Virus record (IMG/VR): IMGVR_UViG_3300045051_000139
Location: 1 to 47,438 of that record
DNA from: a virus
Length of the DNA: 47,438 nucleotides
Direction: 5' to 3' (one strand)
Part shown: positions 1-47,438 of the stretch, piece after piece
How the letters are laid out: the number at the start of each line of letters is the position of its first letter
How positions within the stretch are numbered: the first letter of the stretch is position 1
Notes under the pieces: generated by a model
What the model was told of the DNA's origin: nothing
The model's database searches: none
Seen by the model: only the letters and a program-made list of their open reading frames with translations
Made by a program: the position numbers and the translations under genes

Positions 1-197
1 ATCAGGGTAGGGGGTCGCCCCGTAGCACGTCAGTACCCCCCCGGCAGTGCGAATCTGTCGCATTTGGACACCATTTTGCACCAAATCCGTGCAGAAACGC
101 GCTTGAAGCACGTCACTAACGTCGTTGCATGGGTTTCATTCGCATTTGATTCATGCATTTTGCACGAAGGCTACGTCGAACGCGCAGCCATTGCGGA
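1..197. other. left genome end, putative cos-flanking non-coding segment
   Basis: I see no convincing gene here. The first 50 bases contain runs of G and C. The segment lies downstream of the leftward HNH gene. The small terminase gene ends the window on the other side, so on joined DNA about 250 bases would separate HNH from terminase small subunit, which is where cos sits in HK97-like phages. The exact cohesive end cannot be read from the sequence. Confidence 0.4.
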
Positions 198-548
198 TCA
201 GCCTCTACGCGCAGCGCCTACGCCTTCGGCTGCCGTCTTGGCACTGTGGCAGGGTGCGCACAGAGGCTGCCAATTTCCCTCTGAATCCCAGAACAGAGCC
301 TGATCGCCTCGATGGTCGACGATGTGGTCTACCACGTTGGCTGCTGTCACCTTGCCCTGTGCTTCACACATCCTGCAGAGCGGATGCTTAGCCAGGTATG
401 CGAGGCGAGCACGTTGCCACTTCCCACCGTAGCCGCGCTGCGCCGTGGTCAACCCTTCACGCCATGCATCAGGGTTCAGCATCTGCACCGACTGCGTACT
501 GACCTCACGCGCTCGGGCGGGCTGCATGGTGACCCTGGACTTAGCCAC
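198..548 (-). CDS. HNH endonuclease, packaging-associated (HK97 gp74-like)
   Basis: This 116-residue protein has a typical phage HNH fold signature. A CxxC pair (LCRMC) is followed by the first histidine in VVDHIVDH, then an asparagine (GNWQ), and finally PLCAPCHSAK with the last histidine and second CxxC. The length matches the short HNH proteins that act with terminase in cos cleavage of HK97-like phages (known for the family). The start is a GTG overlapping the stop of the upstream gene by 8 bases, which suggests translational coupling. Its place at the genome edge, next to the small terminase across the ends, supports a packaging role rather than homing. The nuclease call is firm; the cos role is inferred. 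Confidence 0.85.
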   Translation of the reverse strand: MAKSRVTMQPARAREVSTQSVQMLNPDAWREGLTTAQRGYGGKWQRARLAYLAKHPLCRMCEAQGKVTAANVVDHIVDHRGDQALFWDSEGNWQPLCAPCHSAKTAAEGVGAARRG

Positions 549-846
549 GGTGGTTCAGTCCTGTGGCGCGCTGATTCAACGCAGGAGGCGCGATCTCCTC
601 GGATAGCTGTGGTGGTTCGCCTTGGGCTACCAATCGCTCCACAGCGACACACAGGCGGGTCAACAGCGGGGTGTAGTCGACACTCACGGATGCATCAGCG
701 CCATCGCCCAAGACCCTAGGCTCAACGCCCAGTAGTTCCGCTGTCGGTGTCACCGCTCGAATTATCTGATCCGTCTCGGCTTGAGACAAGAACTGAGGGA
801 ACCGCAGTACCAGTAATCCGTTGCTTGAGTTCTTCGAAGCGTTCAT
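541..846 (-). CDS. hypothetical protein
   Basis: A 101-residue protein of unknown family. It has a globular look (SQAETDQIIRAV, then TPLLTRLCVAVERLVAQ, probably helical) and a polar C-terminus. It overlaps the downstream HNH start by 8 bases and the upstream Cys-pair gene by 125 bases in another frame. The long overlap makes the true start uncertain; a later in-frame start would shorten it. The tight packing with HNH suggests co-transcription. Confidence 0.55.
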   Translation of the reverse strand: MNASKNSSNGLLVLRFPQFLSQAETDQIIRAVTPTAELLGVEPRVLGDGADASVSVDYTPLLTRLCVAVERLVAQGEPPQLSEEIAPPALNQRATGLNHRG

Positions 847-910
847 TGGCTAAATCCAGTAGTCGTTTGAGTTTGGCCCGTCGCCGGGCGCACGCAGAGC
901 AAGCCATCAT
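722..910 (-). CDS. small CxxC protein, unknown
   Basis: A 62-residue protein opening with a CSAC pair. A strongly charged helical stretch follows (RRRAKLKRLLDLANERFEELKQR), then a Ser/Gly/Asp-rich tail. The AGGAAGC before the ATG is a good ribosome site. Only the first 40 residues look protein-like; the tail overlaps the next gene in another frame. It could be a small nucleic-acid-binding or assembly protein, but nothing specific is visible. Confidence 0.5.
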   Translation of the reverse strand: MMACSACARRRAKLKRLLDLANERFEELKQRITGTAVPSVLVSSRDGSDNSSGDTDSGTTGR

Positions 911-926
911 TTTGCTTCCTGAGAAA

Positions 927-943
927 GGTTATCAGGATAATCC
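927..943. repeat. copy 1 of GGTTATC-NN-GATAACC palindrome
   Basis: An imperfect copy of a 16-base palindrome (GGTTATCAGGATAATC) that recurs at about 4.49, 11.92 and 34.40 kb. Here it lies directly upstream of the small CxxC gene. The other copies sit at the 3-prime ends of genes. Confidence 0.6.
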
Positions 944-1090
944 TTTTCGTAACCCGCGAACATCGACCGGCTATCGGCGAAACGTCCAGGGTGTTGTCAT
1001 CGGCATTACGCGCAATTCTTACGGGTTTATCTAATCTGCATTTCTTGCGGGTTCCATTTACCACCTAGCTTTCTTCTTCCCTTCCTCGTG

Positions 1091-1130
1091 CTTCTTCCTT
1101 CTTTTACTAAAGATAAAAGAAGGGAAGGAA
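1091..1130. repeat. long imperfect hairpin in AT-rich intergenic DNA
   Basis: An arm CTTCTTCCTTCTTTTA is followed by a short loop and TAAAAGAAGGGAAGGAAG, forming a 15-18 bp imperfect stem. It lies between the primase gene end and the next leftward genes, directly beside a second hairpin. It may strengthen termination or protect the transcript end. Confidence 0.5.
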
Positions 1131-1136
1131 GCCTTA

Positions 1137-1167
1137 TTTTGCTTCTTTCTACGTAAAAGAAGCAAAA
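1137..1167. terminator. bidirectional rho-independent-type terminator
   Basis: The arms TTTTGCTTCTTT and AAAGAAGCAAAA form a perfect 12-bp stem around a 7-base loop. It carries T runs in both directions. It lies just after the stop of the leftward primase-helicase gene, so it probably ends or attenuates that transcript. Confidence 0.7.
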
Positions 1168-1188
1168 AGAAGTAGGAAGACGCAGAAA

Positions 1189-3195
1189 TTACGCATCATC
1201 CTTTTCGCTGTTTTCCTCTAAAATTACATACCCATCCGCAAGAATTACGCGTTTCTTGTCCGCCAGCACGCCAATCGCCTTCTTGGCATTGGTCTTGGTG
1301 TTGCGGTTAGCATCGACTGTTTGCGAAACTATCTCATCGAGAAGACGGCTTTCTAACACTTTGCCCTCCATTTCCAGTCCTGAAAGGTCGTGCAAAATCC
1401 CAAGGATCTTCATTCCAAGCTTGCCCACTGTCGCCTCTTTACCCTTCTTGACCTTGCCCTGGCCGTTATACTCGACGATGCAGCTAGTGATGTCGTCGCC
1501 GTCCTCATCTTCCCCGAGCACTACGGTGTGGAGCTTGAAGCCTACGCTGCCGCCATCCTGACCATCCTTAAGCTTGGTAACGCTAACGCTGCGAACCTCG
1601 TCAGAGCGCAGCACCTCAAGCTCTACATCTGCAGCAGCTCGGAGCCCTGACCAACCGCGGGCACCTTTGCTAGCGTCCTTACCACTGTGGTGGATGAGAA
1701 GCACCATGGCTCCAGAAGTACGATGTATACGACGGCACTCGGCCAGGGCCTTACCCATGTCCTCGCCGCTGTTCTCGTTAGCTCCCGGGGTCACCTGGGC
1801 GAAGGTGTCTACGACGATAAGGCTGTAGGGCTCTCGCGCCGATATCGCCTTTACGAGCCGCGAAACCTGATCCTTGTCTAGAAGATTCGGAGTCACATCG
1901 CTTATGACGTCGATGTTTATATCGTCGGGGCCGATCGCCTGCTGATGGCAGTACGCCTTGATACGGTTCACGAAGCCGGCGACGCCTTCGGCGACTATAT
2001 AGAGGACGCGACCTTGGGTAACTTTGCGGCCGTTCCACTCGATTCCACGGGATACCGCAGCGCTGAGATCGTAGGCCAAGAATGACTTACCAGAACCGGA
2101 CTCCCCGAAGAGCACGCCAAGGCTAGCTTGCGGCAAGAATTCTTTAACGATCCAACTGACTGAGCGCACTTGCTTAGCGAAATCGGAGTGCGAGCGGATG
2201 TTGAACTCGCCGCTTTTTGGTACTTTCGGGTCATCGCCCAGGTTATCGAATTCATCAGGCGAAGCCGTATCGACGTTCACAGGACAGCCGAGCGCTTGAG
2301 CCTCGCGCAGCACGGACCAGAAGGTCTTCTCGTTGCCGGTATAGTTACCCATGGTCGACCACTTATAGCGGATCTCGTCCGGTCCTTCGTACTCGGCGAT
2401 GCTCTGGCTCCACTCATCCCAAAGCCATTCCCCTTCGCCTTCTGTCTCATGGTGCAGAGAAGCGCCGATTGACATCCAGCGGTGATAGTCACCACCTGCG
2501 GTCCATTGGAGGACAACCTTTATCTGGGCATCGGTTAGGCCGACTCGTTCTTTGTCGCTCTTGCCTATCGATATTTCGCGTACTGCCTTCGGCCCGAAAC
2601 GTTTCTCGCAGGTCGCGAGGAGCAAGGGTGACGGTTCAGATACTTCGTTCTCGCAACCGAACGTAAGTGTGTCCTCGGTCATGTTCCCGGTGAAGGTCAC
2701 GAACCTTGACGATGCGTAAGTCTCGAAGCCGAACGAACCGTCGTCAGGGTGTGCGTCACTACGGTCCCCTAGGTTGCCCTTCACGAAAGCGCGCACGCCG
2801 GTTCCGGACGGACTGATCTCGGCGTAGGTGCCGACGATCAACGCTTCAACGTCAGGGTGGATTACCCCATCAGCAACGCAATGGTCGAAGTCCAACGCCG
2901 TCACCGGACAGCCGTCTACCATTGCGAGGCCCACGCCGGTCATACCGCGTTCTGCGGCAGCGGCTTTGGCTTCCTCGAAGGTAACCAGCAAAGGCAATTC
3001 TTCCGCTGACCCCTGGCCGACCTTCTTGCTGCGCGGCCCTGGCATCCAGCCGCGCTTGGTACCGGATTTGGCGTAGTAAGGAACCTTGAGGTCTTTCTTC
3101 CCTGGTTTTGGGTTGGGCTCAAACTTCCATATGAGCCATTGCTTCAAGTCCCGAAGAGCTTCTGGAGCCCGCAGGTTCTCTAATTCGTTCGCCAT
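1189..3195 (-). CDS. primase-helicase (prim-pol-like N-terminus, RepA/AAA-type helicase C-terminus)
   Basis: A 668-residue replication protein. The N-terminal third resembles phage prim-pol modules: ALDFDHC around residue 108 gives the acidic pair, and PSGTGVRAFVKG follows. A PriCT-like helical middle leads into a RecA-fold ATPase with Walker A GESGSGKS (about residue 365), Walker B LIVVDTF, and LLIHHSGK as the sensor/loop region typical of RepA-like helicases. It is expected to prime and unwind the phage DNA. I chose the ATG at 3195, preceded by GGGAG, over an upstream GTG. It is followed by a bidirectional terminator and preceded by the Cro-like gene, so it is the main product of the leftward early transcript. 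Confidence 0.88.
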   Translation of the reverse strand: MANELENLRAPEALRDLKQWLIWKFEPNPKPGKKDLKVPYYAKSGTKRGWMPGPRSKKVGQGSAEELPLLVTFEEAKAAAAERGMTGVGLAMVDGCPVTALDFDHCVADGVIHPDVEALIVGTYAEISPSGTGVRAFVKGNLGDRSDAHPDDGSFGFETYASSRFVTFTGNMTEDTLTFGCENEVSEPSPLLLATCEKRFGPKAVREISIGKSDKERVGLTDAQIKVVLQWTAGGDYHRWMSIGASLHHETEGEGEWLWDEWSQSIAEYEGPDEIRYKWSTMGNYTGNEKTFWSVLREAQALGCPVNVDTASPDEFDNLGDDPKVPKSGEFNIRSHSDFAKQVRSVSWIVKEFLPQASLGVLFGESGSGKSFLAYDLSAAVSRGIEWNGRKVTQGRVLYIVAEGVAGFVNRIKAYCHQQAIGPDDINIDVISDVTPNLLDKDQVSRLVKAISAREPYSLIVVDTFAQVTPGANENSGEDMGKALAECRRIHRTSGAMVLLIHHSGKDASKGARGWSGLRAAADVELEVLRSDEVRSVSVTKLKDGQDGGSVGFKLHTVVLGEDEDGDDITSCIVEYNGQGKVKKGKEATVGKLGMKILGILHDLSGLEMEGKVLESRLLDEIVSQTVDANRNTKTNAKKAIGVLADKKRVILADGYVILEENSEKDDA

Positions 3196-3213
3196 CTTAA
3201 CGGCTCCCACGGC

Positions 3214-3528
3214 TTATACGTCTGACGGGAAGCTAGGATCGGCCAGTGCGGCGGCGTACTTGGGATTCATCAGCTCAGTGCGGGGCACACCATATAGCGC
3301 CTCGATCTCGGTCACCCGGGTAAGAGGCACGTAACCCTGACTAGACCACTGCTGGACGGCCTGGTAGGAAACCCCGATTTCACGCGCCATCTGCGAGAAG
3401 CCTCCAGCCTTTACGATGGCGTGAAGCACGCCGCTGTACTTCTTGGCGCCCATGACGGCGTTCAGGAGGGTAGAGGAAACGCCATCCTTGATCATTTGTT
3501 CGGTTAGTGCTTTGAGACGCTTATCCAT
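3214..3528 (-). CDS. Cro/YdaS-like DNA-binding regulator
   Basis: A 104-residue protein whose middle part (GGFSQMAREIGVSYQAVQQW) is a clear helix-turn-helix of the YdaS/Cro kind, followed by ALYGVPRTEL, also typical of that family. An N-terminal helical extension of about 45 residues precedes it. It sits in the divergent control region, between the primase gene and a small gene whose stop it overlaps. It is the best candidate for the protein that binds the palindrome repeated in the early promoters, but this is inference. No S24 peptidase domain is present, so it is not a CI-type repressor. Confidence 0.8.
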   Translation of the reverse strand: MDKRLKALTEQMIKDGVSSTLLNAVMGAKKYSGVLHAIVKAGGFSQMAREIGVSYQAVQQWSSQGYVPLTRVTEIEALYGVPRTELMNPKYAAALADPSFPSDV

Positions 3529-3725
3529 CAGTTTTGCTCCGGCTTGATCATCTTGCGTTCTTGCAACATGGCATCGGCAACTCGATAGGATTCGATGGCG
3601 ATGTAATTAAGCTGGGCGTTAGTCTCATCCTCCCTTTTCTCTTCTGCGTAGCTGACCGGGCTCGTGATCAAAAGCGACTGCATCGCAGCCATGGCGAAGC
3701 GGTCACGCAATTCAACTATGTTCAT
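3528..3725 (-). CDS. small phage protein, first gene of the leftward unit
   Basis: A 65-residue acidic/helical protein (MNIVELRDRFAMAAMQSLL at the start). Similar short proteins occur beside repressors and primases in many phages, without a firm function. The ATG at 3725 is preceded by GAGGTAAGAG, so I reject a longer form starting at 3773. It overlaps the Cro-like start by one base. Confidence 0.7.
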   Translation of the reverse strand: MNIVELRDRFAMAAMQSLLITSPVSYAEEKREDETNAQLNYIAIESYRVADAMLQERKMIKPEQN

Positions 3726-3753
3726 TTCTCTTACCTCGTTTTGGAATGGCGCC

Positions 3754-3783
3754 ATCCTACAACACTTGCTCAAGCGCCTGCAA
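3754..3783 (-). promoter_or_regulatory. putative leftward early promoter
   Basis: On the minus strand TTGCAG and TAGGAT are spaced 18 bases apart, upstream of the leftward operon. The spacer contains CAAGTGTTGTA, which resembles the half-sites found in the rightward promoters but with different spacing. This is a weaker match than the rightward set. Confidence 0.4.
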
Positions 3784-3856
3784 GCTTGTATAAAGTTGCG
3801 ACCTAGCCCAAGGTGCGCCCGGAGGATTCGCTCGTCCTACCGTCCGTCGGATCCAC

Positions 3857-3885
3857 TAGATAATACAAGTAACCGCTTGTATATT
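3857..3885 (+). promoter_or_regulatory. early promoter P1 with operator in the spacer
   Basis: TAGATA and TATATT are 17 bases apart. The spacer carries the inverted repeat TACAAG-N6-CTTGTA (3864-3881), which overlaps the -10 box. The same arrangement recurs at four other places in the rightward block. P1 would drive the gene at 3966 with a leader of about 75 bases. Confidence 0.7.
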
Positions 3886-3965
3886 GAAATTACCGCACAG
3901 ACACGATAACGACGGTGATGTACAGCACGGACGCTACCCAACCTAATCACTTGAGGTAGCCCAAA

Positions 3966-4484
3966 ATGAAAAACCTTTCAGTAGTATTTACCGACTTAGA
4001 AGAAGCCTACGGTGTAGTCGAAAACGTTTCCCGCGACTTTTTCCTGGTGTTGCGAGAGGAAGACGTGAACGACGTAGAGCATCTGAACAAGATCGCTGCC
4101 GAGGCGTACCAGGCCAATGGGTGGAGCATGGCACGGGGGCGCCCGGCAGAAGGCGCGACCGAGAAGCCCGCTCCGGATGTCGTCAAGCAGTACCTGTCCT
4201 ACGCTCGCCGCGGCTTCGCGCTCAAGCTGGACGTGAAGTCCTACGAGACCATGTACAAGCTGAAGGAAGCGATCGCGACGCCACCGGTGAAAGTGGCGGC
4301 GAACGACGCCGATAAGAAGCCGGAGCAACACCCTACGTTCGCCAAGAGTTCGACCTGCGTTGCGATTGGCGCACTGTGGGAGCACTTGCCGCCGGATGTA
4401 CAGGCCGAGTTCGATAACGAGGTGTTGAAGCTCTTGGCACGGTTCGGTAAGAAGGTTACCGGCACCCTGGGCGCCACCGGCTAA
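3966..4484 (+). CDS. hypothetical early protein
   Basis: A 172-residue soluble protein and the first gene of the rightward early block, directly behind P1. I recognise no domain. The N-terminal half is acidic (REEDVNDVEHLNKIAAEAY). The middle (VKQYLSYARRGFALKLDVKSYETMYKLKEAI) looks helical. The C-terminal part (ALWEHLPPDVQAEFDNEVLKLL) is also helical. GAGG lies upstream of the ATG. The gene stands alone between P1 and a terminator, which fits an abundantly made early protein, perhaps a host-takeover factor. That is inference only. Confidence 0.75.
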   Translation: MKNLSVVFTDLEEAYGVVENVSRDFFLVLREEDVNDVEHLNKIAAEAYQANGWSMARGRPAEGATEKPAPDVVKQYLSYARRGFALKLDVKSYETMYKLKEAIATPPVKVAANDADKKPEQHPTFAKSSTCVAIGALWEHLPPDVQAEFDNEVLKLLARFGKKVTGTLGATG

Positions 4485-4485
4485 A

Positions 4486-4501
4486 GGTTATCCGGATAAC
4501 G
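4486..4501. repeat. copy 2 of GGTTATC-NN-GATAACC palindrome
   Basis: GGTTATCCGGATAAC starts two bases after the stop codon of the gene at 3966 and ten bases before a terminator hairpin. The last base differs from the perfect palindrome. Confidence 0.7.
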
Positions 4502-4510
4502 ATTAAAACT

Positions 4511-4534
4511 AACCCCACTTCGGTGGGGTTTTTC
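4511..4534 (+). terminator. rho-independent terminator
   Basis: ACCCCAC-TTCG-GTGGGGT forms a 7-bp GC-rich stem on a stable tetraloop, followed by a T run. It ends the single-gene transcript of the 3966 gene. Confidence 0.88.
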
Positions 4535-4561
4535 TTGCCCGACGAACGGTGAAAAGATCAC

Positions 4562-4590
4562 TAGACAATACAAGTGACTGCTTGTAATCT
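4562..4590 (+). promoter_or_regulatory. early promoter P2 with operator in the spacer
   Basis: TAGACA and TAATCT are separated by 17 bases. The operator TACAAG-TGACTG-CTTGTA (4569-4586) is a perfect 6-bp inverted repeat and overlaps the -10 box exactly as in P1. It would drive the small-gene cluster from 4629. Confidence 0.72.
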
Positions 4591-4628
4591 ACCTACATCG
4601 AAACGCAAAACACAACGGAGTGACAGAC

Positions 4629-4856
4629 ATGACTAACGATCTTCACCGCGCAATGACTACCGCCGAACTGGAAGCGTTCCGCGACATGGTGGCGCTTGCT
4701 GAATCCGCTGTAAGCCTGTTCACGATCATGGGCGGCGAAGCTACCTACCTCGGCGCGGGCCGCGTCAGCATCACTGTAGCCGGCCTGAAAACCATAACCT
4801 CCGGCTCTTATCTGATGAAGAACATGAACACCTTCCTCGAGGGTCGCCGTCCTTAA
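4629..4856 (+). CDS. hypothetical small early protein
   Basis: A 75-residue protein without a recognised domain. It is helical at the N-terminus (TTAELEAFRDMVALAESAVSLF) with a Gly-rich centre. The ATG at 4629 follows CGGAGTG at good spacing. An in-frame GTG at 4620 would overlap the ribosome site and is rejected. It is the first gene after P2. Confidence 0.65.
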   Translation: MTNDLHRAMTTAELEAFRDMVALAESAVSLFTIMGGEATYLGAGRVSITVAGLKTITSGSYLMKNMNTFLEGRRP

Positions 4857-4872
4857 TCAACCTGCCCACCTC

Positions 4873-4893
4873 AAGCCCCTTAACTGGGGCTTT
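4873..4893 (+). terminator. possible weak terminator
   Basis: AAGCCCC and GGGGCTT form a 7-bp stem, but the following T run is only three bases. It may be partial, as genes continue downstream on the same strand. Confidence 0.5.
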
Positions 4894-4941
4894 GCAGATA
4901 CCAGCCCGGTTCGCCGGCCCACCAACCCTAGGAGAATCGAC

Positions 4942-4977
4942 ATGATTACCTTACTCATCATCCTCCTGCTGTTCTGA
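4942..4977 (+). CDS. 11-residue hydrophobic peptide ORF
   Basis: ATG follows TAGGAGAATCGAC, a strong ribosome site, and the frame encodes MITLLIILLLF before a stop. The peptide is almost entirely Leu/Ile. It could be a membrane micropeptide or a leader affecting the next genes. The ribosome site is better than expected by chance, but the coding evidence is thin. Confidence 0.35.
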   Translation: MITLLIILLLF

Positions 4978-5030
4978 TGCCGGGCCCGCTGATGCGGGAT
5001 TTGTCGGTACTACCTAACGGAGATCCAACC

Positions 5031-5120
5031 ATGTTCGCTTTGCTCATCTTCTACAGCTTCATGCTCCGCGAAAACAAACCGACGAAATTCAAACCTGTTC
5101 GCCACAATCCAACGGAGTGA
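5031..5120 (+). CDS. 29-residue membrane-anchored small protein
   Basis: An ATG after CGGAGATCCAACC opens a frame with a short hydrophobic N-terminus (MFALLIFYSFML) and a basic tail. The stop lies seven bases before the lipoprotein gene, whose own ribosome site overlaps it. This arrangement repeats the style of the neighbouring tiny genes. Confidence 0.45.
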   Translation: MFALLIFYSFMLRENKPTKFKPVRHNPTE

Positions 5121-5126
5121 CCAACC

Positions 5127-5501
5127 ATGAAACGCCTTCTCGCCTCACTCGCAATCATCACCCTCTCCGGGTGCTCGACCATCATGAACGACCGTATGAC
5201 CGACGTGCAGGTCACGTCCGAGCCATCCGGTCAGCACTTCAGCATTACCGACGAAGATGGTCAGCGCGTCGCTACAGGCGTCACGCCGGCTAAAGTTACC
5301 CTGGACGCTGCAGCGGGTTTCTTCGACGGGCAGACCTACCAGGTGGCATACGATAAAGGCCCGACCGTGGAACTCGACTCGCACGTCACTGGCTGGTACT
5401 GGGTTGGCTTCATTATCCTGCCAGTGGCGTCGGCTATGCTCGCCGATCCTATCTCCGGCGATATGTTTTCGCTTCCTGATAACGTGAATGGGACTTACTG
5501 A
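5127..5501 (+). CDS. phage-encoded lipoprotein
   Basis: A 124-residue lipoprotein. The basic N-terminus and hydrophobic core lead to the lipobox LSGC, so the mature protein starts at Cys16 and would be lipid-anchored. The body has a PEGA-like stretch (VTSEPSGQHFSITDEDGQRVATGVTPAKVTL). A hydrophobic segment follows near residues 88-106, then DPISGDMFSLP, a layout seen in small bacterial and phage lipoproteins. Expression early in infection suggests a change to the host envelope, for example superinfection exclusion, but no experiment or specific family proves this. GGAG precedes the ATG. Confidence 0.8.
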   Translation: MKRLLASLAIITLSGCSTIMNDRMTDVQVTSEPSGQHFSITDEDGQRVATGVTPAKVTLDAAAGFFDGQTYQVAYDKGPTVELDSHVTGWYWVGFIILPVASAMLADPISGDMFSLPDNVNGTY

Positions 5502-5502
5502 A

Positions 5503-5898
5503 ATGAGCATGACAGCAGTTAACGCAGGGCTGACCGCAGCAAGCGCGGCGAACAACGCCATAGCTCAGCAGGCAGCGCACCGTGCTCGGGTCGATCGCTG
5601 CACAGTATTCGAAAGCCGATTTGACGTAGCCAGGGCGTCCGTAGCCGAGAAGCAGGAGTACGCCTCGTGTGTTGAGACGCTTTACCCAATGCCGACCACG
5701 GAAGGCGAGTCCCAAATACTGAAGGGCGGAATCGTAATTCTACTGGCCGCCATGGTCATCGGTATGATTTACGGCTGGAAAAGCAGTAGAGACGCTGAGG
5801 GGGTAATCCTCTGCGGCCTTATGTTCCCTGTTTTCGCAGCCCTCGCTATTTTCGTTATCGGCCTGATAGTCGCCGGCGTTGGATACCTGTTCTCTTAG
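5503..5898 (+). CDS. membrane protein, two transmembrane segments
   Basis: A 131-residue protein with an Ala-rich N-terminus, two cysteines in the middle, and two hydrophobic helices near the C-terminus (GGIVILLAAMVIGMIYG and VFAALAIFVIGLIVAGVGYLF). The ATG at 5503 lies next to the lipoprotein stop, so both are probably made together and may act at the same membrane. The function is unknown. Confidence 0.72.
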   Translation: MSMTAVNAGLTAASAANNAIAQQAAHRARVDRCTVFESRFDVARASVAEKQEYASCVETLYPMPTTEGESQILKGGIVILLAAMVIGMIYGWKSSRDAEGVILCGLMFPVFAALAIFVIGLIVAGVGYLFS

Positions 5899-5906
5899 GA
5901 GCAATC

Positions 5907-6032
5907 ATGAAAAAGCGCCCCGTTAAACCTAAGATGTCAAAAGTCAACACCAGCGACTGTGCCGAAGGCCAGATGCATGAGGCCGCAGCGCAACGAGTTG
6001 TGAAAACCATGCCAGGAGGATTTATAGCGTGA
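5907..6032 (+). CDS. 41-residue basic small protein
   Basis: The ATG follows TTAGGAGCAATC. The product starts very basic (MKKRPVKPKMSK) and ends at a TGA that overlaps the GTG start of the next gene. The overlap and good ribosome site support a real gene. No function is suggested. Confidence 0.6.
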   Translation: MKKRPVKPKMSKVNTSDCAEGQMHEAAAQRVVKTMPGGFIA

Positions 6033-6289
6033 AGCACACAATGAAAAGCGTTATGTCGGCTCTTGAGCGGGCCAAGGCGGACGGCGATAGAAGGTTGCCG
6101 GTTATGACTTCTAACCAATGCCACGCCCTGGCCGTAGAACTGAACAAAGATGAAGCGGAAACGCTCCGAGAGCAGCTCCAGGAAGCCCGCAAGCTTCTCG
6201 ATATCGCGAGCGTCCGGCTTGCCACATGGCTGACGTACGCAGAGGAGCCGCGTAAACAGATCATCGAGTTTTTGGAGCGAACCCGGTGA
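6029..6289 (+). CDS. small coiled-coil protein
   Basis: An 86-residue, mostly helical protein (DEAETLREQLQEARKLLDIASVRLATWL) starting at a GTG in a GTGA overlap. The GCCAGGAGGATTTATAGC upstream is a strong ribosome site. Its centre has heptad-like Leu spacing. The function is unknown. Confidence 0.7.
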   Translation: MKHTMKSVMSALERAKADGDRRLPVMTSNQCHALAVELNKDEAETLREQLQEARKLLDIASVRLATWLTYAEEPRKQIIEFLERTR

Positions 6290-6444
6290 CCCTCCAATGC
6301 CCCAAGTGCGGTAACCCGGACGTGATACGTATGAGCAGCCTGCGCATTATCCACTGCCCGGATTGTCATACCGAATCGCCCTGGCCGTTGAAGGACGGCC
6401 AGAAGCCTTTGATCAATACCAGCCGAGGAGATCGGAAGAAATGA
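6286..6444 (+). CDS. 52-residue zinc-ribbon protein
   Basis: A GTG-initiated frame overlapping the previous stop encodes CPKCG and, 20 residues on, CPDC. The four cysteines form a classic zinc ribbon. It also ends in an ATGA overlap with the DUF551 gene. It may bind nucleic acid or a host protein. Confidence 0.7.
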   Translation: MTLQCPKCGNPDVIRMSSLRIIHCPDCHTESPWPLKDGQKPLINTSRGDRKK

Positions 6445-6647
6445 GCGAATGGATCAGCGTTAAAGAAGGTATGCCTGCGGAATGCGCATCAGTATTGGTT
6501 TCAAACGAAGGCGGAGCCGTTGCAAATATGTACTACGACGAGGGGAAATGGTTCGCTGACGGTTTCCTAAGCTCGAAGATCCCAAACATCGCTTACACCG
6601 GAGAAATTACGCACTGGATGCCCCTACCTGATCCTCCGAAACCCTAA
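6441..6647 (+). CDS. DUF551 family protein
   Basis: A 68-residue protein with the family pattern: WISVKEGMP at the start, a central VLVSNEGG, and THWMPLPDPP at the end. DUF551 proteins are common in phages and prophages; their function is not known. The ATG at 6441 follows GAGGAGATCGG. The longer frame upstream is rejected because it would overlap the zinc-ribbon gene. Confidence 0.88.
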   Translation: MSEWISVKEGMPAECASVLVSNEGGAVANMYYDEGKWFADGFLSSKIPNIAYTGEITHWMPLPDPPKP

Positions 6648-6664
6648 CCGTTCGACGGACCTAC

Positions 6665-6693
6665 AAGCAATCGCAAGTTTCGTGTTGTATAGT
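6665..6693 (+). promoter_or_regulatory. early promoter P4 with operator in the spacer
   Basis: AAGCAA and TATAGT are 17 bases apart. The spacer operator is CGCAAG-TTTCGT-GTTGTA (6672-6689), an imperfect version of the P1/P2 palindrome in the same register relative to the -10 box. It lies upstream of the gene at 6728. Confidence 0.6.
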
Positions 6694-6727
6694 GGCGTCA
6701 CACAGTAAACGAATAAGGAGAAGGATT

Positions 6728-6952
6728 ATGAAACGTTTTCTTTTGATGAACATCGGCTGCATCGAGTGCGGCGTATTCTCGAACGTTGTCGGTCTGTATG
6801 AGACTGAGGAAGCAGCAAACGCGGACGGCGAGAAGTGCGGAGAGCATCTGCATTGGCGTGACGGCGGCCAGAATAGCTTCGAAGTGTTCGACCTTGAAGC
6901 GCCGCAGGCCCCAGAATACGCAGCGGCTATACGCGGAGAATCAGTTGAATGA
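6728..6952 (+). CDS. hypothetical small protein
   Basis: A 74-residue acidic protein with CIEC near the N-terminus, a further cysteine, and HLHWRDGG. A metal site is possible but not clear. The ATG follows AAGGAGAAGGATT. It begins a chain of overlapping genes behind P4. Confidence 0.7.
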   Translation: MKRFLLMNIGCIECGVFSNVVGLYETEEAANADGEKCGEHLHWRDGGQNSFEVFDLEAPQAPEYAAAIRGESVE

Positions 6953-7119
6953 ACCGCTTCAAACCGGAACAGACCGTCCGCATTAACGACACGCAGAGCG
7001 AGTACCACAAGTGCCTGGCGCGTGTCGTGAAGGTCGGTACGAAGAGCTACGACGTAACGGTAGGTGCCACCCGCCTGCGCGTCGTCCCTGAACAACTGCT
7101 AGGAGTACGCAAGCCGTGA
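6949..7119 (+). CDS. 56-residue hypothetical protein
   Basis: An ATGA overlap with the gene before and a GTGA overlap with the gene after frame this 56-residue product. Alternating hydrophobic residues (ARVVKVGTKSYDVTV) suggest a small beta-barrel, SH3- or KOW-like, but this is a guess. Confidence 0.65.
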   Translation: MNRFKPEQTVRINDTQSEYHKCLARVVKVGTKSYDVTVGATRLRVVPEQLLGVRKP

Positions 7120-7316
7120 ACAAGAAACCATATGCTTGGGTCGCGATAGGTATGCGCGACGGAGACGGGGATCCTCTGAGCGATTGCATCCGGTGGACTA
7201 AGGCGGAGGCGGCATACGTAGCGACCACTTACCGGAACGGCCTAAAACGAGATCGCCCGGGGTACGTTAAAGAGCTTTTCCTAGGCGAAGATGTAGTAGC
7301 CGGAGAGAAACCATGA
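7116..7316 (+). CDS. 66-residue hypothetical protein
   Basis: It starts at a GTG in the GTGA overlap, preceded by TAGGAG. The product is a small mixed alpha/beta protein (AYVATTYRNGLKRDRPGYVKELF). No family is recognised. Confidence 0.65.
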   Translation: MNKKPYAWVAIGMRDGDGDPLSDCIRWTKAEAAYVATTYRNGLKRDRPGYVKELFLGEDVVAGEKP

Positions 7317-7402
7317 TCACCCGCGCACAGGCTGAAGCGTTATTGACCCTGGCCGAGTCGCTGGAAGCGTGCGCCGCCTTGATCCCAAAGCAGGAAACCT
7401 GA
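7313..7402 (+). CDS. 29-residue helical peptide
   Basis: An ATGA-overlapped ORF encodes an amphipathic helix (AQAEALLTLAESLEACAALI). The CGGAGAGAAACC upstream fits a ribosome site. Gene reality rests on position and overlap. Confidence 0.45.
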   Translation: MITRAQAEALLTLAESLEACAALIPKQET

Positions 7403-7403
7403 C

Positions 7404-7472
7404 ATGGATGACGCCGACTTCATGTTCCTTACCGTGCTCTGCCTAATTGCAATCGCGTTCTACTTCGCCTAG
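7404..7472 (+). CDS. 22-residue transmembrane peptide
   Basis: It starts two bases after the previous stop and encodes an acidic N-terminus followed by one membrane helix (FLTVLCLIAIAFYF). It resembles the other single-span micropeptides in this block. Confidence 0.45.
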   Translation: MDDADFMFLTVLCLIAIAFYFA

Positions 7473-7480
7473 GAGGCGCC

Positions 7481-7663
7481 ATGCTTCAGCCGCCAGTATC
7501 TGACTTAACCCCATGGCTGCCCGGCCACTGGATCACGCAAACCGGGTACGCACTGAACGAAAAGGATGTAGAGGTCGGCGTCAAAGACGACCGCCGCTGC
7601 GTAGATATGCAGACCACCGTGTCTGTAGTGGATTCGATAATGGAAAAGGTGATGCGCAAATGA
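7481..7663 (+). CDS. 60-residue hypothetical protein
   Basis: A strong TAGGAGGCGCC precedes the ATG. The product has a Pro/Trp-rich start and an acidic middle. It ends in an ATGA overlap with the next gene. No known domain. Confidence 0.62.
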   Translation: MLQPPVSDLTPWLPGHWITQTGYALNEKDVEVGVKDDRRCVDMQTTVSVVDSIMEKVMRK

Positions 7664-8025
7664 ATATCGATTGGTATGGAAACGGTCTGCCGCCGGTTGG
7701 CGTTGAGTTCGAGTGGCGCTACGGCGACCACGCATGGAAGAAAGGTATCGCGCTTTATATCGGCAGCGTGTACGCGATACTTCGTTCCTATGACGCGGAG
7801 CAGCATTACTACCTGCGTGACATGCAGTTTCGACAATTGCGTACTCCAGAGCAGATCGCCGAATATAAGCGTTTGCACGAGATCAGGAACGCCTGCACCG
7901 CGATCAATTCAAAGGTAGCTGACTACAACGTAAACCTAGATTGCAGCGCAGCGATGCGCGCCGCTATCGAAGCGATGATAGACGCCGGCTACCGCAAATT
8001 CGAAATCGTCAAGGAGGATGTATGA
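7660..8025 (+). CDS. hypothetical protein
   Basis: A 121-residue protein. The N-terminal half has beta-rich character with many Trp and Tyr (VEFEWRYGDHAWKKGIALYI). The C-terminal half is helical (SAAMRAAIEAMIDAGYRKFEIVK). Phage proteins of this plan are common, but I cannot name the family. Start and stop both form ATGA overlaps. Confidence 0.72.
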   Translation: MNIDWYGNGLPPVGVEFEWRYGDHAWKKGIALYIGSVYAILRSYDAEQHYYLRDMQFRQLRTPEQIAEYKRLHEIRNACTAINSKVADYNVNLDCSAAMRAAIEAMIDAGYRKFEIVKEDV

Positions 8026-8309
8026 CCAACCTGGTATTGACACGCAAAGCCGGCCAAGCGGTGCGGCTGATCATCGACGGCGTAGCGGAATACGTTGACA
8101 TCCTCGATGTGTGCGGTGGGTTCTGCAAAATGCGGATCTTGTCCACGCTCCAGGTTGAACGCGTCCGGTTCCGTGACTCCCTGCGAATTGCTGAAGGGAT
8201 CAGCGTCCAGGTTGTGGACCTGGCCAAAGGCCACGCAAAGCTCAATTTCACCGCACCGCGGGAAGTACAGATCCTGCGTACAGAACTGATAAAGGAGAAG
8301 GAAGAATGA
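8022..8309 (+). CDS. CsrA/RsmA-like protein with two fused domains
   Basis: CsrA is a homodimeric RNA-binding regulator of about 60 residues that recognises GGA motifs in leaders. This 95-residue protein opens with LVLTRKAGQ, matching the CsrA start LILTRRVG, and runs on as CKMRILSTLQVERVRFRDS, which aligns without gaps to the CsrA beta4-beta5 region. From about residue 56 a second unit (ISVQVVDLAKGHAKLNF, then TAPREVQILRTEL) aligns again to the CsrA C-terminal half. The conserved Arg of VHREE is matched in both units (FRDS and LRTE). A single-chain pseudo-dimer is a reasonable inference. A strong AAGGAGG and an ATGA overlap set the start. It could regulate phage or host mRNAs. Confidence 0.75.
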   Translation: MTNLVLTRKAGQAVRLIIDGVAEYVDILDVCGGFCKMRILSTLQVERVRFRDSLRIAEGISVQVVDLAKGHAKLNFTAPREVQILRTELIKEKEE

Positions 8310-8503
8310 CATTTCCATGGTGGACTCTTTATCTGCTCAGCTTTGATTTCGCTGTGCGCCTTACTCTTTCAGGAGTGGCTCTCACGATAGTAACTACGTG
8401 CCCCGCATTCGAAAAATGGAAATGGCAGCGTAAAGCCATTATTTCGACAGGACTGCTGACAGCATTAGGGTTCCTGCTCGGAATTTGGTCTGCGCCGCCA
8501 TGA
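8306..8503 (+). CDS. small membrane protein
   Basis: A 65-residue protein with two hydrophobic helices (WTLYLLSFDFAVRLTLSGVAL and IISTGLLTALGFLLGIW) joined by a basic loop. It is translationally coupled to the CsrA-like gene through an ATGA overlap. The function is unknown. Confidence 0.68.
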   Translation: MTFPWWTLYLLSFDFAVRLTLSGVALTIVTTCPAFEKWKWQRKAIISTGLLTALGFLLGIWSAPP

Positions 8504-8817
8504 ACCGCTATCCCTGCCGCTGCAGGCGCTGCGATGGCCGCAGAACACTTACGCAGCTACCAGAGAACATGCGCAACGGCTGCAAGTGCAAAGCGTACCG
8601 GGGAGCTCGAGCAAAAGGCATAGAGCCGATCGTGCATTGCGACTGCGGCGGCACGTACCGGGTAGATTGGTATCGCAAGAAGAAAGAACACAAACAACTG
8701 GGGTGCAAATGCTCGGGCTTCCCGTTCGACAACGGTACCCACCGCAAAGGCAGTTCCAGCCCATCGAACGGGTGGTACTGCATCCATAACGTGAAAGGAG
8801 AAGGAAATGCACACTAA
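8500..8817 (+). CDS. Cys-rich zinc-binding phage protein
   Basis: A 105-residue basic protein with about eleven cysteines in pairs (CRCRRC, GCKCKAYRG, HCDCGG, LGCKCSG). HRKGSS and a late Cys-Ile-His follow. Such zinc-ribbon proteins are frequent in early regions of phages. They probably bind nucleic acid, but no role is established here. The ATG at 8500 overlaps the previous stop. Confidence 0.72.
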   Translation: MNRYPCRCRRCDGRRTLTQLPENMRNGCKCKAYRGARAKGIEPIVHCDCGGTYRVDWYRKKKEHKQLGCKCSGFPFDNGTHRKGSSSPSNGWYCIHNVKGEGNAH

Positions 8818-9067
8818 AGCACCCTGGAAAGTTGTAGAGAATGGCGGCCGCATGGTCGGTGTCATGTCTAAAAACGATTGGGTCGTCTATAAAGCCGGGC
8901 AAGACCGGATGTCGACTGAAGAGATCGAAGCTAATGCCCGCTTGATCGCCGCCGCACCGGATCTACTGGAGGCACTCCACGGCGTCCTGCGCGTAGCGGA
9001 TCGCGCCACGGATGAATTCGACGCAGCTCGCGCTGCTATCGATAAAGCTACAAGCAATAGCAATTAA
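8807..9067 (+). CDS. conserved phage early protein (IEANARLIAAAPDLL type)
   Basis: An 86-residue protein with the recognisable sequence IEANARLIAAAPDLLEAL, found in many phage and prophage early proteins of unknown function. The N-terminus (APWKVVENGGRMVGVM) also fits that group. AAAGGAGAAGG precedes the ATG. Confidence 0.8.
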   Translation: MHTKAPWKVVENGGRMVGVMSKNDWVVYKAGQDRMSTEEIEANARLIAAAPDLLEALHGVLRVADRATDEFDAARAAIDKATSNSN

Positions 9068-9072
9068 TCCAC

Positions 9073-9101
9073 TTGACATACCTTGTGCCGCTCTCTACCA
9101 T
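9073..9101 (+). promoter_or_regulatory. early promoter P5, without the operator
   Basis: A consensus TTGACA and TACCAT are 17 bases apart, immediately after a stop codon and upstream of the gene at 9137. Unlike the other rightward promoters it lacks the TACAAG/CTTGTA palindrome, so it may be controlled differently. Confidence 0.65.
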
Positions 9102-9136
9102 CTGCGGCACACCTTAACCGAAAAGGAACTTGCAAC

Positions 9137-9550
9137 ATGTCGATCGAAGCCCTGATCCAAGCCCATATCCAAACGCTGCTTGAGAACACCGAAGCCGTCA
9201 AGCTGCTGACCCTCTCCCTGGCCGGCCGTACGCCTACCGCTGAAAAGGCGAAGGTTGATCCGAAGCCGAAAGAAGAACCTAATACCGAAGTGAAAACTGA
9301 AGTCAAGGAAGAACCGAAAGCGGATCCGAAAGACGAAGACGTTTCTACCCTCGGCGTTCCCTACGAAACTGTCCGCGCATTGGTGCTCAAACTGGCCCCG
9401 ACGCAGCGTGACGCGATCAAGGCGCTGAACGCCAAGCACGGTATTGCGAACCTCAAAGTGCTTCTGGACAAAGAAGACGACTTCAGCACCGTGAACGACC
9501 AGGCGAAGCTGGAAGCCGTTTACGCCGATCTGCAGGCACTGGAGGCGTAA
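9137..9550 (+). CDS. hypothetical protein with charged Lys/Glu/Pro linker
   Basis: A 137-residue protein. A helical N-terminal domain (ALIQAHIQTLLENTEAVKLL) is joined by a disordered Lys/Glu/Pro linker (residues about 35-70) to a helical C-terminal domain (RALVLKLAPTQRDAIKALNAKHG). The C-terminal domain resembles short phage modules placed before DUF2800 nucleases. A link to recombination is inferred from position only. The ATG after AAAGGAACTTGCAAC is preferred to upstream alternatives. Confidence 0.72.
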   Translation: MSIEALIQAHIQTLLENTEAVKLLTLSLAGRTPTAEKAKVDPKPKEEPNTEVKTEVKEEPKADPKDEDVSTLGVPYETVRALVLKLAPTQRDAIKALNAKHGIANLKVLLDKEDDFSTVNDQAKLEAVYADLQALEA

Positions 9551-9553
9551 GCC

Positions 9554-9778
9554 ATGACAATCAAATCATTAGTATCTTCGCAAACTGAACTTTCGCTACC
9601 AGGTTTTCCGATCCTTATGGAAAGCAAAAGAGGAACAGTTTTTCTCTTTAAGGGTCCCAAGTACGCCGTCTGCTTGAAGGTAGGGGCCGGGAGCGCATGG
9701 GAACTCGGTGAAGTAAAAAGGGCCACTATGCTCGGCATGGAAGTTTTCAAAGGTGCGCTTACGCTGGAGAACGAATAA
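9554..9778 (+). CDS. 74-residue hypothetical protein
   Basis: A small beta-rich protein (MESKRGTVFLFKGPKYAVCLKVG) with no known family. It is located between the linker protein and the DUF2800 nuclease, with only 2-3 bases of spacing on each side, so it is part of that operon. Confidence 0.65.
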   Translation: MTIKSLVSSQTELSLPGFPILMESKRGTVFLFKGPKYAVCLKVGAGSAWELGEVKRATMLGMEVFKGALTLENE

Positions 9779-9780
9779 TA

Positions 9781-11337
9781 ATGGGCACTCACGCACTACT
9801 TTCCCCATCGGGTATGCCAGCAGCCATTCGCTGCTTGGCTAAGCCGCACCGGGAACGCGGGTTGCCCGACCAGTCGAGCAGCTTTGCGGACGAAGGCACC
9901 GCAGCGCATTTCCTGATGGAACAATGCCTGCTCGAAAACAAGGACGCTAAAGACTTTCAAGGTCTGCGCATCCAGGTAAAAGACGGCTTAACCGAGTTCC
10001 ATACCTCCGGACAATATCCGGTCGGGCTCGACATGATCGGACCAATGCAGAAGGCTTTGGATTACGTTCGGGATGTCGCCGATGGCGCGACGATCTACAC
10101 CGAACAGAAGCTCAGCATTGCGCACATCACCGGAGAGCACTGGCACAAGGTCACAGGCGCTGTCTGCTTCAAGAATGACGCCGGCCAGTACGTCGACTTC
10201 GACAACGGCGATCTATATGGCGAAGACGAAGTAGAACCGGCCACCGGCACCACTGACGTTTGGATCATCAAGGGCAGTGTTGCCCACTCGATCGATCTTA
10301 AGTGGGGAATGGGCGTCCAAGTTTTTGCCAAGGATAACGAGCAGCAGGAAATGTACACCGACGCCGGGCTGCAGGAGTTTGACTTCGTAGGCGAAGTTGA
10401 AGAGATCCATTTGCATATCCTTCAGCCGCGTTTGCAACACTTTGACGAACACATCATGACTCGCGCAGAACTGGATGCGCGTATCGATCTGATCCGTAAA
10501 GCGTCCAAGGAAATCGCGTTCACGCCTAGCGAAATGCTTCCAGCGACACCCGGCGAGAAGCAGTGCAAGTTCTGCAAGCGCGCAGCGACATGCAACGAGC
10601 GTACCGATCACACTATGGAGCTAATCGTGGGCGAATTCGTGGATCTCGATAAAGGTTTCGTCAAGGTTCAGATAGAACAAGCCGAGAAGCTGCTTGCGCA
10701 GAGCTTCGGGGTGAAGCCGGCAGCTGTCGAATTGGACTGGGAAGCCAATAGCGAGCACTACCCGTTCTTCACCGTCAAGAAGCCAAGCATTCGGCCATCG
10801 CTGGAAGCGGCAACCGAAGCGGTAGCCACGGCTGACGATGAGCGTTTGGCGACCCTGATGGACGCCGCCGACATGATCGAAGGCTTTGCCAAAGCGGTAC
10901 GCGCTGAAATTGAGCGGCGCCTATTGGCCGGCAAGTTCACCGATGCTCGCTATAAACTGGTCGAAGGTCGGCAGAGTGCCCGTAGCTGGACCAGCGAGGA
11001 GGAAGCTGAAGCCGCGCTGAAGGCGATGCGCTTGAAGGTCGACCAAATGTACGACTTCAAGCTGATCAGCCCTACAACGGCGGAGAAGGTCTTGAAGGAA
11101 GCCAACCCACGCAAGTGGAACAAGCTACAGCCTTTGATTGGCCGTAGCGATGGCAAGCCATCTGTAGCACCGGCCAGCGATAAGCGTCCTGCGCTCAACC
11201 TGGCGATTGCCGAGCAGTTTGAAGATCTGCCGGCGGAAGTAGAAGAGTTCAAAACGGCTAATGAGCAGATCATTGAAGCACTCGTCGCTGTAGAGCAGGA
11301 AACCGTTGTCGAAGATAACTTCGACGATCTCGTGTAA
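9781..11337 (+). CDS. DUF2800 protein, Cas4/RecB-like PD-(D/E)XK nuclease
   Basis: A 518-residue member of the DUF2800 group, phage nucleases related to Cas4 and AddB. Residues near the start (SSFADEGTAAHFLMEQ) match the helix entering the nuclease fold. SIDLKWG supplies the D-x-K of the active site. A cysteine near residue 18 plus CKFCKRAATC around residue 260 would form an iron-sulfur cluster. The C-terminal part is helical. With the DUF2815 gene next door it forms a recombination/DNA-processing pair found in many phages. It probably resects DNA ends. Confidence 0.88.
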   Translation: MGTHALLSPSGMPAAIRCLAKPHRERGLPDQSSSFADEGTAAHFLMEQCLLENKDAKDFQGLRIQVKDGLTEFHTSGQYPVGLDMIGPMQKALDYVRDVADGATIYTEQKLSIAHITGEHWHKVTGAVCFKNDAGQYVDFDNGDLYGEDEVEPATGTTDVWIIKGSVAHSIDLKWGMGVQVFAKDNEQQEMYTDAGLQEFDFVGEVEEIHLHILQPRLQHFDEHIMTRAELDARIDLIRKASKEIAFTPSEMLPATPGEKQCKFCKRAATCNERTDHTMELIVGEFVDLDKGFVKVQIEQAEKLLAQSFGVKPAAVELDWEANSEHYPFFTVKKPSIRPSLEAATEAVATADDERLATLMDAADMIEGFAKAVRAEIERRLLAGKFTDARYKLVEGRQSARSWTSEEEAEAALKAMRLKVDQMYDFKLISPTTAEKVLKEANPRKWNKLQPLIGRSDGKPSVAPASDKRPALNLAIAEQFEDLPAEVEEFKTANEQIIEALVAVEQETVVEDNFDDLV

Positions 11338-11369
11338 GAAATACCAACGACATATACTGAGGATTTACC

Positions 11370-11918
11370 ATGAAACATACTTTCCAAAACGCCCGCATTT
11401 CCTTCCCAAACATCTTCGAACCGAAGGCATCCGAAAGCGGTTCGCTGCAGTTCAGCGCGGCTTTCCTCTTCGACCCCGCTCACCCAGGTATCGCCGGACT
11501 AGATGCGGTGATCGACCAGGTGGGCAAAGCCAAGTGGGGCGACAAGTGGGGCGCGGTTAAGAAGGAACTGAAGGCGGGCGACAAGCTGCTGACCCACAAC
11601 GGTGACAGCAAAGCCTCCCTGGCCGGCTACGAAGGCAATCTGTACTTCAACGCCTACAACACGGTGCGTCCTACTGTCGTGGACCGCGATCGTAGCCCCC
11701 TGGTGGCCGCAGACGGCAAACCGTACTCCGGCTCCTACGTCAACGTCATCATTGACGTATGGGCGCAGGAGAACAAATACGGCAAGCGCGTTAACGCCCA
11801 GCTTCAAGGGATTCAGTTCGTCAAGGACGGCGAAGCGTTCTCCGGCGGCGGCACCTCGGCAGACGCCAGCGATTTCGAAGAGATTGCCGAAGGCGCGGAC
11901 GCGGAAGACCTTGCCTAA
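11370..11918 (+). CDS. DUF2815 single-stranded DNA-binding protein
   Basis: This 182-residue protein starts with TFQNARISFPNIFEPKA, the usual opening of DUF2815, and has the OB-fold-like core (YVNVIIDVWAQENKYGKRVNAQLQGIQF). The tail is acidic (EEIAEGADAEDLA), as in other SSBs that contact partner proteins. The DUF2800-DUF2815-polymerase order is typical. It likely coats ssDNA during replication and recombination. Confidence 0.88.
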   Translation: MKHTFQNARISFPNIFEPKASESGSLQFSAAFLFDPAHPGIAGLDAVIDQVGKAKWGDKWGAVKKELKAGDKLLTHNGDSKASLAGYEGNLYFNAYNTVRPTVVDRDRSPLVAADGKPYSGSYVNVIIDVWAQENKYGKRVNAQLQGIQFVKDGEAFSGGGTSADASDFEEIAEGADAEDLA

Positions 11919-11920
11919 AA

Positions 11921-11936
11921 GGTTATCCGGATAACC
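11921..11936. repeat. copy 3 of GGTTATC-NN-GATAACC palindrome
   Basis: A perfect 16-base palindrome two bases after the stop of the DUF2815 gene and six bases before a terminator. This is the same placement as the copy at 4486. Confidence 0.75.
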
Positions 11937-11941
11937 ATTCG

Positions 11942-11968
11942 AAAAGCCCGGCTTGCGTCGGGCTTTTT
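11942..11968 (+). terminator. rho-independent terminator
   Basis: AAAAGCCCG and CGGGCTTTT form a 9-bp stem around an 8-base loop, followed by a T run. It separates the SSB operon from the next promoter. Confidence 0.88.
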
Positions 11969-11991
11969 GTTGACCGCTCGTCGGGATACGC

Positions 11992-12020
11992 AAGACAATA
12001 CAAGTATCACGTTGTACAGT
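11992..12020 (+). promoter_or_regulatory. early promoter P3 with operator in the spacer
   Basis: AAGACA and TACAGT are 17 bases apart. The spacer carries TACAAG-TATCAC-GTTGTA (11999-12016) in the same register as P1 and P2. The context ACAATACAAGT is identical to P2. It drives the operon leading to the DNA polymerase. Confidence 0.7.
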
Positions 12021-12055
12021 TCACCTATCGAAACCAAACAATAGGGAGAAGGGAA

Positions 12056-12382
12056 ATGACTTTCAGGTGTTCAGACCATGTTCGTATTGCTGATGATCTC
12101 GGTTACAGCATGTCGCACTTCACAAAAGGCTGTGAAGCTATCGTCCAATATTCGTATTTCGATTGCTTCGGCCACGGGAGCAAAATCGAATATTGTGTTT
12201 TGCTGAAAGGTAGCGGCTCCTGCTCTTGGTATAGAGAAGACCAACTGACCCTTATCGCCCAACAGCAGAACGCTCTGCATGTGCAGTGGATAGAAGAACT
12301 CCCGCCCCGGCTTCAGGATCGAGATGGGTTTATGGGCGGGTATTGGAAAGGCTTTGAAGCCGGTTTGAGGGCTGCAAAATGA
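12056..12382 (+). CDS. hypothetical phage protein
   Basis: A 108-residue protein with a beta-rich N-terminal half (KIEYCVLLKGSGSCSWYREDQLTLI), several cysteines, and a helical end (GYWKGFEAGLRAAK). Proteins with a CSWYREDQLTLI-like stretch are common in phages, without a known role. A strong AGGGAGAAGGG precedes the ATG. Confidence 0.72.
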   Translation: MTFRCSDHVRIADDLGYSMSHFTKGCEAIVQYSYFDCFGHGSKIEYCVLLKGSGSCSWYREDQLTLIAQQQNALHVQWIEELPPRLQDRDGFMGGYWKGFEAGLRAAK

Positions 12383-12495
12383 ACATCACATTCAGCATCC
12401 AGTGCTACAAGAAGCTCCGCGCCAAGGGGTACAAACCCGCCGCCGCGCTCTATGCAGCCAAGTTCTACAAATCCCGCTATCAGTTCATCGTTTAG
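12379..12495 (+). CDS. 38-residue basic peptide
   Basis: It overlaps the previous stop by ATGA. The peptide is very rich in Lys, Arg and Tyr (YKKLRAKGYKPAAALYAAKFYK), which suggests nucleic-acid contact or simply a small helix. No family is known. Confidence 0.5.
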   Translation: MNITFSIQCYKKLRAKGYKPAAALYAAKFYKSRYQFIV

Positions 12496-12506
12496 GAATC
12501 GCCGCC

Positions 12507-12668
12507 ATGCAATTTCAGACACTCACGCCTATCCTTCTGCCCCACGGTTATGTCGACTGGGTTCGCCCATGGCGCGTTCCTGAAGGAGGGCCGGTGTACC
12601 TGTATGGTGAAGACTTCAGCAGCCCTTATTGCCCCATCATTATCGAGGTGATCAATGACAGCGTTTGA
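12507..12668 (+). CDS. 53-residue hypothetical protein
   Basis: A small Pro/Tyr/Trp-rich protein (LLPHGYVDWVRPWRVPEGG). The ATG at 12507 follows AGGAATCGCCGCC. Its 3-prime end overlaps the next gene by 14 bases. Confidence 0.55.
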   Translation: MQFQTLTPILLPHGYVDWVRPWRVPEGGPVYLYGEDFSSPYCPIIIEVINDSV

Positions 12669-12807
12669 ACAAGGCTACGCGGCCTTCCTTAAAGGCTTGC
12701 AGCGCGACGAGAACCCCTTTGACGCTGAGACCTGTTCCTTCTCCATGAAGCGTTGGGCTGACGGCTGGAACAAGGCCTACCGCGCACGGCAGGAGAAGCA
12801 GACATGA
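12655..12807 (+). CDS. 50-residue hypothetical protein
   Basis: The sequence FEQGYAAFLKGL and later MKRWADGWNKAYRA match the ribosome-modulation-factor-like pattern often seen in short phage proteins (a G-x-x-A helix, then a W-x-x-G-W helix). The role is unknown. Stop and next start overlap (ATGA). Confidence 0.6.
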   Translation: MTAFEQGYAAFLKGLQRDENPFDAETCSFSMKRWADGWNKAYRARQEKQT

Positions 12808-12902
12808 TTATTTTCATTATCGGCGTTTTGCTTATCTCGGTCGGCGTATCGCTATTTGCGGGTGCCATAGTACGGGCCGCAGATGATAGGGACGAGTTAT
12901 GA
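12804..12902 (+). CDS. 32-residue membrane peptide
   Basis: One hydrophobic helix (IIFIIGVLLISVGVSLFAGAIV) and a short acidic tail. ATGA overlaps on both sides support translation. It matches the other single-span micropeptides of this phage. Confidence 0.55.
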   Translation: MIIFIIGVLLISVGVSLFAGAIVRAADDRDEL

Positions 12903-13387
12903 CCGGAATAAGACTGGTAGAAGCACGGTGGGGCGTCGAATTCTGGAAACTGGTATCTGATTTCGCCGAGCAGGGGCTATCCCGTTTCGATACGGCTAGG
13001 GCATTAGGGTATTCCCCCCAAGGTTTCTGCCACCTGCTCTCTCGCACACCCTCTAAAGATCCCTTCGATCCCTCCTCGCGCTCACTGGCGTACCTGAAAG
13101 ATACCGGGGAGAACTTTCGCCAAGCCTTGGAGCGCATGTCCCTTGAACAACGCAGCTGGGCCTACGCTGCCCGCGCGATTGGGTACAGCGACGGGCACAC
13201 CTTGAAAAAGGCCGCACGGCACCGAGGCATAACCGTGGAGATGAATTCCAAACACCCTGGGCGCCCCCGGCTGCATCCAGTTCCCGAAAAACGCAGTGAC
13301 TTAACGCTCAACTGGCCGAACTGGTCTGAGGTGTACGCCATGGGCGGCCTCCCAGTTCCTGAGAAATGGAAAAGGAAAAAGGCATGA
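12899..13387 (+). CDS. helix-turn-helix-like DNA-binding protein
   Basis: A 162-residue basic protein with two helix-turn-helix-like segments: SRFDTARALGYSPQGFCHLL (about 27-47) and AARAIGYSDGHTLKKAARHRG (about 85-105). A Pro/Arg-rich linker follows, then a tail with Trp residues (NWPNWSEVYAMGG). It lies directly upstream of the polymerase and overlaps its start, so it may act at the origin or as a transcription regulator. The family is not recognised beyond this. Confidence 0.72.
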   Translation: MTGIRLVEARWGVEFWKLVSDFAEQGLSRFDTARALGYSPQGFCHLLSRTPSKDPFDPSSRSLAYLKDTGENFRQALERMSLEQRSWAYAARAIGYSDGHTLKKAARHRGITVEMNSKHPGRPRLHPVPEKRSDLTLNWPNWSEVYAMGGLPVPEKWKRKKA

Positions 13388-14457
13388 ACCTCGATAAATG
13401 CATTTTCCTCGACACAGAAACATTCTGCGAAACGCCCATCAACAACGGGACGCATCGTTATGCAGAAGGCGCCGAGATCATCATGTGGCAGTGGGCGGTC
13501 GGCGAAGGCGAAGTGATTATTCGTGATGGGGATGAAGACGTTTCGGATCTAATGGAACTACTGACCGATCCGTCTTACGAGAAGGTGATCCAGAACAGTG
13601 CGTTCGACCGTACCGTAATGACTCACGCGATAGGCTTCACGATTCCGGTAGAAGAGACGTTCGATACGATGGTGTGCGCTATGGCTCACTCGTTACCAGG
13701 CGCTTTGGAAAAGTTGGGGGATATCCTCGGGATCGCGAAGGACAAGGCGAAGGACAAGGCGGGTAAAGCGTTGATCCAGTTGTTCTGCAAGCCCCGGCCC
13801 AAGAACCAGATCCTCCGGCGCGCTACTCGCGAAACGCATCCCGTCGAGTGGGAAGCCTTTCGCGAGTACGGGCGTCTCGACATCGAAGCTATGCGTGAGA
13901 TCTACAAAAAGCTGCCGCGGTGGAATTACCGGGGGTTCGAGCGCGACCTGTGGTGTTTAGACCAGAAGATTAACGAGCGAGGAGTAATGCTCGACATCGA
14001 CCTGGCCCACGCGGCTATCCGTGCCAGTGAGAGAGCGCAGAAGCAGTTAGCGAAGCAGGCTCACGATATGACATCCGGCGCTGTGACCAGCGCCAACCAG
14101 CGTGATCGAATGCTTGAACATATCCTCGAAGAGTATGGCATTGCACTCGCCGATTTGAAGGGCTCGACAATCGAAAAGACCCTGGCCGACGTGGACATGC
14201 CTTTCGAACTAAAAGAACTCCTGATGGTGCGCGTGGAGGCTTCTCGCACGAGCGTATCGAAGTACAAGCGGGTTATCTCAGGATCTAGCAGCGACGGACG
14301 TATGCGCGGCACGGCGGCCTTCTGTGGCGCCCTCCGAACTGGAAGGTGGGCGGGTCGGCTTCTGCAGCTGCAAAACTGCCCCCGTCCTACGATCAAAAAT
14401 AAAGAGATCGATCTATGGATCGAAGCCCTTAAAGCGGATGCGGAAGACCTAGTATGA
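13384..14457 (+). CDS. DNA polymerase A, N-terminal part (3-5 exonuclease and thumb)
   Basis: This 357-residue part carries the DnaQ-type exonuclease: Exo I FLDTETF (about residue 9), Exo II with NSAFD, and Exo III YGRLDIEAM. It continues into the polymerase thumb and the palm entry (AFCGALRTGRWAGRLLQLQNCPRP). In related phage polymerases the sequence runs on without a break. Here it stops at TGA inside an ATGA, and the next frame, shifted by -1, begins at the same bases. I choose the ATG at 13384, which overlaps the previous stop, over one at 13366. The fragment is either a separate subunit or the front half of a frameshifted gene. Confidence 0.85.
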   Translation: MNLDKCIFLDTETFCETPINNGTHRYAEGAEIIMWQWAVGEGEVIIRDGDEDVSDLMELLTDPSYEKVIQNSAFDRTVMTHAIGFTIPVEETFDTMVCAMAHSLPGALEKLGDILGIAKDKAKDKAGKALIQLFCKPRPKNQILRRATRETHPVEWEAFREYGRLDIEAMREIYKKLPRWNYRGFERDLWCLDQKINERGVMLDIDLAHAAIRASERAQKQLAKQAHDMTSGAVTSANQRDRMLEHILEEYGIALADLKGSTIEKTLADVDMPFELKELLMVRVEASRTSVSKYKRVISGSSSDGRMRGTAAFCGALRTGRWAGRLLQLQNCPRPTIKNKEIDLWIEALKADAEDLV

Positions 14458-16265
14458 CAACGGTGATGGAAGCGTGCAGCAGCGCGGTTCGCGGCCTTAT
14501 AACCGCGCCCCCTAAAAAGAAATTGGTTATAGCAGATTTGTCAAATATTGAGGGCCGTGTACTCGCATGGCTGGCCGGTGAAGAATGGAAGCTTCAGGCG
14601 TTTCGTGAATATGACACGCAGATGGGTCTAGACGGGCGCTGGTACATCGGAGACGAGCTGCGATCGGCTGTCCTAGCCGGTACGCCGATTCCTGTCGAGC
14701 TGAACGCCAAGGGCGATCCGGTAACGCTCGGCTCCGACCTCTACAAGCTCGCCTATGCGAAAGCTTTCGGCGTAAAAGTGGAAGACGTGGACGGTATGAT
14801 GCGCCAGATCGGCAAGACCATGGAACTGGCTTGCCTGGGCGGCGATACCCTTGTACTGACGAAGGAGAAAGGATACATTGCCATTCGGGATGTAACTACA
14901 GACGTTCAGTTATGGGATGGTGAAGAATGGGTGCAGCATCAGGGGCTCTTGGCTCGCGGTGTTCGGCAGGTTGTGAATGTTTCAGGCATTCAGGTAACGC
15001 CGGATCATTTGATCAAAACCGGGACAACCTGGAAGCCGGCAGGGCTACTCGCTACAAACGAAAGCATCCTCTGCCAAGCATTGGAGACAGGTTCGAAGAG
15101 CTTACCGTGGTCGGACACAACATCGGTCCATCGGGAGGCCCGTCAGCCCTGGTTACCGTCCAGTGCTCCTGCGGCGCTGAGCCCCATGCCGTTTATGACT
15201 ACAATTTGCGCAACGGTAAATCGACTCGTTGCAATGCTTGCGCAAAGATCAAAGCAGGCCACTGGCGGAAAAACTTTTGGGCCTACGCCGACATCGTTCC
15301 TTCCGATGACCATCGACGGCGTTTGCTCAACAGAATTTCAGCCTGCCTCAACCGGTGCCACAATCCAAAAGATGCCAACTTCAAGAACTACGGCGCCCGC
15401 GGTATCCAAGTGTTCGAACCGTGGCGCACTGACCGTCGTGCCTTCTTGGCTTACCTCGTCACCCTTAAAGATTGGGATAAAGCGGCTTATGAGATCGACC
15501 GCGAAGATGTTGACCGCGGTTACGAGCCGGGCAACCTCAGGTTCATTACCAGAACCCAAAACGCCGGTAATCGACGAAAAGTCAGCACTATGCAAGCCAC
15601 CATCTTGCGACTCGAATCTGAGAATCGAGACCTACGACATCGCCTTAAGCGGGCCGAGGAACTGCTTCTCGATTCTCTCTGAACACGGGCCATTGATCGC
15701 CCACAATTGCGGCTACGCCGGCGGTGTAGGTGCCTTTATTACCTTCTCGCTGGCGTTCAACATCGACTTGGAAGCAATGGCCGAGAAGGCGGTTAGCACG
15801 ATTCCGAAGACCACCCTTGACGAAGCCTCTAGCTTTCTCGAATGGCAGCTAGGCCAGGGGAAGAGTCAATATGGGTTGAGCGATCAAGCGTTCATCGTCT
15901 GTGATAGCTTCAAGCGCCTGTGGCGCGAGGCGCACCCTAACGTGGCGAGCTACTGGAAAGAGCTGGAGAACGCCTGTAGGAACGCGATTAACAACCCCGG
16001 ACAGACGTTGACTTGCCGTATGCACAAAGTCCGTCGCGACGGCGCTTGGCTTCGAGTGATGTTGCCTAGCGGTCGATACCTTTGCTATCCGTCGCCGCGC
16101 GTAGAGGACGATGGGCAAATTACGTTCATGGGTATCAACCAATATTCCCGAAAATGGGAGAGATTGCGCACATATTCTGGGAAATTGGCGGAAAACACTA
16201 CACAAGCAGTTGCAAGGGATGTACTTGCGCACTCAATGCCGAGGATCGAAACATGGCGCCCATAG
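14454..16265 (+). CDS. DNA polymerase A, central palm/fingers part, containing an intein
   Basis: This 603-residue frame carries polymerase motif A (ADLSNIEGR, about residue 27). Motif B is interrupted by an intein: the flanks GKTMELA and [10 protein letters not shown] join into the usual phage motif. After removal of the 292-residue intein about 311 residues remain. The frame ends at TAG after [11 protein letters not shown], before motif C, which lies in the next frame. A GGAAG upstream of the ATG at the junction with the N-terminal part allows separate initiation. Splicing and assembly with the other two parts would be required for activity, unless the breaks are sequencing errors or frameshift sites. 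Confidence 0.85.
14832..15707 (+). mobile_element. intein in DNA polymerase motif B, with an out-of-frame endonuclease
   Basis: The intein begins with Cys (block [11 protein letters not shown]) and has block [10 protein letters not shown] with the conserved His. It ends with block F ([16 protein letters not shown]) and block G (LIAHN) before Cys+1. The 292 residues would excise to join ELA to CGYAGG. In the polymerase frame the middle part (about 15080-15620) is Ser/Thr/Pro-rich and shows no endonuclease motif, while the -1 frame there encodes an HNH-like nuclease. Splice residues are intact (C1, TxxH, terminal His-Asn, C+1), so the intein is probably active. The insertion site is a highly conserved polymerase motif, as usual for inteins. 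Confidence 0.88.
14927..15682 (+). CDS. HNH-like homing endonuclease nested out of frame in the intein
   Basis: In the -1 frame the segment [12 protein letters not shown], with CSCG and CNAC, matches the zinc-finger-like front domain of many phage homing nucleases. The core follows: [23 protein letters not shown], then [21 protein letters not shown] and QNAGNRRK, a well-known phage endonuclease pattern. A Leu-rich coiled tail ([21 protein letters not shown]) ends at a TGA and overlaps intein block F. Only sequence from about 15075 looks protein-like; the first 50 residues may be untranslated or junk. The ATG at 14927 has only a weak GGTGAAG. A -1 frameshift from the intein N-part is an alternative start mechanism. 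Confidence 0.75.
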   Translation: MGAASGALGSRCSAGCECFRHSGNAGSFDQNRDNLEAGRATRYKRKHPLPSIGDRFEELTVVGHNIGPSGGPSALVTVQCSCGAEPHAVYDYNLRNGKSTRCNACAKIKAGHWRKNFWAYADIVPSDDHRRRLLNRISACLNRCHNPKDANFKNYGARGIQVFEPWRTDRRAFLAYLVTLKDWDKAAYEIDREDVDRGYEPGNLRFITRTQNAGNRRKVSTMQATILRLESENRDLRHRLKRAEELLLDSL

Positions 16266-16447
16266 AGTTTGAATCCGGCCTGGAGATCGTCGTAACCGTA
16301 CACGACGAAGTGATCTGCGAAGCACCCGATGATCCCGCTTTCTCCCATTCCATCCTGTCAGCCCTCATGGCCCAAGGCGAAGACTGGACAGAAGGCTTAC
16401 CGCTCGCCGCCGCCGGCTTCGAAGCGTATCGCTACCGGAAAGGTTGA
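16253..16447 (+). CDS. DNA polymerase A, C-terminal part with motif C
   Basis: This 64-residue frame begins with [21 protein letters not shown]. The VHDE is motif C, with the second catalytic carboxylate of family A polymerases, and the rest is the standard C-terminal helix. In relatives it is continuous with the palm. Here it is in the -1 frame relative to the preceding part. An ATG with GAGG eight bases upstream permits independent translation, and it overlaps the TAG of the middle part. If not an error, the enzyme would consist of three chains. Confidence 0.7.
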
Positions 16448-16472
16448 CTACAAGTCGAATCTTGCATAAGCT
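16444..16472 (+). promoter_or_regulatory. promoter P6 with operator, upstream of the methyltransferase
   Basis: TTGACT and TAAGCT are 17 bases apart, starting at the end of the polymerase gene. The spacer holds TACAAG-TCGAAT-CTTGCA (16449-16466), the fifth operator-like palindrome of the rightward block. It sits about three bases further from the -10 box than in P1-P3. Confidence 0.6.
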
Positions 16473-16498
16473 TGCGTACAAATAGAGGAGAGCAAGCT

Positions 16499-17398
16499 TT
16501 GACCGCTTACTACAACGAATTTGACCCGTACGCAGCACAATGGCTGCGCAACCTTATTGCCGCCGGGCATATCGCGCCCGGTGTTGTTGACGAACGGAGT
16601 ATTGAAGATGTCACACCTGCAGACCTCGTCGGATTCACCCAGTGCCATTTCTTCGCCGGCGTCGGCGTGTGGGGCCTCGCCCTGCGAAACGCAGGATGGC
16701 CCGACGACCGACCAGTGTGGACCGGCTCCTGTCCTTGCCAGCCTTTCAGCGCGGCAGGCGCTGGAGCTGGGTTTAAGGACCCAAGACACCTTTGGCCAAG
16801 TTTTGCCTGGCTCATCGGACAGTCTAAACCTCCAGTCATCTTTGGAGAGCAGGTTGCGAGCAAGGCTGTCGAACCTTGGGTCGACCTTGTACATGCTGAC
16901 GTGGAAGCCCTGGGTTACGCCTTCGGGGCCATCCCGTTTCCGTCTGCGGGCGTCGGTGCGCCGCACATCCGAGACCGGATTTACTGGGTGGCCGACTCCG
17001 ACGGCGAGCGACAGCCGGGGACTTCCGGGCACCAAGCCGGATGGATCAATGAAGCGGGAACTGACCGATATAGCCACCCTGGCCGGATGGCCAACACCCA
17101 GGGCGGCAGACGGAGAGAAGAACGTCAGGACGCTGGAGGGGAGTCTTTCGGAGATAGCGAGAAAGGGTGGCCCGCAGGATCTGAGCATGGCTGCGGCGAT
17201 CTGCCCACCGGCCTGGTTAACGGCCGGTGGGCAGATGCTGACTGGCTCAGCTGCCGGGATGGAAAGTGGCGGCCAGTTGAACCCGGCACATTCCCGCTGG
17301 CTAATGGGGCTACCTCAAGAGTGGGACGACTGCGCGCCTACGGAAACGCTATCAACGCTGAAGCGGCGCACGAATTTATCGCAGCGTACTTGGCGTAA
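16499..17398 (+). CDS. DNA cytosine-5 methyltransferase (Dcm-like)
   Basis: A 299-residue C5 methyltransferase. Motif I is FFAGVGVWG (SAM binding), motif [10 protein letters not shown] holds the catalytic Cys, motif VI is FGEQV, motif VIII is HIRDRIYW, and motif X is RAYGNAI near the C-terminus. All catalytic motifs are intact. A TTG start after AGAGGAG is chosen because a longer frame would begin upstream of the predicted transcript start. It probably modifies phage DNA against host restriction. Most of the gene is also read in another frame by a second recognised protein. Confidence 0.88.
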
Positions 17399-17435
17399 GA
17401 TTGCCGACGAATACCTGTATGGCGACCTCGTTTAA
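16608..17435 (+). CDS. overlapping alternative-frame gene within the methyltransferase gene
   Basis: In the +1 frame a 275-residue protein starts at an ATG with ACGGAG at good spacing. It contains stretches I recognise from many phage proteins: [57 protein letters not shown] and [22 protein letters not shown]. Proteins with this layout are usually annotated hypothetical or methyltransferase-associated. It is unusual because 791 bases serve two frames. Its role is unknown. The Trp-Pro-rich composition suggests it is not a copy of the enzyme fold. Confidence 0.7.
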
Positions 17436-17446
17436 GGAGTATTGAA

Positions 17447-17773
17447 ATGCTAGAACGCGATATCGAAGCTTACCTCGTCAAGCGCTGCAAAGAGATCGGC
17501 GCGCTTTGCGACAAGTTCACCAGTCCCCAGCGACGTTCGGTCCCCGATCGGCTGATCACGTTCGGCGGTCGCGTGTTGTTCGTTGAGCTGAAAGCGACCG
17601 GCAAAAAGCCTACCGAAGCTCAGGTGCGCGACCACGAGCGTCGCCGTGCTGCAGGTGCCGAAGTGGTTTGGCTGGATAGCAAAGAGGCGGTAAACGTGAT
17701 TATCGCATGGCTTTTGGAAGGTTGGCTGCGCGAGGAATTGAGCGTTGACGAAGAATTCAAGGTGGTTTGCTGA
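17447..17773 (+). CDS. VRR-NUC domain nuclease
   Basis: A 108-residue stand-alone VRR-NUC protein: an E near the start (ERDIEAYLVKRC), then SVPDRLITFGGRVLFVELKATGKKPTEAQ, which holds the PD-(D/E)XK residues (PD, then E-x-K), and the final Q/R-rich helix. Such short phage nucleases are placed before SNF2 helicases and are thought to act on branched DNA. AAGGAGT precedes the ATG. Confidence 0.9.
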   Translation: MLERDIEAYLVKRCKEIGALCDKFTSPQRRSVPDRLITFGGRVLFVELKATGKKPTEAQVRDHERRRAAGAEVVWLDSKEAVNVIIAWLLEGWLREELSVDEEFKVVC

Positions 17774-18042
17774 TGAGCTTATTTCAATGTGAAGAATGTG
17801 GATGCCGGGACAACACCGCTACCAGCGGCTATTGGTTTCGCAACGACAAAGGCAATCCGTGCGAAGGCCGCAAGCTATGCGCAGCCTGTGACCCGAGCAT
17901 CGGCAAATGGCATCGGGTGTTCAAGCGCGAGTATCTGCCCAAAGGTGAGTTTTTCACGAACCCTCAAGGGAATCTTGAGCATAAGACTACCGGCGAACTC
18001 TGCCACGAATACTTAGCCCGGATGAAAGCTAATGGCAATTGA
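17773..18042 (+). CDS. zinc-ribbon hypothetical protein
   Basis: An 89-residue protein with CEECGC at the start and CAAC about 30 residues later, a zinc ribbon. The remainder (FKREYLPKGEFFTNPQGNLEH) is of unknown family. It begins at the base where the VRR-NUC gene ends and overlaps the helicase gene by 11 bases, so it belongs to this recombination module. Confidence 0.75.
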   Translation: MSLFQCEECGCRDNTATSGYWFRNDKGNPCEGRKLCAACDPSIGKWHRVFKREYLPKGEFFTNPQGNLEHKTTGELCHEYLARMKANGN

Positions 18043-19429
18043 CTTCATCCCTCGCCGCTATCAGGAACTGATCGGCGGCTTCATCGTCGGCAATAAGCGT
18101 TGCGCTGTCTGGTCTAGCCCTGGCACTGGGAAAACCGGTGCCACTCTGTCCGCGCTCGAAGACCTGACGTTCGTCGAGGACGTGTACCCCGCGCTTATAG
18201 TTGCGCCGCTCCGTGTCGCACGAACCACATGGCCTAACGAGGTTCGCAAGTGGAACCACCTCAAGCATCTGCGCGTCGTTGTCGTCACCGGCACTCTGAA
18301 GGAACGCCGCGCCGCGTTACGCATTCCAGCGGACATCTACACGACCAACTTCGAGCAATTGCCCTGGCTGGTCGAGGAGCTGGGTGATCGATGGCACTTC
18401 AAGACTGTTGTAGCGGATGAGGCGACCAAGTTGAAGGGGTTCCGCTTACGGCAGGGCACGCAGCGCGCCAAGGCACTTGCGCGGGTGGCACACACAAAGG
18501 TCAAGCGCATCATCCTCTTGACTGGTACGCCCAGTCCTAACGGATTACAGGACCTGTGGGGGCAGATGTGGTTCGTCGATAAGGGCGATCGCCTTGGCCG
18601 AACCTTCGACGCCTTCAAGCAGCGATGGTTTCACGCTTCGCACACAGGGTTTGGCGTAGAGGCGAATGACAATGCCCAGGCGCAGATGCAAGAAGCGTTG
18701 CGCGACGTGTGTATCACGATCGACGCGGCCGACTGGTTCGACCTTGAAGCGCCGATCATCAACAAGATCATGGTTGATCTGCCGGCCGCGGTACAGGTCA
18801 TGTACAAGCAGATGGAGAAACAGTTCTTCCTGGAGCTGGAAAGTGGAACGCAGATCGAGGCACTGAACGCTGCGGCCAAGTCGATGAAGCTCATGCAGGT
18901 GGCGAATGGCGCGATGTACCTGGAAGGCGGCGAAGCATGGGAGGTTGTGCATAACGAGAAGCTCGAAGCGCTCGAAGAAATCGTCGAGGAAGCCGCCGGT
19001 ATGCCGATCCTGTGCCTATACAACTTCAAGAGCGACCTAGCGCGCCTCAAGAAGCGATTCCCAGATGGTATCGACCTGTCGCAGAAAGGGGCGCTGGAAC
19101 GCGCTCAGGCAGGCGAAGGGCGGATCTGGTTCGGTCATCCGGCCAGTATGGGCCACGGGGTCGATGGTCTGCAGTACCACACGAACATCATGGCGTTCTT
19201 CGGGTACTCGTGGTCGCTGGAGAACTACCTGCAAGCGATCGAACGCATTGGGCCCACCCGCCAGTTGCAAGCCGGCTTCAAGCGTCCCGTGTTCATGCAC
19301 ATGATCATGGCGAAAGACACGATCGACGAACTGGTACTGGAACGCCTACACAGCAAACGCGAGGTGCAGGATGTTCTCATGGAAGCGCTTAAACACCGCG
19401 GTTATTTGAGCAAGGAGGACGCCGCATGA
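18032..19429 (+). CDS. SNF2-type DNA helicase/translocase
   Basis: A 465-residue SF2 protein. Motif I is SPGTGKT, motif II DEAT (ADEATKLKG), motif III LTGTPSPNG, motif V GHGVDGLQYHTN, and motif VI QAIERIGPTRQ. The size and the VRR-NUC-zinc ribbon-SNF2 order match a common phage cassette. It is expected to move along duplex DNA and help replication or recombination by remodelling branched intermediates. Confidence 0.9.
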   Translation: MAIDFIPRRYQELIGGFIVGNKRCAVWSSPGTGKTGATLSALEDLTFVEDVYPALIVAPLRVARTTWPNEVRKWNHLKHLRVVVVTGTLKERRAALRIPADIYTTNFEQLPWLVEELGDRWHFKTVVADEATKLKGFRLRQGTQRAKALARVAHTKVKRIILLTGTPSPNGLQDLWGQMWFVDKGDRLGRTFDAFKQRWFHASHTGFGVEANDNAQAQMQEALRDVCITIDAADWFDLEAPIINKIMVDLPAAVQVMYKQMEKQFFLELESGTQIEALNAAAKSMKLMQVANGAMYLEGGEAWEVVHNEKLEALEEIVEEAAGMPILCLYNFKSDLARLKKRFPDGIDLSQKGALERAQAGEGRIWFGHPASMGHGVDGLQYHTNIMAFFGYSWSLENYLQAIERIGPTRQLQAGFKRPVFMHMIMAKDTIDELVLERLHSKREVQDVLMEALKHRGYLSKEDAA

Positions 19430-19914
19430 TGTGGGGTAGCGTTTGCCCGATGCATCCAGAACTCGAAGGAGAACGCCATAACGGCGGGAATTGCCCCGAG
19501 TGTGTGAAGGTAACTAAAGCAGCTTACCTCGAACGGACTCGGGAAAAACGCTTAGCGGAAATGAAAAAGTATCGTGAGAAAAACAAAGAACGTGTCGCGC
19601 AGATTAGCAGGGATTGGGTAGCAGACAACCGTGATTACGTTCGCTGCTCAAATCTTCGACGCACGGGTTTCACCTTAGCTCTCAAGAATGAATGCATTGA
19701 GATTCAGGGAGGAAAATGCGCGATTTGCCAAGTAGATTTTAAGACTCTCCCGCGGCGTGAAGTGCATGCCGATCACTGTCACGATAGTCAGCAGCCTCGG
19801 GGCGTTTTATGCCACCACTGCAATACTGGTCTTGGCGCTTTTCGTGACGACCCGGAGCGTCTATCTCGAGCGATTGAATATCTTAAAAACCCGACACTGG
19901 AGCCACTCGTATGA
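19426..19914 (+). CDS. endonuclease VII family protein
   Basis: A 162-residue protein whose C-terminal half is typical of Endonuclease_7: GGKCAICQ, then HADHCHD, GVLCHHCNTGLGAFRDDPERL. The two CxxC pairs bind zinc and the D-H-x-H holds the catalytic site. The N-terminal half is a basic helix rich in Lys/Arg/Glu. Family members cut Holliday junctions or act as homing nucleases; here its place after SNF2 favours a recombination role. It starts at an ATGATG overlapping the helicase end. Confidence 0.85.
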   Translation: MMWGSVCPMHPELEGERHNGGNCPECVKVTKAAYLERTREKRLAEMKKYREKNKERVAQISRDWVADNRDYVRCSNLRRTGFTLALKNECIEIQGGKCAICQVDFKTLPRREVHADHCHDSQQPRGVLCHHCNTGLGAFRDDPERLSRAIEYLKNPTLEPLV

Positions 19915-20186
19915 CTATTGAATCAACACTGGAAGAACGCGGTAATCGGTACGGCAGTTTTGAGCATCACGCGGCTATCGCCCAAGAGCTACAGCAAGTT
20001 ATGCAACGGGAAAACGGGTGGCTGTTGCTGGCCTCAGACCAGCGCCAAGCGCTTACCGTGATCGCTGACAAGATCGCCCGGATGCTGAACGGCGATCCCA
20101 CTTATCGCGATAACTGGCATGACATTGTTGGCTACGCGAAGCTGGTTGACGATCGCATGGCACGCGATGAGGCGAAAACCAAATGA
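19911..20186 (+). CDS. DUF6378-like conserved phage protein
   Basis: A 91-residue protein with the known pattern ERGNRYGSFEHHAAIAQELQ. QALTVIADKIARMLNGDP and DNWHDIVGYAKL follow. These proteins are frequent in phage genomes, with no established function. The start overlaps the previous stop through ATGA. Confidence 0.82.
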   Translation: MTIESTLEERGNRYGSFEHHAAIAQELQQVMQRENGWLLLASDQRQALTVIADKIARMLNGDPTYRDNWHDIVGYAKLVDDRMARDEAKTK

Positions 20187-20242
20187 CCAATTTCTTCGGC
20201 GCTCGCATGGTGCGGGTCGCGAAAAGGAGTGAAGCGGAATGA
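20183..20242 (+). CDS. 19-residue peptide
   Basis: An ATGA-linked mini-frame between two real genes. The product (FFGARMVRVAKRSE) is basic. It may exist only to couple translation. A GGAGTG inside it serves the next gene. Confidence 0.35.
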   Translation: MTNFFGARMVRVAKRSEAE

Positions 20243-20454
20243 AATACCCTTGGTTACGAGAACCTATGACGCTCGAGTACATGGTGTTGCATTGTGTGGA
20301 AGACGCTGGCGGCTGCGTTCACCATTTCACGATGCAGCTCTTCCAGCAGAAAGGTATTCCTTTTACTACACGGCAGGTAGCGGGAGCGCTACAGCGTGCT
20401 AAGAAACGGGGTCTAGTAGAGAACGTCGGTAGCTACTGGAGAATCCCTCAGTGA
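20239..20454 (+). CDS. winged-helix-like small protein
   Basis: A 71-residue protein. The segment GIPFTTRQVAGALQRAKKRGLVENVGSYWRI looks like the recognition helix and wing of a small winged-helix DNA-binding domain. This is a structural guess, not a family match. AAAAGGAGTGAAGCGGA precedes the ATG. Confidence 0.6.
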   Translation: MKYPWLREPMTLEYMVLHCVEDAGGCVHHFTMQLFQQKGIPFTTRQVAGALQRAKKRGLVENVGSYWRIPQ

Positions 20455-20597
20455 AAATCCTAGCCATGCTCTACATGCTAACCACAAACGGCCCGGTGCC
20501 AGTGGCCGCGTACTTCACGCAGGACGCCCAGGTTATCTGCCAGGCGACAGCCGCTGCGCAAAATGCAACTGAGGAAGAGGAGTATTACTGTGAGTAA
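20451..20597 (+). CDS. 48-residue small protein
   Basis: A GTG in a GTGA overlap starts this frame. It has a hydrophobic start (ILAMLYML) and an acidic tail. It could be a secreted or membrane peptide. The overlap with the next GTG start supports it. Confidence 0.45.
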   Translation: MKILAMLYMLTTNGPVPVAAYFTQDAQVICQATAAAQNATEEEEYYCE

Positions 20598-20844
20598 ACC
20601 TAAGCATAAATTCCGTGGAAAAGGGCGCTACATCGGCCACGGGTATTCGACTACAGATTTTGCCAAGCGTCCGGCGAAGAAAGAATTCAGTTACGCGCAT
20701 CACATAGCGGAAGAGTGCAAACAGTTCTTTCTTCCGTGGGTTTGGCTGCACGACAAGTTCAGGCATTCGGCTACGAAAGTGAAAGATCGCCATTTGACAA
20801 AGCTTCAGAAGTACGCGGGTCGCGCTAGAGGCTTACCTCGCTGA
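20590..20844 (+). CDS. basic hypothetical protein, last rightward gene
   Basis: An 84-residue, very basic protein (SKPKHKFRGKGRYIGHGYS, FAKRPAKKEFSYAHH). The GTG at 20590 follows AAGAGGAG. It ends 12 bases inside the convergent Rz gene, so the early and late transcripts meet here. The function is unknown. Confidence 0.65.
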   Translation: MSKPKHKFRGKGRYIGHGYSTTDFAKRPAKKEFSYAHHIAEECKQFFLPWVWLHDKFRHSATKVKDRHLTKLQKYAGRARGLPR

Positions 20845-21297
20845 CCGCTTCCTCAATTCCGACCGGCAGAACTGCAACTCGGCGAACTGCCGGTCGAGTC
20901 CTCTTCGCAGATCCCGATAAGCGCGTCCAGCTTCGGCTGTAAGTTCTGCGGTTCCGCTGACAGCTCCGCCGGGAATGGTTCCATCAGCGCGCACTGCTGG
21001 ACAACTGGCTTTGATACGCAGCCGCTTAGTGCCATCAGCAACAGCCCGCTCAAGAGCACTCGTCTCATTCTCTTTACCTACCTTGTACTCGATGAAGGTT
21101 TGCCGGATGGCTTCTGTCTGTGTGCGCGACGCGATTAGCTGTTGGTTCACTGCGTCCACGTTCGCGCTGATCGCCGTAGCGGTTGCCAGATTGCGTTCCT
21201 GTACATTGGTCTCCCACCGTAACCCCTGGACGTACCACGCGCTGCTAGCGCCTACCAGGAGCGCCAGCGCGTATCCGTAAGCGGAATTAAAGACCAT
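20833..21297 (-). CDS. i-spanin (Rz-like)
   Basis: A 154-residue protein with one N-terminal membrane helix (YALALLVGASSAWYV) and a long helical periplasmic domain, the layout of Rz. The o-spanin gene is nested in another frame within it. Spanins fuse the inner and outer membranes in the last lysis step. It overlaps the lysin gene by 11 bases. Confidence 0.88.
   Translation of the reverse strand: MVFNSAYGYALALLVGASSAWYVQGLRWETNVQERNLATATAISANVDAVNQQLIASRTQTEAIRQTFIEYKVGKENETSALERAVADGTKRLRIKASCPAVRADGTIPGGAVSGTAELTAEAGRAYRDLRRGLDRQFAELQFCRSELRKRSAR
20853..21068 (-). CDS. o-spanin lipoprotein (Rz1-like), nested in Rz
   Basis: A 71-residue lipoprotein: a basic start, a hydrophobic core and the lipobox LSGC with Cys17. 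A short Pro/Gln-rich region follows. It lies entirely inside the Rz gene in a different frame, the standard nested spanin arrangement. Together with Rz it marks the host as Gram-negative. Confidence 0.88.
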   Translation of the reverse strand: MRRVLLSGLLLMALSGCVSKPVVQQCALMEPFPAELSAEPQNLQPKLDALIGICEEDSTGSSPSCSSAGRN

Positions 21298-21769
21298 ACG
21301 CTTTCATCGCATCGGCGTAGCTCTTCGTCCACTTGGCGCGAAGCTCTTCAGGCTGTCGTGCGTAGGCGCCAGGACGCCAGGTGCGCAGATAGAGTTGCCA
21401 CGCGGCCAGGGCGTCACCAGCGTACGGCATTGACTTCGGATCGGTGTAGTAGAGGAGGCGGGCTAGTGCTGCAGCGAGGACTGGATCAGTCTTAAGCGCT
21501 TGCGTAATAGAGCCGGCGTCAAAGGAAACTTTGCGCGCCGTGCAAACCGCACGAGTCAAATCCTCCACGGCATCGTGTGTCATCACCCCCTTTACACCGC
21601 CGCCCTTTTCGAACTGATAGTCGCCGACCGCGGGGCCGCCTACCTGCTGCGCTAGGCGTTGCGGATTCTCTTGGCGCGACGTGGCGTAGAGCAGGACGGA
21701 AGCATCTTCGGAATTCATCTTGGCCGGCAGCAACGCGAGACCCGCAGCAATATCCGCTTTAAGAGTCAT
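21287..21769 (-). CDS. endolysin, muramidase/transglycosylase-like
   Basis: A 160-residue protein in the lysis cassette. The stretch SRQENPQRLAQQVGGPAVGDYQFEKGGGVKGVMTH is typical of a phage lysozyme-like group, where a Glu in the ENP or FEKGGG region is expected to be catalytic. There is no signal peptide, so release by the holin is expected. The exact fold is not certain from sequence alone. Confidence 0.75.
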   Translation of the reverse strand: MTLKADIAAGLALLPAKMNSEDASVLLYATSRQENPQRLAQQVGGPAVGDYQFEKGGGVKGVMTHDAVEDLTRAVCTARKVSFDAGSITQALKTDPVLAAALARLLYYTDPKSMPYAGDALAAWQLYLRTWRPGAYARQPEELRAKWTKSYADAMKAYGL

Positions 21770-22071
21770 AAGAACATTCTCGTATTGATAGGCGGGATCA
21801 TCTTCGCCACGTTACCGCGTGCCCTGACTAGTAAGCCGAGAAGACAACCGAAAGCTAGTATGAGCAGCGCGTGGACCATTGCCGGCCCCGGCTTGACGAT
21901 GCTGAAGGTTATCAGCGCGAAGAGCCCGACGTTAGCTGAGGCGATCCCTATGGCGAGCATGGAGACGCCCCAGCGTTGTCGTGAGTGACTCTCGTTGTAC
22001 AGGAAGATGATCAGGAAGGTGGCGAAGTGGATCACGCACTCTACCCAAAGCAGAATAACGTTAAGCTCCAT
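21766..22071 (-). CDS. holin-like membrane protein
   Basis: A 101-residue protein with three hydrophobic helices (LLWVECVIHFATFLIIFLY, ANVGLFALITFSIV, HALLILAFGCLLGLL). The ATG at 22071 is preferred to an upstream one, which lacks membrane logic and overlaps more of the neighbour. The place beside the endolysin and the topology suggest a three-span holin. Confidence 0.75.
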   Translation of the reverse strand: MELNVILLWVECVIHFATFLIIFLYNESHSRQRWGVSMLAIGIASANVGLFALITFSIVKPGPAMVHALLILAFGCLLGLLVRARGNVAKMIPPINTRMFL

Positions 22072-22444
22072 CGTTACCACCCCGGCTTTTGAAAAACGGA
22101 ATAAGCCCGATGATGGTCTTAATCCATTCTGGCACTGGGCCATCTTTCTCGACCATGTAGCCCAATGCGGTGAACACCACGGCGATCAGCGCGGAGATTG
22201 CCCCGGCAATGATCATGGCTTTTTCGCTATAAGGCGGCGGGCCACCGTACCAGTAGATGCCGCCGCCATAGCCCATACCGAATGAGAACACGGAAAGAAA
22301 GAATCGTTCACGCAAACTGGTAGCTCGTGGGGCGGCCATGTAGAAGCAACAACCGATGGCCGCCCCGGCGAAGGCAAAACCGTTTATCCCCGCTAGCAGC
22401 GCGCATACCCAGAGGTACGCGTAAAGTGAACATTGCTCCCGCAT
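22061..22444 (-). CDS. second holin-like/antiholin candidate
   Basis: A 127-residue protein with several hydrophobic helices (LWVCALLAGINGFAFAGAAIGCCF, MIIAGAISALIAVVFTALGYMV) and a charged C-terminus. It overlaps the next holin gene by 11 bases. Two membrane proteins before a lysin often form a holin/antiholin pair; which is which cannot be told. Confidence 0.65.
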   Translation of the reverse strand: MREQCSLYAYLWVCALLAGINGFAFAGAAIGCCFYMAAPRATSLRERFFLSVFSFGMGYGGGIYWYGGPPPYSEKAMIIAGAISALIAVVFTALGYMVEKDGPVPEWIKTIIGLIPFFKSRGGNDGA

Positions 22445-22489
22445 GACGTACCCCTACTTAGTTTGCGGCAGTGTATCACGCATGTGCCA

Positions 22490-25204
22490 CTACGGCGGAA
22501 ACGCGTCATCGTCAAGGTACATACGTTCGTCGTAATTTACCGCCTTCACGCTACACGTCCGAGTGCCCTGCGGCGACACATCGGTGATCAACGCGGGGAA
22601 ACACCATTTTGATTCATGGCCGAACTGGATGATCGGCGGCGTGTCGATCTGCCCGCTCAAGTCCGGCACGAAGTCCAGGGTTGGGACAGTGAAGGTATAG
22701 TCGTCAACTCGGGTCGCGGTATACGGACCCGATGCAGTGCCGTCCTTACGGCGCACCAGCACTTTGTAGACGCCCGGTACGGACCAGTCTAAAGGTTCAG
22801 ACGATTCGAGCGTGACAGGCGGTCCCGCGGTGTATCCTACGACTTCAGCGCTCTGCCCGTAACCTGGCGTTGTTACCCCCAACGCGACGTAATCGAAATA
22901 TGCGCTATTAAGAGCATCCAATTCCGTCTTGAAGCTGTACTGCCGTTGGCGATAGACATGGCCGCGGCGGCGGCGCATGCCCCACTGCCAGGCTTTATAC
23001 CGGACGCCAATACCGTCTACGCGAAGCTTCTCTACGCGCTCGCCAGCGTCGCCCGGTAGCCGGCATTCTACCGTTTCATCCTGACGCGTAATGTGATCGT
23101 AATACTCCACGTCCACGCCGTCGAAATCGTCCGGCTGATCCGGCATCGTGAAATCGTAGGACAGAGGGTCGAGCATCACTTGCGGATTATAGACGTGATC
23201 GAACGCCGGACCTCTCGGTTCATCACGCACCGGAACCAATACCCCGCGATCAATGGTCAGCTCCGAGAAGCCTACCGACAGAACGTCAATCAAGTTTGAC
23301 TTGACGGTTCCCGCGCTTGTGACGATGCGATCGTAGGTATCCCCCCGAGGAGTCCACCGCGTCGATTCCAGGCGTTCCAGTTCAACGAGATCGATATCCG
23401 TTAAATCGTTGTATCCCACGTTCCGGATGATGTGACCGACCGCTGCGGAGATCTCACGAGTTGGCTGCGCTGTCTGCCAAGCGCCATCGCGGAGCACCGG
23501 GAGCATTCGCGTACATGCCAGGTTGATTAAGCTTTCGCTCTGCGAGGAGAGGCGATCGCCGCCACGCAGGTTGCAAGTTAGAACCGTCGTATCGGCGTAG
23601 GAGGTAGGCGACGAACTAAGCATCAGGCCTTTGAGGGCTTTCCACATCATGGTGTCGTTCTGTTCTTTGTCCGGGTCGCCGCTCCCCTGGTTGACGAAGA
23701 TTTTCTTCACCCGTACTTCAGGACGCATCGTATACGGCAGATCGATCCGGTACGTGTATCCCTGGGCGTCTAGCGTATTGTCCGTTGCCTGAATAGTTGT
23801 CGCCGTCCATGCGCCGCCGATAGCCATGTCCCGATATTCCAACGACTGATAGCCGACCAGTGCACCATAGTTGCCCTGCGCGTCGAGGAAGACCAAGCCG
23901 CTAGGATAGAAGATGTCGACTTCGATTGCGGTTACTACCTGTCCGACGGGGCACGCGGGGAAAGGCCCGCGGTATCCCGCAGCGAAGTTAGAGCTGTCCA
24001 GTAGCACTTGCGCGACGTTAGAACTATTGGCGTCCCAACCGGGCCATGAGTTGTCATCAGTGCCGTCGGCGCGGATACGCTTCACCTGCATCGTGTTCGT
24101 CGTAATCGCCAGTATGCGGAAACGCAGCCCTCGGTAAGACATCGACATGACCACGGGGCCGATAACCAATCCTGTACCCGCGGCGCCCCCATCATAGTCG
24201 ACCTCAAGCGTAGTCGAGGTTACTGCGTGAACATTATAGAAGCCTTGGTTTTGCCCATTGATCTGGATCTGATCCCCAACGAGGAAATGGTGCTGGGCAA
24301 TCGGGCCGGAGATTACATCGCGTCCGCCGGAGCCCGTACCGTCCGCCACGGTGTAATTGTAGGGCGCGGCCACGTTGACGATCAGGCCTACCGTCCAATC
24401 CGCGGGGAAGGTGCCTGCGCCGCTTGGGATCGTGACGACATCGCCGCTGAAGGAAAGCACTGATGCGGAGACGTTGGAGCTAAGAGCACTACCCACCGTC
24501 AGCTCCAGACCGGAAGCACCCGTGTTGCTCGCCCCTACTTCTGGAGCCGTGTACCAGAAAAGGTGGGCGGCATCCGCACTCAAATCTTCGCCGGGGCCAT
24601 ACGTGGAAAATGACGCGGCGTCCCCCAATGAGGCAAGCGGCGTCTCGCCGGTCTTGATCTCATTGGTGTTTATGAAGTAGGAGCCCTGCCCTACGGCCAG
24701 GCACATCTCAGTGCGGATATCTCGAGGCGATGCAAAGTAGCTTCGTGGAGGCACCAGGTAATCTGGATAGCGCTGTGGGTTGTAGCCGAACAGCTCCGGG
24801 CGTACGTCATTGACCTTTACCTTATTGCCTTTACTACTGGACTGATCGAGAGGTTTGCCCTGAGGCCCTGTGCTGCTATTGGGCATGCCGGGGAGCTTAG
24901 GCATCAATAGACCGAGTACCGCCTTAGCCGCGAATACCGCTAAGAAAGACGCACCGAGAATTTCAAAACCGCTTTTAGGCTCCCGGTAGATCTCCACATG
25001 ATCCTTTGCGTCGAACTCAGTTGCGCGCCATTGCCAAGGCAGAACCAGGTCGCCGTTAAGATAGAGACTCATGGCTAGTTGGGTAAGGTCGGTTCCCCGA
25101 TCAATACCATGGCGGTAAAGCCATTCGGCCAGGGTTTGACGTTTACGGGTCTTATACGTCTCTTTGCCTTCATCCGACAAACGACTGGCGTAAATCTCGA
25201 TCAT
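22490..25204 (-). CDS. tail tip protein, lambda J-like host-specificity protein
   Basis: A 904-residue protein immediately downstream of the NlpC/P60 and DUF1833 genes, the position of lambda J. The N-terminal 80 residues (SRLSDEGKETYKTRKRQTLAEWLYRHGID) and a hydrophobic patch around residue 85-105 are typical of siphovirus tip attachment proteins. The middle is Gly/Ser-rich with beta-sandwich insert candidates. The late part (DDFDGVDVEYYDHITRQDETVECRLPGD, then WQWGMRRRRGHVYRQ) matches J-type cores. It binds the receptor and closes the tail tube. Phages with J usually carry no separate main spike, yet two fibre genes follow here. Confidence 0.85.
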   Translation of the reverse strand: MIEIYASRLSDEGKETYKTRKRQTLAEWLYRHGIDRGTDLTQLAMSLYLNGDLVLPWQWRATEFDAKDHVEIYREPKSGFEILGASFLAVFAAKAVLGLLMPKLPGMPNSSTGPQGKPLDQSSSKGNKVKVNDVRPELFGYNPQRYPDYLVPPRSYFASPRDIRTEMCLAVGQGSYFINTNEIKTGETPLASLGDAASFSTYGPGEDLSADAAHLFWYTAPEVGASNTGASGLELTVGSALSSNVSASVLSFSGDVVTIPSGAGTFPADWTVGLIVNVAAPYNYTVADGTGSGGRDVISGPIAQHHFLVGDQIQINGQNQGFYNVHAVTSTTLEVDYDGGAAGTGLVIGPVVMSMSYRGLRFRILAITTNTMQVKRIRADGTDDNSWPGWDANSSNVAQVLLDSSNFAAGYRGPFPACPVGQVVTAIEVDIFYPSGLVFLDAQGNYGALVGYQSLEYRDMAIGGAWTATTIQATDNTLDAQGYTYRIDLPYTMRPEVRVKKIFVNQGSGDPDKEQNDTMMWKALKGLMLSSSPTSYADTTVLTCNLRGGDRLSSQSESLINLACTRMLPVLRDGAWQTAQPTREISAAVGHIIRNVGYNDLTDIDLVELERLESTRWTPRGDTYDRIVTSAGTVKSNLIDVLSVGFSELTIDRGVLVPVRDEPRGPAFDHVYNPQVMLDPLSYDFTMPDQPDDFDGVDVEYYDHITRQDETVECRLPGDAGERVEKLRVDGIGVRYKAWQWGMRRRRGHVYRQRQYSFKTELDALNSAYFDYVALGVTTPGYGQSAEVVGYTAGPPVTLESSEPLDWSVPGVYKVLVRRKDGTASGPYTATRVDDYTFTVPTLDFVPDLSGQIDTPPIIQFGHESKWCFPALITDVSPQGTRTCSVKAVNYDERMYLDDDAFPP

Positions 25205-25596
25205 GTCCGGTCTCTATAAAAAACCACGTTGGGATAGTCTCGCATCCACCTGCGGAGCGCCACGAACTGAGGGCCGCGCTTCGCACTGGTTTCCAGTATG
25301 CGTAGCCCTGTTGGCGAAGCAAGGACGATAGCTACATGGGAGCAGATTCGCCCTGTCAACACACATGCAATAGCGCCGTGCTCCGCCTCGCAGGGCTCCA
25401 GAAGGGGGACTTCCGCCGCATACACCTCGGAGGCTTCCCTCGGCTTTTTTGGACGCAAACTGCCGTAAGACGGCAACAACCTTTGTCCTAGTTCGAAGTG
25501 GCGCGCATGGCGCACCAGGCCCCAGCAATCGAACTTATCCGGGCCGCGGCCCCCGTCTTCATAAGTGCTGTAGAGGTATTTATTAACCCAATCCAT
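25201..25596 (-). CDS. NlpC/P60 tail assembly peptidase (lambda K-like)
   Basis: A 131-residue protein with the NlpC/P60 catalytic Cys in KFDCWGLVRH and the His in SHVAIVLA. It lies just upstream of the J-like gene, where lambda has K. It may process a tail protein or help open peptidoglycan during entry. Confidence 0.85.
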   Translation of the reverse strand: MDWVNKYLYSTYEDGGRGPDKFDCWGLVRHARHFELGQRLLPSYGSLRPKKPREASEVYAAEVPLLEPCEAEHGAIACVLTGRICSHVAIVLASPTGLRILETSAKRGPQFVALRRWMRDYPNVVFYRDRT

Positions 25597-26090
25597 CAGA
25601 GATACCTGAGCGCCGGTGCGAAGTTAACAGTGTACAGCTTCCTCGGCCACGCAACACCGATCAGGTTGAAGTACCCGGTCTGAAGCTGCGCCACCTGCCC
25701 CTGAATCGAGCCCGAGAGCAGCGCCAGCACGTAAGGCTTCTCAGCCGGCGCCAGCAGGTTGCCGCTCAAGTATGTACGGTAGATCGCCGTTACACGGGCG
25801 TTGGCTTCGACCGCTTGGTCGATTAGCCGTGACGCTTCGCCTGTGGTGTTATCCACCGCGAAGGCTAGAGTCTGATTGCCTTTGTTGTTCTTTGCCGCCA
25901 AGGCGATGTCGATGTTCGCACCGATGAACGTAACGGTTCGAGCGTCCTCCGTTACCGCGGTAATGTCCTCGAAGCCGGTGCAGATGAACACCGACCCTAC
26001 CCATGCGTCGCTGACGAGTTCGAGCGTCCGGATGATTTCATCAAGACGCTCGTTCGCCCCGGCGTTTACTTCAGCCAGGATTATGCTCAT
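25596..26090 (-). CDS. DUF1833 tail assembly protein
   Basis: A 164-residue protein of the DUF1833 type, with the AFAVDNTTGEASRLIDQA pattern and the YRTYLSG segment that follows. Such proteins sit upstream of NlpC/P60 in many siphophages and act in tail tip assembly. The ATG at 26090 overlaps the stop of the tailspike gene; a longer frame is rejected for that reason. Confidence 0.82.
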   Translation of the reverse strand: MSIILAEVNAGANERLDEIIRTLELVSDAWVGSVFICTGFEDITAVTEDARTVTFIGANIDIALAAKNNKGNQTLAFAVDNTTGEASRLIDQAVEANARVTAIYRTYLSGNLLAPAEKPYVLALLSGSIQGQVAQLQTGYFNLIGVAWPRKLYTVNFAPALRYL

Positions 26091-26091
26091 C

Positions 26092-28002
26092 CTACGCGAT
26101 CTCGTACATGCCGGAAAACTCAAGTGTTGTAGAGTTAGCCCCCGGATAAGTATCGTCGTACTTACGGACAAAAGCAGTCTGGCTATTTGCGGCCAGTACT
26201 ACGTTAAGCGCGCCCCCAGCGGTAACGTTACGGCCTGTACAGTAGAAATTTTTAGCTGATACGTTACCTGGGATAGGGGGCAGCGTAACTCGCACAGCCG
26301 TGGCTCCTGATCCGTTTGTGGTGATGAACAGATCGCAAGTAAAAAACACCTGCTTACCGATTCGACGGTAGCGCATCGCGCCCGCCGCAGTTGTAATAGT
26401 GCCGGACGATGCGGTTATGGTAGGCACATAGCTTAGCCATGCCTCGTTATAGAGGAAATCTCCAAAAACTTCACCGGTGTCCGTGATGCCGCAAAGCAGA
26501 TTGTGAGTTGGAATTGTTTCAAGGTCATACGTCCCGAAACCGTAAAAATAGTTTTTACGAATCTTGTGAGTTGAATCCTCATAGACAACAGTGCGATTGA
26601 TCGAGCAGTCATAGAAAGCCATGCCGACTGGGAAAGCATGATTATTCATCGCGTCAAAAATGCAGCTTACAGCAGTTGGCTCCGGGCCGGCGTCAAAATG
26701 GCAACGGCGGAATGACACGGAGTCAACGAACTTAAACCATGCGCAGACAGCGTTAGTTGCACCGGCCACGACTTCAATTCGTACCAGTTCAAAATCCGTA
26801 ATCCATGTGTCGTTCTGCTGAGCGTAGTTACCATCCATGTACAGGCCGACACTGTTCGGCTGGAACAATGCGATATTGATCTGACCGAACTTGTTGAAGA
26901 CGTTGTAGTTACCGGTCGGGGCTCCGCCTCCAAGAACACTCATACCGGTTTCTTTCGGGTTAACAATCTTTAGGTCTTCGAAGTCGCAGCCGCTGAAAGA
27001 GTTGAGCGCCATGCCGGAGCAAAGCGCGTTGCACTCAAGGAAAAAACCGCTGACTCGACAATCTGAAATTCGGCCGGCTACGCTAATGATCGCAGCCGGA
27101 GAACTTGCACCGGCCCAAGAGAGGATAGTAGGAACCTGTGCACCGCTGATAGCAAAACCAGCGCCCTGGCCGATTAACTTAATACCGTTGCGCGTGGATG
27201 GCGTAGTGGCCGCATCGCCGTTACCTAACTTGAGGGTGGTTACCTTGGCTTTACCACCAGGTATCCGCACCGTGCCGCCATTCAGCGGCAACGCATCAAT
27301 AGCGGATTGGATGGCAACGGTGTCATTGGTCACGCCATCGACCTTCGCGCCAAACTGAAGGACCGACCAGTCGTTGTACTGGGTGAGCTTCCAACGGCCT
27401 CCGTCCGTAGCGACGATCACTGAGCCCCCGTTGTCCGGTGAAGCTACATCGGTGCCGTCATAACGGTAAGAGCCGCCGCCACCGTCTCCGGCGAGATAAT
27501 AACCCGCGACGAAAACATGATGACTGCCGGTAGCAGGAAGCGCTTTCAATGCGGCAATAGTATCGACAACACGTCCTACGCCGTACACGAGCGCAGACCC
27601 CATAAGCGGATCGCTACTGCCTAGGGCGGCACGCAGCGCAGCGTCACCTACAGACACGAACTTTGGCTGATCCGTTACCCAATTATTTACAGTGGTATAC
27701 GGCAGGCTGAGCGCAGGCCCTGCGCGCCAATAATCCCCGTCCTTCGAAAAGATCTGATTAGGCCGCGTAATGGTGAGAGGGCCATCGGCGTCATAGTCGC
27801 CGATAAACTCATAGCCGGACTGGAGCAGAAACGCTGCGAAAGCCGCTTCGAATCCCGCCCAAGTCTCGCGACGCTTGCCGAACCGGTCAATGAACGCGGG
27901 GGCAACAGAGTTCATCGCGTCGTCAAAATTCGAGGCGTTGTCGTAAAGGTCTTTAGGCGACGTAGACCCAAGAGGATTGCCTGTTAGATAAGTATTGGTC
28001 AT
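26092..28002 (-). CDS. tailspike / receptor-binding protein with beta-helix
   Basis: A 636-residue protein. The first 30 residues (TNTYLTGNPLGSTSPKDLYDNASNFDD) form an anchor motif shared with the next fibre gene. Around residue 230 the typical pectate-lyase-like entry appears (VLQFGAKVDGVTNDTVAIQSAID), followed by repeated short strands of a right-handed beta-helix. The C-terminal part (SGTITTAAGAMRYRRIGKQVFFTCDL) resembles a trimer-forming tail domain. It probably binds or degrades surface polysaccharide; catalytic residues cannot be assigned. Confidence 0.82.
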   Translation of the reverse strand: MTNTYLTGNPLGSTSPKDLYDNASNFDDAMNSVAPAFIDRFGKRRETWAGFEAAFAAFLLQSGYEFIGDYDADGPLTITRPNQIFSKDGDYWRAGPALSLPYTTVNNWVTDQPKFVSVGDAALRAALGSSDPLMGSALVYGVGRVVDTIAALKALPATGSHHVFVAGYYLAGDGGGGSYRYDGTDVASPDNGGSVIVATDGGRWKLTQYNDWSVLQFGAKVDGVTNDTVAIQSAIDALPLNGGTVRIPGGKAKVTTLKLGNGDAATTPSTRNGIKLIGQGAGFAISGAQVPTILSWAGASSPAAIISVAGRISDCRVSGFFLECNALCSGMALNSFSGCDFEDLKIVNPKETGMSVLGGGAPTGNYNVFNKFGQINIALFQPNSVGLYMDGNYAQQNDTWITDFELVRIEVVAGATNAVCAWFKFVDSVSFRRCHFDAGPEPTAVSCIFDAMNNHAFPVGMAFYDCSINRTVVYEDSTHKIRKNYFYGFGTYDLETIPTHNLLCGITDTGEVFGDFLYNEAWLSYVPTITASSGTITTAAGAMRYRRIGKQVFFTCDLFITTNGSGATAVRVTLPPIPGNVSAKNFYCTGRNVTAGGALNVVLAANSQTAFVRKYDDTYPGANSTTLEFSGMYEIA

Positions 28003-28010
28003 GTGAATCC

Positions 28011-28892
28011 TTACACTGTAGATATGAAAGTGTTGAATTGGATTGCTTGGCCGGAACCTATGTTCAGGCACTTGATTGTGCCGTCCGTCCCGACTAGTAC
28101 CCTGGGAGGTAAAGAGCCTATAGCAGGAGTGGCCGCTGGGCCTGCAACCACGGGGATAGTAATGGTTTGGGTTGGTCTGAATCCCGAGGGAAGAGTGCCA
28201 ACAACGGTGTTATCTGTAACAACTCCGCCAGTTACTACAACCTCAATTTGCACCATATCAAATACTTTACGGTAGGCGGCTCGCGCTCCAGCTACCCAGC
28301 TATTTGACAATGGCAGGTTAGTGAATCCACCAAGAGCAACGCCCGCTGTAACCCGACCTTTAGCATCAACTGTGACCCCTTGGTATGTCCCCGCGCCGAC
28401 CCCGCTGTTCGCCAAGGTGATAGCCGCCGTAACGTTTGCCGTGCCGTTGAAGTTCACGGTCCACGTTGCATCGCCAGTGGTCGAGATGCTGCGCGAGGTA
28501 GTAAGACTCGCCGCGCTGCCGGTGATGCTGGTGATGTCAGTGTTCACACCGGATGCTGCGGCTGCCAGGGCGGCACGGGCGGCGTCGGCGTCGGCGATTC
28601 CCCCCAATGTTCTACCTAACGACGTCAAATCGTACGTCGCAAGAGTAGCGGCGCCCGTAGCATACAGCCCTTTGTTCGCTGACAGCGTAAGACTGGCGAG
28701 CGACGCAACATTAGGGCTAACCAGTGCTGCAGCGTCTTGCTCCATCTGATACCAGCTCTTACGCGCTACCCCGAGGCGGTCTGGATAGCTGGCATTTGTG
28801 CCATTCGCAAGGTTATCGAACACCGTCGCGTTGTCGTCCAGGTCGCGTGGGTCAGTAGATGGGACGGGGTTCCCGGTATTGTAATTACTCAT
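28011..28892 (-). CDS. tail fibre protein
   Basis: A 293-residue fibre. Its N-terminus (YNTGNPVPSTDPRDLDDNATVFDNLANG) repeats the anchor of the tailspike. The middle is Ala/Ser/Thr-rich with pseudo-repeats of a trimeric shaft (TGDATWTVNFNGTANVTA, VTVDAKGRVTAG). The end is a small beta domain. Two anchored fibres suggest two adhesins on one tail tip. Confidence 0.8.
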   Translation of the reverse strand: MSNYNTGNPVPSTDPRDLDDNATVFDNLANGTNASYPDRLGVARKSWYQMEQDAAALVSPNVASLASLTLSANKGLYATGAATLATYDLTSLGRTLGGIADADAARAALAAAASGVNTDITSITGSAASLTTSRSISTTGDATWTVNFNGTANVTAAITLANSGVGAGTYQGVTVDAKGRVTAGVALGGFTNLPLSNSWVAGARAAYRKVFDMVQIEVVVTGGVVTDNTVVGTLPSGFRPTQTITIPVVAGPAATPAIGSLPPRVLVGTDGTIKCLNIGSGQAIQFNTFISTV

Positions 28893-29404
28893 GGCTGCGG
28901 CCAGTCCTCGTTAATTGCGGTATCCATAGCGTCTATGTAGGTCTGCCATGGGTTTAAAGGCCATTCCCGATTCATTGCAAAATCGAAAATGTCTGCATGC
29001 AAAATGTAGTCGGGCAATATCTCAGCCCATCCAGGGTCAAACAAAGGTCGATTCCTTACTTCGCAGTTTACTTGATACTTCCAGAGGAATTTCCCTGTTA
29101 GCTCCCCGCCTACTGGTGTTTCGGTAAACCGTACCTCTTGAGTATCAAAGCCTAACGGAGTAAGCAGCTCGATCTCAAACCATCCGGCGCCGACGACCTG
29201 CGCGGCCCAAGCTTCGAACAGGGATGCCTGCGGAGAAGACATAACCCAACGCAACGAAACCATAATCGGTACGTTGCGGAATTCAATCCGCTGGCGAGCC
29301 CGACCGCTGTCCATCGCCGTGCGCCGGATATTATTGACCGGTGTGAACGCGTAGTTCTCCCGCAGCGGGCAAGGCAGCCCTTCCGGGTAGGCTGGGATCG
29401 ACAT
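28889..29404 (-). CDS. conserved tail protein, unknown role
   Basis: A 171-residue protein. The start (SIPAYPEGLPCPLRENYAFTPVN) is a pattern I recognise from tail modules of related phages, where it lies between the tape measure and fibre genes. It is Trp-rich (WAAQVVGAGWFEIELLTPLGF) and may be a tip scaffold. It overlaps both neighbours by 1-4 bases. Confidence 0.72.
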   Translation of the reverse strand: MSIPAYPEGLPCPLRENYAFTPVNNIRRTAMDSGRARQRIEFRNVPIMVSLRWVMSSPQASLFEAWAAQVVGAGWFEIELLTPLGFDTQEVRFTETPVGGELTGKFLWKYQVNCEVRNRPLFDPGWAEILPDYILHADIFDFAMNREWPLNPWQTYIDAMDTAINEDWPQP

Positions 29405-32253
29405 TAGCGGCCCGCCGTCTGCAAACCGAACTTACGGTTCATCGCATCAGCCGTACGCCCATCGCCTAGTAGATCCGCTACGAAAACATCGATCATCTTC
29501 TCCCCCTGGTCGCCGGTACGCTCTTGGGATTGCCCGGCGCGTGATGCGTCTTCGATCAAGTTTACCGTAGTGCTGCCGGTTCCGGTTGGCGATTTTATAT
29601 CGTTCAAGGTTTTGTCCAGCTTGGCACTGGTCTGTGCTGTTGTAACTCGCTCTCCTTTCTGGAGCAACCAGGTGCCCGTCTGCGGTACAGAATCAATACC
29701 ATCGTGCGCCATACCGGCCAGTGCTACCCCTTCGGCTACTGCTGTCGTGGACAGGATAGCGCCGGTTGCCGCGATAGCATTGGTCCCGAAGGACGCGAGG
29801 GAGGCTAGTGCAGCCGCAGGTGCATACGCCGCAGCGATTGCTGTACCGGTGATACCGGCTTGTGCGATAGACGCTGCGGACGACGTGGAGCCCACCAAGA
29901 GCTGCACAGCTTGATACACGAGCCATTGGGCGGCCATCTTGACTAGGGCGCCGACGACTGCTTGAACCATGGTTCTTCCGAGATCCGCGAAGGCTTCCCC
30001 TACCGTCTTGGTGCCATCGAGAATCGACATGAAGCTATCAGCTAAGCCGCTACTTAGCGTGTTGAGCGTACCGGTTACCATCTCGGCCGCCTGCGCGCTG
30101 AAGTTCGTGGCTTCCTCGGCCCAGTTTGCCCAACCTTCAGACGCGCCGAGAAAGAACGATCCCTGCGCTTCGTCCAGTTGGTTGTAGTAGTCCTGCTGCA
30201 TCACCAAGCGCGACGCCAGGTTCTCTTCGAGGATCGCGGTCTCTTGGGTGTAAAGGTCTTCGCTGATTTGTCCGGTGTTGAACTGCTTGTTCAGCTTGTC
30301 GACTTCGGACTGGTATTCCTTTCGGATTGCCAAGTCTTCTTTCAGACGTTCGCGCAGCTTCTCGCCGGAGCCGAGCCCGGCCAATTGCGAATCGAGCCCT
30401 TCCTGTGCGGTGCTGAGCTTCGACGCTTGATTCTCTTGGAACGCTGCCAGCTTGCCGGCTTCGGCTGTCGCCTGCTTGCGAGCAGCGACTTCCTGTTCAA
30501 GTGCAACGTTTCGTTTCAGTTGAGCCGTGATCAGCGCTTCGCTAGCCAGGAGCGACTTCTGATCAGCGGTCTGAATCTGCTTCGTCTTGATGTCGGCAAT
30601 TTCTTGCTGGAACTTCGCGAGAGCCTGCGCCTGAACGCCGAGCTTTTCACCGGTCTCGGACTGAAGCTGAAGCGCTGCGGCTTGCTGCCGCAAGCTATCA
30701 AGCATTTTCTGGCCGGCGTCTTCACGGACGGCTTTCGGCGCAGCGACCTTGTCCGCTTTGAATTGTTCTTCAGCGGCTTTGCGCAACTGGGCGACTTGGG
30801 CTTCGCTGTATTGCACTCCTCGTTTCGCCGCGGCAGCGACTTGCTTATCGATCTCCGCAAAACGCTTGGCGAGCTTGTCGGTCTTCGGTGCCGTATCGTC
30901 CAGGGACTTGTTCAAAGCTTCTACGGCAGCGATGCCGCGTTTGTCCTGTGCGGCGGCGTCCTGCTGCGCCGCGATTCGTTTGCGCTTTTCTTCCTCCCCT
31001 ACTAAGAGATCCGTAATCTGCTGCTGAACCTGAACTTCCCCGTTTCGCCCGGCGCCTCTTGACCCGCTCCCTAGTCGTTGGGCATTCGCCAAAGCTTCTT
31101 GGAGTTGAATCATTTTTTCGGCAAACGTCGCTTCACGGCCTACGTCAAGGATCGCGTCCCACGCGCCTTTGGCGACGTTTTTAACAGTCAGCCATGCGGA
31201 CTCAACGTACCCAAGGTCTTCACGGATCTTGTCCGCGCGGCGGGTAAGCGCTTCCGCGTAAGTCTGCTCGGCCAGGGAGGCCGCGCCCTGCGCGTCGCCT
31301 TGACGTTGTAAGGCTTCGATCTGCGCGTAAGTCGAGGTAGTCAGGAAGTTCATCGAGTCGTTCAGCTCGCGAATTGCCTTAACCGGGTCCTTCGCGATCT
31401 TCTCGAAGTCCTTAACCGTTTCTTCCGCAGCTTTGCCCGTGGCTTCCTGCATCTTCAGAGCGGCGATGGCGATGCTGTCGAAGGACTCAATGGGGATGCG
31501 CCCGGAGGCTGCCAGTTGAGTCAGGACAGCCGCAGCGGCGCCGATGGTGCCGACGGATTGGCTGACGCTTTGCGCCAGCGTTGCGAGCTGATCGGAGCTT
31601 GTGCCGGCTGCGTTGCCGCTTAGCGTTAGAGCCTTCTCGAATGCTGTAGCTTCGTCGCTGCCCTGATTATAGGCAACGCCTAAGGCTACCGCAGCGGCAG
31701 CAGCTACGGTGAATGGGTTCACCAATCCGAGGACATAACCGCCGAGTGCTTTCGCCGCAGGGCCGATGCCCCCAAACATGTCTTTAAGCTGGCCGCCCTG
31801 TTGCAGGAGAACCGTAAGCGGCGCTTGGCCGGCCTGAAGCGAAACAGCGATGTCAGTGAACTGCGCGGGCACGTTACGAAGGTTCGCGGCCATCGCCTTG
31901 GCCGAGACCCCTTGGGCGTTGAAGCCTCGGGTATTAGCGTTTAGTGCTTTATCCGTCGCGGCCAGGGCGTTACGCGTTTCGTTGAGCTTGGCAAGGTAAA
32001 CGGTGTAGTCGTCGGTAGGAAGCCGACCGGCGTCACGGTGCGCCTTGAGCTGTTGCTCCATCTTGTCGAGGCGGGAGTAAGCGGCAATGGTCGGGTCGAT
32101 CTGCCCGACTAAGCGGTCTAAGGATTCGCCTTGCTTCTTGGCTTCACGCGTGGCAGATGCCAAAGCGCGCTCAGCCTGATTCATGCCGCGTTCGAAGCCC
32201 GCAGTATTTGCAACGAGATCCACAGAAAGTTGGCCCAAACTTTGCAAAGCCAT
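29404..32253 (-). CDS. tail tape measure protein
   Basis: A 949-residue protein that opens with LGQLSVDLVANTAGFERGMNQAERAL, the usual start of lambda-like tape measures. It continues as a long Gln/Glu/Lys/Ala-rich coiled coil (roughly residues 380-700). A membrane-active hydrophobic segment follows around 730-880 (SLASFGTNAIAATGAILSTTAVAEGV). Its length would set the tail length. It follows the assembly chaperones. Confidence 0.92.
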   Translation of the reverse strand: MALQSLGQLSVDLVANTAGFERGMNQAERALASATREAKKQGESLDRLVGQIDPTIAAYSRLDKMEQQLKAHRDAGRLPTDDYTVYLAKLNETRNALAATDKALNANTRGFNAQGVSAKAMAANLRNVPAQFTDIAVSLQAGQAPLTVLLQQGGQLKDMFGGIGPAAKALGGYVLGLVNPFTVAAAAAVALGVAYNQGSDEATAFEKALTLSGNAAGTSSDQLATLAQSVSQSVGTIGAAAAVLTQLAASGRIPIESFDSIAIAALKMQEATGKAAEETVKDFEKIAKDPVKAIRELNDSMNFLTTSTYAQIEALQRQGDAQGAASLAEQTYAEALTRRADKIREDLGYVESAWLTVKNVAKGAWDAILDVGREATFAEKMIQLQEALANAQRLGSGSRGAGRNGEVQVQQQITDLLVGEEEKRKRIAAQQDAAAQDKRGIAAVEALNKSLDDTAPKTDKLAKRFAEIDKQVAAAAKRGVQYSEAQVAQLRKAAEEQFKADKVAAPKAVREDAGQKMLDSLRQQAAALQLQSETGEKLGVQAQALAKFQQEIADIKTKQIQTADQKSLLASEALITAQLKRNVALEQEVAARKQATAEAGKLAAFQENQASKLSTAQEGLDSQLAGLGSGEKLRERLKEDLAIRKEYQSEVDKLNKQFNTGQISEDLYTQETAILEENLASRLVMQQDYYNQLDEAQGSFFLGASEGWANWAEEATNFSAQAAEMVTGTLNTLSSGLADSFMSILDGTKTVGEAFADLGRTMVQAVVGALVKMAAQWLVYQAVQLLVGSTSSAASIAQAGITGTAIAAAYAPAAALASLASFGTNAIAATGAILSTTAVAEGVALAGMAHDGIDSVPQTGTWLLQKGERVTTAQTSAKLDKTLNDIKSPTGTGSTTVNLIEDASRAGQSQERTGDQGEKMIDVFVADLLGDGRTADAMNRKFGLQTAGR

Positions 32254-32256
32254 GCG

Positions 32257-32538
32257 CTAGGGCCTCTTCGATGCTTGCAACACTCGCAAGAAGTCTTGCG
32301 GCGTGGCGTACCTGAGTTCGTCGTCCGATTCCCTATTCGGGATGAAATCTGCGACCTTTACCTTCTTGTTGCCCATCAGCTGCGCGCCAGTAGTACAGAT
32401 CAACGCGGCGGCTTGCTCTATGCGTTCAGCGATGTTCAGACCCCCGTGGCGCTGCATGTACCGAGCCCATTGCCGCGCTTCGACCAGTGACATGTTCTGT
32501 TGGGCTTCGGCGATCGTTCGACCGCCTACCCCATTCAT
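32257..32538 (-). CDS. tail assembly chaperone T domain
   Basis: The 93-residue frame holds the T part of a lambda G/GT-type chaperone: GVGGRTIAEAQQNMSLVEARQWARYM. It is open upstream of its own ATG and reads PEDLWFELVMNG, showing that in practice it is made as a fusion with G through a -1 frameshift at 32564-32568. A stand-alone product is doubtful. It escorts the tape measure protein during assembly. Confidence 0.8.
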   Translation of the reverse strand: MNGVGGRTIAEAQQNMSLVEARQWARYMQRHGGLNIAERIEQAAALICTTGAQLMGNKKVKVADFIPNRESDDELRYATPQDFLRVLQASKRP

Positions 32539-32540
32539 AA

Positions 32541-32921
32541 CTAGTTCGAACCAGAGGTCTTCCGGGGGCTCGTCTTTGCTGATTGTGCTTCGTTAACCGC
32601 GGTGATCAAGGCTAGGAACAACGTATCGCAGATCGGGCCGCGATCCGGCGAAGCGGTGCCGAGCACGTCAGCGGTCGTAAAGACCGGAGCGCCGTTCTCG
32701 TCGCACACCATGGTCGCAATCCGGGCGGCCAGGTGCTCCTGGTTACCTTCAGCAGCTTTCCATGTGTTGGTGATCGTGTGGTACGACGCCAGGCGCACGT
32801 AGATTTCAGCAACCTGCTCTACGCCTTCGGTATTGTGCCACTTGATTTCACGCTTTACGAACGGTTCGGCGGCGCTAACGAAAGCGCCGGCTTCCACGAG
32901 ATCTTTAAGGTTGAAGGCCAT
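32541..32921 (-). CDS. tail assembly chaperone G
   Basis: A 126-residue protein between the major tail protein and the T frame. It has the family's mixed composition (EIKWHNTEGVEQVAEIYVRL, then PICDTLFLALITAVNE). It ends at TAG 25 bases after the slip site. A minority of ribosomes would pass into the T frame to give the G-T fusion. Confidence 0.82.
   Translation of the reverse strand: MAFNLKDLVEAGAFVSAAEPFVKREIKWHNTEGVEQVAEIYVRLASYHTITNTWKAAEGNQEHLAARIATMVCDENGAPVFTTADVLGTASPDRGPICDTLFLALITAVNEAQSAKTSPRKTSGSN
32564..32568 (-). promoter_or_regulatory. putative -1 ribosomal frameshift site for the G-T fusion
   Basis: On the minus strand AG-CCCCC-GG lies near the end of G. Slipping back one base here turns the codons into CCG GAA GAC CTC TGG, giving PEDLW, which is the expected start of the T domain in this family. 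The site is a C run rather than the classical A/G/T heptamer. Confidence 0.7.
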
Positions 32922-32924
32922 GGA

Positions 32925-33407
32925 TTAGCTCGACGACTTAGGGATGAGAACCGGCTCGCCGGAGACTTGGATACCGACGGTCGAAGTGACCATGGTGTTC
33001 AGGCCGAAGGTGAACGGGTAGCTGTTCATGTAACCTTCGAAGGTCAGCCAGCTACGAGTCGGGGACAGAACGAACTCATCGTCGCCCGAGCTATCGGTGC
33101 CGACGGTAGGGTTCACAGTGCCGTCGGAGAAGCCGATAACCCATTGCAGGGTCACGCCGGCGGTCTTGAGCTGGTGCAGACGGATGTGCGCGGGATCGGC
33201 CGGATCGAACTGCAGGCCGAAGGTCGCTGCGCCAGGAGTGGCCAGGCCGGCTTCGTACGTGCGCGAAGTGTTATTGAGACAGGTCGTCTCGATTTGGTCG
33301 ATGGCGGTGTCAATACCGTCGATCGAGGTAATGCAACCCACGTCTAGCAGGGTGCCGGTGTCGGGGTCGATCGTAAACAGATCTGAGCCCTGCGATTTTA
33401 TGGTCAT
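32925..33407 (-). CDS. major tail tube protein
   Basis: A 160-residue protein upstream of the chaperones, the standard place of the tube gene. The ATG at 33407 follows GAGG. The composition (acidic, with IDQIETTCLNN and then YEAGLATPGAATFGLQFDP) fits phage tube proteins of the lambda V/TTP fold. Confidence 0.85.
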   Translation of the reverse strand: MTIKSQGSDLFTIDPDTGTLLDVGCITSIDGIDTAIDQIETTCLNNTSRTYEAGLATPGAATFGLQFDPADPAHIRLHQLKTAGVTLQWVIGFSDGTVNPTVGTDSSGDDEFVLSPTRSWLTFEGYMNSYPFTFGLNTMVTSTVGIQVSGEPVLIPKSSS

Positions 33408-33473
33408 GGGTGCAGCCTCGTCGGAGTAGTGAACGTTCGACGGAAGCATACCATGTGGCGGGGGTTTCGCAAA

Positions 33474-33839
33474 TTAGCGATTGACGATCCAGTCTACGTC
33501 GAAGCTGGTGCGGTAAAGGAGCGTTTCTTCGTCGCGCATATCGCCGCGATAGGAAGTCAGGTAACAGTCAAGCTCGATGGCATAGCGGATCGCTTTTGCG
33601 ACAGCAGTAGTCGACTGCGTGGTCAGGCCGTACACGTCCACTTGCAGACTGGCCCGATCAGCGTCAGGGCGGCAGTTCAGCATGTTGTAAGGCGAACCTC
33701 CGACCCACTGGTAGACGACGTAAGGCTTGACGACGTTTTGCGGGGCCGCTGAAAACGGATATATGCGGGGCAGCGTGCCGCCGAGCAATGCCTGGACGGT
33801 TGGATCAGCTTTGCACACCGTGTAAAAAGGTACGTCCAT
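33474..33839 (-). CDS. DUF3168 tail completion/terminator protein
   Basis: A 121-residue protein with the DUF3168 pattern: a KADPTVQALLGG start, YVVYQWVGG, and RASLQVDVYG. The family is related to tail terminators such as lambda U. It lies between the gp10-like and tube genes, as usual. Confidence 0.85.
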   Translation of the reverse strand: MDVPFYTVCKADPTVQALLGGTLPRIYPFSAAPQNVVKPYVVYQWVGGSPYNMLNCRPDADRASLQVDVYGLTTQSTTAVAKAIRYAIELDCYLTSYRGDMRDEETLLYRTSFDVDWIVNR

Positions 33840-34282
33840 CAGTTGAGCCCCAATTTTACGAGCTGAAATTTAGCGCTGGAAAGGAATTCTTGAAACACGG
33901 CTTGCTGGTTCTGTCCGAGCGCGTTGCGCATGAAGGGTTGCGCGCGGTTCTTTGAGGTGCCCAGCTCGACCCACCACCAGTAATAAGTGTTGCCGCCGCG
34001 CTGTCCGCGTTTGGTTTTACGCACGCCGACAGATATCTTAGTCGAGCCGGTCTCCTCGAAGTACTTCTTGTCTTCTACCAGTGCAATGTTTTTCGAGATG
34101 TCTGGAATGGTCGATGGATCATCGATTGCGCTGGCGCGCTGAATAGCGTCCTTAAGCACGATGTCCATCGCGTCTTTGGCCGCTGGGATCACGACTTGGC
34201 GCTGAAGCTCCTGCGGCAAGGTCTTAAAGATCCTCGACAGCTCGTCAGCGCCTTTCAGCTTGTAGGTGATCCAGTCGGCCAT
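33839..34282 (-). CDS. HK97 gp10-like head-tail protein
   Basis: A 147-residue protein with the family sequence: KLKGADELSRIFKTLPQELQ at the start, then YYWWWVELGTSKNRAQPFMRNAL. The ATG at 34282 is used because a transcription terminator covers the upstream alternative region. Its stop overlaps the start of the DUF3168 gene. Confidence 0.85.
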   Translation of the reverse strand: MADWITYKLKGADELSRIFKTLPQELQRQVVIPAAKDAMDIVLKDAIQRASAIDDPSTIPDISKNIALVEDKKYFEETGSTKISVGVRKTKRGQRGGNTYYWWWVELGTSKNRAQPFMRNALGQNQQAVFQEFLSSAKFQLVKLGLN

Positions 34283-34322
34283 GTCGTCGCCCTCGGTTTG
34301 AGCGGAGTTTATCACAGACAAG

Positions 34323-34348
34323 AAAAAGCCGCCCGAGGAAGGCGGCTT
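34323..34348 (-). terminator. rho-independent terminator (leftward)
   Basis: On the minus strand AAGCCGCC and GGCGGCTT form an 8-bp GC-rich stem followed by TTTCT. It lies between the methyltransferase gene and the gp10-like gene, so it ends the accessory cassette transcript. Confidence 0.85.
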
Positions 34349-34397
34349 AGTACAGCACCGAAAGATTTGGGCTTCTACGAGAGGCCTATCGGTTAAT

Positions 34398-34413
34398 GGT
34401 TATCAGGATAACC
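34398..34413. repeat. copy 4 of GGTTATC-NN-GATAACC palindrome
   Basis: A perfect 7-bp inverted repeat with a two-base centre. On the minus strand it overlaps the stop codon of the methyltransferase gene, with a terminator about 50 bases on. As with copies 2 and 3 it marks a gene end. Confidence 0.72.
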
Positions 34414-35020
34414 TTTTAAACGCAAACGAGGTAATGCCTTCGCGGCCTAGTTCGGTTTCGGCGTGGTTCACTTCCATAACCTGGAAGCCCTGATCTTCGC
34501 ACCACCGGATCAGACCGGGGATCGAAAAATACCATAAATGCTCCGCTGGCTTGAAATGCTTGGACTGCAAAGCCTCCTCCGCGCTTTCAAACGTCGGCAG
34601 CGAAACGAAGAACCAGTCATCTACCTGGGCGAGAAGCTTCTCGGGCTCCGGGATGTGCTCCAAGCTATCCCAGCATGTCACATGCGAAACCTTTTCGGAG
34701 TAGGGGTCTTTGTAGGAGCCTGTTTGCTTCAACCACTCCACCGCTTCGCTGCTCACGTCGTAGCCATCGCCCCACGACTCTTTGACGTAGCGACCTCCGC
34801 CGATGCCGATGTCCACGCCAAGCGACGCTTTCGTGTACTTCTCGACCAGTTCCAATCGGGCTTTTGTCAGAGCAGCGCCCATAGGGGTTTCGTCAAGCTT
34901 CTGATAATGGGCGAAGTACTCACCGCTGTAGGTCATCGGGGGCGCGCTGTGCCAGCCGTAGCCCTTCTCCTCACACCAGAGGAAGGAATCGGTCAGCCCA
35001 CTGGGCAAGCTTTGAGTCAT
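34403..35020 (-). CDS. SAM-dependent methyltransferase, class I
   Basis: A 205-residue protein with the Rossmann motif LGVDIGIGGGRYV and the following DVSSEAVEWLK. HVTCWDSLEHIPEPEKLL is typical of class I methyltransferases acting on small molecules or sugars. The ATG at 35020 follows GAGGATCTCC. It overlaps the end of the glycosyltransferase gene by 50 bases, so the two are co-expressed and possibly act on the same substrate. Confidence 0.78.
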   Translation of the reverse strand: MTQSLPSGLTDSFLWCEEKGYGWHSAPPMTYSGEYFAHYQKLDETPMGAALTKARLELVEKYTKASLGVDIGIGGGRYVKESWGDGYDVSSEAVEWLKQTGSYKDPYSEKVSHVTCWDSLEHIPEPEKLLAQVDDWFFVSLPTFESAEEALQSKHFKPAEHLWYFSIPGLIRWCEDQGFQVMEVNHAETELGREGITSFAFKRLS

Positions 35021-35798
35021 AATCGGAGATCCTCTTGTCGCAGTTATGTTGCTTGGCTCGGCAAAGACAAAAATTGTCCGGCACCGCAAAGGTAATTGTA
35101 CTACCGGTCGGGCAGATTAGCTCCGGCGCATTAAACCCGCCCTGGCCGCCGCAGATGATCCATGCGGGAACCTTAGCAGCGAGCGCCGCCGGCACCAGCC
35201 AGCCGATACCGCCGATCACCGCCGAAGCATTAGCAACGAGCGACAGGAGTTGTTCTACCGGCAGTTCGCCTTTGTGATACTCAACATCCGCTAACGGAAG
35301 CGGCGGCAAAGCCCACTCTACGTTATCCGCCAAGTCCGCAACGCTAATCACTCTGTACCCTCGGTTCATCACTTCTTTCGAGGCCCACAGGATGTACTCC
35401 GCCATCGGGTTCCGAGTATCCGCTCGCCACTCGCTACGCACAGTAGCCGGCCGCACGACAACATACTTACCCTGCTCAGGGGACGGCGGAAGAGGAGGCA
35501 AGTCGAACGCACAGGGGGCAACGCCGAAGCTCGCCGTCATGCCGGGGATGATGCCCTCGGCGCCATAGCGGATCTGGCGCGTAGGTTGGCGCGTCGGCGG
35601 CATCGTCCACGAGTTATGGCGGGCGATGTTCTTAGCCTGGGTGCGCAGCGTGGTTTGCGGACGGATGAAGTGGACACCAGGGATGTCTTTGTATAGCTCC
35701 GGCCAGGGTGTGTCGAGGTAAACAGGTTTCGGCAAAGCTTTAATGAACGCTCGTTGATAAACGTTATCTCCGAGTCCTTTCATAGAATGAATGATCAC
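34971..35798 (-). CDS. GT9/heptosyltransferase-like glycosyltransferase
   Basis: A 275-residue protein starting at a GTG in a GTGA overlap. MKGLGDNVYQRAFIKAL is the hallmark start of GT9-like proteins. The second half has ASAVIGGIGWLVPAALAAKVPAWIICGGQGG, matching the sugar-nucleotide binding domain. A C-terminal CLCRAKQHNC pair is unusual. In phages these genes occur beside methyltransferases. The acceptor could be a virion protein, DNA or the host surface; the sequence does not tell. Confidence 0.75.
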   Translation of the reverse strand: MIIHSMKGLGDNVYQRAFIKALPKPVYLDTPWPELYKDIPGVHFIRPQTTLRTQAKNIARHNSWTMPPTRQPTRQIRYGAEGIIPGMTASFGVAPCAFDLPPLPPSPEQGKYVVVRPATVRSEWRADTRNPMAEYILWASKEVMNRGYRVISVADLADNVEWALPPLPLADVEYHKGELPVEQLLSLVANASAVIGGIGWLVPAALAAKVPAWIICGGQGGFNAPELICPTGSTITFAVPDNFCLCRAKQHNCDKRISDYDSKLAQWADRFLPLV

Positions 35799-35983
35799 TT
35801 GATTGGTCTCGGTAAAAGACCTAAAGCAGCAGAAAGCTTATCGAAGGCCCCCTCGATATCTAAGTTAGCGGCGGCTAGACAATTAATATACAAAAGGCCG
35901 GTGCCGTTCAACCTCTGCCTTGGGTAGCTAGAAGCCAATCGGTCTTGGGTCACTAGCGAGAAGGTTTTAGCTTTCAGGTCCAT
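35795..35983 (-). CDS. 62-residue hypothetical protein
   Basis: A small protein (DLKAKTFSLVTQDRLASSYPRQRLNG) upstream of the glycosyltransferase, with a GTGA overlap. The ATG at 35983 is the better start; a longer frame begins before the terminator hairpin at about 36000. The function is unknown. Confidence 0.6.
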   Translation of the reverse strand: MDLKAKTFSLVTQDRLASSYPRQRLNGTGLLYINCLAAANLDIEGAFDKLSAALGLLPRPIK

Positions 35984-35997
35984 TATCAAGATCCTTC

Positions 35998-36022
35998 GAA
36001 AAAGAACCCCGCCGAAGCGGGT
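35998..36022 (-). terminator. rho-independent terminator (leftward)
   Basis: On the minus strand CCCGC-TTCG-GCGGG is followed by GTTCTTTTT. It lies between the tRNA region and the glycosyltransferase cassette. It may end the RNA-region transcript or attenuate the late transcript. Confidence 0.82.
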
Positions 36023-36048
36023 CAAGGAGGACAGCACGGGAATTTAAA

Positions 36049-36177
36049 GGCGCAATGCAAGATTTGAACTTGCGGCCTAAGTCCCTACAGAACCGGGTAG
36101 CCGGCGGGATTAAAGGCTATCTACCTCTCCGGGCTTTATCCGGAGTTATCAACGTTAAACCTCTCCGTCAATTGCAC
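36049..36177 (-). ncRNA. tRNA-like element with acceptor, D- and T-arms but no clear anticodon arm
   Basis: On the minus strand the ends GTGCAAT and ATTGCGC pair over seven bases. After TG comes a D-arm (ACG, loop GAGAGGTTTAA, CGT) very like a type II serine tRNA. A T-arm (GCAAG-TTCAAAT-CTTGC) lies next to the acceptor. The 129-base length is too long for a tRNA and the expected anticodon stem cannot be formed. A hairpin CTCCGG-ATAAAGC-CCGGAG is present instead. It could be a degenerate or interrupted tRNA or a tRNA mimic. Confidence 0.5.
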
Positions 36178-36272
36178 CAAGCATGTAGGGCCTAGAACTC
36201 GGGAAGCTAGCTCCGGTGCTACGCGGCGGACTTAACCATAACGGTTTTCGTCCTAAGCCCTACGCTTGGTGC
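36174..36272. repeat. long inverted repeat in the tRNA region
   Basis: The arms GCACCAAGC...GTAGGGC and GCCCTAC...GCTTGGTGC pair over about 19 bp around a 60-base loop that can fold further. The right-hand part of the stem overlaps the acceptor stem of the tRNA-like element, so two structures compete. It may be a decayed tRNA; no anticodon or T-arm fits. Confidence 0.5.
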
Positions 36273-36352
36273 AACTATTCCGCATGTGCGGGCTGCGACG
36301 GGCAAACTTCTCTAGACTTGCCCTGCTTTCGCGGTCGGTGGCGTTGGTTGAC

Positions 36353-36428
36353 TGGCGACGAGGCTAGGACTCGAACCTAGAACGCACGGCTTTGGAGGCC
36401 GGCATGTTGCCAATTACACTACCTGGTC
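36353..36428 (-). tRNA. tRNA-Trp (anticodon CCA)
   Basis: On the minus strand GACCAGG pairs with CCTCGTC with one mismatch. The D-loop contains TAATTGGCAA. The anticodon arm is CGGC-CTCCAAA-GCCG, giving CCA. The T-arm is CTAGG-TTCGAGT-CCTAG. The gene encodes the terminal CCA. At 76 bases it has the usual length. Phage tRNAs can supplement host decoding or resist host tRNA cleavage. Confidence 0.9.
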
Positions 36429-36560
36429 AGAATTCGTTGTGATGCGCTTTTTAACGAGTGCGCACCGCAGTTCATCTCGAACAACGCGACCTTCGGTCTA
36501 ATCGAAGCTATTAGTCTGGCCGGATCTGCGAGCCGGTGAACCGCGCGGTTGAAACAAACT

Positions 36561-37118
36561 TTAGTCACCCGCATCACAAGTGTCAACAACCTTTTGCAAC
36601 TCTTTTTCCAACATGCCTAACCGGTACGCTGTCAGCGCGGTGTCGCGCGAGCAATTGACCACCTGATCGCGCTGCGCCAACCGGCAGTGCTGCTTATTCC
36701 ACTTCCTGCACAATGCTTCGTCAGGGTTCTTCGTCGACTCATGGTTCCCGTGCCAGTGCGTACCGCTTTGCACAGTGCAGTCATACCCAAGAAGCAGGAC
36801 GCGTTCTGCGCCTAGCTGAAAGGCCAGTTCTATCGCGCGCAGCCCGCTGTTGTACTCCCCATAAGCAGTGTGCAGGTTCAATCCGTGCTTTGCGGACGCC
36901 TGTCGGGTACACGTCCATCTCTTCGGGCCATGCGGCACTTTGGAGACATTCGCATCCCACCACGCGAGATCACCAGCGTAAAGGTGATCGCACCATGGGG
37001 CTAGCTGCCAGGAGTTGTTCACAGCGATTGTGAGGAGCCCGGCGGCGCGGACCAGTTCGCAGTCGTGCGCGTTGAGGCTCGGGCCGGAGGCGATGCAGAC
37101 GAAGGTTTTAGCCTTCAT
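36561..37118 (-). CDS. MptE-like / DUF115-type Rossmann protein
   Basis: A 185-residue protein whose start (FVCIASGPSLNAHDCELVRAAG) is the nucleotide-binding motif of the MptE-like/DUF115 group, related to sialyl- and other sugar or pterin-processing enzymes. It continues with AIELAFQLGAERVLLLGYDC and GTHWHGNH. Short phage versions are common next to head genes and have been given many names. With the downstream GT9-like and methyltransferase genes it suggests sugar modification. Confidence 0.78.
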   Translation of the reverse strand: MKAKTFVCIASGPSLNAHDCELVRAAGLLTIAVNNSWQLAPWCDHLYAGDLAWWDANVSKVPHGPKRWTCTRQASAKHGLNLHTAYGEYNSGLRAIELAFQLGAERVLLLGYDCTVQSGTHWHGNHESTKNPDEALCRKWNKQHCRLAQRDQVVNCSRDTALTAYRLGMLEKELQKVVDTCDAGD

Positions 37119-37446
37119 TTACGCCGAGGCTCACTGGTGCGGATACGTAATCGCGCCCGCTTTCCTGATCCGGCAGCCAAGCGTGTACGTTGTAAATATC
37201 GCCGTTGTGCAAAATGCGTTGCTTGGCATTCAGGCCGGGCCGCTGGCGGATCACGATGCGCGCGATGATCTCGGACTGAATTGCCGCTGCGGCCAGGAAT
37301 TCCCGACCGCTGGCTGGAGCAATGCGCGCCGGGACGTTCTCGAAGACCGTTACCCAAGCCTCGGTGAATGCTCCGGTTTCCTCGTCGCGGATCTCTGTCC
37401 AGTCTTGGATGTCCACCCGATGGCGATACTGGCCGGCGCGGCTCAT
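37108..37446 (-). CDS. head-tail adaptor (SPP1 gp16 / Phage_H_T_join type)
   Basis: A 112-residue protein with the classical frame: AGQYRHRVDIQ at the start, TVFENVPARIAPASGREF, and LHNGDIYNVHAWLPD. Head-closure adaptors connect the portal ring to the tail. It overlaps the next gene by 11 bases. Confidence 0.88.
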   Translation of the reverse strand: MSRAGQYRHRVDIQDWTEIRDEETGAFTEAWVTVFENVPARIAPASGREFLAAAAIQSEIIARIVIRQRPGLNAKQRILHNGDIYNVHAWLPDQESGRDYVSAPVSLGVNEG

Positions 37447-38102
37447 GGGCGTTCCTCAATCACGATGGTATATACGCCTGTGCAATCTCCCGCCACGCCC
37501 GTCATGCGGGAAAGTACAGCGTAGTATGTTCCCGCTGCTCGACCTTTTTCCGATACGGCCTCCGCGCCTACGCTAGATTGCTGCGCGGTGGCACCTGCGG
37601 TCCTCACGCGAAGCGGCGTAATAGGAACCTGGCCCGCGTTGGGAGTGAACGTGCCGCCTGAAGCGATCTGTGTTTGGAAAGTGTAAGACGCCGCTTCAGT
37701 CATCGAGTTTTCGGACGAAGGAGTATGTGTAGTCCCGAAAACGCCTCCAGCCACGCCTTGCGCTGCGCCGTAGGTTCGAAGAGTCAAGCCTCCTTGGTCG
37801 ACAGTAAGTCCGTGTGCGTGGATGATGAAGTTTGTCGGGATCGTGAACCGGAAAACCAGGGGCGTGGCCGCGATAGGATTAGCCGAGGCGAATTCATAGT
37901 TCAGGGACCATGTGCGCCTCCCGAAAAATCCTGTTTGTCCTACATCAACGCGCAGACGCCGATTCGGGCCGGTTCCACCATCTGTCAGTAGATCAAATGG
38001 GGGATGAGCGATAACCCGCTCAGCATGGGTCGTGTCGCCCATGGCTGTCTCTTTGCGGTAGGGACCGCCGAACAGCTTACGTATGTAGTCTCCTACTGGC
38101 AT
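37443..38102 (-). CDS. hypothetical virion-region protein
   Basis: A 219-residue protein between two head-tail genes. The start (PVGDYIRKLFGG) is followed by a predominantly beta domain (LVFRFTIPTNFIIHAHGLTVDQGG) without known family. It could be a head decoration or completion protein. A second in-frame ATG at 38042 is a possible shorter start. It overlaps both neighbours slightly. Confidence 0.65.
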   Translation of the reverse strand: MPVGDYIRKLFGGPYRKETAMGDTTHAERVIAHPPFDLLTDGGTGPNRRLRVDVGQTGFFGRRTWSLNYEFASANPIAATPLVFRFTIPTNFIIHAHGLTVDQGGLTLRTYGAAQGVAGGVFGTTHTPSSENSMTEAASYTFQTQIASGGTFTPNAGQVPITPLRVRTAGATAQQSSVGAEAVSEKGRAAGTYYAVLSRMTGVAGDCTGVYTIVIEERP

Positions 38103-38467
38103 GCTGGCGTCCTCAATGGATATAGCAAAGCGGTAACAGGCTTCGGCAGATAGCCGGCCTGAAATGCCTGATCGGGGTTCTCGTCGCGGTCTTTGTAGAG
38201 GAAGCCGAGCATCAGCAACACGGCGGCCTGAACCTCATATTTGACAACCTTGTCATCGGAACTGTCGACGACGTAAGTCGGGTCGCCGGAGCTATCTAGG
38301 ATCGGGTCGTCGTTACTGTCGCGCTCGACCTCGTACGCACTGGCCGATTTTAGGTAGTTCTTCACGGCACCGGATGCCGCGCCGATGTACGCCGTGATCA
38401 ACACGTCGTCAAGGTCGTGATCCATGTTCAGGTGCTGTTTCCCCCTTTCGAGGGTGACGTACATCAT
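38093..38467 (-). CDS. head-tail connector (gp6-like)
   Basis: A 124-residue helical protein: YVTLERGKQHLNMDHDLDD at the start and EVQAAVLLMLGFLYKDRDE near the end, the usual pattern of gp6-like connectors that sit beneath the portal. The acidic insert (SNDDPILDSSGDP) is specific to this phage or its close relatives. Confidence 0.85.
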   Translation of the reverse strand: MMYVTLERGKQHLNMDHDLDDVLITAYIGAASGAVKNYLKSASAYEVERDSNDDPILDSSGDPTYVVDSSDDKVVKYEVQAAVLLMLGFLYKDRDENPDQAFQAGYLPKPVTALLYPLRTPACQ

Positions 38468-39369
38468 AGCTTGACCCCTTTCGCCGGGTCGAAGGTGCTC
38501 GCGTTCTCGCGAAGATCTTTGCCATTACGTCCGGCCTTGACGGTGAGCGTCCAAGTGTCGCTAGAGCCCGGCTTGTCAGTGTTCTCGGCTTTGGTCGACG
38601 TCCACTGGCTGCCCGCCCATGTCACATTGTCATGAGCATCGTAGGTTTGCTCTTCGCGGAATACCCCTTTGTAAATCTGGATCGGTAGCGCGAACTTCTG
38701 CGCTACTTCCTGACCGCTGGACTTCATCAGCTTAACCGAGAACTCGCGATCGCCGTCCTGCGTGATGCTCACGCCGTCGATACCGTCCACGATACATTCC
38801 CAGCCTCGCATCCCGTGAGTGCGCTCGTAAGACTTCCACAGGCCCCCACGATGCGCAGCATAAGTGCCGCGCGGATATTGTTTGGCTTCCTCGATCGTCG
38901 GCAGGATCTCTACGTCGATCGCATCGCGACCGTCTTCCGCCTGGCGCACTTCAGGAACGACGATAAGCTCAGCGGCGGAACGCGCCAGGGCTTGAAGGTC
39001 CACAGGGTCGGCATCCTTACCGGGGATCGGTTCAGGAACGTCGACGAGCTTTGCGGCTTCGGCGGCGAGCAGGGCAATGTCGATAGTAGGTAACTGGACG
39101 AACTCCGCAGCAGCCTTCGCCAGCGCTTCCAGGTCGACCGGCTCGGCGTCTTTACCGTCCTTCACCTCCGGCAGCACGACAAGCGCCGCCGCGGCTTGCG
39201 CGATAGCGTCTACGTCGACCCTTTCAGGTTCTACCGGCATTGGTCGAGCGGCTAAACACTTGCGCAGGTCGTTCAGTTCAAGATTCAGCGGTGCAACAGC
39301 CTTCGCCACCGCTGCGGCGATAACCGGCGCGAGGAATTCGGCTTGCGCTTCAAGTTCACGCAGGTTCAT
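38464..39369 (-). CDS. repeat protein with CBM5/12-like C-terminus
   Basis: A 301-residue protein. The first 160 residues hold four degenerate 25-30-residue repeats (VDLEALAKAAAEFV, then VDLQALARSAAELI, each followed by acidic P-x-x-GKDA-type linkers). The end (YKGVFREEQTYDAHDNVTWAGSQW) matches chitin-binding-type modules (CBM5/12). It lies between portal and connector genes. A virion protein exposed on the head or neck that sticks to polysaccharide is a reasonable guess. Confidence 0.65.
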   Translation of the reverse strand: MNLRELEAQAEFLAPVIAAAVAKAVAPLNLELNDLRKCLAARPMPVEPERVDVDAIAQAAAALVVLPEVKDGKDAEPVDLEALAKAAAEFVQLPTIDIALLAAEAAKLVDVPEPIPGKDADPVDLQALARSAAELIVVPEVRQAEDGRDAIDVEILPTIEEAKQYPRGTYAAHRGGLWKSYERTHGMRGWECIVDGIDGVSITQDGDREFSVKLMKSSGQEVAQKFALPIQIYKGVFREEQTYDAHDNVTWAGSQWTSTKAENTDKPGSSDTWTLTVKAGRNGKDLRENASTFDPAKGVKL

Positions 39370-40735
39370 TAGCGAGCCTCTTTTCGATCAGCAGAGCGAG
39401 CATTTTCGCGCTGTCTTGGATTTGTTGGTCTGTCTGCGTTGGGTCGGGCGTAGCGGCCGGCGGTGTAACTGCGGGCTGCGCCGTGCCGAAGGGATCCACG
39501 GAGGCATCCCGTTTTGCCAGGGCGGCCAGGGAGTAGTTCTGCTGTTGGATCATCGGAGACGCGCCGCCTTCGACCGGAGCCATGTTGAGACGCTTCCGGG
39601 CTTCGTCGGGGGCCATGATGCCCGCGCCCACAGCTACCTTAAGGGTTTCGACCAGGGAACCGAGATCCATCCGCAGGAGGCCGTCTAGGTCCAGCTCTAC
39701 GCCGTAACGGTCAGGCAGCGCCAAGCCGTCATCCATGCAGGCTTCGAATTCTTCAATAAGGCTCTGCAAGCAATCTGAGTAGTAGATCTGATTGAGGTCC
39801 GCGATCTTGGCAGTGCCGGCTGGCATTGGGCCTACACCGACTTTGAAGCCGGGTACGTGGAACGCGGTGCAGATCATTTCAGCAGTCAGTTTGAACTGTT
39901 CGATCAACTGCGAGTCGGTTGCGCTCATCCGCATTTGCTGAAACTTCAGATCGTCACCGACCACGGCCACTTTACCGGCGTTCGTACCGGTATAGTTGGC
40001 GTCCCAGTGCGCTTTAAGCCGTGCCGCTGTCTCATCGCTGATGGCACCAGGGGCACTCAGGATGCCGCCAGGGCGTGCGCCGTTCTCGAAGAATGTCGAG
40101 CTATCGTTCTGCATCTTCAGGGACTGGCAGGCGGCAAGCGCGCAGGCGTAGAGCGGAGAGATACCGACCAGGGGGTGAAACAGGCAATTCATTCGGTCGT
40201 GGATTATCTCGGACGCAGGGACCGTGACGCCTTCGCTGCCGAGTTCGTTAAGGTTGTCGCCGTTGCACTGGTAGTACACGTCGCCGTTGTCCGCTACGAG
40301 GACGGTAACGCGGCAAGGGTCGAGAAGGTAGATGGACGTTACCACGCCGCGCTGATCACGCTGCTTCAGCCCATAGGCGTTGCCGTGCGTGAGCTTCGAG
40401 GTCTGCCACCATTGTTTAAACTGGATATGGTTCTGGTAGGCGTTGGCCTTCTTCAGAACTGGGGAGAATGCGGGGCTAGTCGTCTCGGTCCAAATGCCAT
40501 TCGCATCCAGTTGCATTAAGCGCGGGCGGAGTTTTCCGATGTCATTGGAAATGAGCGTTACGCAGGCGTATACGGCGTAATGCGCCAAGACGGTAGGAGC
40601 TTTCCATTCGTCGTTCTTTTGCCAGGCGCCAGTGTAGGGCTCGCGCACCCACGGATACCATCCGCCGGAGCTACTGCTACTGACGGCAGAGGCTGGCGCT
40701 CGTTTGAATGTCAGCTCTCGGCCGAAGATACGCAT
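39356..40735 (-). CDS. portal protein (HK97 family)
   Basis: A 459-residue protein with the family opening LAHYAVYACVTLISNDIGKLRP, GNAYGLKQRDQRGVVTSIYLLDP, and the central HDRMNCLFHPLVGISPLYACALA. It forms the dodecameric ring through which DNA is packaged. A Gln/Pro-rich tail follows. Gene order here is terminase, capsid, portal, which differs from HK97 itself. Confidence 0.92.
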   Translation of the reverse strand: MRIFGRELTFKRAPASAVSSSSSGGWYPWVREPYTGAWQKNDEWKAPTVLAHYAVYACVTLISNDIGKLRPRLMQLDANGIWTETTSPAFSPVLKKANAYQNHIQFKQWWQTSKLTHGNAYGLKQRDQRGVVTSIYLLDPCRVTVLVADNGDVYYQCNGDNLNELGSEGVTVPASEIIHDRMNCLFHPLVGISPLYACALAACQSLKMQNDSSTFFENGARPGGILSAPGAISDETAARLKAHWDANYTGTNAGKVAVVGDDLKFQQMRMSATDSQLIEQFKLTAEMICTAFHVPGFKVGVGPMPAGTAKIADLNQIYYSDCLQSLIEEFEACMDDGLALPDRYGVELDLDGLLRMDLGSLVETLKVAVGAGIMAPDEARKRLNMAPVEGGASPMIQQQNYSLAALAKRDASVDPFGTAQPAVTPPAATPDPTQTDQQIQDSAKMLALLIEKRLANEPA

Positions 40736-41031
40736 TAGGCGAGATCCTGATCCGCGATTACCGCTTCGATGTCAGACTTCTTGATACGGCCGTCTTTACC
40801 GGTGCCGACGACTTTATCCAAGTCCACGCCATGCTCCCTGGCGAACTCAATCACCGCTTCGGAGGCACGCGGTTCATCAACCACTGGGGTAGGGCTGGCG
40901 GTCAGCATACGAGTATTGTAGCCGTCGTCAGCATAAGTGCCGTGGCCCAGCTTGCGAAGAGTCTCCGCGTAGCGGCGGGCCATCATGACCTTTTTGCCGC
41001 CCTTGCCATAAATAAATTCAACTTTAGACAT
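40735..41031 (-). CDS. small protein with E3-binding-like (peripheral subunit-binding) domain
   Basis: A 98-residue protein. The C-terminal 45 residues (SEAVIEFAREHGVDLDKVVGTGKDGRIKKSDIEAVI) match the three-helix peripheral subunit-binding domain of 2-oxoacid dehydrogenase E2 enzymes, here used in a virion-region protein. The N-terminus is basic with many Lys/Gly. It sits between the GIY-YIG gene and the portal gene and overlaps the portal by one base. Confidence 0.75.
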   Translation of the reverse strand: MSKVEFIYGKGGKKVMMARRYAETLRKLGHGTYADDGYNTRMLTASPTPVVDEPRASEAVIEFAREHGVDLDKVVGTGKDGRIKKSDIEAVIADQDLA

Positions 41032-41043
41032 AGGGGTTCCCCT

Positions 41044-42147
41044 TTAAGATGATTCAGTGTACGGGGTGGCCGTGGTTGCGGCAAGTATGGCGGCTTTTTC
41101 AGCTCTTTTGCGTGCCCAATATTCCTTCATCTTAGCACCTTGTTTGGCTCTTACTTCTGGTGTCATCGCTGCCGCCATCTTTTCCCGACGCGCTTCCAGG
41201 GCTGCCGCTTGCGCTGCGCGGTGTTCATCCGTCCAGCGAGCTTCGTGCATCTTTGCTTTGGCATCCGGATCTTTCCAGCGGCCTTTCAGCCTTTCAGCCT
41301 GATCGGCCTTGAATTCTTCGGATTGTACACATTGGTGCAGACCACCGCCTTCGTAGTTAGCGCGGGCTGCCGCCGCCTTCTTCGCTTTTACTTCAGGCCG
41401 CTCCTTTATTTCCGCTAGTGCGGCTAGGTTCTTGGCTTTGTACTCCGGCGTAGCTTGAGCTTTAGCGAGGCTCGCGCGGCGTTTCGCTTTGGCTTCCGGG
41501 CTTTGCGAAGCTTCCCTAAAAACTTTGAACGCCTCCGGATTCTGCAAAGCTAACTTGCGGGACCTTTCGGCATGTGCAGCTAATTGGGAGGGACTTTCGT
41601 AGCGGCGTTTAGTGGCCTCGCTTCGACGCTGTAACGCCTCTGGAGTTCTCATTCCGTGGAGCATGTTTTGACGAGACACTTCGTTCTGCCAGGTTTCCAT
41701 CAAGCGTGCCGACATCTGCGCTTTGAACTCCGGACGGTTCCTAACCTCCGTCATTATCGCGCTCATACGAGCACGATATTCGGGCTGCATACGAGTTATC
41801 TTGTGAGCGGCAACCCTTTTAGCTAACGCTTCGGGGCTAACATCAAAGAATCCGTCTCCCCCTCCGGTAGAGTTGGTGAGGCGATGCCCTTCGGCTTTGA
41901 ACTCGGCGATCAATCTTACTTCGTAGGGTTCCCAAGGCTCGCCCTCCGGCACCTGCAAGACAATCTCCACGGAAGGTTTTTCCCCCGCGGCCAGTAGGGA
42001 GCGAATCCAATTCGCGGCATAGTGCTTCGTTTGGTTGCTCCGCGCTTTTGATATGTGCGCTCGCAATCTCGCCTCAGGGTCCGTGCTTTTACCTATGTAC
42101 CGGATCTCGCCTTGCGGACAGAGGAGGGCGTAAATGTAATCGGTCAT
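41044..42147 (-). CDS. GIY-YIG homing endonuclease with NUMOD3-like repeats
   Basis: A 367-residue protein. The N-terminal domain has the GIY-YIG variant IYALL...IRYIGKS, an Arg in ARLRAH, and the catalytic Glu in VRLIAEF. From residue 100 a row of short repeats rich in SPEA/TPEY and Lys/Arg (SPEALAKRVAAH, TPEALQRRSEA, SPEAKAKRRASL, TPEVRAKQGAK) matches NUMOD3 DNA-binding modules. It lies directly after the capsid gene, a typical free-standing homing position. Confidence 0.82.
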   Translation of the reverse strand: MTDYIYALLCPQGEIRYIGKSTDPEARLRAHISKARSNQTKHYAANWIRSLLAAGEKPSVEIVLQVPEGEPWEPYEVRLIAEFKAEGHRLTNSTGGGDGFFDVSPEALAKRVAAHKITRMQPEYRARMSAIMTEVRNRPEFKAQMSARLMETWQNEVSRQNMLHGMRTPEALQRRSEATKRRYESPSQLAAHAERSRKLALQNPEAFKVFREASQSPEAKAKRRASLAKAQATPEYKAKNLAALAEIKERPEVKAKKAAAARANYEGGGLHQCVQSEEFKADQAERLKGRWKDPDAKAKMHEARWTDEHRAAQAAALEARREKMAAAMTPEVRAKQGAKMKEYWARKRAEKAAILAATTATPYTESS

Positions 42148-42191
42148 TTTCTTTCACTCTCAATGAAAGGTCGTTCTCTCAGAAACGAAAA

Positions 42192-42253
42192 AGGTTCGCC
42201 ACATCGACCGCTGAGAGACGGTACACGGGAGCAACCCCGGATGTGGCGAACCT
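42192..42253 (-). terminator. large terminator/attenuator hairpin downstream of the capsid gene
   Basis: Perfect 14-bp arms AGGTTCGCCACATC and GATGTGGCGAACCT surround a 34-base loop, and on the minus strand a T run follows. It lies in the 139-base gap between the capsid gene and the GIY-YIG gene. A competing 8-bp pairing (TCTCTCAG at 42175-42182 with CTGAGAGA at 42211-42218) would break the stem, so switching is conceivable. Confidence 0.72.
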
Positions 42254-42286
42254 AGTTTACAACACTTTCAAACAAATCACATAGCT

Positions 42287-44212
42287 TTACGCGCCGTAGT
42301 TAGCACCACTGATGTAGGCAACGGCCTGTGGGCGGCGTTTTTTCCACGTTACTAGTCTCTCGACACGAATCCCCACGAGATTTTGCTGCCATAACGATGT
42401 CATAACGGTGGCAGCAGTCGGCGGACTGTCCGGAGTCGAGTTCATCTGCAGCGAGGCTTCACGACTTACGTCAATGGTCACGCCGCCCTCATCAGCCAGG
42501 AGGATCTCGCTCTGTTTGGCGAGGACGATGATCGAGCCGCTGGAATCACTTGGAACAGTTTCGGAGACGATAACCGGCAAGCCCATGAAGGAACCGCCTT
42601 CTGCGCCGAGACCTGGGAACTCAGGTTGGCCGAGTGGATTCAGCATCATGCCGATGGACATCGCCATGGTCGAAGTCATCACCCATACCGCAGATGCGGT
42701 ACTCAGGTTAGCGTCGATGAACTGCGAGTACAAAGCGCGCACATCGGCTCGTACGTCATCGGCGGTAGTGCCGGATGCTGGCACCGGGGTAACGCCGTTC
42801 GTCACACTCGCCGGCCGAACATCACCGACCGCAGCGTACGCAGGGTTGATGAACGAATCATCCATGAACTGCGCGATTTGCGCGGTCAGGTCAGTGCGGA
42901 TGATGGCCTCAGCCGATGGCGTCGACAGACGCGCCAGTTCGTCGGAGATAACAACGATGCCGGCGAGCTTGTTGAAGCGCAGGGTGATGTCTTGGAACGC
43001 CAGGGCCGAAACCGGCTTGGCCCCCAACTCCCCTACCCAATTCACGGTAGAACCCTGCGTTTGGCCGGGGATTCGAACGTTAAACGGAACGCTTCGCAGT
43101 TGAGACATTTTCCCAACAATAGTTTCAGGGCGCAACAGTTCGATAAAATCGTTGGTCATGTTCTGGTAAGGAACCAACGGGGCCGCCCAGGTGGCGTCGG
43201 TAGTAGTACCGGCTGCGACTGCGGCTTTCAGAACTTGTTCAACCTCCGGGGTGTCGGACCACTGCTTGGCGATTTCGGCCGCCTGCATCAAGTTACCCTT
43301 AGCGCGACATTGTGCGACCACGTAGCGGGTGAAGGCAGTGCCCTTAGCGACAGGGTTGGTAGCCTTAACGGTGATAGCCGAACGCTGTTGCATACCGGAA
43401 GCGTCAACAACAGGCTTGGCGGTAGCGATCGCGGCTTTTTGCATAGCTTCCAGGCGACCGATGTGAACTTCGGTGGCTTTGATTTCGTCGACCAGGGTGT
43501 CGAACTCTTCCGATTCTGCGGCATCCAGGGTGCGGCCTTCAGCGCTGGTCATCAGCTCGGTTTGTCGTGCGGCCTTCTGTTCCAGTGCTGCTTGGAACGA
43601 TTTGATTTGTTCAGCGATGTTCATGTCTTGGCCCTCCTCGGGCTTCGGAGTAACGGGTAGTTTTTTCGTAACGGTTGCCGAAGCGCCGGCAGGTTTGCCA
43701 AGACGTACAACGGTGAAATCCTTTTTGCCTAACGCGGCAGGAAGTCCGACGTCGAACGACTTGATATTGGTGATGGTCGCCTCGGCATTCGCCGGAATGG
43801 TAACCAAACTCAATTCAAATACTTCTGTTTTAATGAAACGGGTGCCCCAGGTGCCGGTGATGTTCTCCGACTCAAGAGATCGAAAACCTATAGACACCGC
43901 TCGGACGAGACCGGCTTTGACCGAAGCCCAAGCTTCCTCAATTCGGTTGAACAAGCCGACCGGCGCCGTTACTTCCGCAAACGTTGCGGTAAAAGGTACG
44001 CCTTTAGCTGTTGGCTTGCCGAACTCTACCAGGCCGACAGGCTGCTCGTGGTCATGCTGCCACAGGAGCGGGATCGGATTTTTGTATTGCACGCCGAGTG
44101 GTTCAACGATATCGCCAACCCGATCGACGCTAGGAGTTGTGGCCATACCCGAAATAGTTCGGGCAGTTGCATCAACCGCCTTGACTTCTAAAACGCTGTA
44201 GGCTCTATTCAT
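42287..44212 (-). CDS. prohead protease-major capsid protein fusion
   Basis: A 641-residue fusion. Residues 1-150 are an HK97-type prohead protease, with the catalytic His in LLWQHDH, the Ser in RAVSIGF, and LSLVTIPANAEATI at the end. An acidic linker follows. From residue 197 a scaffold-like helical segment (NIAEQIKSFQAALEQKA) leads into the HK97-fold capsid domain. An internal ATG at 43624 has a strong GAGGAGGG, so unfused capsid protein (445 residues) can also be made. Self-cleavage would release the mature capsid. Confidence 0.9.
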   Translation of the reverse strand: MNRAYSVLEVKAVDATARTISGMATTPSVDRVGDIVEPLGVQYKNPIPLLWQHDHEQPVGLVEFGKPTAKGVPFTATFAEVTAPVGLFNRIEEAWASVKAGLVRAVSIGFRSLESENITGTWGTRFIKTEVFELSLVTIPANAEATITNIKSFDVGLPAALGKKDFTVVRLGKPAGASATVTKKLPVTPKPEEGQDMNIAEQIKSFQAALEQKAARQTELMTSAEGRTLDAAESEEFDTLVDEIKATEVHIGRLEAMQKAAIATAKPVVDASGMQQRSAITVKATNPVAKGTAFTRYVVAQCRAKGNLMQAAEIAKQWSDTPEVEQVLKAAVAAGTTTDATWAAPLVPYQNMTNDFIELLRPETIVGKMSQLRSVPFNVRIPGQTQGSTVNWVGELGAKPVSALAFQDITLRFNKLAGIVVISDELARLSTPSAEAIIRTDLTAQIAQFMDDSFINPAYAAVGDVRPASVTNGVTPVPASGTTADDVRADVRALYSQFIDANLSTASAVWVMTSTMAMSIGMMLNPLGQPEFPGLGAEGGSFMGLPVIVSETVPSDSSGSIIVLAKQSEILLADEGGVTIDVSREASLQMNSTPDSPPTAATVMTSLWQQNLVGIRVERLVTWKKRRPQAVAYISGANYGA

Positions 44213-44246
44213 GTATACAGCTCCGGTAAATTACGCGCACTGTAAC

Positions 44247-45914
44247 TCATAAAAACAGCATTTGAAACTTTTTGTGCGCTGCAGGCGGGTTGAGTGCCAT
44301 CAGCGACACCGCGTTGAACAGCGCCATCACCGGGTCGATCTTCGCGGAACCGGAAGCCTGCTTGGTGATCAGGATAGAGTTTGCCCGGGGCTCTACGCGG
44401 CAGTTAGAGACGCACCATGACATAAGCGGTTGCTCGGCGTGCTTCAACTTCCCTTCGGCCAGGCGTCGCTCAGTAGTCTTGATGGCGCCGCCGAGTTTCC
44501 AACCCTGGCTAATACCGACGATCTTATCTTCGGGAATTCCCCGGGCGACAAGTTCGTCAAAGATGGCGCCGATGCCAACCGGGTCGACACCGATTTTGTC
44601 AAGCAGCCCTGAATCATAAACACGTTCGACGATGTCGCAAACTTCTGTCACGTCTTCGCCAATGCGCTTCACGATCACCAAGTCTCCGTGGCGGGCGAAG
44701 TCTTCGAACCGTGCCGCTTCCTGCAGGTTGCGTTTCAGCGCGGATGGATGCGCCCATGCTCGAACCCACGCCAACCAGTCGCCAGTATCTTTGCACCGTC
44801 CGACCAGGGCGAGCCCTAATAGGTCATTCAACCCGCCGCCGTCGATCCCTACGTCGATCACCTCACAGCGCTCGAATAATTGGTCGAGAGTCACCCGGGT
44901 ACAGGATTGGTCTTGCCAGTAGTCAGCGCCAGCCCATCGGTCTGTGCGCAATGCTAAGCCAATCTCCACGTTGAGATATTTTGCAAGCACGCCGAGGCGT
45001 TCAGGTTCGCCCATTTCCTTGGCTTGCTGAAGTTTGCGCTCGATGAACTCCACGCTGGTCGAGCGTCCGAGATTCGGATTCGTGATGTAGAAGTTTTCCG
45101 GTTCGAGGTAAGACTTGTCCTCGATCATCGCCGGGGGGAATTCGTAGAGCACAGGCAGGAACTGGGGGTCGACTACTTCGCCGTCTCGCACTTTCCTGGC
45201 GTACAACAGCTTCGAGCGGAATACTCCAGCAGGCGGTTCATCGGATTGGGTGGTCAGGTAAAGGACAAACCCTTCCGGCCGCGCAGCTAGGCCGCCCGTG
45301 GCCTCTAATAGCATTCGTTCGGCGTTTGGATTCTTGCCGAACAAATGGATCTCATCGACCAGGACCACGGCGGCTTTCTTGCCGCCTACGGTATTCGTGT
45401 CGGCCGCAACCACTTTTAATGTGGCGCCGCTAGCCAGGTGTTGGATGGTCTTTGTGTGTTCCATGACTTTCATCATGGCGTCTAGTTGAGGGTCTTTTTT
45501 AACCATGTCTCGGGCTGGGGCGAAAGCGTTATCCGCTACCTCCTTCGTCGGCGCCAAGATTATGAACTCAGCGGAAGTCCTCCAGTTTTGAATAAGAACC
45601 GTAAGCATGATTGCCGCAGCAAGGGTGGACTTCATATTCTTTTTGCTGATCAGGAGAAAAATCTCCTTGATCATCTGCTCGCCGGTTTCTTCGTTGTACG
45701 CACCAAAGATGGCCCCGGCTAGGTCGTCCGTCCACTGCTCGCAGGACTCACCAATGGTCGGGCTGCCCGGGGCGTCGACAATCTTCAGAAGGTGAAGTAC
45801 CTGCAGTGCCGCCGCTGCGGTGTCGGGGAACAGTGGGGTGAAGGGGATAAGGCTCTCCCCTTTTATGATCCTATCCGTCCAATCGGGGCACGCGGTGGTC
45901 CACTCAGGCTGCAT
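44247..45914 (-). CDS. terminase large subunit
   Basis: A 555-residue Terminase_1 family protein. Walker A is the deviant SKKNMKST, as in relatives, and Walker B is AVVLVDEIHLF. The nuclease domain has D residues in VIDVGIDGGGLND and GVDPVGIG. It pumps DNA into the prohead and cuts it. It overlaps the upstream HNH gene by 11 bases. Confidence 0.93.
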   Translation of the reverse strand: MQPEWTTACPDWTDRIIKGESLIPFTPLFPDTAAAALQVLHLLKIVDAPGSPTIGESCEQWTDDLAGAIFGAYNEETGEQMIKEIFLLISKKNMKSTLAAAIMLTVLIQNWRTSAEFIILAPTKEVADNAFAPARDMVKKDPQLDAMMKVMEHTKTIQHLASGATLKVVAADTNTVGGKKAAVVLVDEIHLFGKNPNAERMLLEATGGLAARPEGFVLYLTTQSDEPPAGVFRSKLLYARKVRDGEVVDPQFLPVLYEFPPAMIEDKSYLEPENFYITNPNLGRSTSVEFIERKLQQAKEMGEPERLGVLAKYLNVEIGLALRTDRWAGADYWQDQSCTRVTLDQLFERCEVIDVGIDGGGLNDLLGLALVGRCKDTGDWLAWVRAWAHPSALKRNLQEAARFEDFARHGDLVIVKRIGEDVTEVCDIVERVYDSGLLDKIGVDPVGIGAIFDELVARGIPEDKIVGISQGWKLGGAIKTTERRLAEGKLKHAEQPLMSWCVSNCRVEPRANSILITKQASGSAKIDPVMALFNAVSLMALNPPAAHKKFQMLFL

Positions 45915-46815
45915 ATCGGGTCGCCTCGTAATAAAGTTCGTTCCACAGCTCGGTGAAATTAGCCGGCAGGGTATCGCTCTTGCTCAGATTGTCTACAGCC
46001 CAAAGTGGCTGCAGGTTCTTTAGGTTCCAGCACATTTTGAATTCTAGGGATTCCGCACTAGGCGGATTGAAAAACGATACCGGGATTATGTGGTCCATGT
46101 GAATCTCGCCGGCCAAGAAGCGTTCCCACGACATGCCTTCCGTGAATTGCTTTTCTAGGTGGCGCTTAAGTTCCTGCGCGTTAAACCCGAGTATGGTCGT
46201 CCAGCTTTTCCCTAAACGCCCGGTGCCTAGGCTCTGCCGTACCGAACAAGACACGCGCATCCTTAGATTGTACCCGGGGTCTGTGCGCCTCTTTTCCTTT
46301 GACTTCGCTAGTATCTTGTCAGCATTCCTTGAATAAGCTACGCGGGCATTTTGACGCCCGTAGGCTCTGTTTTTATCAAGATCGGCGTTGTAAGCGCCTA
46401 TTACGCATTCCCGGCATTTCGACGCTAGGCCGAATTTTCCCGCGGCAGAATTGTTGAAGTAAGCATCACTGGCGGGCAGGTCCTGCGAGCATGCTGTGCA
46501 CTGCCGAGTTGCAGACGGTCCGGCGGCTTTAGCGCGTTCTATCGCCGCAGCTTTATATTTTTCCTTCCGCTCCGGCAGAAGCGCTTGCCATTCTGGACTG
46601 GCTTTTCGAGCCCGCCGTTTATCTAACTCTTCGGGTCGCTGGCTGTGGTACTTAGCCCGCCGCTGCGTCTGCATACAGACTTTGCACGTTGCTTTGCGGC
46701 CATCGGGATATTCTTTGCCGACATGAAATTCTGTGCGCGGCTTTCCGCTCTTGCACTTCGTGCAAATTTTGATTTCACCGGGATGGATTGCTTGTGTAGA
46801 ATTCGATTCAGTCAT
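45904..46815 (-). CDS. HNH homing-type endonuclease between the terminase genes
   Basis: A 303-residue protein starting at ATG 46815 after GAGGTG; a longer frame is rejected. The N-terminal part has several Cys pairs (CTKCKSG, CKVC, CTACSQ, CREC) and the C-terminal part holds the nuclease: ILGFNAQELKRHLEKQF, then IHMDHIIPVSFFN and NLKNLQPLW. This plan is typical of phage homing nucleases. It overlaps the large terminase start and lies after the small terminase, interrupting the usual TerS-TerL pair. Confidence 0.85.
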   Translation of the reverse strand: MTESNSTQAIHPGEIKICTKCKSGKPRTEFHVGKEYPDGRKATCKVCMQTQRRAKYHSQRPEELDKRRARKASPEWQALLPERKEKYKAAAIERAKAAGPSATRQCTACSQDLPASDAYFNNSAAGKFGLASKCRECVIGAYNADLDKNRAYGRQNARVAYSRNADKILAKSKEKRRTDPGYNLRMRVSCSVRQSLGTGRLGKSWTTILGFNAQELKRHLEKQFTEGMSWERFLAGEIHMDHIIPVSFFNPPSAESLEFKMCWNLKNLQPLWAVDNLSKSDTLPANFTELWNELYYEATRYAA

Positions 46816-46882
46816 GACGCACCTCAGATGCCGATTGATAGGAGCCCGGGGCGTTGGTAGCGCTTTCCGGGCTTCGTCCATT

Positions 46883-47383
46883 CTACCCTTCCCGATTATC
46901 CACGACAAGCCGAGGAGCTTTCCTAGCCCCGAAGGTATTGCCCTGTCCGGCCTGAGCGATCGCATTTTCTTCCTTAGTCGCCTTCTTCCCCTTCTCCCCG
47001 ATCTTCGAATGCTCGAAGGGTAGCAGCGCTTTCGCCGCTTCCAGGCGGGCTTTCACTCCGGCCTTCGGACAATTCATCAGTGCCGTCAAAAAGACTTTCG
47101 GATCTTCTGTCTCCGGGATTTCGACAGTCACGATATCCGGCTCGGAAGAGTCGGGCGTCGCCTCCGGCTTACCTACAGGTGCGGTCTTGGTGCCGATACC
47201 GACCGCGGCAAGTGCGGCCACGATTGCGGGGTGTTTGCGCATTCTGTGCCCAGCCGCTTTTGCGGTCTTCGCACTGAGCCCTGCGCTGATTGCGGCTTGC
47301 TCGGGCTTTTCGCCACGCAGGGTCGCCTTGAAGAAAAGCTCTTGGGATTCGTTGAGCATGGTCGGGTTCCGGTTGTTACTCAT
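46883..47383 (-). CDS. terminase small subunit
   Basis: A 166-residue protein with the small-terminase helix-turn-helix (ELFFKATLRGEKPEQAAISAGLSAKTAKAAGHRM). A Pro/Glu/Thr-rich linker and a C-terminal helical part follow (KVFLTALMNCPKAGVKARLEAAKALL). It recognises the packaging site, near the genome end. A second ATG at codon 9 has a better ribosome site (GGAACC) than the first. Confidence 0.82.
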   Translation of the reverse strand: MSNNRNPTMLNESQELFFKATLRGEKPEQAAISAGLSAKTAKAAGHRMRKHPAIVAALAAVGIGTKTAPVGKPEATPDSSEPDIVTVEIPETEDPKVFLTALMNCPKAGVKARLEAAKALLPFEHSKIGEKGKKATKEENAIAQAGQGNTFGARKAPRLVVDNREG

Positions 47384-47438
47384 GCGCGTAGGCTAACACG
47401 GGTAACAAAGCCTACAGAGGATTCCTTCTGCGCGACTG
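47384..47438. other. right genome end, non-coding
   Basis: These 55 bases lie upstream of the small terminase gene and hold no gene. Together with the left end they would form the cos region. Confidence 0.4.

Follow-up and report, generated by a model that had tools for sequence, protein, structure and literature searches.

Control of many early promoters by one phage repressor is known from phiC31, a temperate Streptomyces phage whose repressor acts at conserved inverted repeats (CIRs) over many early promoters. In T4-like phages, accessory early genes move together with a standard promoter unit, the promoter early stem-loop (PeSL) cassette. Cluster A mycobacteriophages such as L5 and Bxb1 are described as having one repressor and many stoperators across the genome (PMC9283540). 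YdaS of E. coli prophage CP-933P is a Cro-like helix-turn-helix (HTH) protein that gives footprints at two divergent promoters; the authors of that work regarded direct as well as inverted repeats as possible sites (PMC8630535). YdaT of the same prophage, a member of a different family, reads TTGATT-N6-AATCAA (PMC9986795).

Here we describe dispersed palindromes in a 47.4-kb phage contig from IMG/VR, analysed over its whole length and called the window below. Its rightward replication and accessory genes occupy approximately 3.9-20.8 kb, and its tail, head and terminase genes run leftward between 22 and 47 kb. A short leftward unit (1189-3773) consists of a primase-helicase gene, the gene of a 104-aa regulator (REG) and one small gene.

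Results

A gapped palindrome in early promoters

The first-pass annotation had placed the pattern TACAAG-N6-CTTGTA, with up to three mismatches, at five rightward promoters (3864, 4569, 6672, 11999 and 16449). Four of these placements hold by the pattern itself, being exact at 3864 and 4569 and differing by one mismatch at 11999 and 16449. At this threshold (at most one mismatch) the window contains four sites, whereas 400 dinucleotide shuffles gave 0.05 on average and never more than 1; all four lie on the rightward strand inside the early region (3000-20900), and no site with two or fewer mismatches was found in the rest of the window. Among all gapped palindromes with 6-bp arms and gaps of 0-12, TACAAG with gap 6 ranked first in the approximately 1.8 kb of intergenic window DNA.

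Scanning with three mismatches allowed was dropped as noise: 14 sites were found where about 10 are expected (shuffle mean 10.07, sd 4.06), and 15 of 100 shuffles reach 14. Since the three-mismatch pattern is at chance level, the site at 6672, which has three mismatches, cannot be claimed from the plain palindrome. It is instead contained in a three-half-site element, TACAAGCAATCGCAAGTTTCGTGTTGTATAGT (CAAG-N6-CAAG-N6-GTTG at 6664-6687), whose letters are nearly identical in 23 contigs including the window.

The palindrome had also been said to sit between a -35-like and a -10-like box 17 bp apart. Read directly from the sequence, this arrangement is found at 3864, 4569, 11999 and 16449. At the first three of them the palindrome occupies the 17-bp spacer and extends by two bases into the -10-like hexamer; for the site at 16449 (TTGACT...TAAGCT) the overlap is with the end of the -35 box. 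The -10 boxes are poor matches, and a promoter scan of the window gave 3 matches against 6.8 in shuffles, which is not above chance. Our promoter calls therefore rest on position, orientation and conservation. Terminator-like hairpins, two of which are listed in Table 1, are as a class not above chance in the window either (14 found, 16.7 expected).

The promoter at 9073 (site D) was correctly described as lacking the palindrome. Its half-sites, CAAG-N6-CAAT-N7-CTTG-N6-CTTG, escaped the earlier reader and are kept in relatives. REG's own leftward promoter region, kept in those relatives that have the same leader, is likewise without an N6 palindrome, so that simple autoregulation through the same operator is not apparent. 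Altogether, four sites with at most one mismatch, spread over 12.6 kb, and the triple site C are located on promoters of separate units, as in a dispersed-operator regulon.

Table 1. Features of the window. Fractions refer to the long relatives that share the gene.
Feature	Position	Strand	Description
Primase-helicase gene	1189-3210	-	directly behind REG in the leftward operon; AAA_25 + PriCT_2
REG gene	3214-3528	-	104 aa, Cro/YdaS-like HTH (~residues 34-86); PF15943, AlphaFold2, relatives
Promoter region of REG operon	3739-3795	-	TTGCAG-18-TAGGAT; clustered half-sites TACAAGCTTG and CAAGTGTTGTA; no N6 palindrome
Site A	3856-3885	+	CTAG-N6-CAAG-N6-CTTG; palindrome TACAAGTAACCGCTTGTA at 3864-3881, inside TAGATA-17-TATATT
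First gene behind A (cargo)	3966-4484	+	2/17
Terminator-like hairpin	4511-4530	+	just 5' of site B
Site B	4561-4590	+	CTAG-N6-CAAG-N6-CTTG; palindrome TACAAGTGACTGCTTGTA at 4569-4586, inside TAGACA-17-TAATCT
First gene behind B (cargo)	4629-4856	+	0/17
Site C	6662-6693	+	TACAAG-N4-CGCAAG-N6-GTTGTA-TAGT; half-sites CAAG 6664, CAAG 6674, GTTG 6684; 10-bp steps
First gene behind C (cargo)	6728-6952	+	0/17
Site D	9051-9101	+	promoter TTGACA-17-TACCAT; precedes core replication genes
Gene behind D	9137-9550	+	17/17
Terminator-like hairpin	11950-11964	+	just 5' of site E
Site E	11991-12019	+	CAAG-N6-CAAG-N6-GTTG; palindrome TACAAGTATCACGTTGTA at 11999-12016, inside AAGACA-17-TACAGT
First gene behind E	12056-12382	+	2/17; its relatives lie behind F-type sites in other contigs
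Site F	16444-16474	+	CAAG-N6-CTTG-N6-CTTG; palindrome TACAAGTCGAATCTTGCA at 16449-16466; promoter TTGACT-17-TAAGCT
Gene behind F	16500-17398	+	C5 cytosine DNA methylase, PF00145 (42.4 bits); 4/17

Conservation in related phages

Relatives were collected by searches with REG (35 loci) and with the ssDNA-binding protein (14 loci); of the 34 IMG/VR contigs, 11 entered the set as single loci, eight of these being part of a record. The palindrome scans left out L117 (Fraca), L118 (YX3973), L119 and L120 (RW). The pattern proposed in the annotation recurs widely: with up to two mismatches, it gave 104 matches in 42 whole records against 34 for a reversed control pattern (summed counts), and 38 of the 42 records have a match, the four without one being fragments of 4-19 kb. 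The gap of six is strongly preferred, 33 matches in the 35 loci L005-L039 having gap 6, ten having gap 0 and zero to three having each of the other gaps.

Matches were sorted into classes by upstream context (a test for CTAG or TTGAC), which admits doubtful cases such as G013 17183, with no clear promoter site, and the F-like G033 10628; six 'other' and two 'C' matches are left out of the class statistics. The A/B class, with CTAG upstream, comprises 37 sites in 24 contigs, the E class 22 sites in 22 contigs and the F class 21 sites in 18 contigs, counts that are not independent owing to ancestry shared among many contigs. In the A/B class the arms are near invariant over 22 different spacers, and the -35-like TAGACA is conserved as well. 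What relatives have in common is thus the arms and the gap of 6 bp; the letters of the spacer and the genes downstream vary.

Searches with the DNA strings lead back to REG. The exact A/B operator-promoter string, with all IMG/VR contigs scanned, was found in 12 contigs, every one of which encodes REG. The E string was found in 26 stretches and brought three new contigs. Two of them are 12-13-kb pieces without REG; G044 (43.8 kb), found by the E string only, encodes REG (E = 2.7e-48), carries a C element, a D promoter and an F element, and has a CTAG-N6-CAAG-N6-GTTG variant adjoining REG. No site with at most one mismatch was detected around the weak REG relatives L038 and L039 (33-40% identity), and none with at most two in the 19.4-kb part of Tr60_Ab31 that was scanned.

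REG and the lifestyle of its phages

REG scores 38.3 bits against PF15943 (YdaS_toxin), above the cut-off of 30, and 26.6 bits against P22_Cro, under the cut-off of 30.2. Its AlphaFold2 model (mean pLDDT 89.3) is all helical and has a Cro-like HTH fold, with an extra pair of helices predicted at the N-terminus (residues 3-26). In a Foldseek search Cro proteins came out on top, with TM-scores by target of up to 0.81 and best E-values of 0.007-0.01, none reaching 0.001; Xfaso 1 Cro and N15 Cro are the nearest folds.

All 17 long relatives encode REG, at a median identity of 59%. Because relatives with 53-61% identity keep the operator unchanged, no letter-by-letter covariation is seen inside the family. 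The gene at 12899-13387, a weak HTH match, is present in six of the 17.

Tyrosine integrase (PF00589) was found in none of 18 records comprising the window and its long relatives, and neither resolvase (PF00239) nor, in a repressor scan of part of the ORFs, HTH_3 above the cut-off was found in any of 19. A lambda-type CI/Cro switch, with a CI-type partner and integration functions, is accordingly not seen in the window or its relatives. A scan of 84,980 bacterial and archaeal genomes for REG returned a single weak relative, in Pseudoalteromonas (48% identity over residues 34-89), and hence gave no sign of REG in prophages. The absence of integrase and resolvase, together with the near-absence of REG from these genomes, suggests that the window phage and its relatives are apparently non-lysogenic.

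The same geometry in a Caulobacter phage

When 58 reading frames of the window were compared with Caulobacter phage GB2A, REG (52% identity over 60 aa) was among the few matches. The others are the primase-helicase, which is REG's neighbour in GB2A too, exonuclease, ssDNA-binding protein, both DNA polymerase parts, a stretch of the polymerase gene resembling an endonuclease, a VRR-type nuclease and a helicase. REG is the only recognised transcription regulator common to both phages.

In GB2A the palindrome TGCAAC-N6-GTTGCA, first picked by eye, came out on top of an unbiased search for gapped palindromes run afterwards, with five intergenic sites and the same geometry as in the window. A direct search gave 12 sites where 1.68 are expected, a number reached by none of 100 shuffles; three of the 12 are inside annotated genes (2774, 19412 and 35506). 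The regulator gene itself is preceded by ACAAG-N6-GTTGCA. Between the window and GB2A the putative half-site is thus shifted from TACAAG to TGCAAC with the geometry kept, and it is only across this large step that a change of operator letters is seen.

Since REG is present in all 17 long relatives and is the sole regulator shared with GB2A, where the same geometry occurs, its assignment as the repressor appears well supported. Comparison thus favours the original suggestion of one regulon probably governed by the 3214 protein, and the DNA-string searches point the same way. In Sa179lw, which has a weaker REG relative annotated as cro, no dispersed palindrome motif stands out in an unbiased search; the regulon therefore does not accompany YdaS-like genes in general.

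Genes are exchanged around the sites

Genes located behind the sites are diverse. With gene starts called mechanically (a start codon plus a Shine-Dalgarno-like string) and left uncurated, we counted 18 gene families behind 22 E sites, 17 behind 21 F sites and 25 behind A/B sites, where a gene was called for 32 of 37; this count leaves out G032 (here a near-duplicate of G033), G041, GB2A and Tr60. Three gene families occur behind more than one class of site. Around site E, identity between the window and 21 contigs is 0.69-0.99 from -50 to +50 and falls to 0.21-0.43 outside. The operator-promoter would therefore seem to be a fixed socket, genes on both sides of it being exchanged while the control element stays.

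Half-sites in 10-bp steps

In most cases a third half-site is found at a distance of exactly 10 bp from the palindrome. Sites C and E read CAAG-N6-CAAG-N6-GTTG and site F reads CAAG-N6-CTTG-N6-CTTG, which is the same order on the other strand; at A and B the place of the third half-site is taken by CTAG. Among 55 unique sites with at most one mismatch, position -10 is CTAG in 21 and CAAG in 14, and position +10 is CTTG in 19, and in 79 unique right flanks [CG]TTG starts at +10 in 20, at +8 in eight and, with the remaining offsets between 5 and 44 taken together, elsewhere in five; these counts are inflated within classes by ancestry and span four different promoter classes. The D promoter of most relatives reads CAAG-N6-CAA[TC]-N7-CTTG-N6-CTTG, without a palindrome, and that of the distant G033 reads CAAG-N7-CTTG-N6-CTTG. 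Distances between CAAG/CTTG pairs over whole contigs gave just a modest peak at 10 amid codon-phase noise, which is why promoter-aligned counts were used. A rule of CTTG-N6-CTTG for all leftward promoters was rejected, since the middle CTTG of the window's own leftward promoter is not kept in its relatives.

To judge from the structure model, the extra N-terminal helices of REG could contact the third half-site. We tentatively propose, at a probability somewhat short of even, that REG reads a ladder of half-sites, inverted and direct in exact 10-bp steps (three at A, B, C, E and F, four at D), stacking along one face of the DNA by means of these helices. Such a ladder would be a universal socket giving any accessory gene a burst followed by shut-off, with core replication wired differently through rearranged half-sites.

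Discussion

We consider it likely that the palindromes are operators of the phage's own Cro/YdaS-like protein, which would shut off accessory early units in the fashion of Cro and make of each site a socket for cargo. Repression rather than activation is suggested by the position of the inverted repeat over the spacer and the -10 box. A REG dimer would bind CAAG-N6-CTTG and a further subunit the third half-site, one helical turn away, thus blocking polymerase. Because no repressor enters with the phage DNA, the units behind A, B, C, E and F would fire at once; the leftward operon with REG and the primase-helicase would then be expressed, and accumulating REG would shut these five units, the D unit, which holds the core replication genes, staying on or being regulated differently. 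Simultaneous shut-off of early operons is a plausible use of the system. If the operator-promoter is a standard socket for exchanged accessory genes, any newcomer gene would come under the same timer.

A different role of REG, as an activator or as a dual regulator in the manner of lambda CII, seems unlikely, if less so than the other alternatives. Direct repeats near -35 (at D and at many leftward promoters, TTG-N7-TTG) would then serve for activation and the inverted repeats for repression. Site D indeed has CTTG-N6-CTTG starting at -35, several leftward promoters have [CG]TTG-N6-[CG]TTG there, weak -10 boxes would suit activation, and work on E. coli YdaS suggests that it may use both direct and inverted repeats (PMC8630535). 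However, a dimer of the Cro type on the inverted repeats of A, B, E and F would block polymerase, since these repeats lie over the spacer and the -10 box. The spacer, moreover, has the normal 17 bp, unlike that of MerR-type promoters.

It is improbable that the sites are operators of some other protein, whether a host factor or a second phage regulator. The window does encode a second, weak HTH match at 12899-13387; that gene, however, is found in far fewer of the long relatives than REG (6 of 17 against 17 of 17), and GB2A, with the same N6 geometry, shares REG and no other recognised transcription factor. Least probable of all, and very much so, is that the string is just a strong promoter conserved in the phage family with a palindrome read by no protein: the -35-like TAGACA does fall within the conserved part and related promoters share ancestry, but sigma-70 does not recognise the letters of the spacer, where the left arm is located, the arms are conserved over 22 spacers with a strong preference for gap 6, and sites C and F keep half-sites in other arrangements.

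With REG as the repressor, the system bears on a general question. Most early genes of such phages are uncharacterised accessory genes, of which even close relatives have different sets; one repressor combined with a portable operator-promoter would account for the correct timing of newcomers. The operator also offers a handle for searches, a gene behind it being a candidate early accessory gene. The idea is directly testable in Caulobacter phages GB2A and RW, which are cultured on a laboratory host. The half-site ladder, if true, would be an unusual way of reading DNA for a protein of Cro size. The main text of the Caulobacter phage paper (PMC11053796) has no mention of palindromes, promoters, a repressor or inverted repeats. 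Among papers returned by our literature searches none describes the motif in its title or the opening of its abstract, which is no proof of its being unpublished.

The likeness to the CIRs of phiC31 is one of described layout, and phiC31 is temperate. PeSL cassettes of T4-like phages carry an RNA stem-loop, whereas the units described here carry a putative repressor operator. Stoperators are similar in that one phage repressor has many distributed sites (PMC9283540); they are asymmetric, located inside transcription units and stop elongation, while the sites of the window are symmetric inverted repeats in promoter spacers, in phages where no integrase was found. REG shares its Pfam family name (YdaS_toxin, PF15943) with YdaS, the Cro equivalent of CP-933P. 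Unlike the window's operators, which are dispersed over 12.6 kb of a phage in which neither integrase nor HTH_3 above the cut-off was detected, YdaS belongs to a lambda-type prophage immunity region opposite a CI-like repressor. The closest solved relatives of REG are Xfaso 1 Cro, XPH1 and N15 Cro (PDB 3bd1, 5w8y and 6on0/2hin; profile E-values from 1.2e-6 to 0.012), but the alignment covers only residues ~34-80, and REG adds its N-terminal helix pair. Repressor regulons with dispersed operators are already known, and the system of the window would be a new variant of them, apparently in non-lysogenic phages.

Further palindromes and REG-like genes

A second palindrome, GTTATC[CA]GGATAA, occurs in the window, with three copies directly behind coding units and one in the late region (leftward tail, head and terminase genes). 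It is also present in 8 of the 35 other sequences scanned and may be the site for another protein or a boundary element.

Other genes of the window

The DNA polymerase gene seems to be interrupted in frame by a candidate intein-like insert, with an endonuclease-like frame in a different reading phase. A homing-endonuclease-like gene (phrog_314), flanked by the portal gene on one side and the major head gene on the other, is present in 5 of the 17 long relatives.

Positions of the features in the window and in the related contig G037
Feature	Sequence	Position	Strand	Remark
GTTATC[CA]GGATAA	window	929, 4488, 11923, 34400
DNA polymerase gene	window	14454-16265
Endonuclease-like frame	window	14927-15682
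tRNA-Trp (cca)	window	36353-36428	minus	inside late region
Gene matching sialyltransferase-annotated PHROG family	window	36561-37118		adjoins tRNA-Trp gene
Homing-endonuclease-like gene	window	41044-42147
REG-like genes	G037	C1:18-323, 44356-44568

Comparison with related phages

One relative, G037, carries two different genes resembling that of the Cro/YdaS-like regulator (REG), and also an altered A-type site (CTAG-N6-CAAG-N6-CTTG in the window). The cultured Caulobacter phage GB2A is a distant phage with a REG homologue; TGCAAC-N6-GTTGCA palindromes are dispersed in its genome, and the paper describing that genome (PMC11053796) mentions promoter, palindrome and repressor zero times in its main text.

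Follow-up and report, generated by a model that had tools for sequence, protein, structure and literature searches.

In the usual picture, the nuclease of an intein is a domain of the intein protein itself. A stretch of 47,438 bases from an IMG/VR virus record (the window, by which we mean that whole stretch) appeared to be organized differently, as a first-pass annotation had placed the splicing domains of an intein in the frame of a DNA polymerase and an HNH nuclease in the -1 frame of the same bases. The locus raises the question of whether both frames are in use, or whether an ordinary in-frame nuclease has been displaced, and, if both are used, how the nuclease is made. We computed the layout and its conservation, purifying selection in the nuclease frame, avoidance of host-frame stops, selection on the start codon, the occupied or empty state of sites, and nuclease-deleted derivatives. 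The element is very probably a mini-intein carrying an independently initiated, overprinted HNH homing-endonuclease gene in the -1 frame, where splicing and homing are inferred from known inteins and HNH enzymes.

A Splicing Domain in the Polymerase Frame

The open reading frame of the family A DNA polymerase (14454-16265) runs straight across the insert at 14832-15707, the features of which are collected in Table 1. The insert begins with Cys1 (14832-14834), ends with His-Asn (15702-15707) and is followed by a +1 Cys at 15708, and the insertion point lies within the highly conserved polymerase motif GKxxELxxGYGG. When the insert is removed, the joined exteins are 55% identical to the intein-free polymerase of Bordetella phage BIP-1. 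An AlphaFold model of the host-frame product has both splicing parts folded and the middle disordered, and the top matches to this model in Foldseek are solved mini-inteins, with a probability of 1.00. A profile search of the same product against solved inteins also returned a match, weak in sequence terms (E about 0.005). The nucleophile, terminal Asn and +1 residue, block B with the fold, and an in-frame insertion with intein-free homologues together place the element among Hint-fold inteins, and from its sequence and model it is predicted to be a splicing mini-intein with a two-part Hint domain (Cys1/His-Asn/+1 Cys). An RNA intron was considered and ruled out, as the host frame is open and carries a full Hint domain.

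Table 1. Features of the intein-containing polymerase locus in the window
Feature	Position	Strand	Evidence
N-extein, family A DNA polymerase upstream of the intein	14454..14831	+	PF00476, partial match
Intein, 292 aa, polymerase frame	14832..15707	+	C1, terminal H-N, +1 Cys; intein fold
N-terminal splicing part, residues 1-90, with block B 'VTPDH' inside	14832..15101	+	pLDDT ~98; dN/dS 0-0.3 ahead of the nuclease start
Likely nuclease start, in intein motif WDGEEWV (14913-14933)	14927..14929	+	ATG in 71/96 contexts vs 34.6 expected
HNH endonuclease ORF, -1 frame, 251 aa	14927..15682	+	phrog_374 E 2e-32; dN/dS 0.10 vs L002; model pLDDT 85.7
N-side overlap of splicing part and nuclease ORF	14927..15101	+	dN/dS intermediate in both frames in most pairs; nuclease residues 1-48 disordered
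Intein middle, polymerase frame: open, disordered, Ser/Thr/Pro-rich	15102..15617	+	mean pLDDT ~39-56 per 10-residue block; dN/dS close to 1 or higher
C-terminal splicing part, residues 263-292, blocks F and G	15618..15707	+	pLDDT 93-98; dN/dS 0-0.2
C-side overlap of block F with the C-terminal helix and stop of the nuclease	15618..15682	+	ORF positions, dN/dS, models
C-extein, polymerase continuation	15708..16265	+	phrog_7766 E 1e-38; joined-extein identity to BIP-1

An HNH Nuclease in the -1 Frame

The -1 product is assigned to the HNH enzymes on the basis of PHROG profiles (a second family, phrog_3377, is matched at E 2e-19) and of alignment to annotated phage HNH proteins. These bear out the assignment made from the letters alone; the Pfam search of the nuclease family gave no HNH match. 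Foldseek of the nuclease model against the PDB found no significant fold match, and the profile search of the nuclease against the PDB returned chance matches only. The model itself is mostly above 90 in pLDDT from about residue 50, while residues 1-48, in the stretch that overlaps block B, are modelled as poorly ordered.

The nuclease ends with a TGA at 15680-15682, inside block F, which bears out the overlap that had been proposed. The larger overlap on the N-side had been missed, as the nuclease begins at 14927 and runs through block B. In the relatives described below, the nuclease stop lies mostly 1-70 bases ahead of the intein end and is often a TAA built from the His-Asn codons.

Recurrence of the Layout

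Relatives were sought by tblastn in named phages, by scans of viral and genome contigs, and then by profile searches. The same offset between polymerase and HNH was found by tblastn in EBPR siphovirus 2, Jersey-like Salmonella phages, Escherichia phages, Vibrio phage 97.13 and Pseudomonas phage MR14. The contig scans and profile searches gave 70 loci with an intein and an HNH nuclease, the window copy included, and 55 remained after removal of copies with at least 95% nucleotide identity. The nuclease is out of frame in every one of the 55 (51 in -1, 4 in +1). Both splicing parts lie in one open reading frame in all 55, which was also a condition for keeping a locus; among all loci with an intein N-part and an HNH nuclease, the frame is broken in a single contig, 638275545 (L044/L099), by two single-base differences from close relatives. 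C1, the terminal HN and a +1 Cys or Ser are present in 55/55 loci, and T56 and H59 of the block B TxxH motif are invariant.

A second survey avoided choice by nuclease and used the intein N-domain alone as query; the best 80 of 550 stretches encoding relatives were taken. They comprise, after dereplication, 67 inteins, 62 of them large and 5 of them mini-inteins. Within this best 80 of 550, the nuclease lies in -1 in 62/62 large inteins and in frame in none, and its open reading frame is intact in 61 of the 62. A nuclease in frame with the splicing domain was thus encountered neither among the 55 loci nor among the 62 large inteins from the best 80 of 550.

These counts bear directly on the possibility that an in-frame intein nuclease was displaced here by compensating indels or sequencing errors. 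The polymerase of the window is itself split over frames elsewhere, and one public contig does carry single-base indels in this region; both speak for such a displacement. Independent isolates and metagenomes nevertheless keep the same offset in 55 dereplicated loci, no large intein in the best 80 of 550 has an in-frame nuclease, and the host frame avoids stops (see below), so that we regard displacement as already refuted by conservation and give it a negligible chance. Compensating indels and homologous inteins with an in-frame nuclease, two of the three findings that would have spoken against the first reading of the locus, were both looked for and neither was seen in the 55 loci or among the 62 large inteins (best 80 of 550), and conservation of the layout in many independent genomes answers the worry of an artefact at this one.

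The +1 arrangement occurs in polymerase inteins from Clostridiales, Spirochaetaceae, Allobaculum and a Streptococcus prophage, namely in L107, L109, L111, L117 and Streptococcus phage Javan104 (L226). These members have a related intein N-domain at the same polymerase site and carry the HNH nuclease in the other alternative frame. In a tree of the HNH proteins, a supported block unites 47 of the 49 -1 rows, and the +1 rows group in another; the two remaining -1 rows (L052 and L059) stand outside the main block on long branches, and long branches limit how firmly the number of origins can be read.

The existing records describe these loci differently. That of Salmonella phage Ent1 gives its polymerase intein as 'encoding splicing domains' and notes a helicase intein with a LAGLIDADG nuclease; the HNH nuclease within the polymerase intein is overlooked. 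Among the matches listed that fall in these polymerases, none has the HNH nuclease as a separate annotated gene. A partial intein match in Escherichia phage mckay was set aside as an over-extended alignment, the polymerase CDS there being only 2292 nt. Two side observations concern other arrangements. One polymerase (L100:1052-4776) has apparently two inteins, the first of them apparently split across ORFs, and two bacterial genomes each have an ORF with a weak HNH match (L132:3465-4079 and L136:3426-4058) that overlaps a very large ORF in another frame and may represent a further case of overlap.

Selection on the Two Frames

An open host frame across the nuclease could in principle be a chance product of the nuclease codons. 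For the window alone, the host frame stays open in 2.7% of trials when these codons are shuffled synonymously. Over the nuclease cores of the 55 dereplicated loci, the same shuffling predicts 165 host-frame stops and none is seen, whereas the third frame has 613 against 610 expected. The equivalent frame of 39 free-standing HNH control genes contains 217 stops against about 216 expected; a fortieth control (L039), a nested copy at a contig end, has no stops and was set aside. In the N-domain survey (best 80 of 550), the 9,935 codons contain no host-frame stop, against 700 stops in the third frame.

The protein-level signal differs along the element. In the nuclease core, pairwise dN/dS read in the HNH frame is as given in Table 1 for the window and L002 and 0.03-0.17 within the Jersey group, so that the purifying selection expected of a real -1 gene is present. 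Read in the host frame, the same bases give 1.82 (window against L002) and mostly 0.6-1.3 (Jersey group); one close pair reaches 6.6, a value that depends on a single synonymous change. The splicing parts behave in the opposite manner, with the low host-frame values listed for each of them, and over the N-side overlap most values are intermediate in both frames. From the frame-by-frame dN/dS and the stop avoidance, it follows that conservation at the protein level covers the nuclease and the splice blocks, and that the middle of the intein is kept open and no more. Selection is found in both frames, and across the core it takes, in the host frame, the form of stop avoidance only. The suggestion that both frames are meaningful therefore holds for the two overlaps and fails over the core, where the host frame is open but hardly conserved as protein. 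The Ser/Thr/Pro-rich middle, which had been taken for an out-of-frame translation, has the low pLDDT and high dN/dS of one, and in the polymerase frame it is not a functional domain. Conserved layout, stop avoidance and dN/dS together support the early interpretation of a homing gene within a mini-intein with both frames open.

It might be argued that the host-frame insert is tolerated unspliced, as has been proposed for the ShiLan element, and out-of-frame HNH insertions without splicing domains do exist (PMC11855218). We consider this highly unlikely here. All splicing residues are invariant in the 55 loci, the ends of the insert in the host frame fold as an intein and are under purifying selection, and 280-300 unspliced residues within the conserved GKxxELxxGYGG motif would very probably be harmful.

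Initiation of the Nuclease

The codons GAA-TGG of the motif WDGxEWV hold an ATG in the -1 frame, and in the window a GGTGA-like ribosome-binding stretch lies just 5' of it. The motif was recognized in 49 -1 loci, and the codon at this position is ATG in 38 of them, GTG in 9 and TTG in 2. The 34.6 contexts expected to have the wobble A that makes the ATG, out of the 96 distinct ones in Table 1, were calculated from each host gene's own codon usage. A second ATG two codons downstream is present in seven members that start with GTG or TTG and in two that start with ATG, mostly behind a stretch resembling GGGGAGGA. The ribosome-binding signal is only slightly above expectation (-0.45 +/- 0.19 kcal/mol). 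As judged from the sequences, this excess of ATG favours an internal start under selection over a frameshift.

If ribosomes were instead programmed to slip into -1 from the intein N-domain, the product would be an N-extein-IntN-HNH fusion and no separately initiated protein. In favour of this, 51 of the 55 loci have the nuclease in -1, the direction in which programmed frameshifts are commonest, and its open reading frame extends into the N-part of the intein. The enrichment of the internal ATG (71 against 34.6) is hard to reconcile with such a mechanism. In addition, a stop one codon before the ATG closes the -1 frame in the window and in several relatives, the related element uses the +1 frame, and no slippery heptamer was seen by eye near the start in the window. 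Frameshifting is on this evidence unlikely.

With an independently initiated nuclease, the locus can be pictured as follows, drawing on established knowledge of inteins and HNH enzymes for the splicing, internal initiation, DNA cleavage and homing. The polymerase message would be read straight through the insert, and in the precursor the two terminal splicing parts would fold together, leaving between them a disordered loop of ~165 residues, which is nuclease DNA translated out of frame. The intein would then excise itself and join the polymerase halves. Ribosomes would also start at the ATG within WDGxEWV to give a separate HNH protein of ~250 aa, and this protein would cut intein-free polymerase genes, leading to homing of the whole element.

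Probable Mobility and Persistence of the Element

Occupied and empty alleles of one site occur within a single genus. The polymerase CDS of Salmonella phage Ent1 is 3099 nt with an intein of 897 nt, and that of SETP13, of the same genus and without the intein, is 2202 nt; the difference is exactly the 897 nt of the intein, and the exteins are about 90% identical. Insertions are found at several neighbouring polymerase sites (ELA|C, GKV|C, GKVA|C and EN|C) and, in one case, in a second host gene, a phage helicase (L051:2422-4971). At several polymerase sites and in this helicase the nuclease is always in -1. Its presence is therefore patchy and site-specific: both an occupied and an empty allele exist within one genus, and the element is found at several sites and in two host genes. 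The five mini-inteins of the N-domain survey (best 80 of 550; L177, L192, L196, L211 and L212) are 135-146 aa long and have lost the nuclease core. Three of them retain the nuclease ends in -1, and the other two have an unrecognizable -1 frame with several stops; from their sequences they look like deletion products. The empty site, the several sites and the nuclease-less derivatives together suggest the pattern of a homing cycle.

The intact nuclease ORF in 61 of 62 large inteins (best 80 of 550) is above what would be expected for a purely selfish homing cycle, and might indicate that the nuclease is now put to use, for instance to exclude rival phages, and that homing is no longer its main role. 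The patchy presence and exact same-genus empty site, the several sites, the second host gene and the nuclease-less derivatives all fit homing, and the overlap with an essential gene can by itself explain the scarcity of broken copies. We therefore view a service role as quite unlikely, and retain the homing enzyme as the preferred reading.

An indel in an in-frame or a separate nuclease gene would hurt the nuclease only, while here it would also shift the polymerase frame, and therefore the commonest form of gene decay should be purged. This purging is a candidate reason for the 61 of 62 intact nuclease ORFs (best 80 of 550). More broadly, and with a little less than even confidence, we propose that these are members of a widespread class of 'entangled' inteins, of more than one origin, whose homing gene invariably lies out of frame and whose overlap with the essential polymerase purges frameshifts, shielding the nuclease from the decay with which a homing cycle normally closes.

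Surroundings of the Intein in the Window

The polymerase of the window is encoded by three overlapping ORFs, namely 13366-14457 (the exonuclease part), 14454-16265 (the polymerase part with the intein) and 16253-16447 (the final 64 residues, which include the HDEV motif). L002 is divided in the same way, its 64-aa piece being 97% identical, and on sequence grounds the split therefore looks like genuine gene fission or a restart and not like an error. Because of the split, polymerase function is less certain in the window phage than in relatives with an unbroken polymerase ORF.

Downstream, two ORFs of ~300 aa (16472-17398 and 16521-17435) occupy the same DNA in different frames and match two PHROG families of DNA methyltransferases (phrog_363, E 1e-86; phrog_1008, E 3e-37). 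A comparable overlapping pair in Escherichia phage K1G is annotated as a C-specific methylase and an Mte8-like protein, and L002 is without the pair.

Comparison with Known Systems

The layout is present in many sequenced and easily grown Salmonella and E. coli phages, the records of which show a polymerase or a splicing-domain intein only. This suggests that inteins listed as nuclease-free deserve to be rechecked in all frames, and the layout offers a natural test of whether gene overlap stabilizes a selfish gene.

Fractured genes with split inteins, reportedly described by Dassa et al. in 2009, have a free-standing nuclease gene between the intein halves. The present element is similar in that its nuclease is a separate gene between the two halves of an intein, but in fractured genes the host gene is broken into two ORFs, whereas here the host ORF is unbroken in every dereplicated relative.

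The closest published precedent found is the ShiLan domain, with the insertion of Pacc40 gp60, in which an HNH enzyme is encoded out of frame within mycobacteriophage methylase genes (Arsenault, Gosselin, Gogarten 2025, PMC11855218). The first-pass annotation knew of no described case of this exact layout; out-of-frame HNH insertions in phage genes have thus been published, but without an intein. A preprint from the same group on non-canonical phage inteins in actinobacteriophages, to which PMC11855218 refers for overlapping frames, might overlap with the present findings. In the ShiLan element as in the present one, a phage gene carries an insert across which the host frame stays open and an HNH enzyme is encoded out of frame, and our own check of the ShiLan sequence places its nuclease at the -1 offset as well. 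The ShiLan nuclease ends with a TAA in the last four bases of the element, as do many members here. The ShiLan element has no splicing domain and is thought to be unspliced (PMC11855218), whereas the host frame here encodes full intein splicing parts. A profile comparison of the ShiLan -1 ORF with this nuclease gave no significant match (E 0.38, score about 1), and homology of the two nucleases is accordingly unsupported. A -1 HNH ORF in a helicase-methylase gene without intein motifs (L076:2452-5760, HNH at 3693-3944) resembles the Pacc40/ShiLan type.

Group I introns of phage DNA polymerase genes are also reported to encode HNH enzymes, such as I-PfoP3I (PMC3428280). They are alike in being mobile elements that reside in the polymerase gene of a phage and whose HNH enzyme is translated separately; they are removed at the RNA level, whereas here the host frame is open and encodes a protein-splicing domain.

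With canonical large inteins, which contain an in-frame LAGLIDADG or HNH nuclease, the element shares the combination of a splicing domain and a homing nuclease in one mobile unit. In those inteins, exemplified by the Ent1 helicase intein with its LAGLIDADG enzyme, the nuclease forms one domain of the intein protein. The nuclease of the present element is instead a gene of its own, overprinted in another frame, and the middle of the intein in the host frame is a disordered filler. A single locus would in this way yield a polymerase, an excised intein and a free nuclease, with an essential gene, a splicing domain and a selfish gene sharing the same bases.
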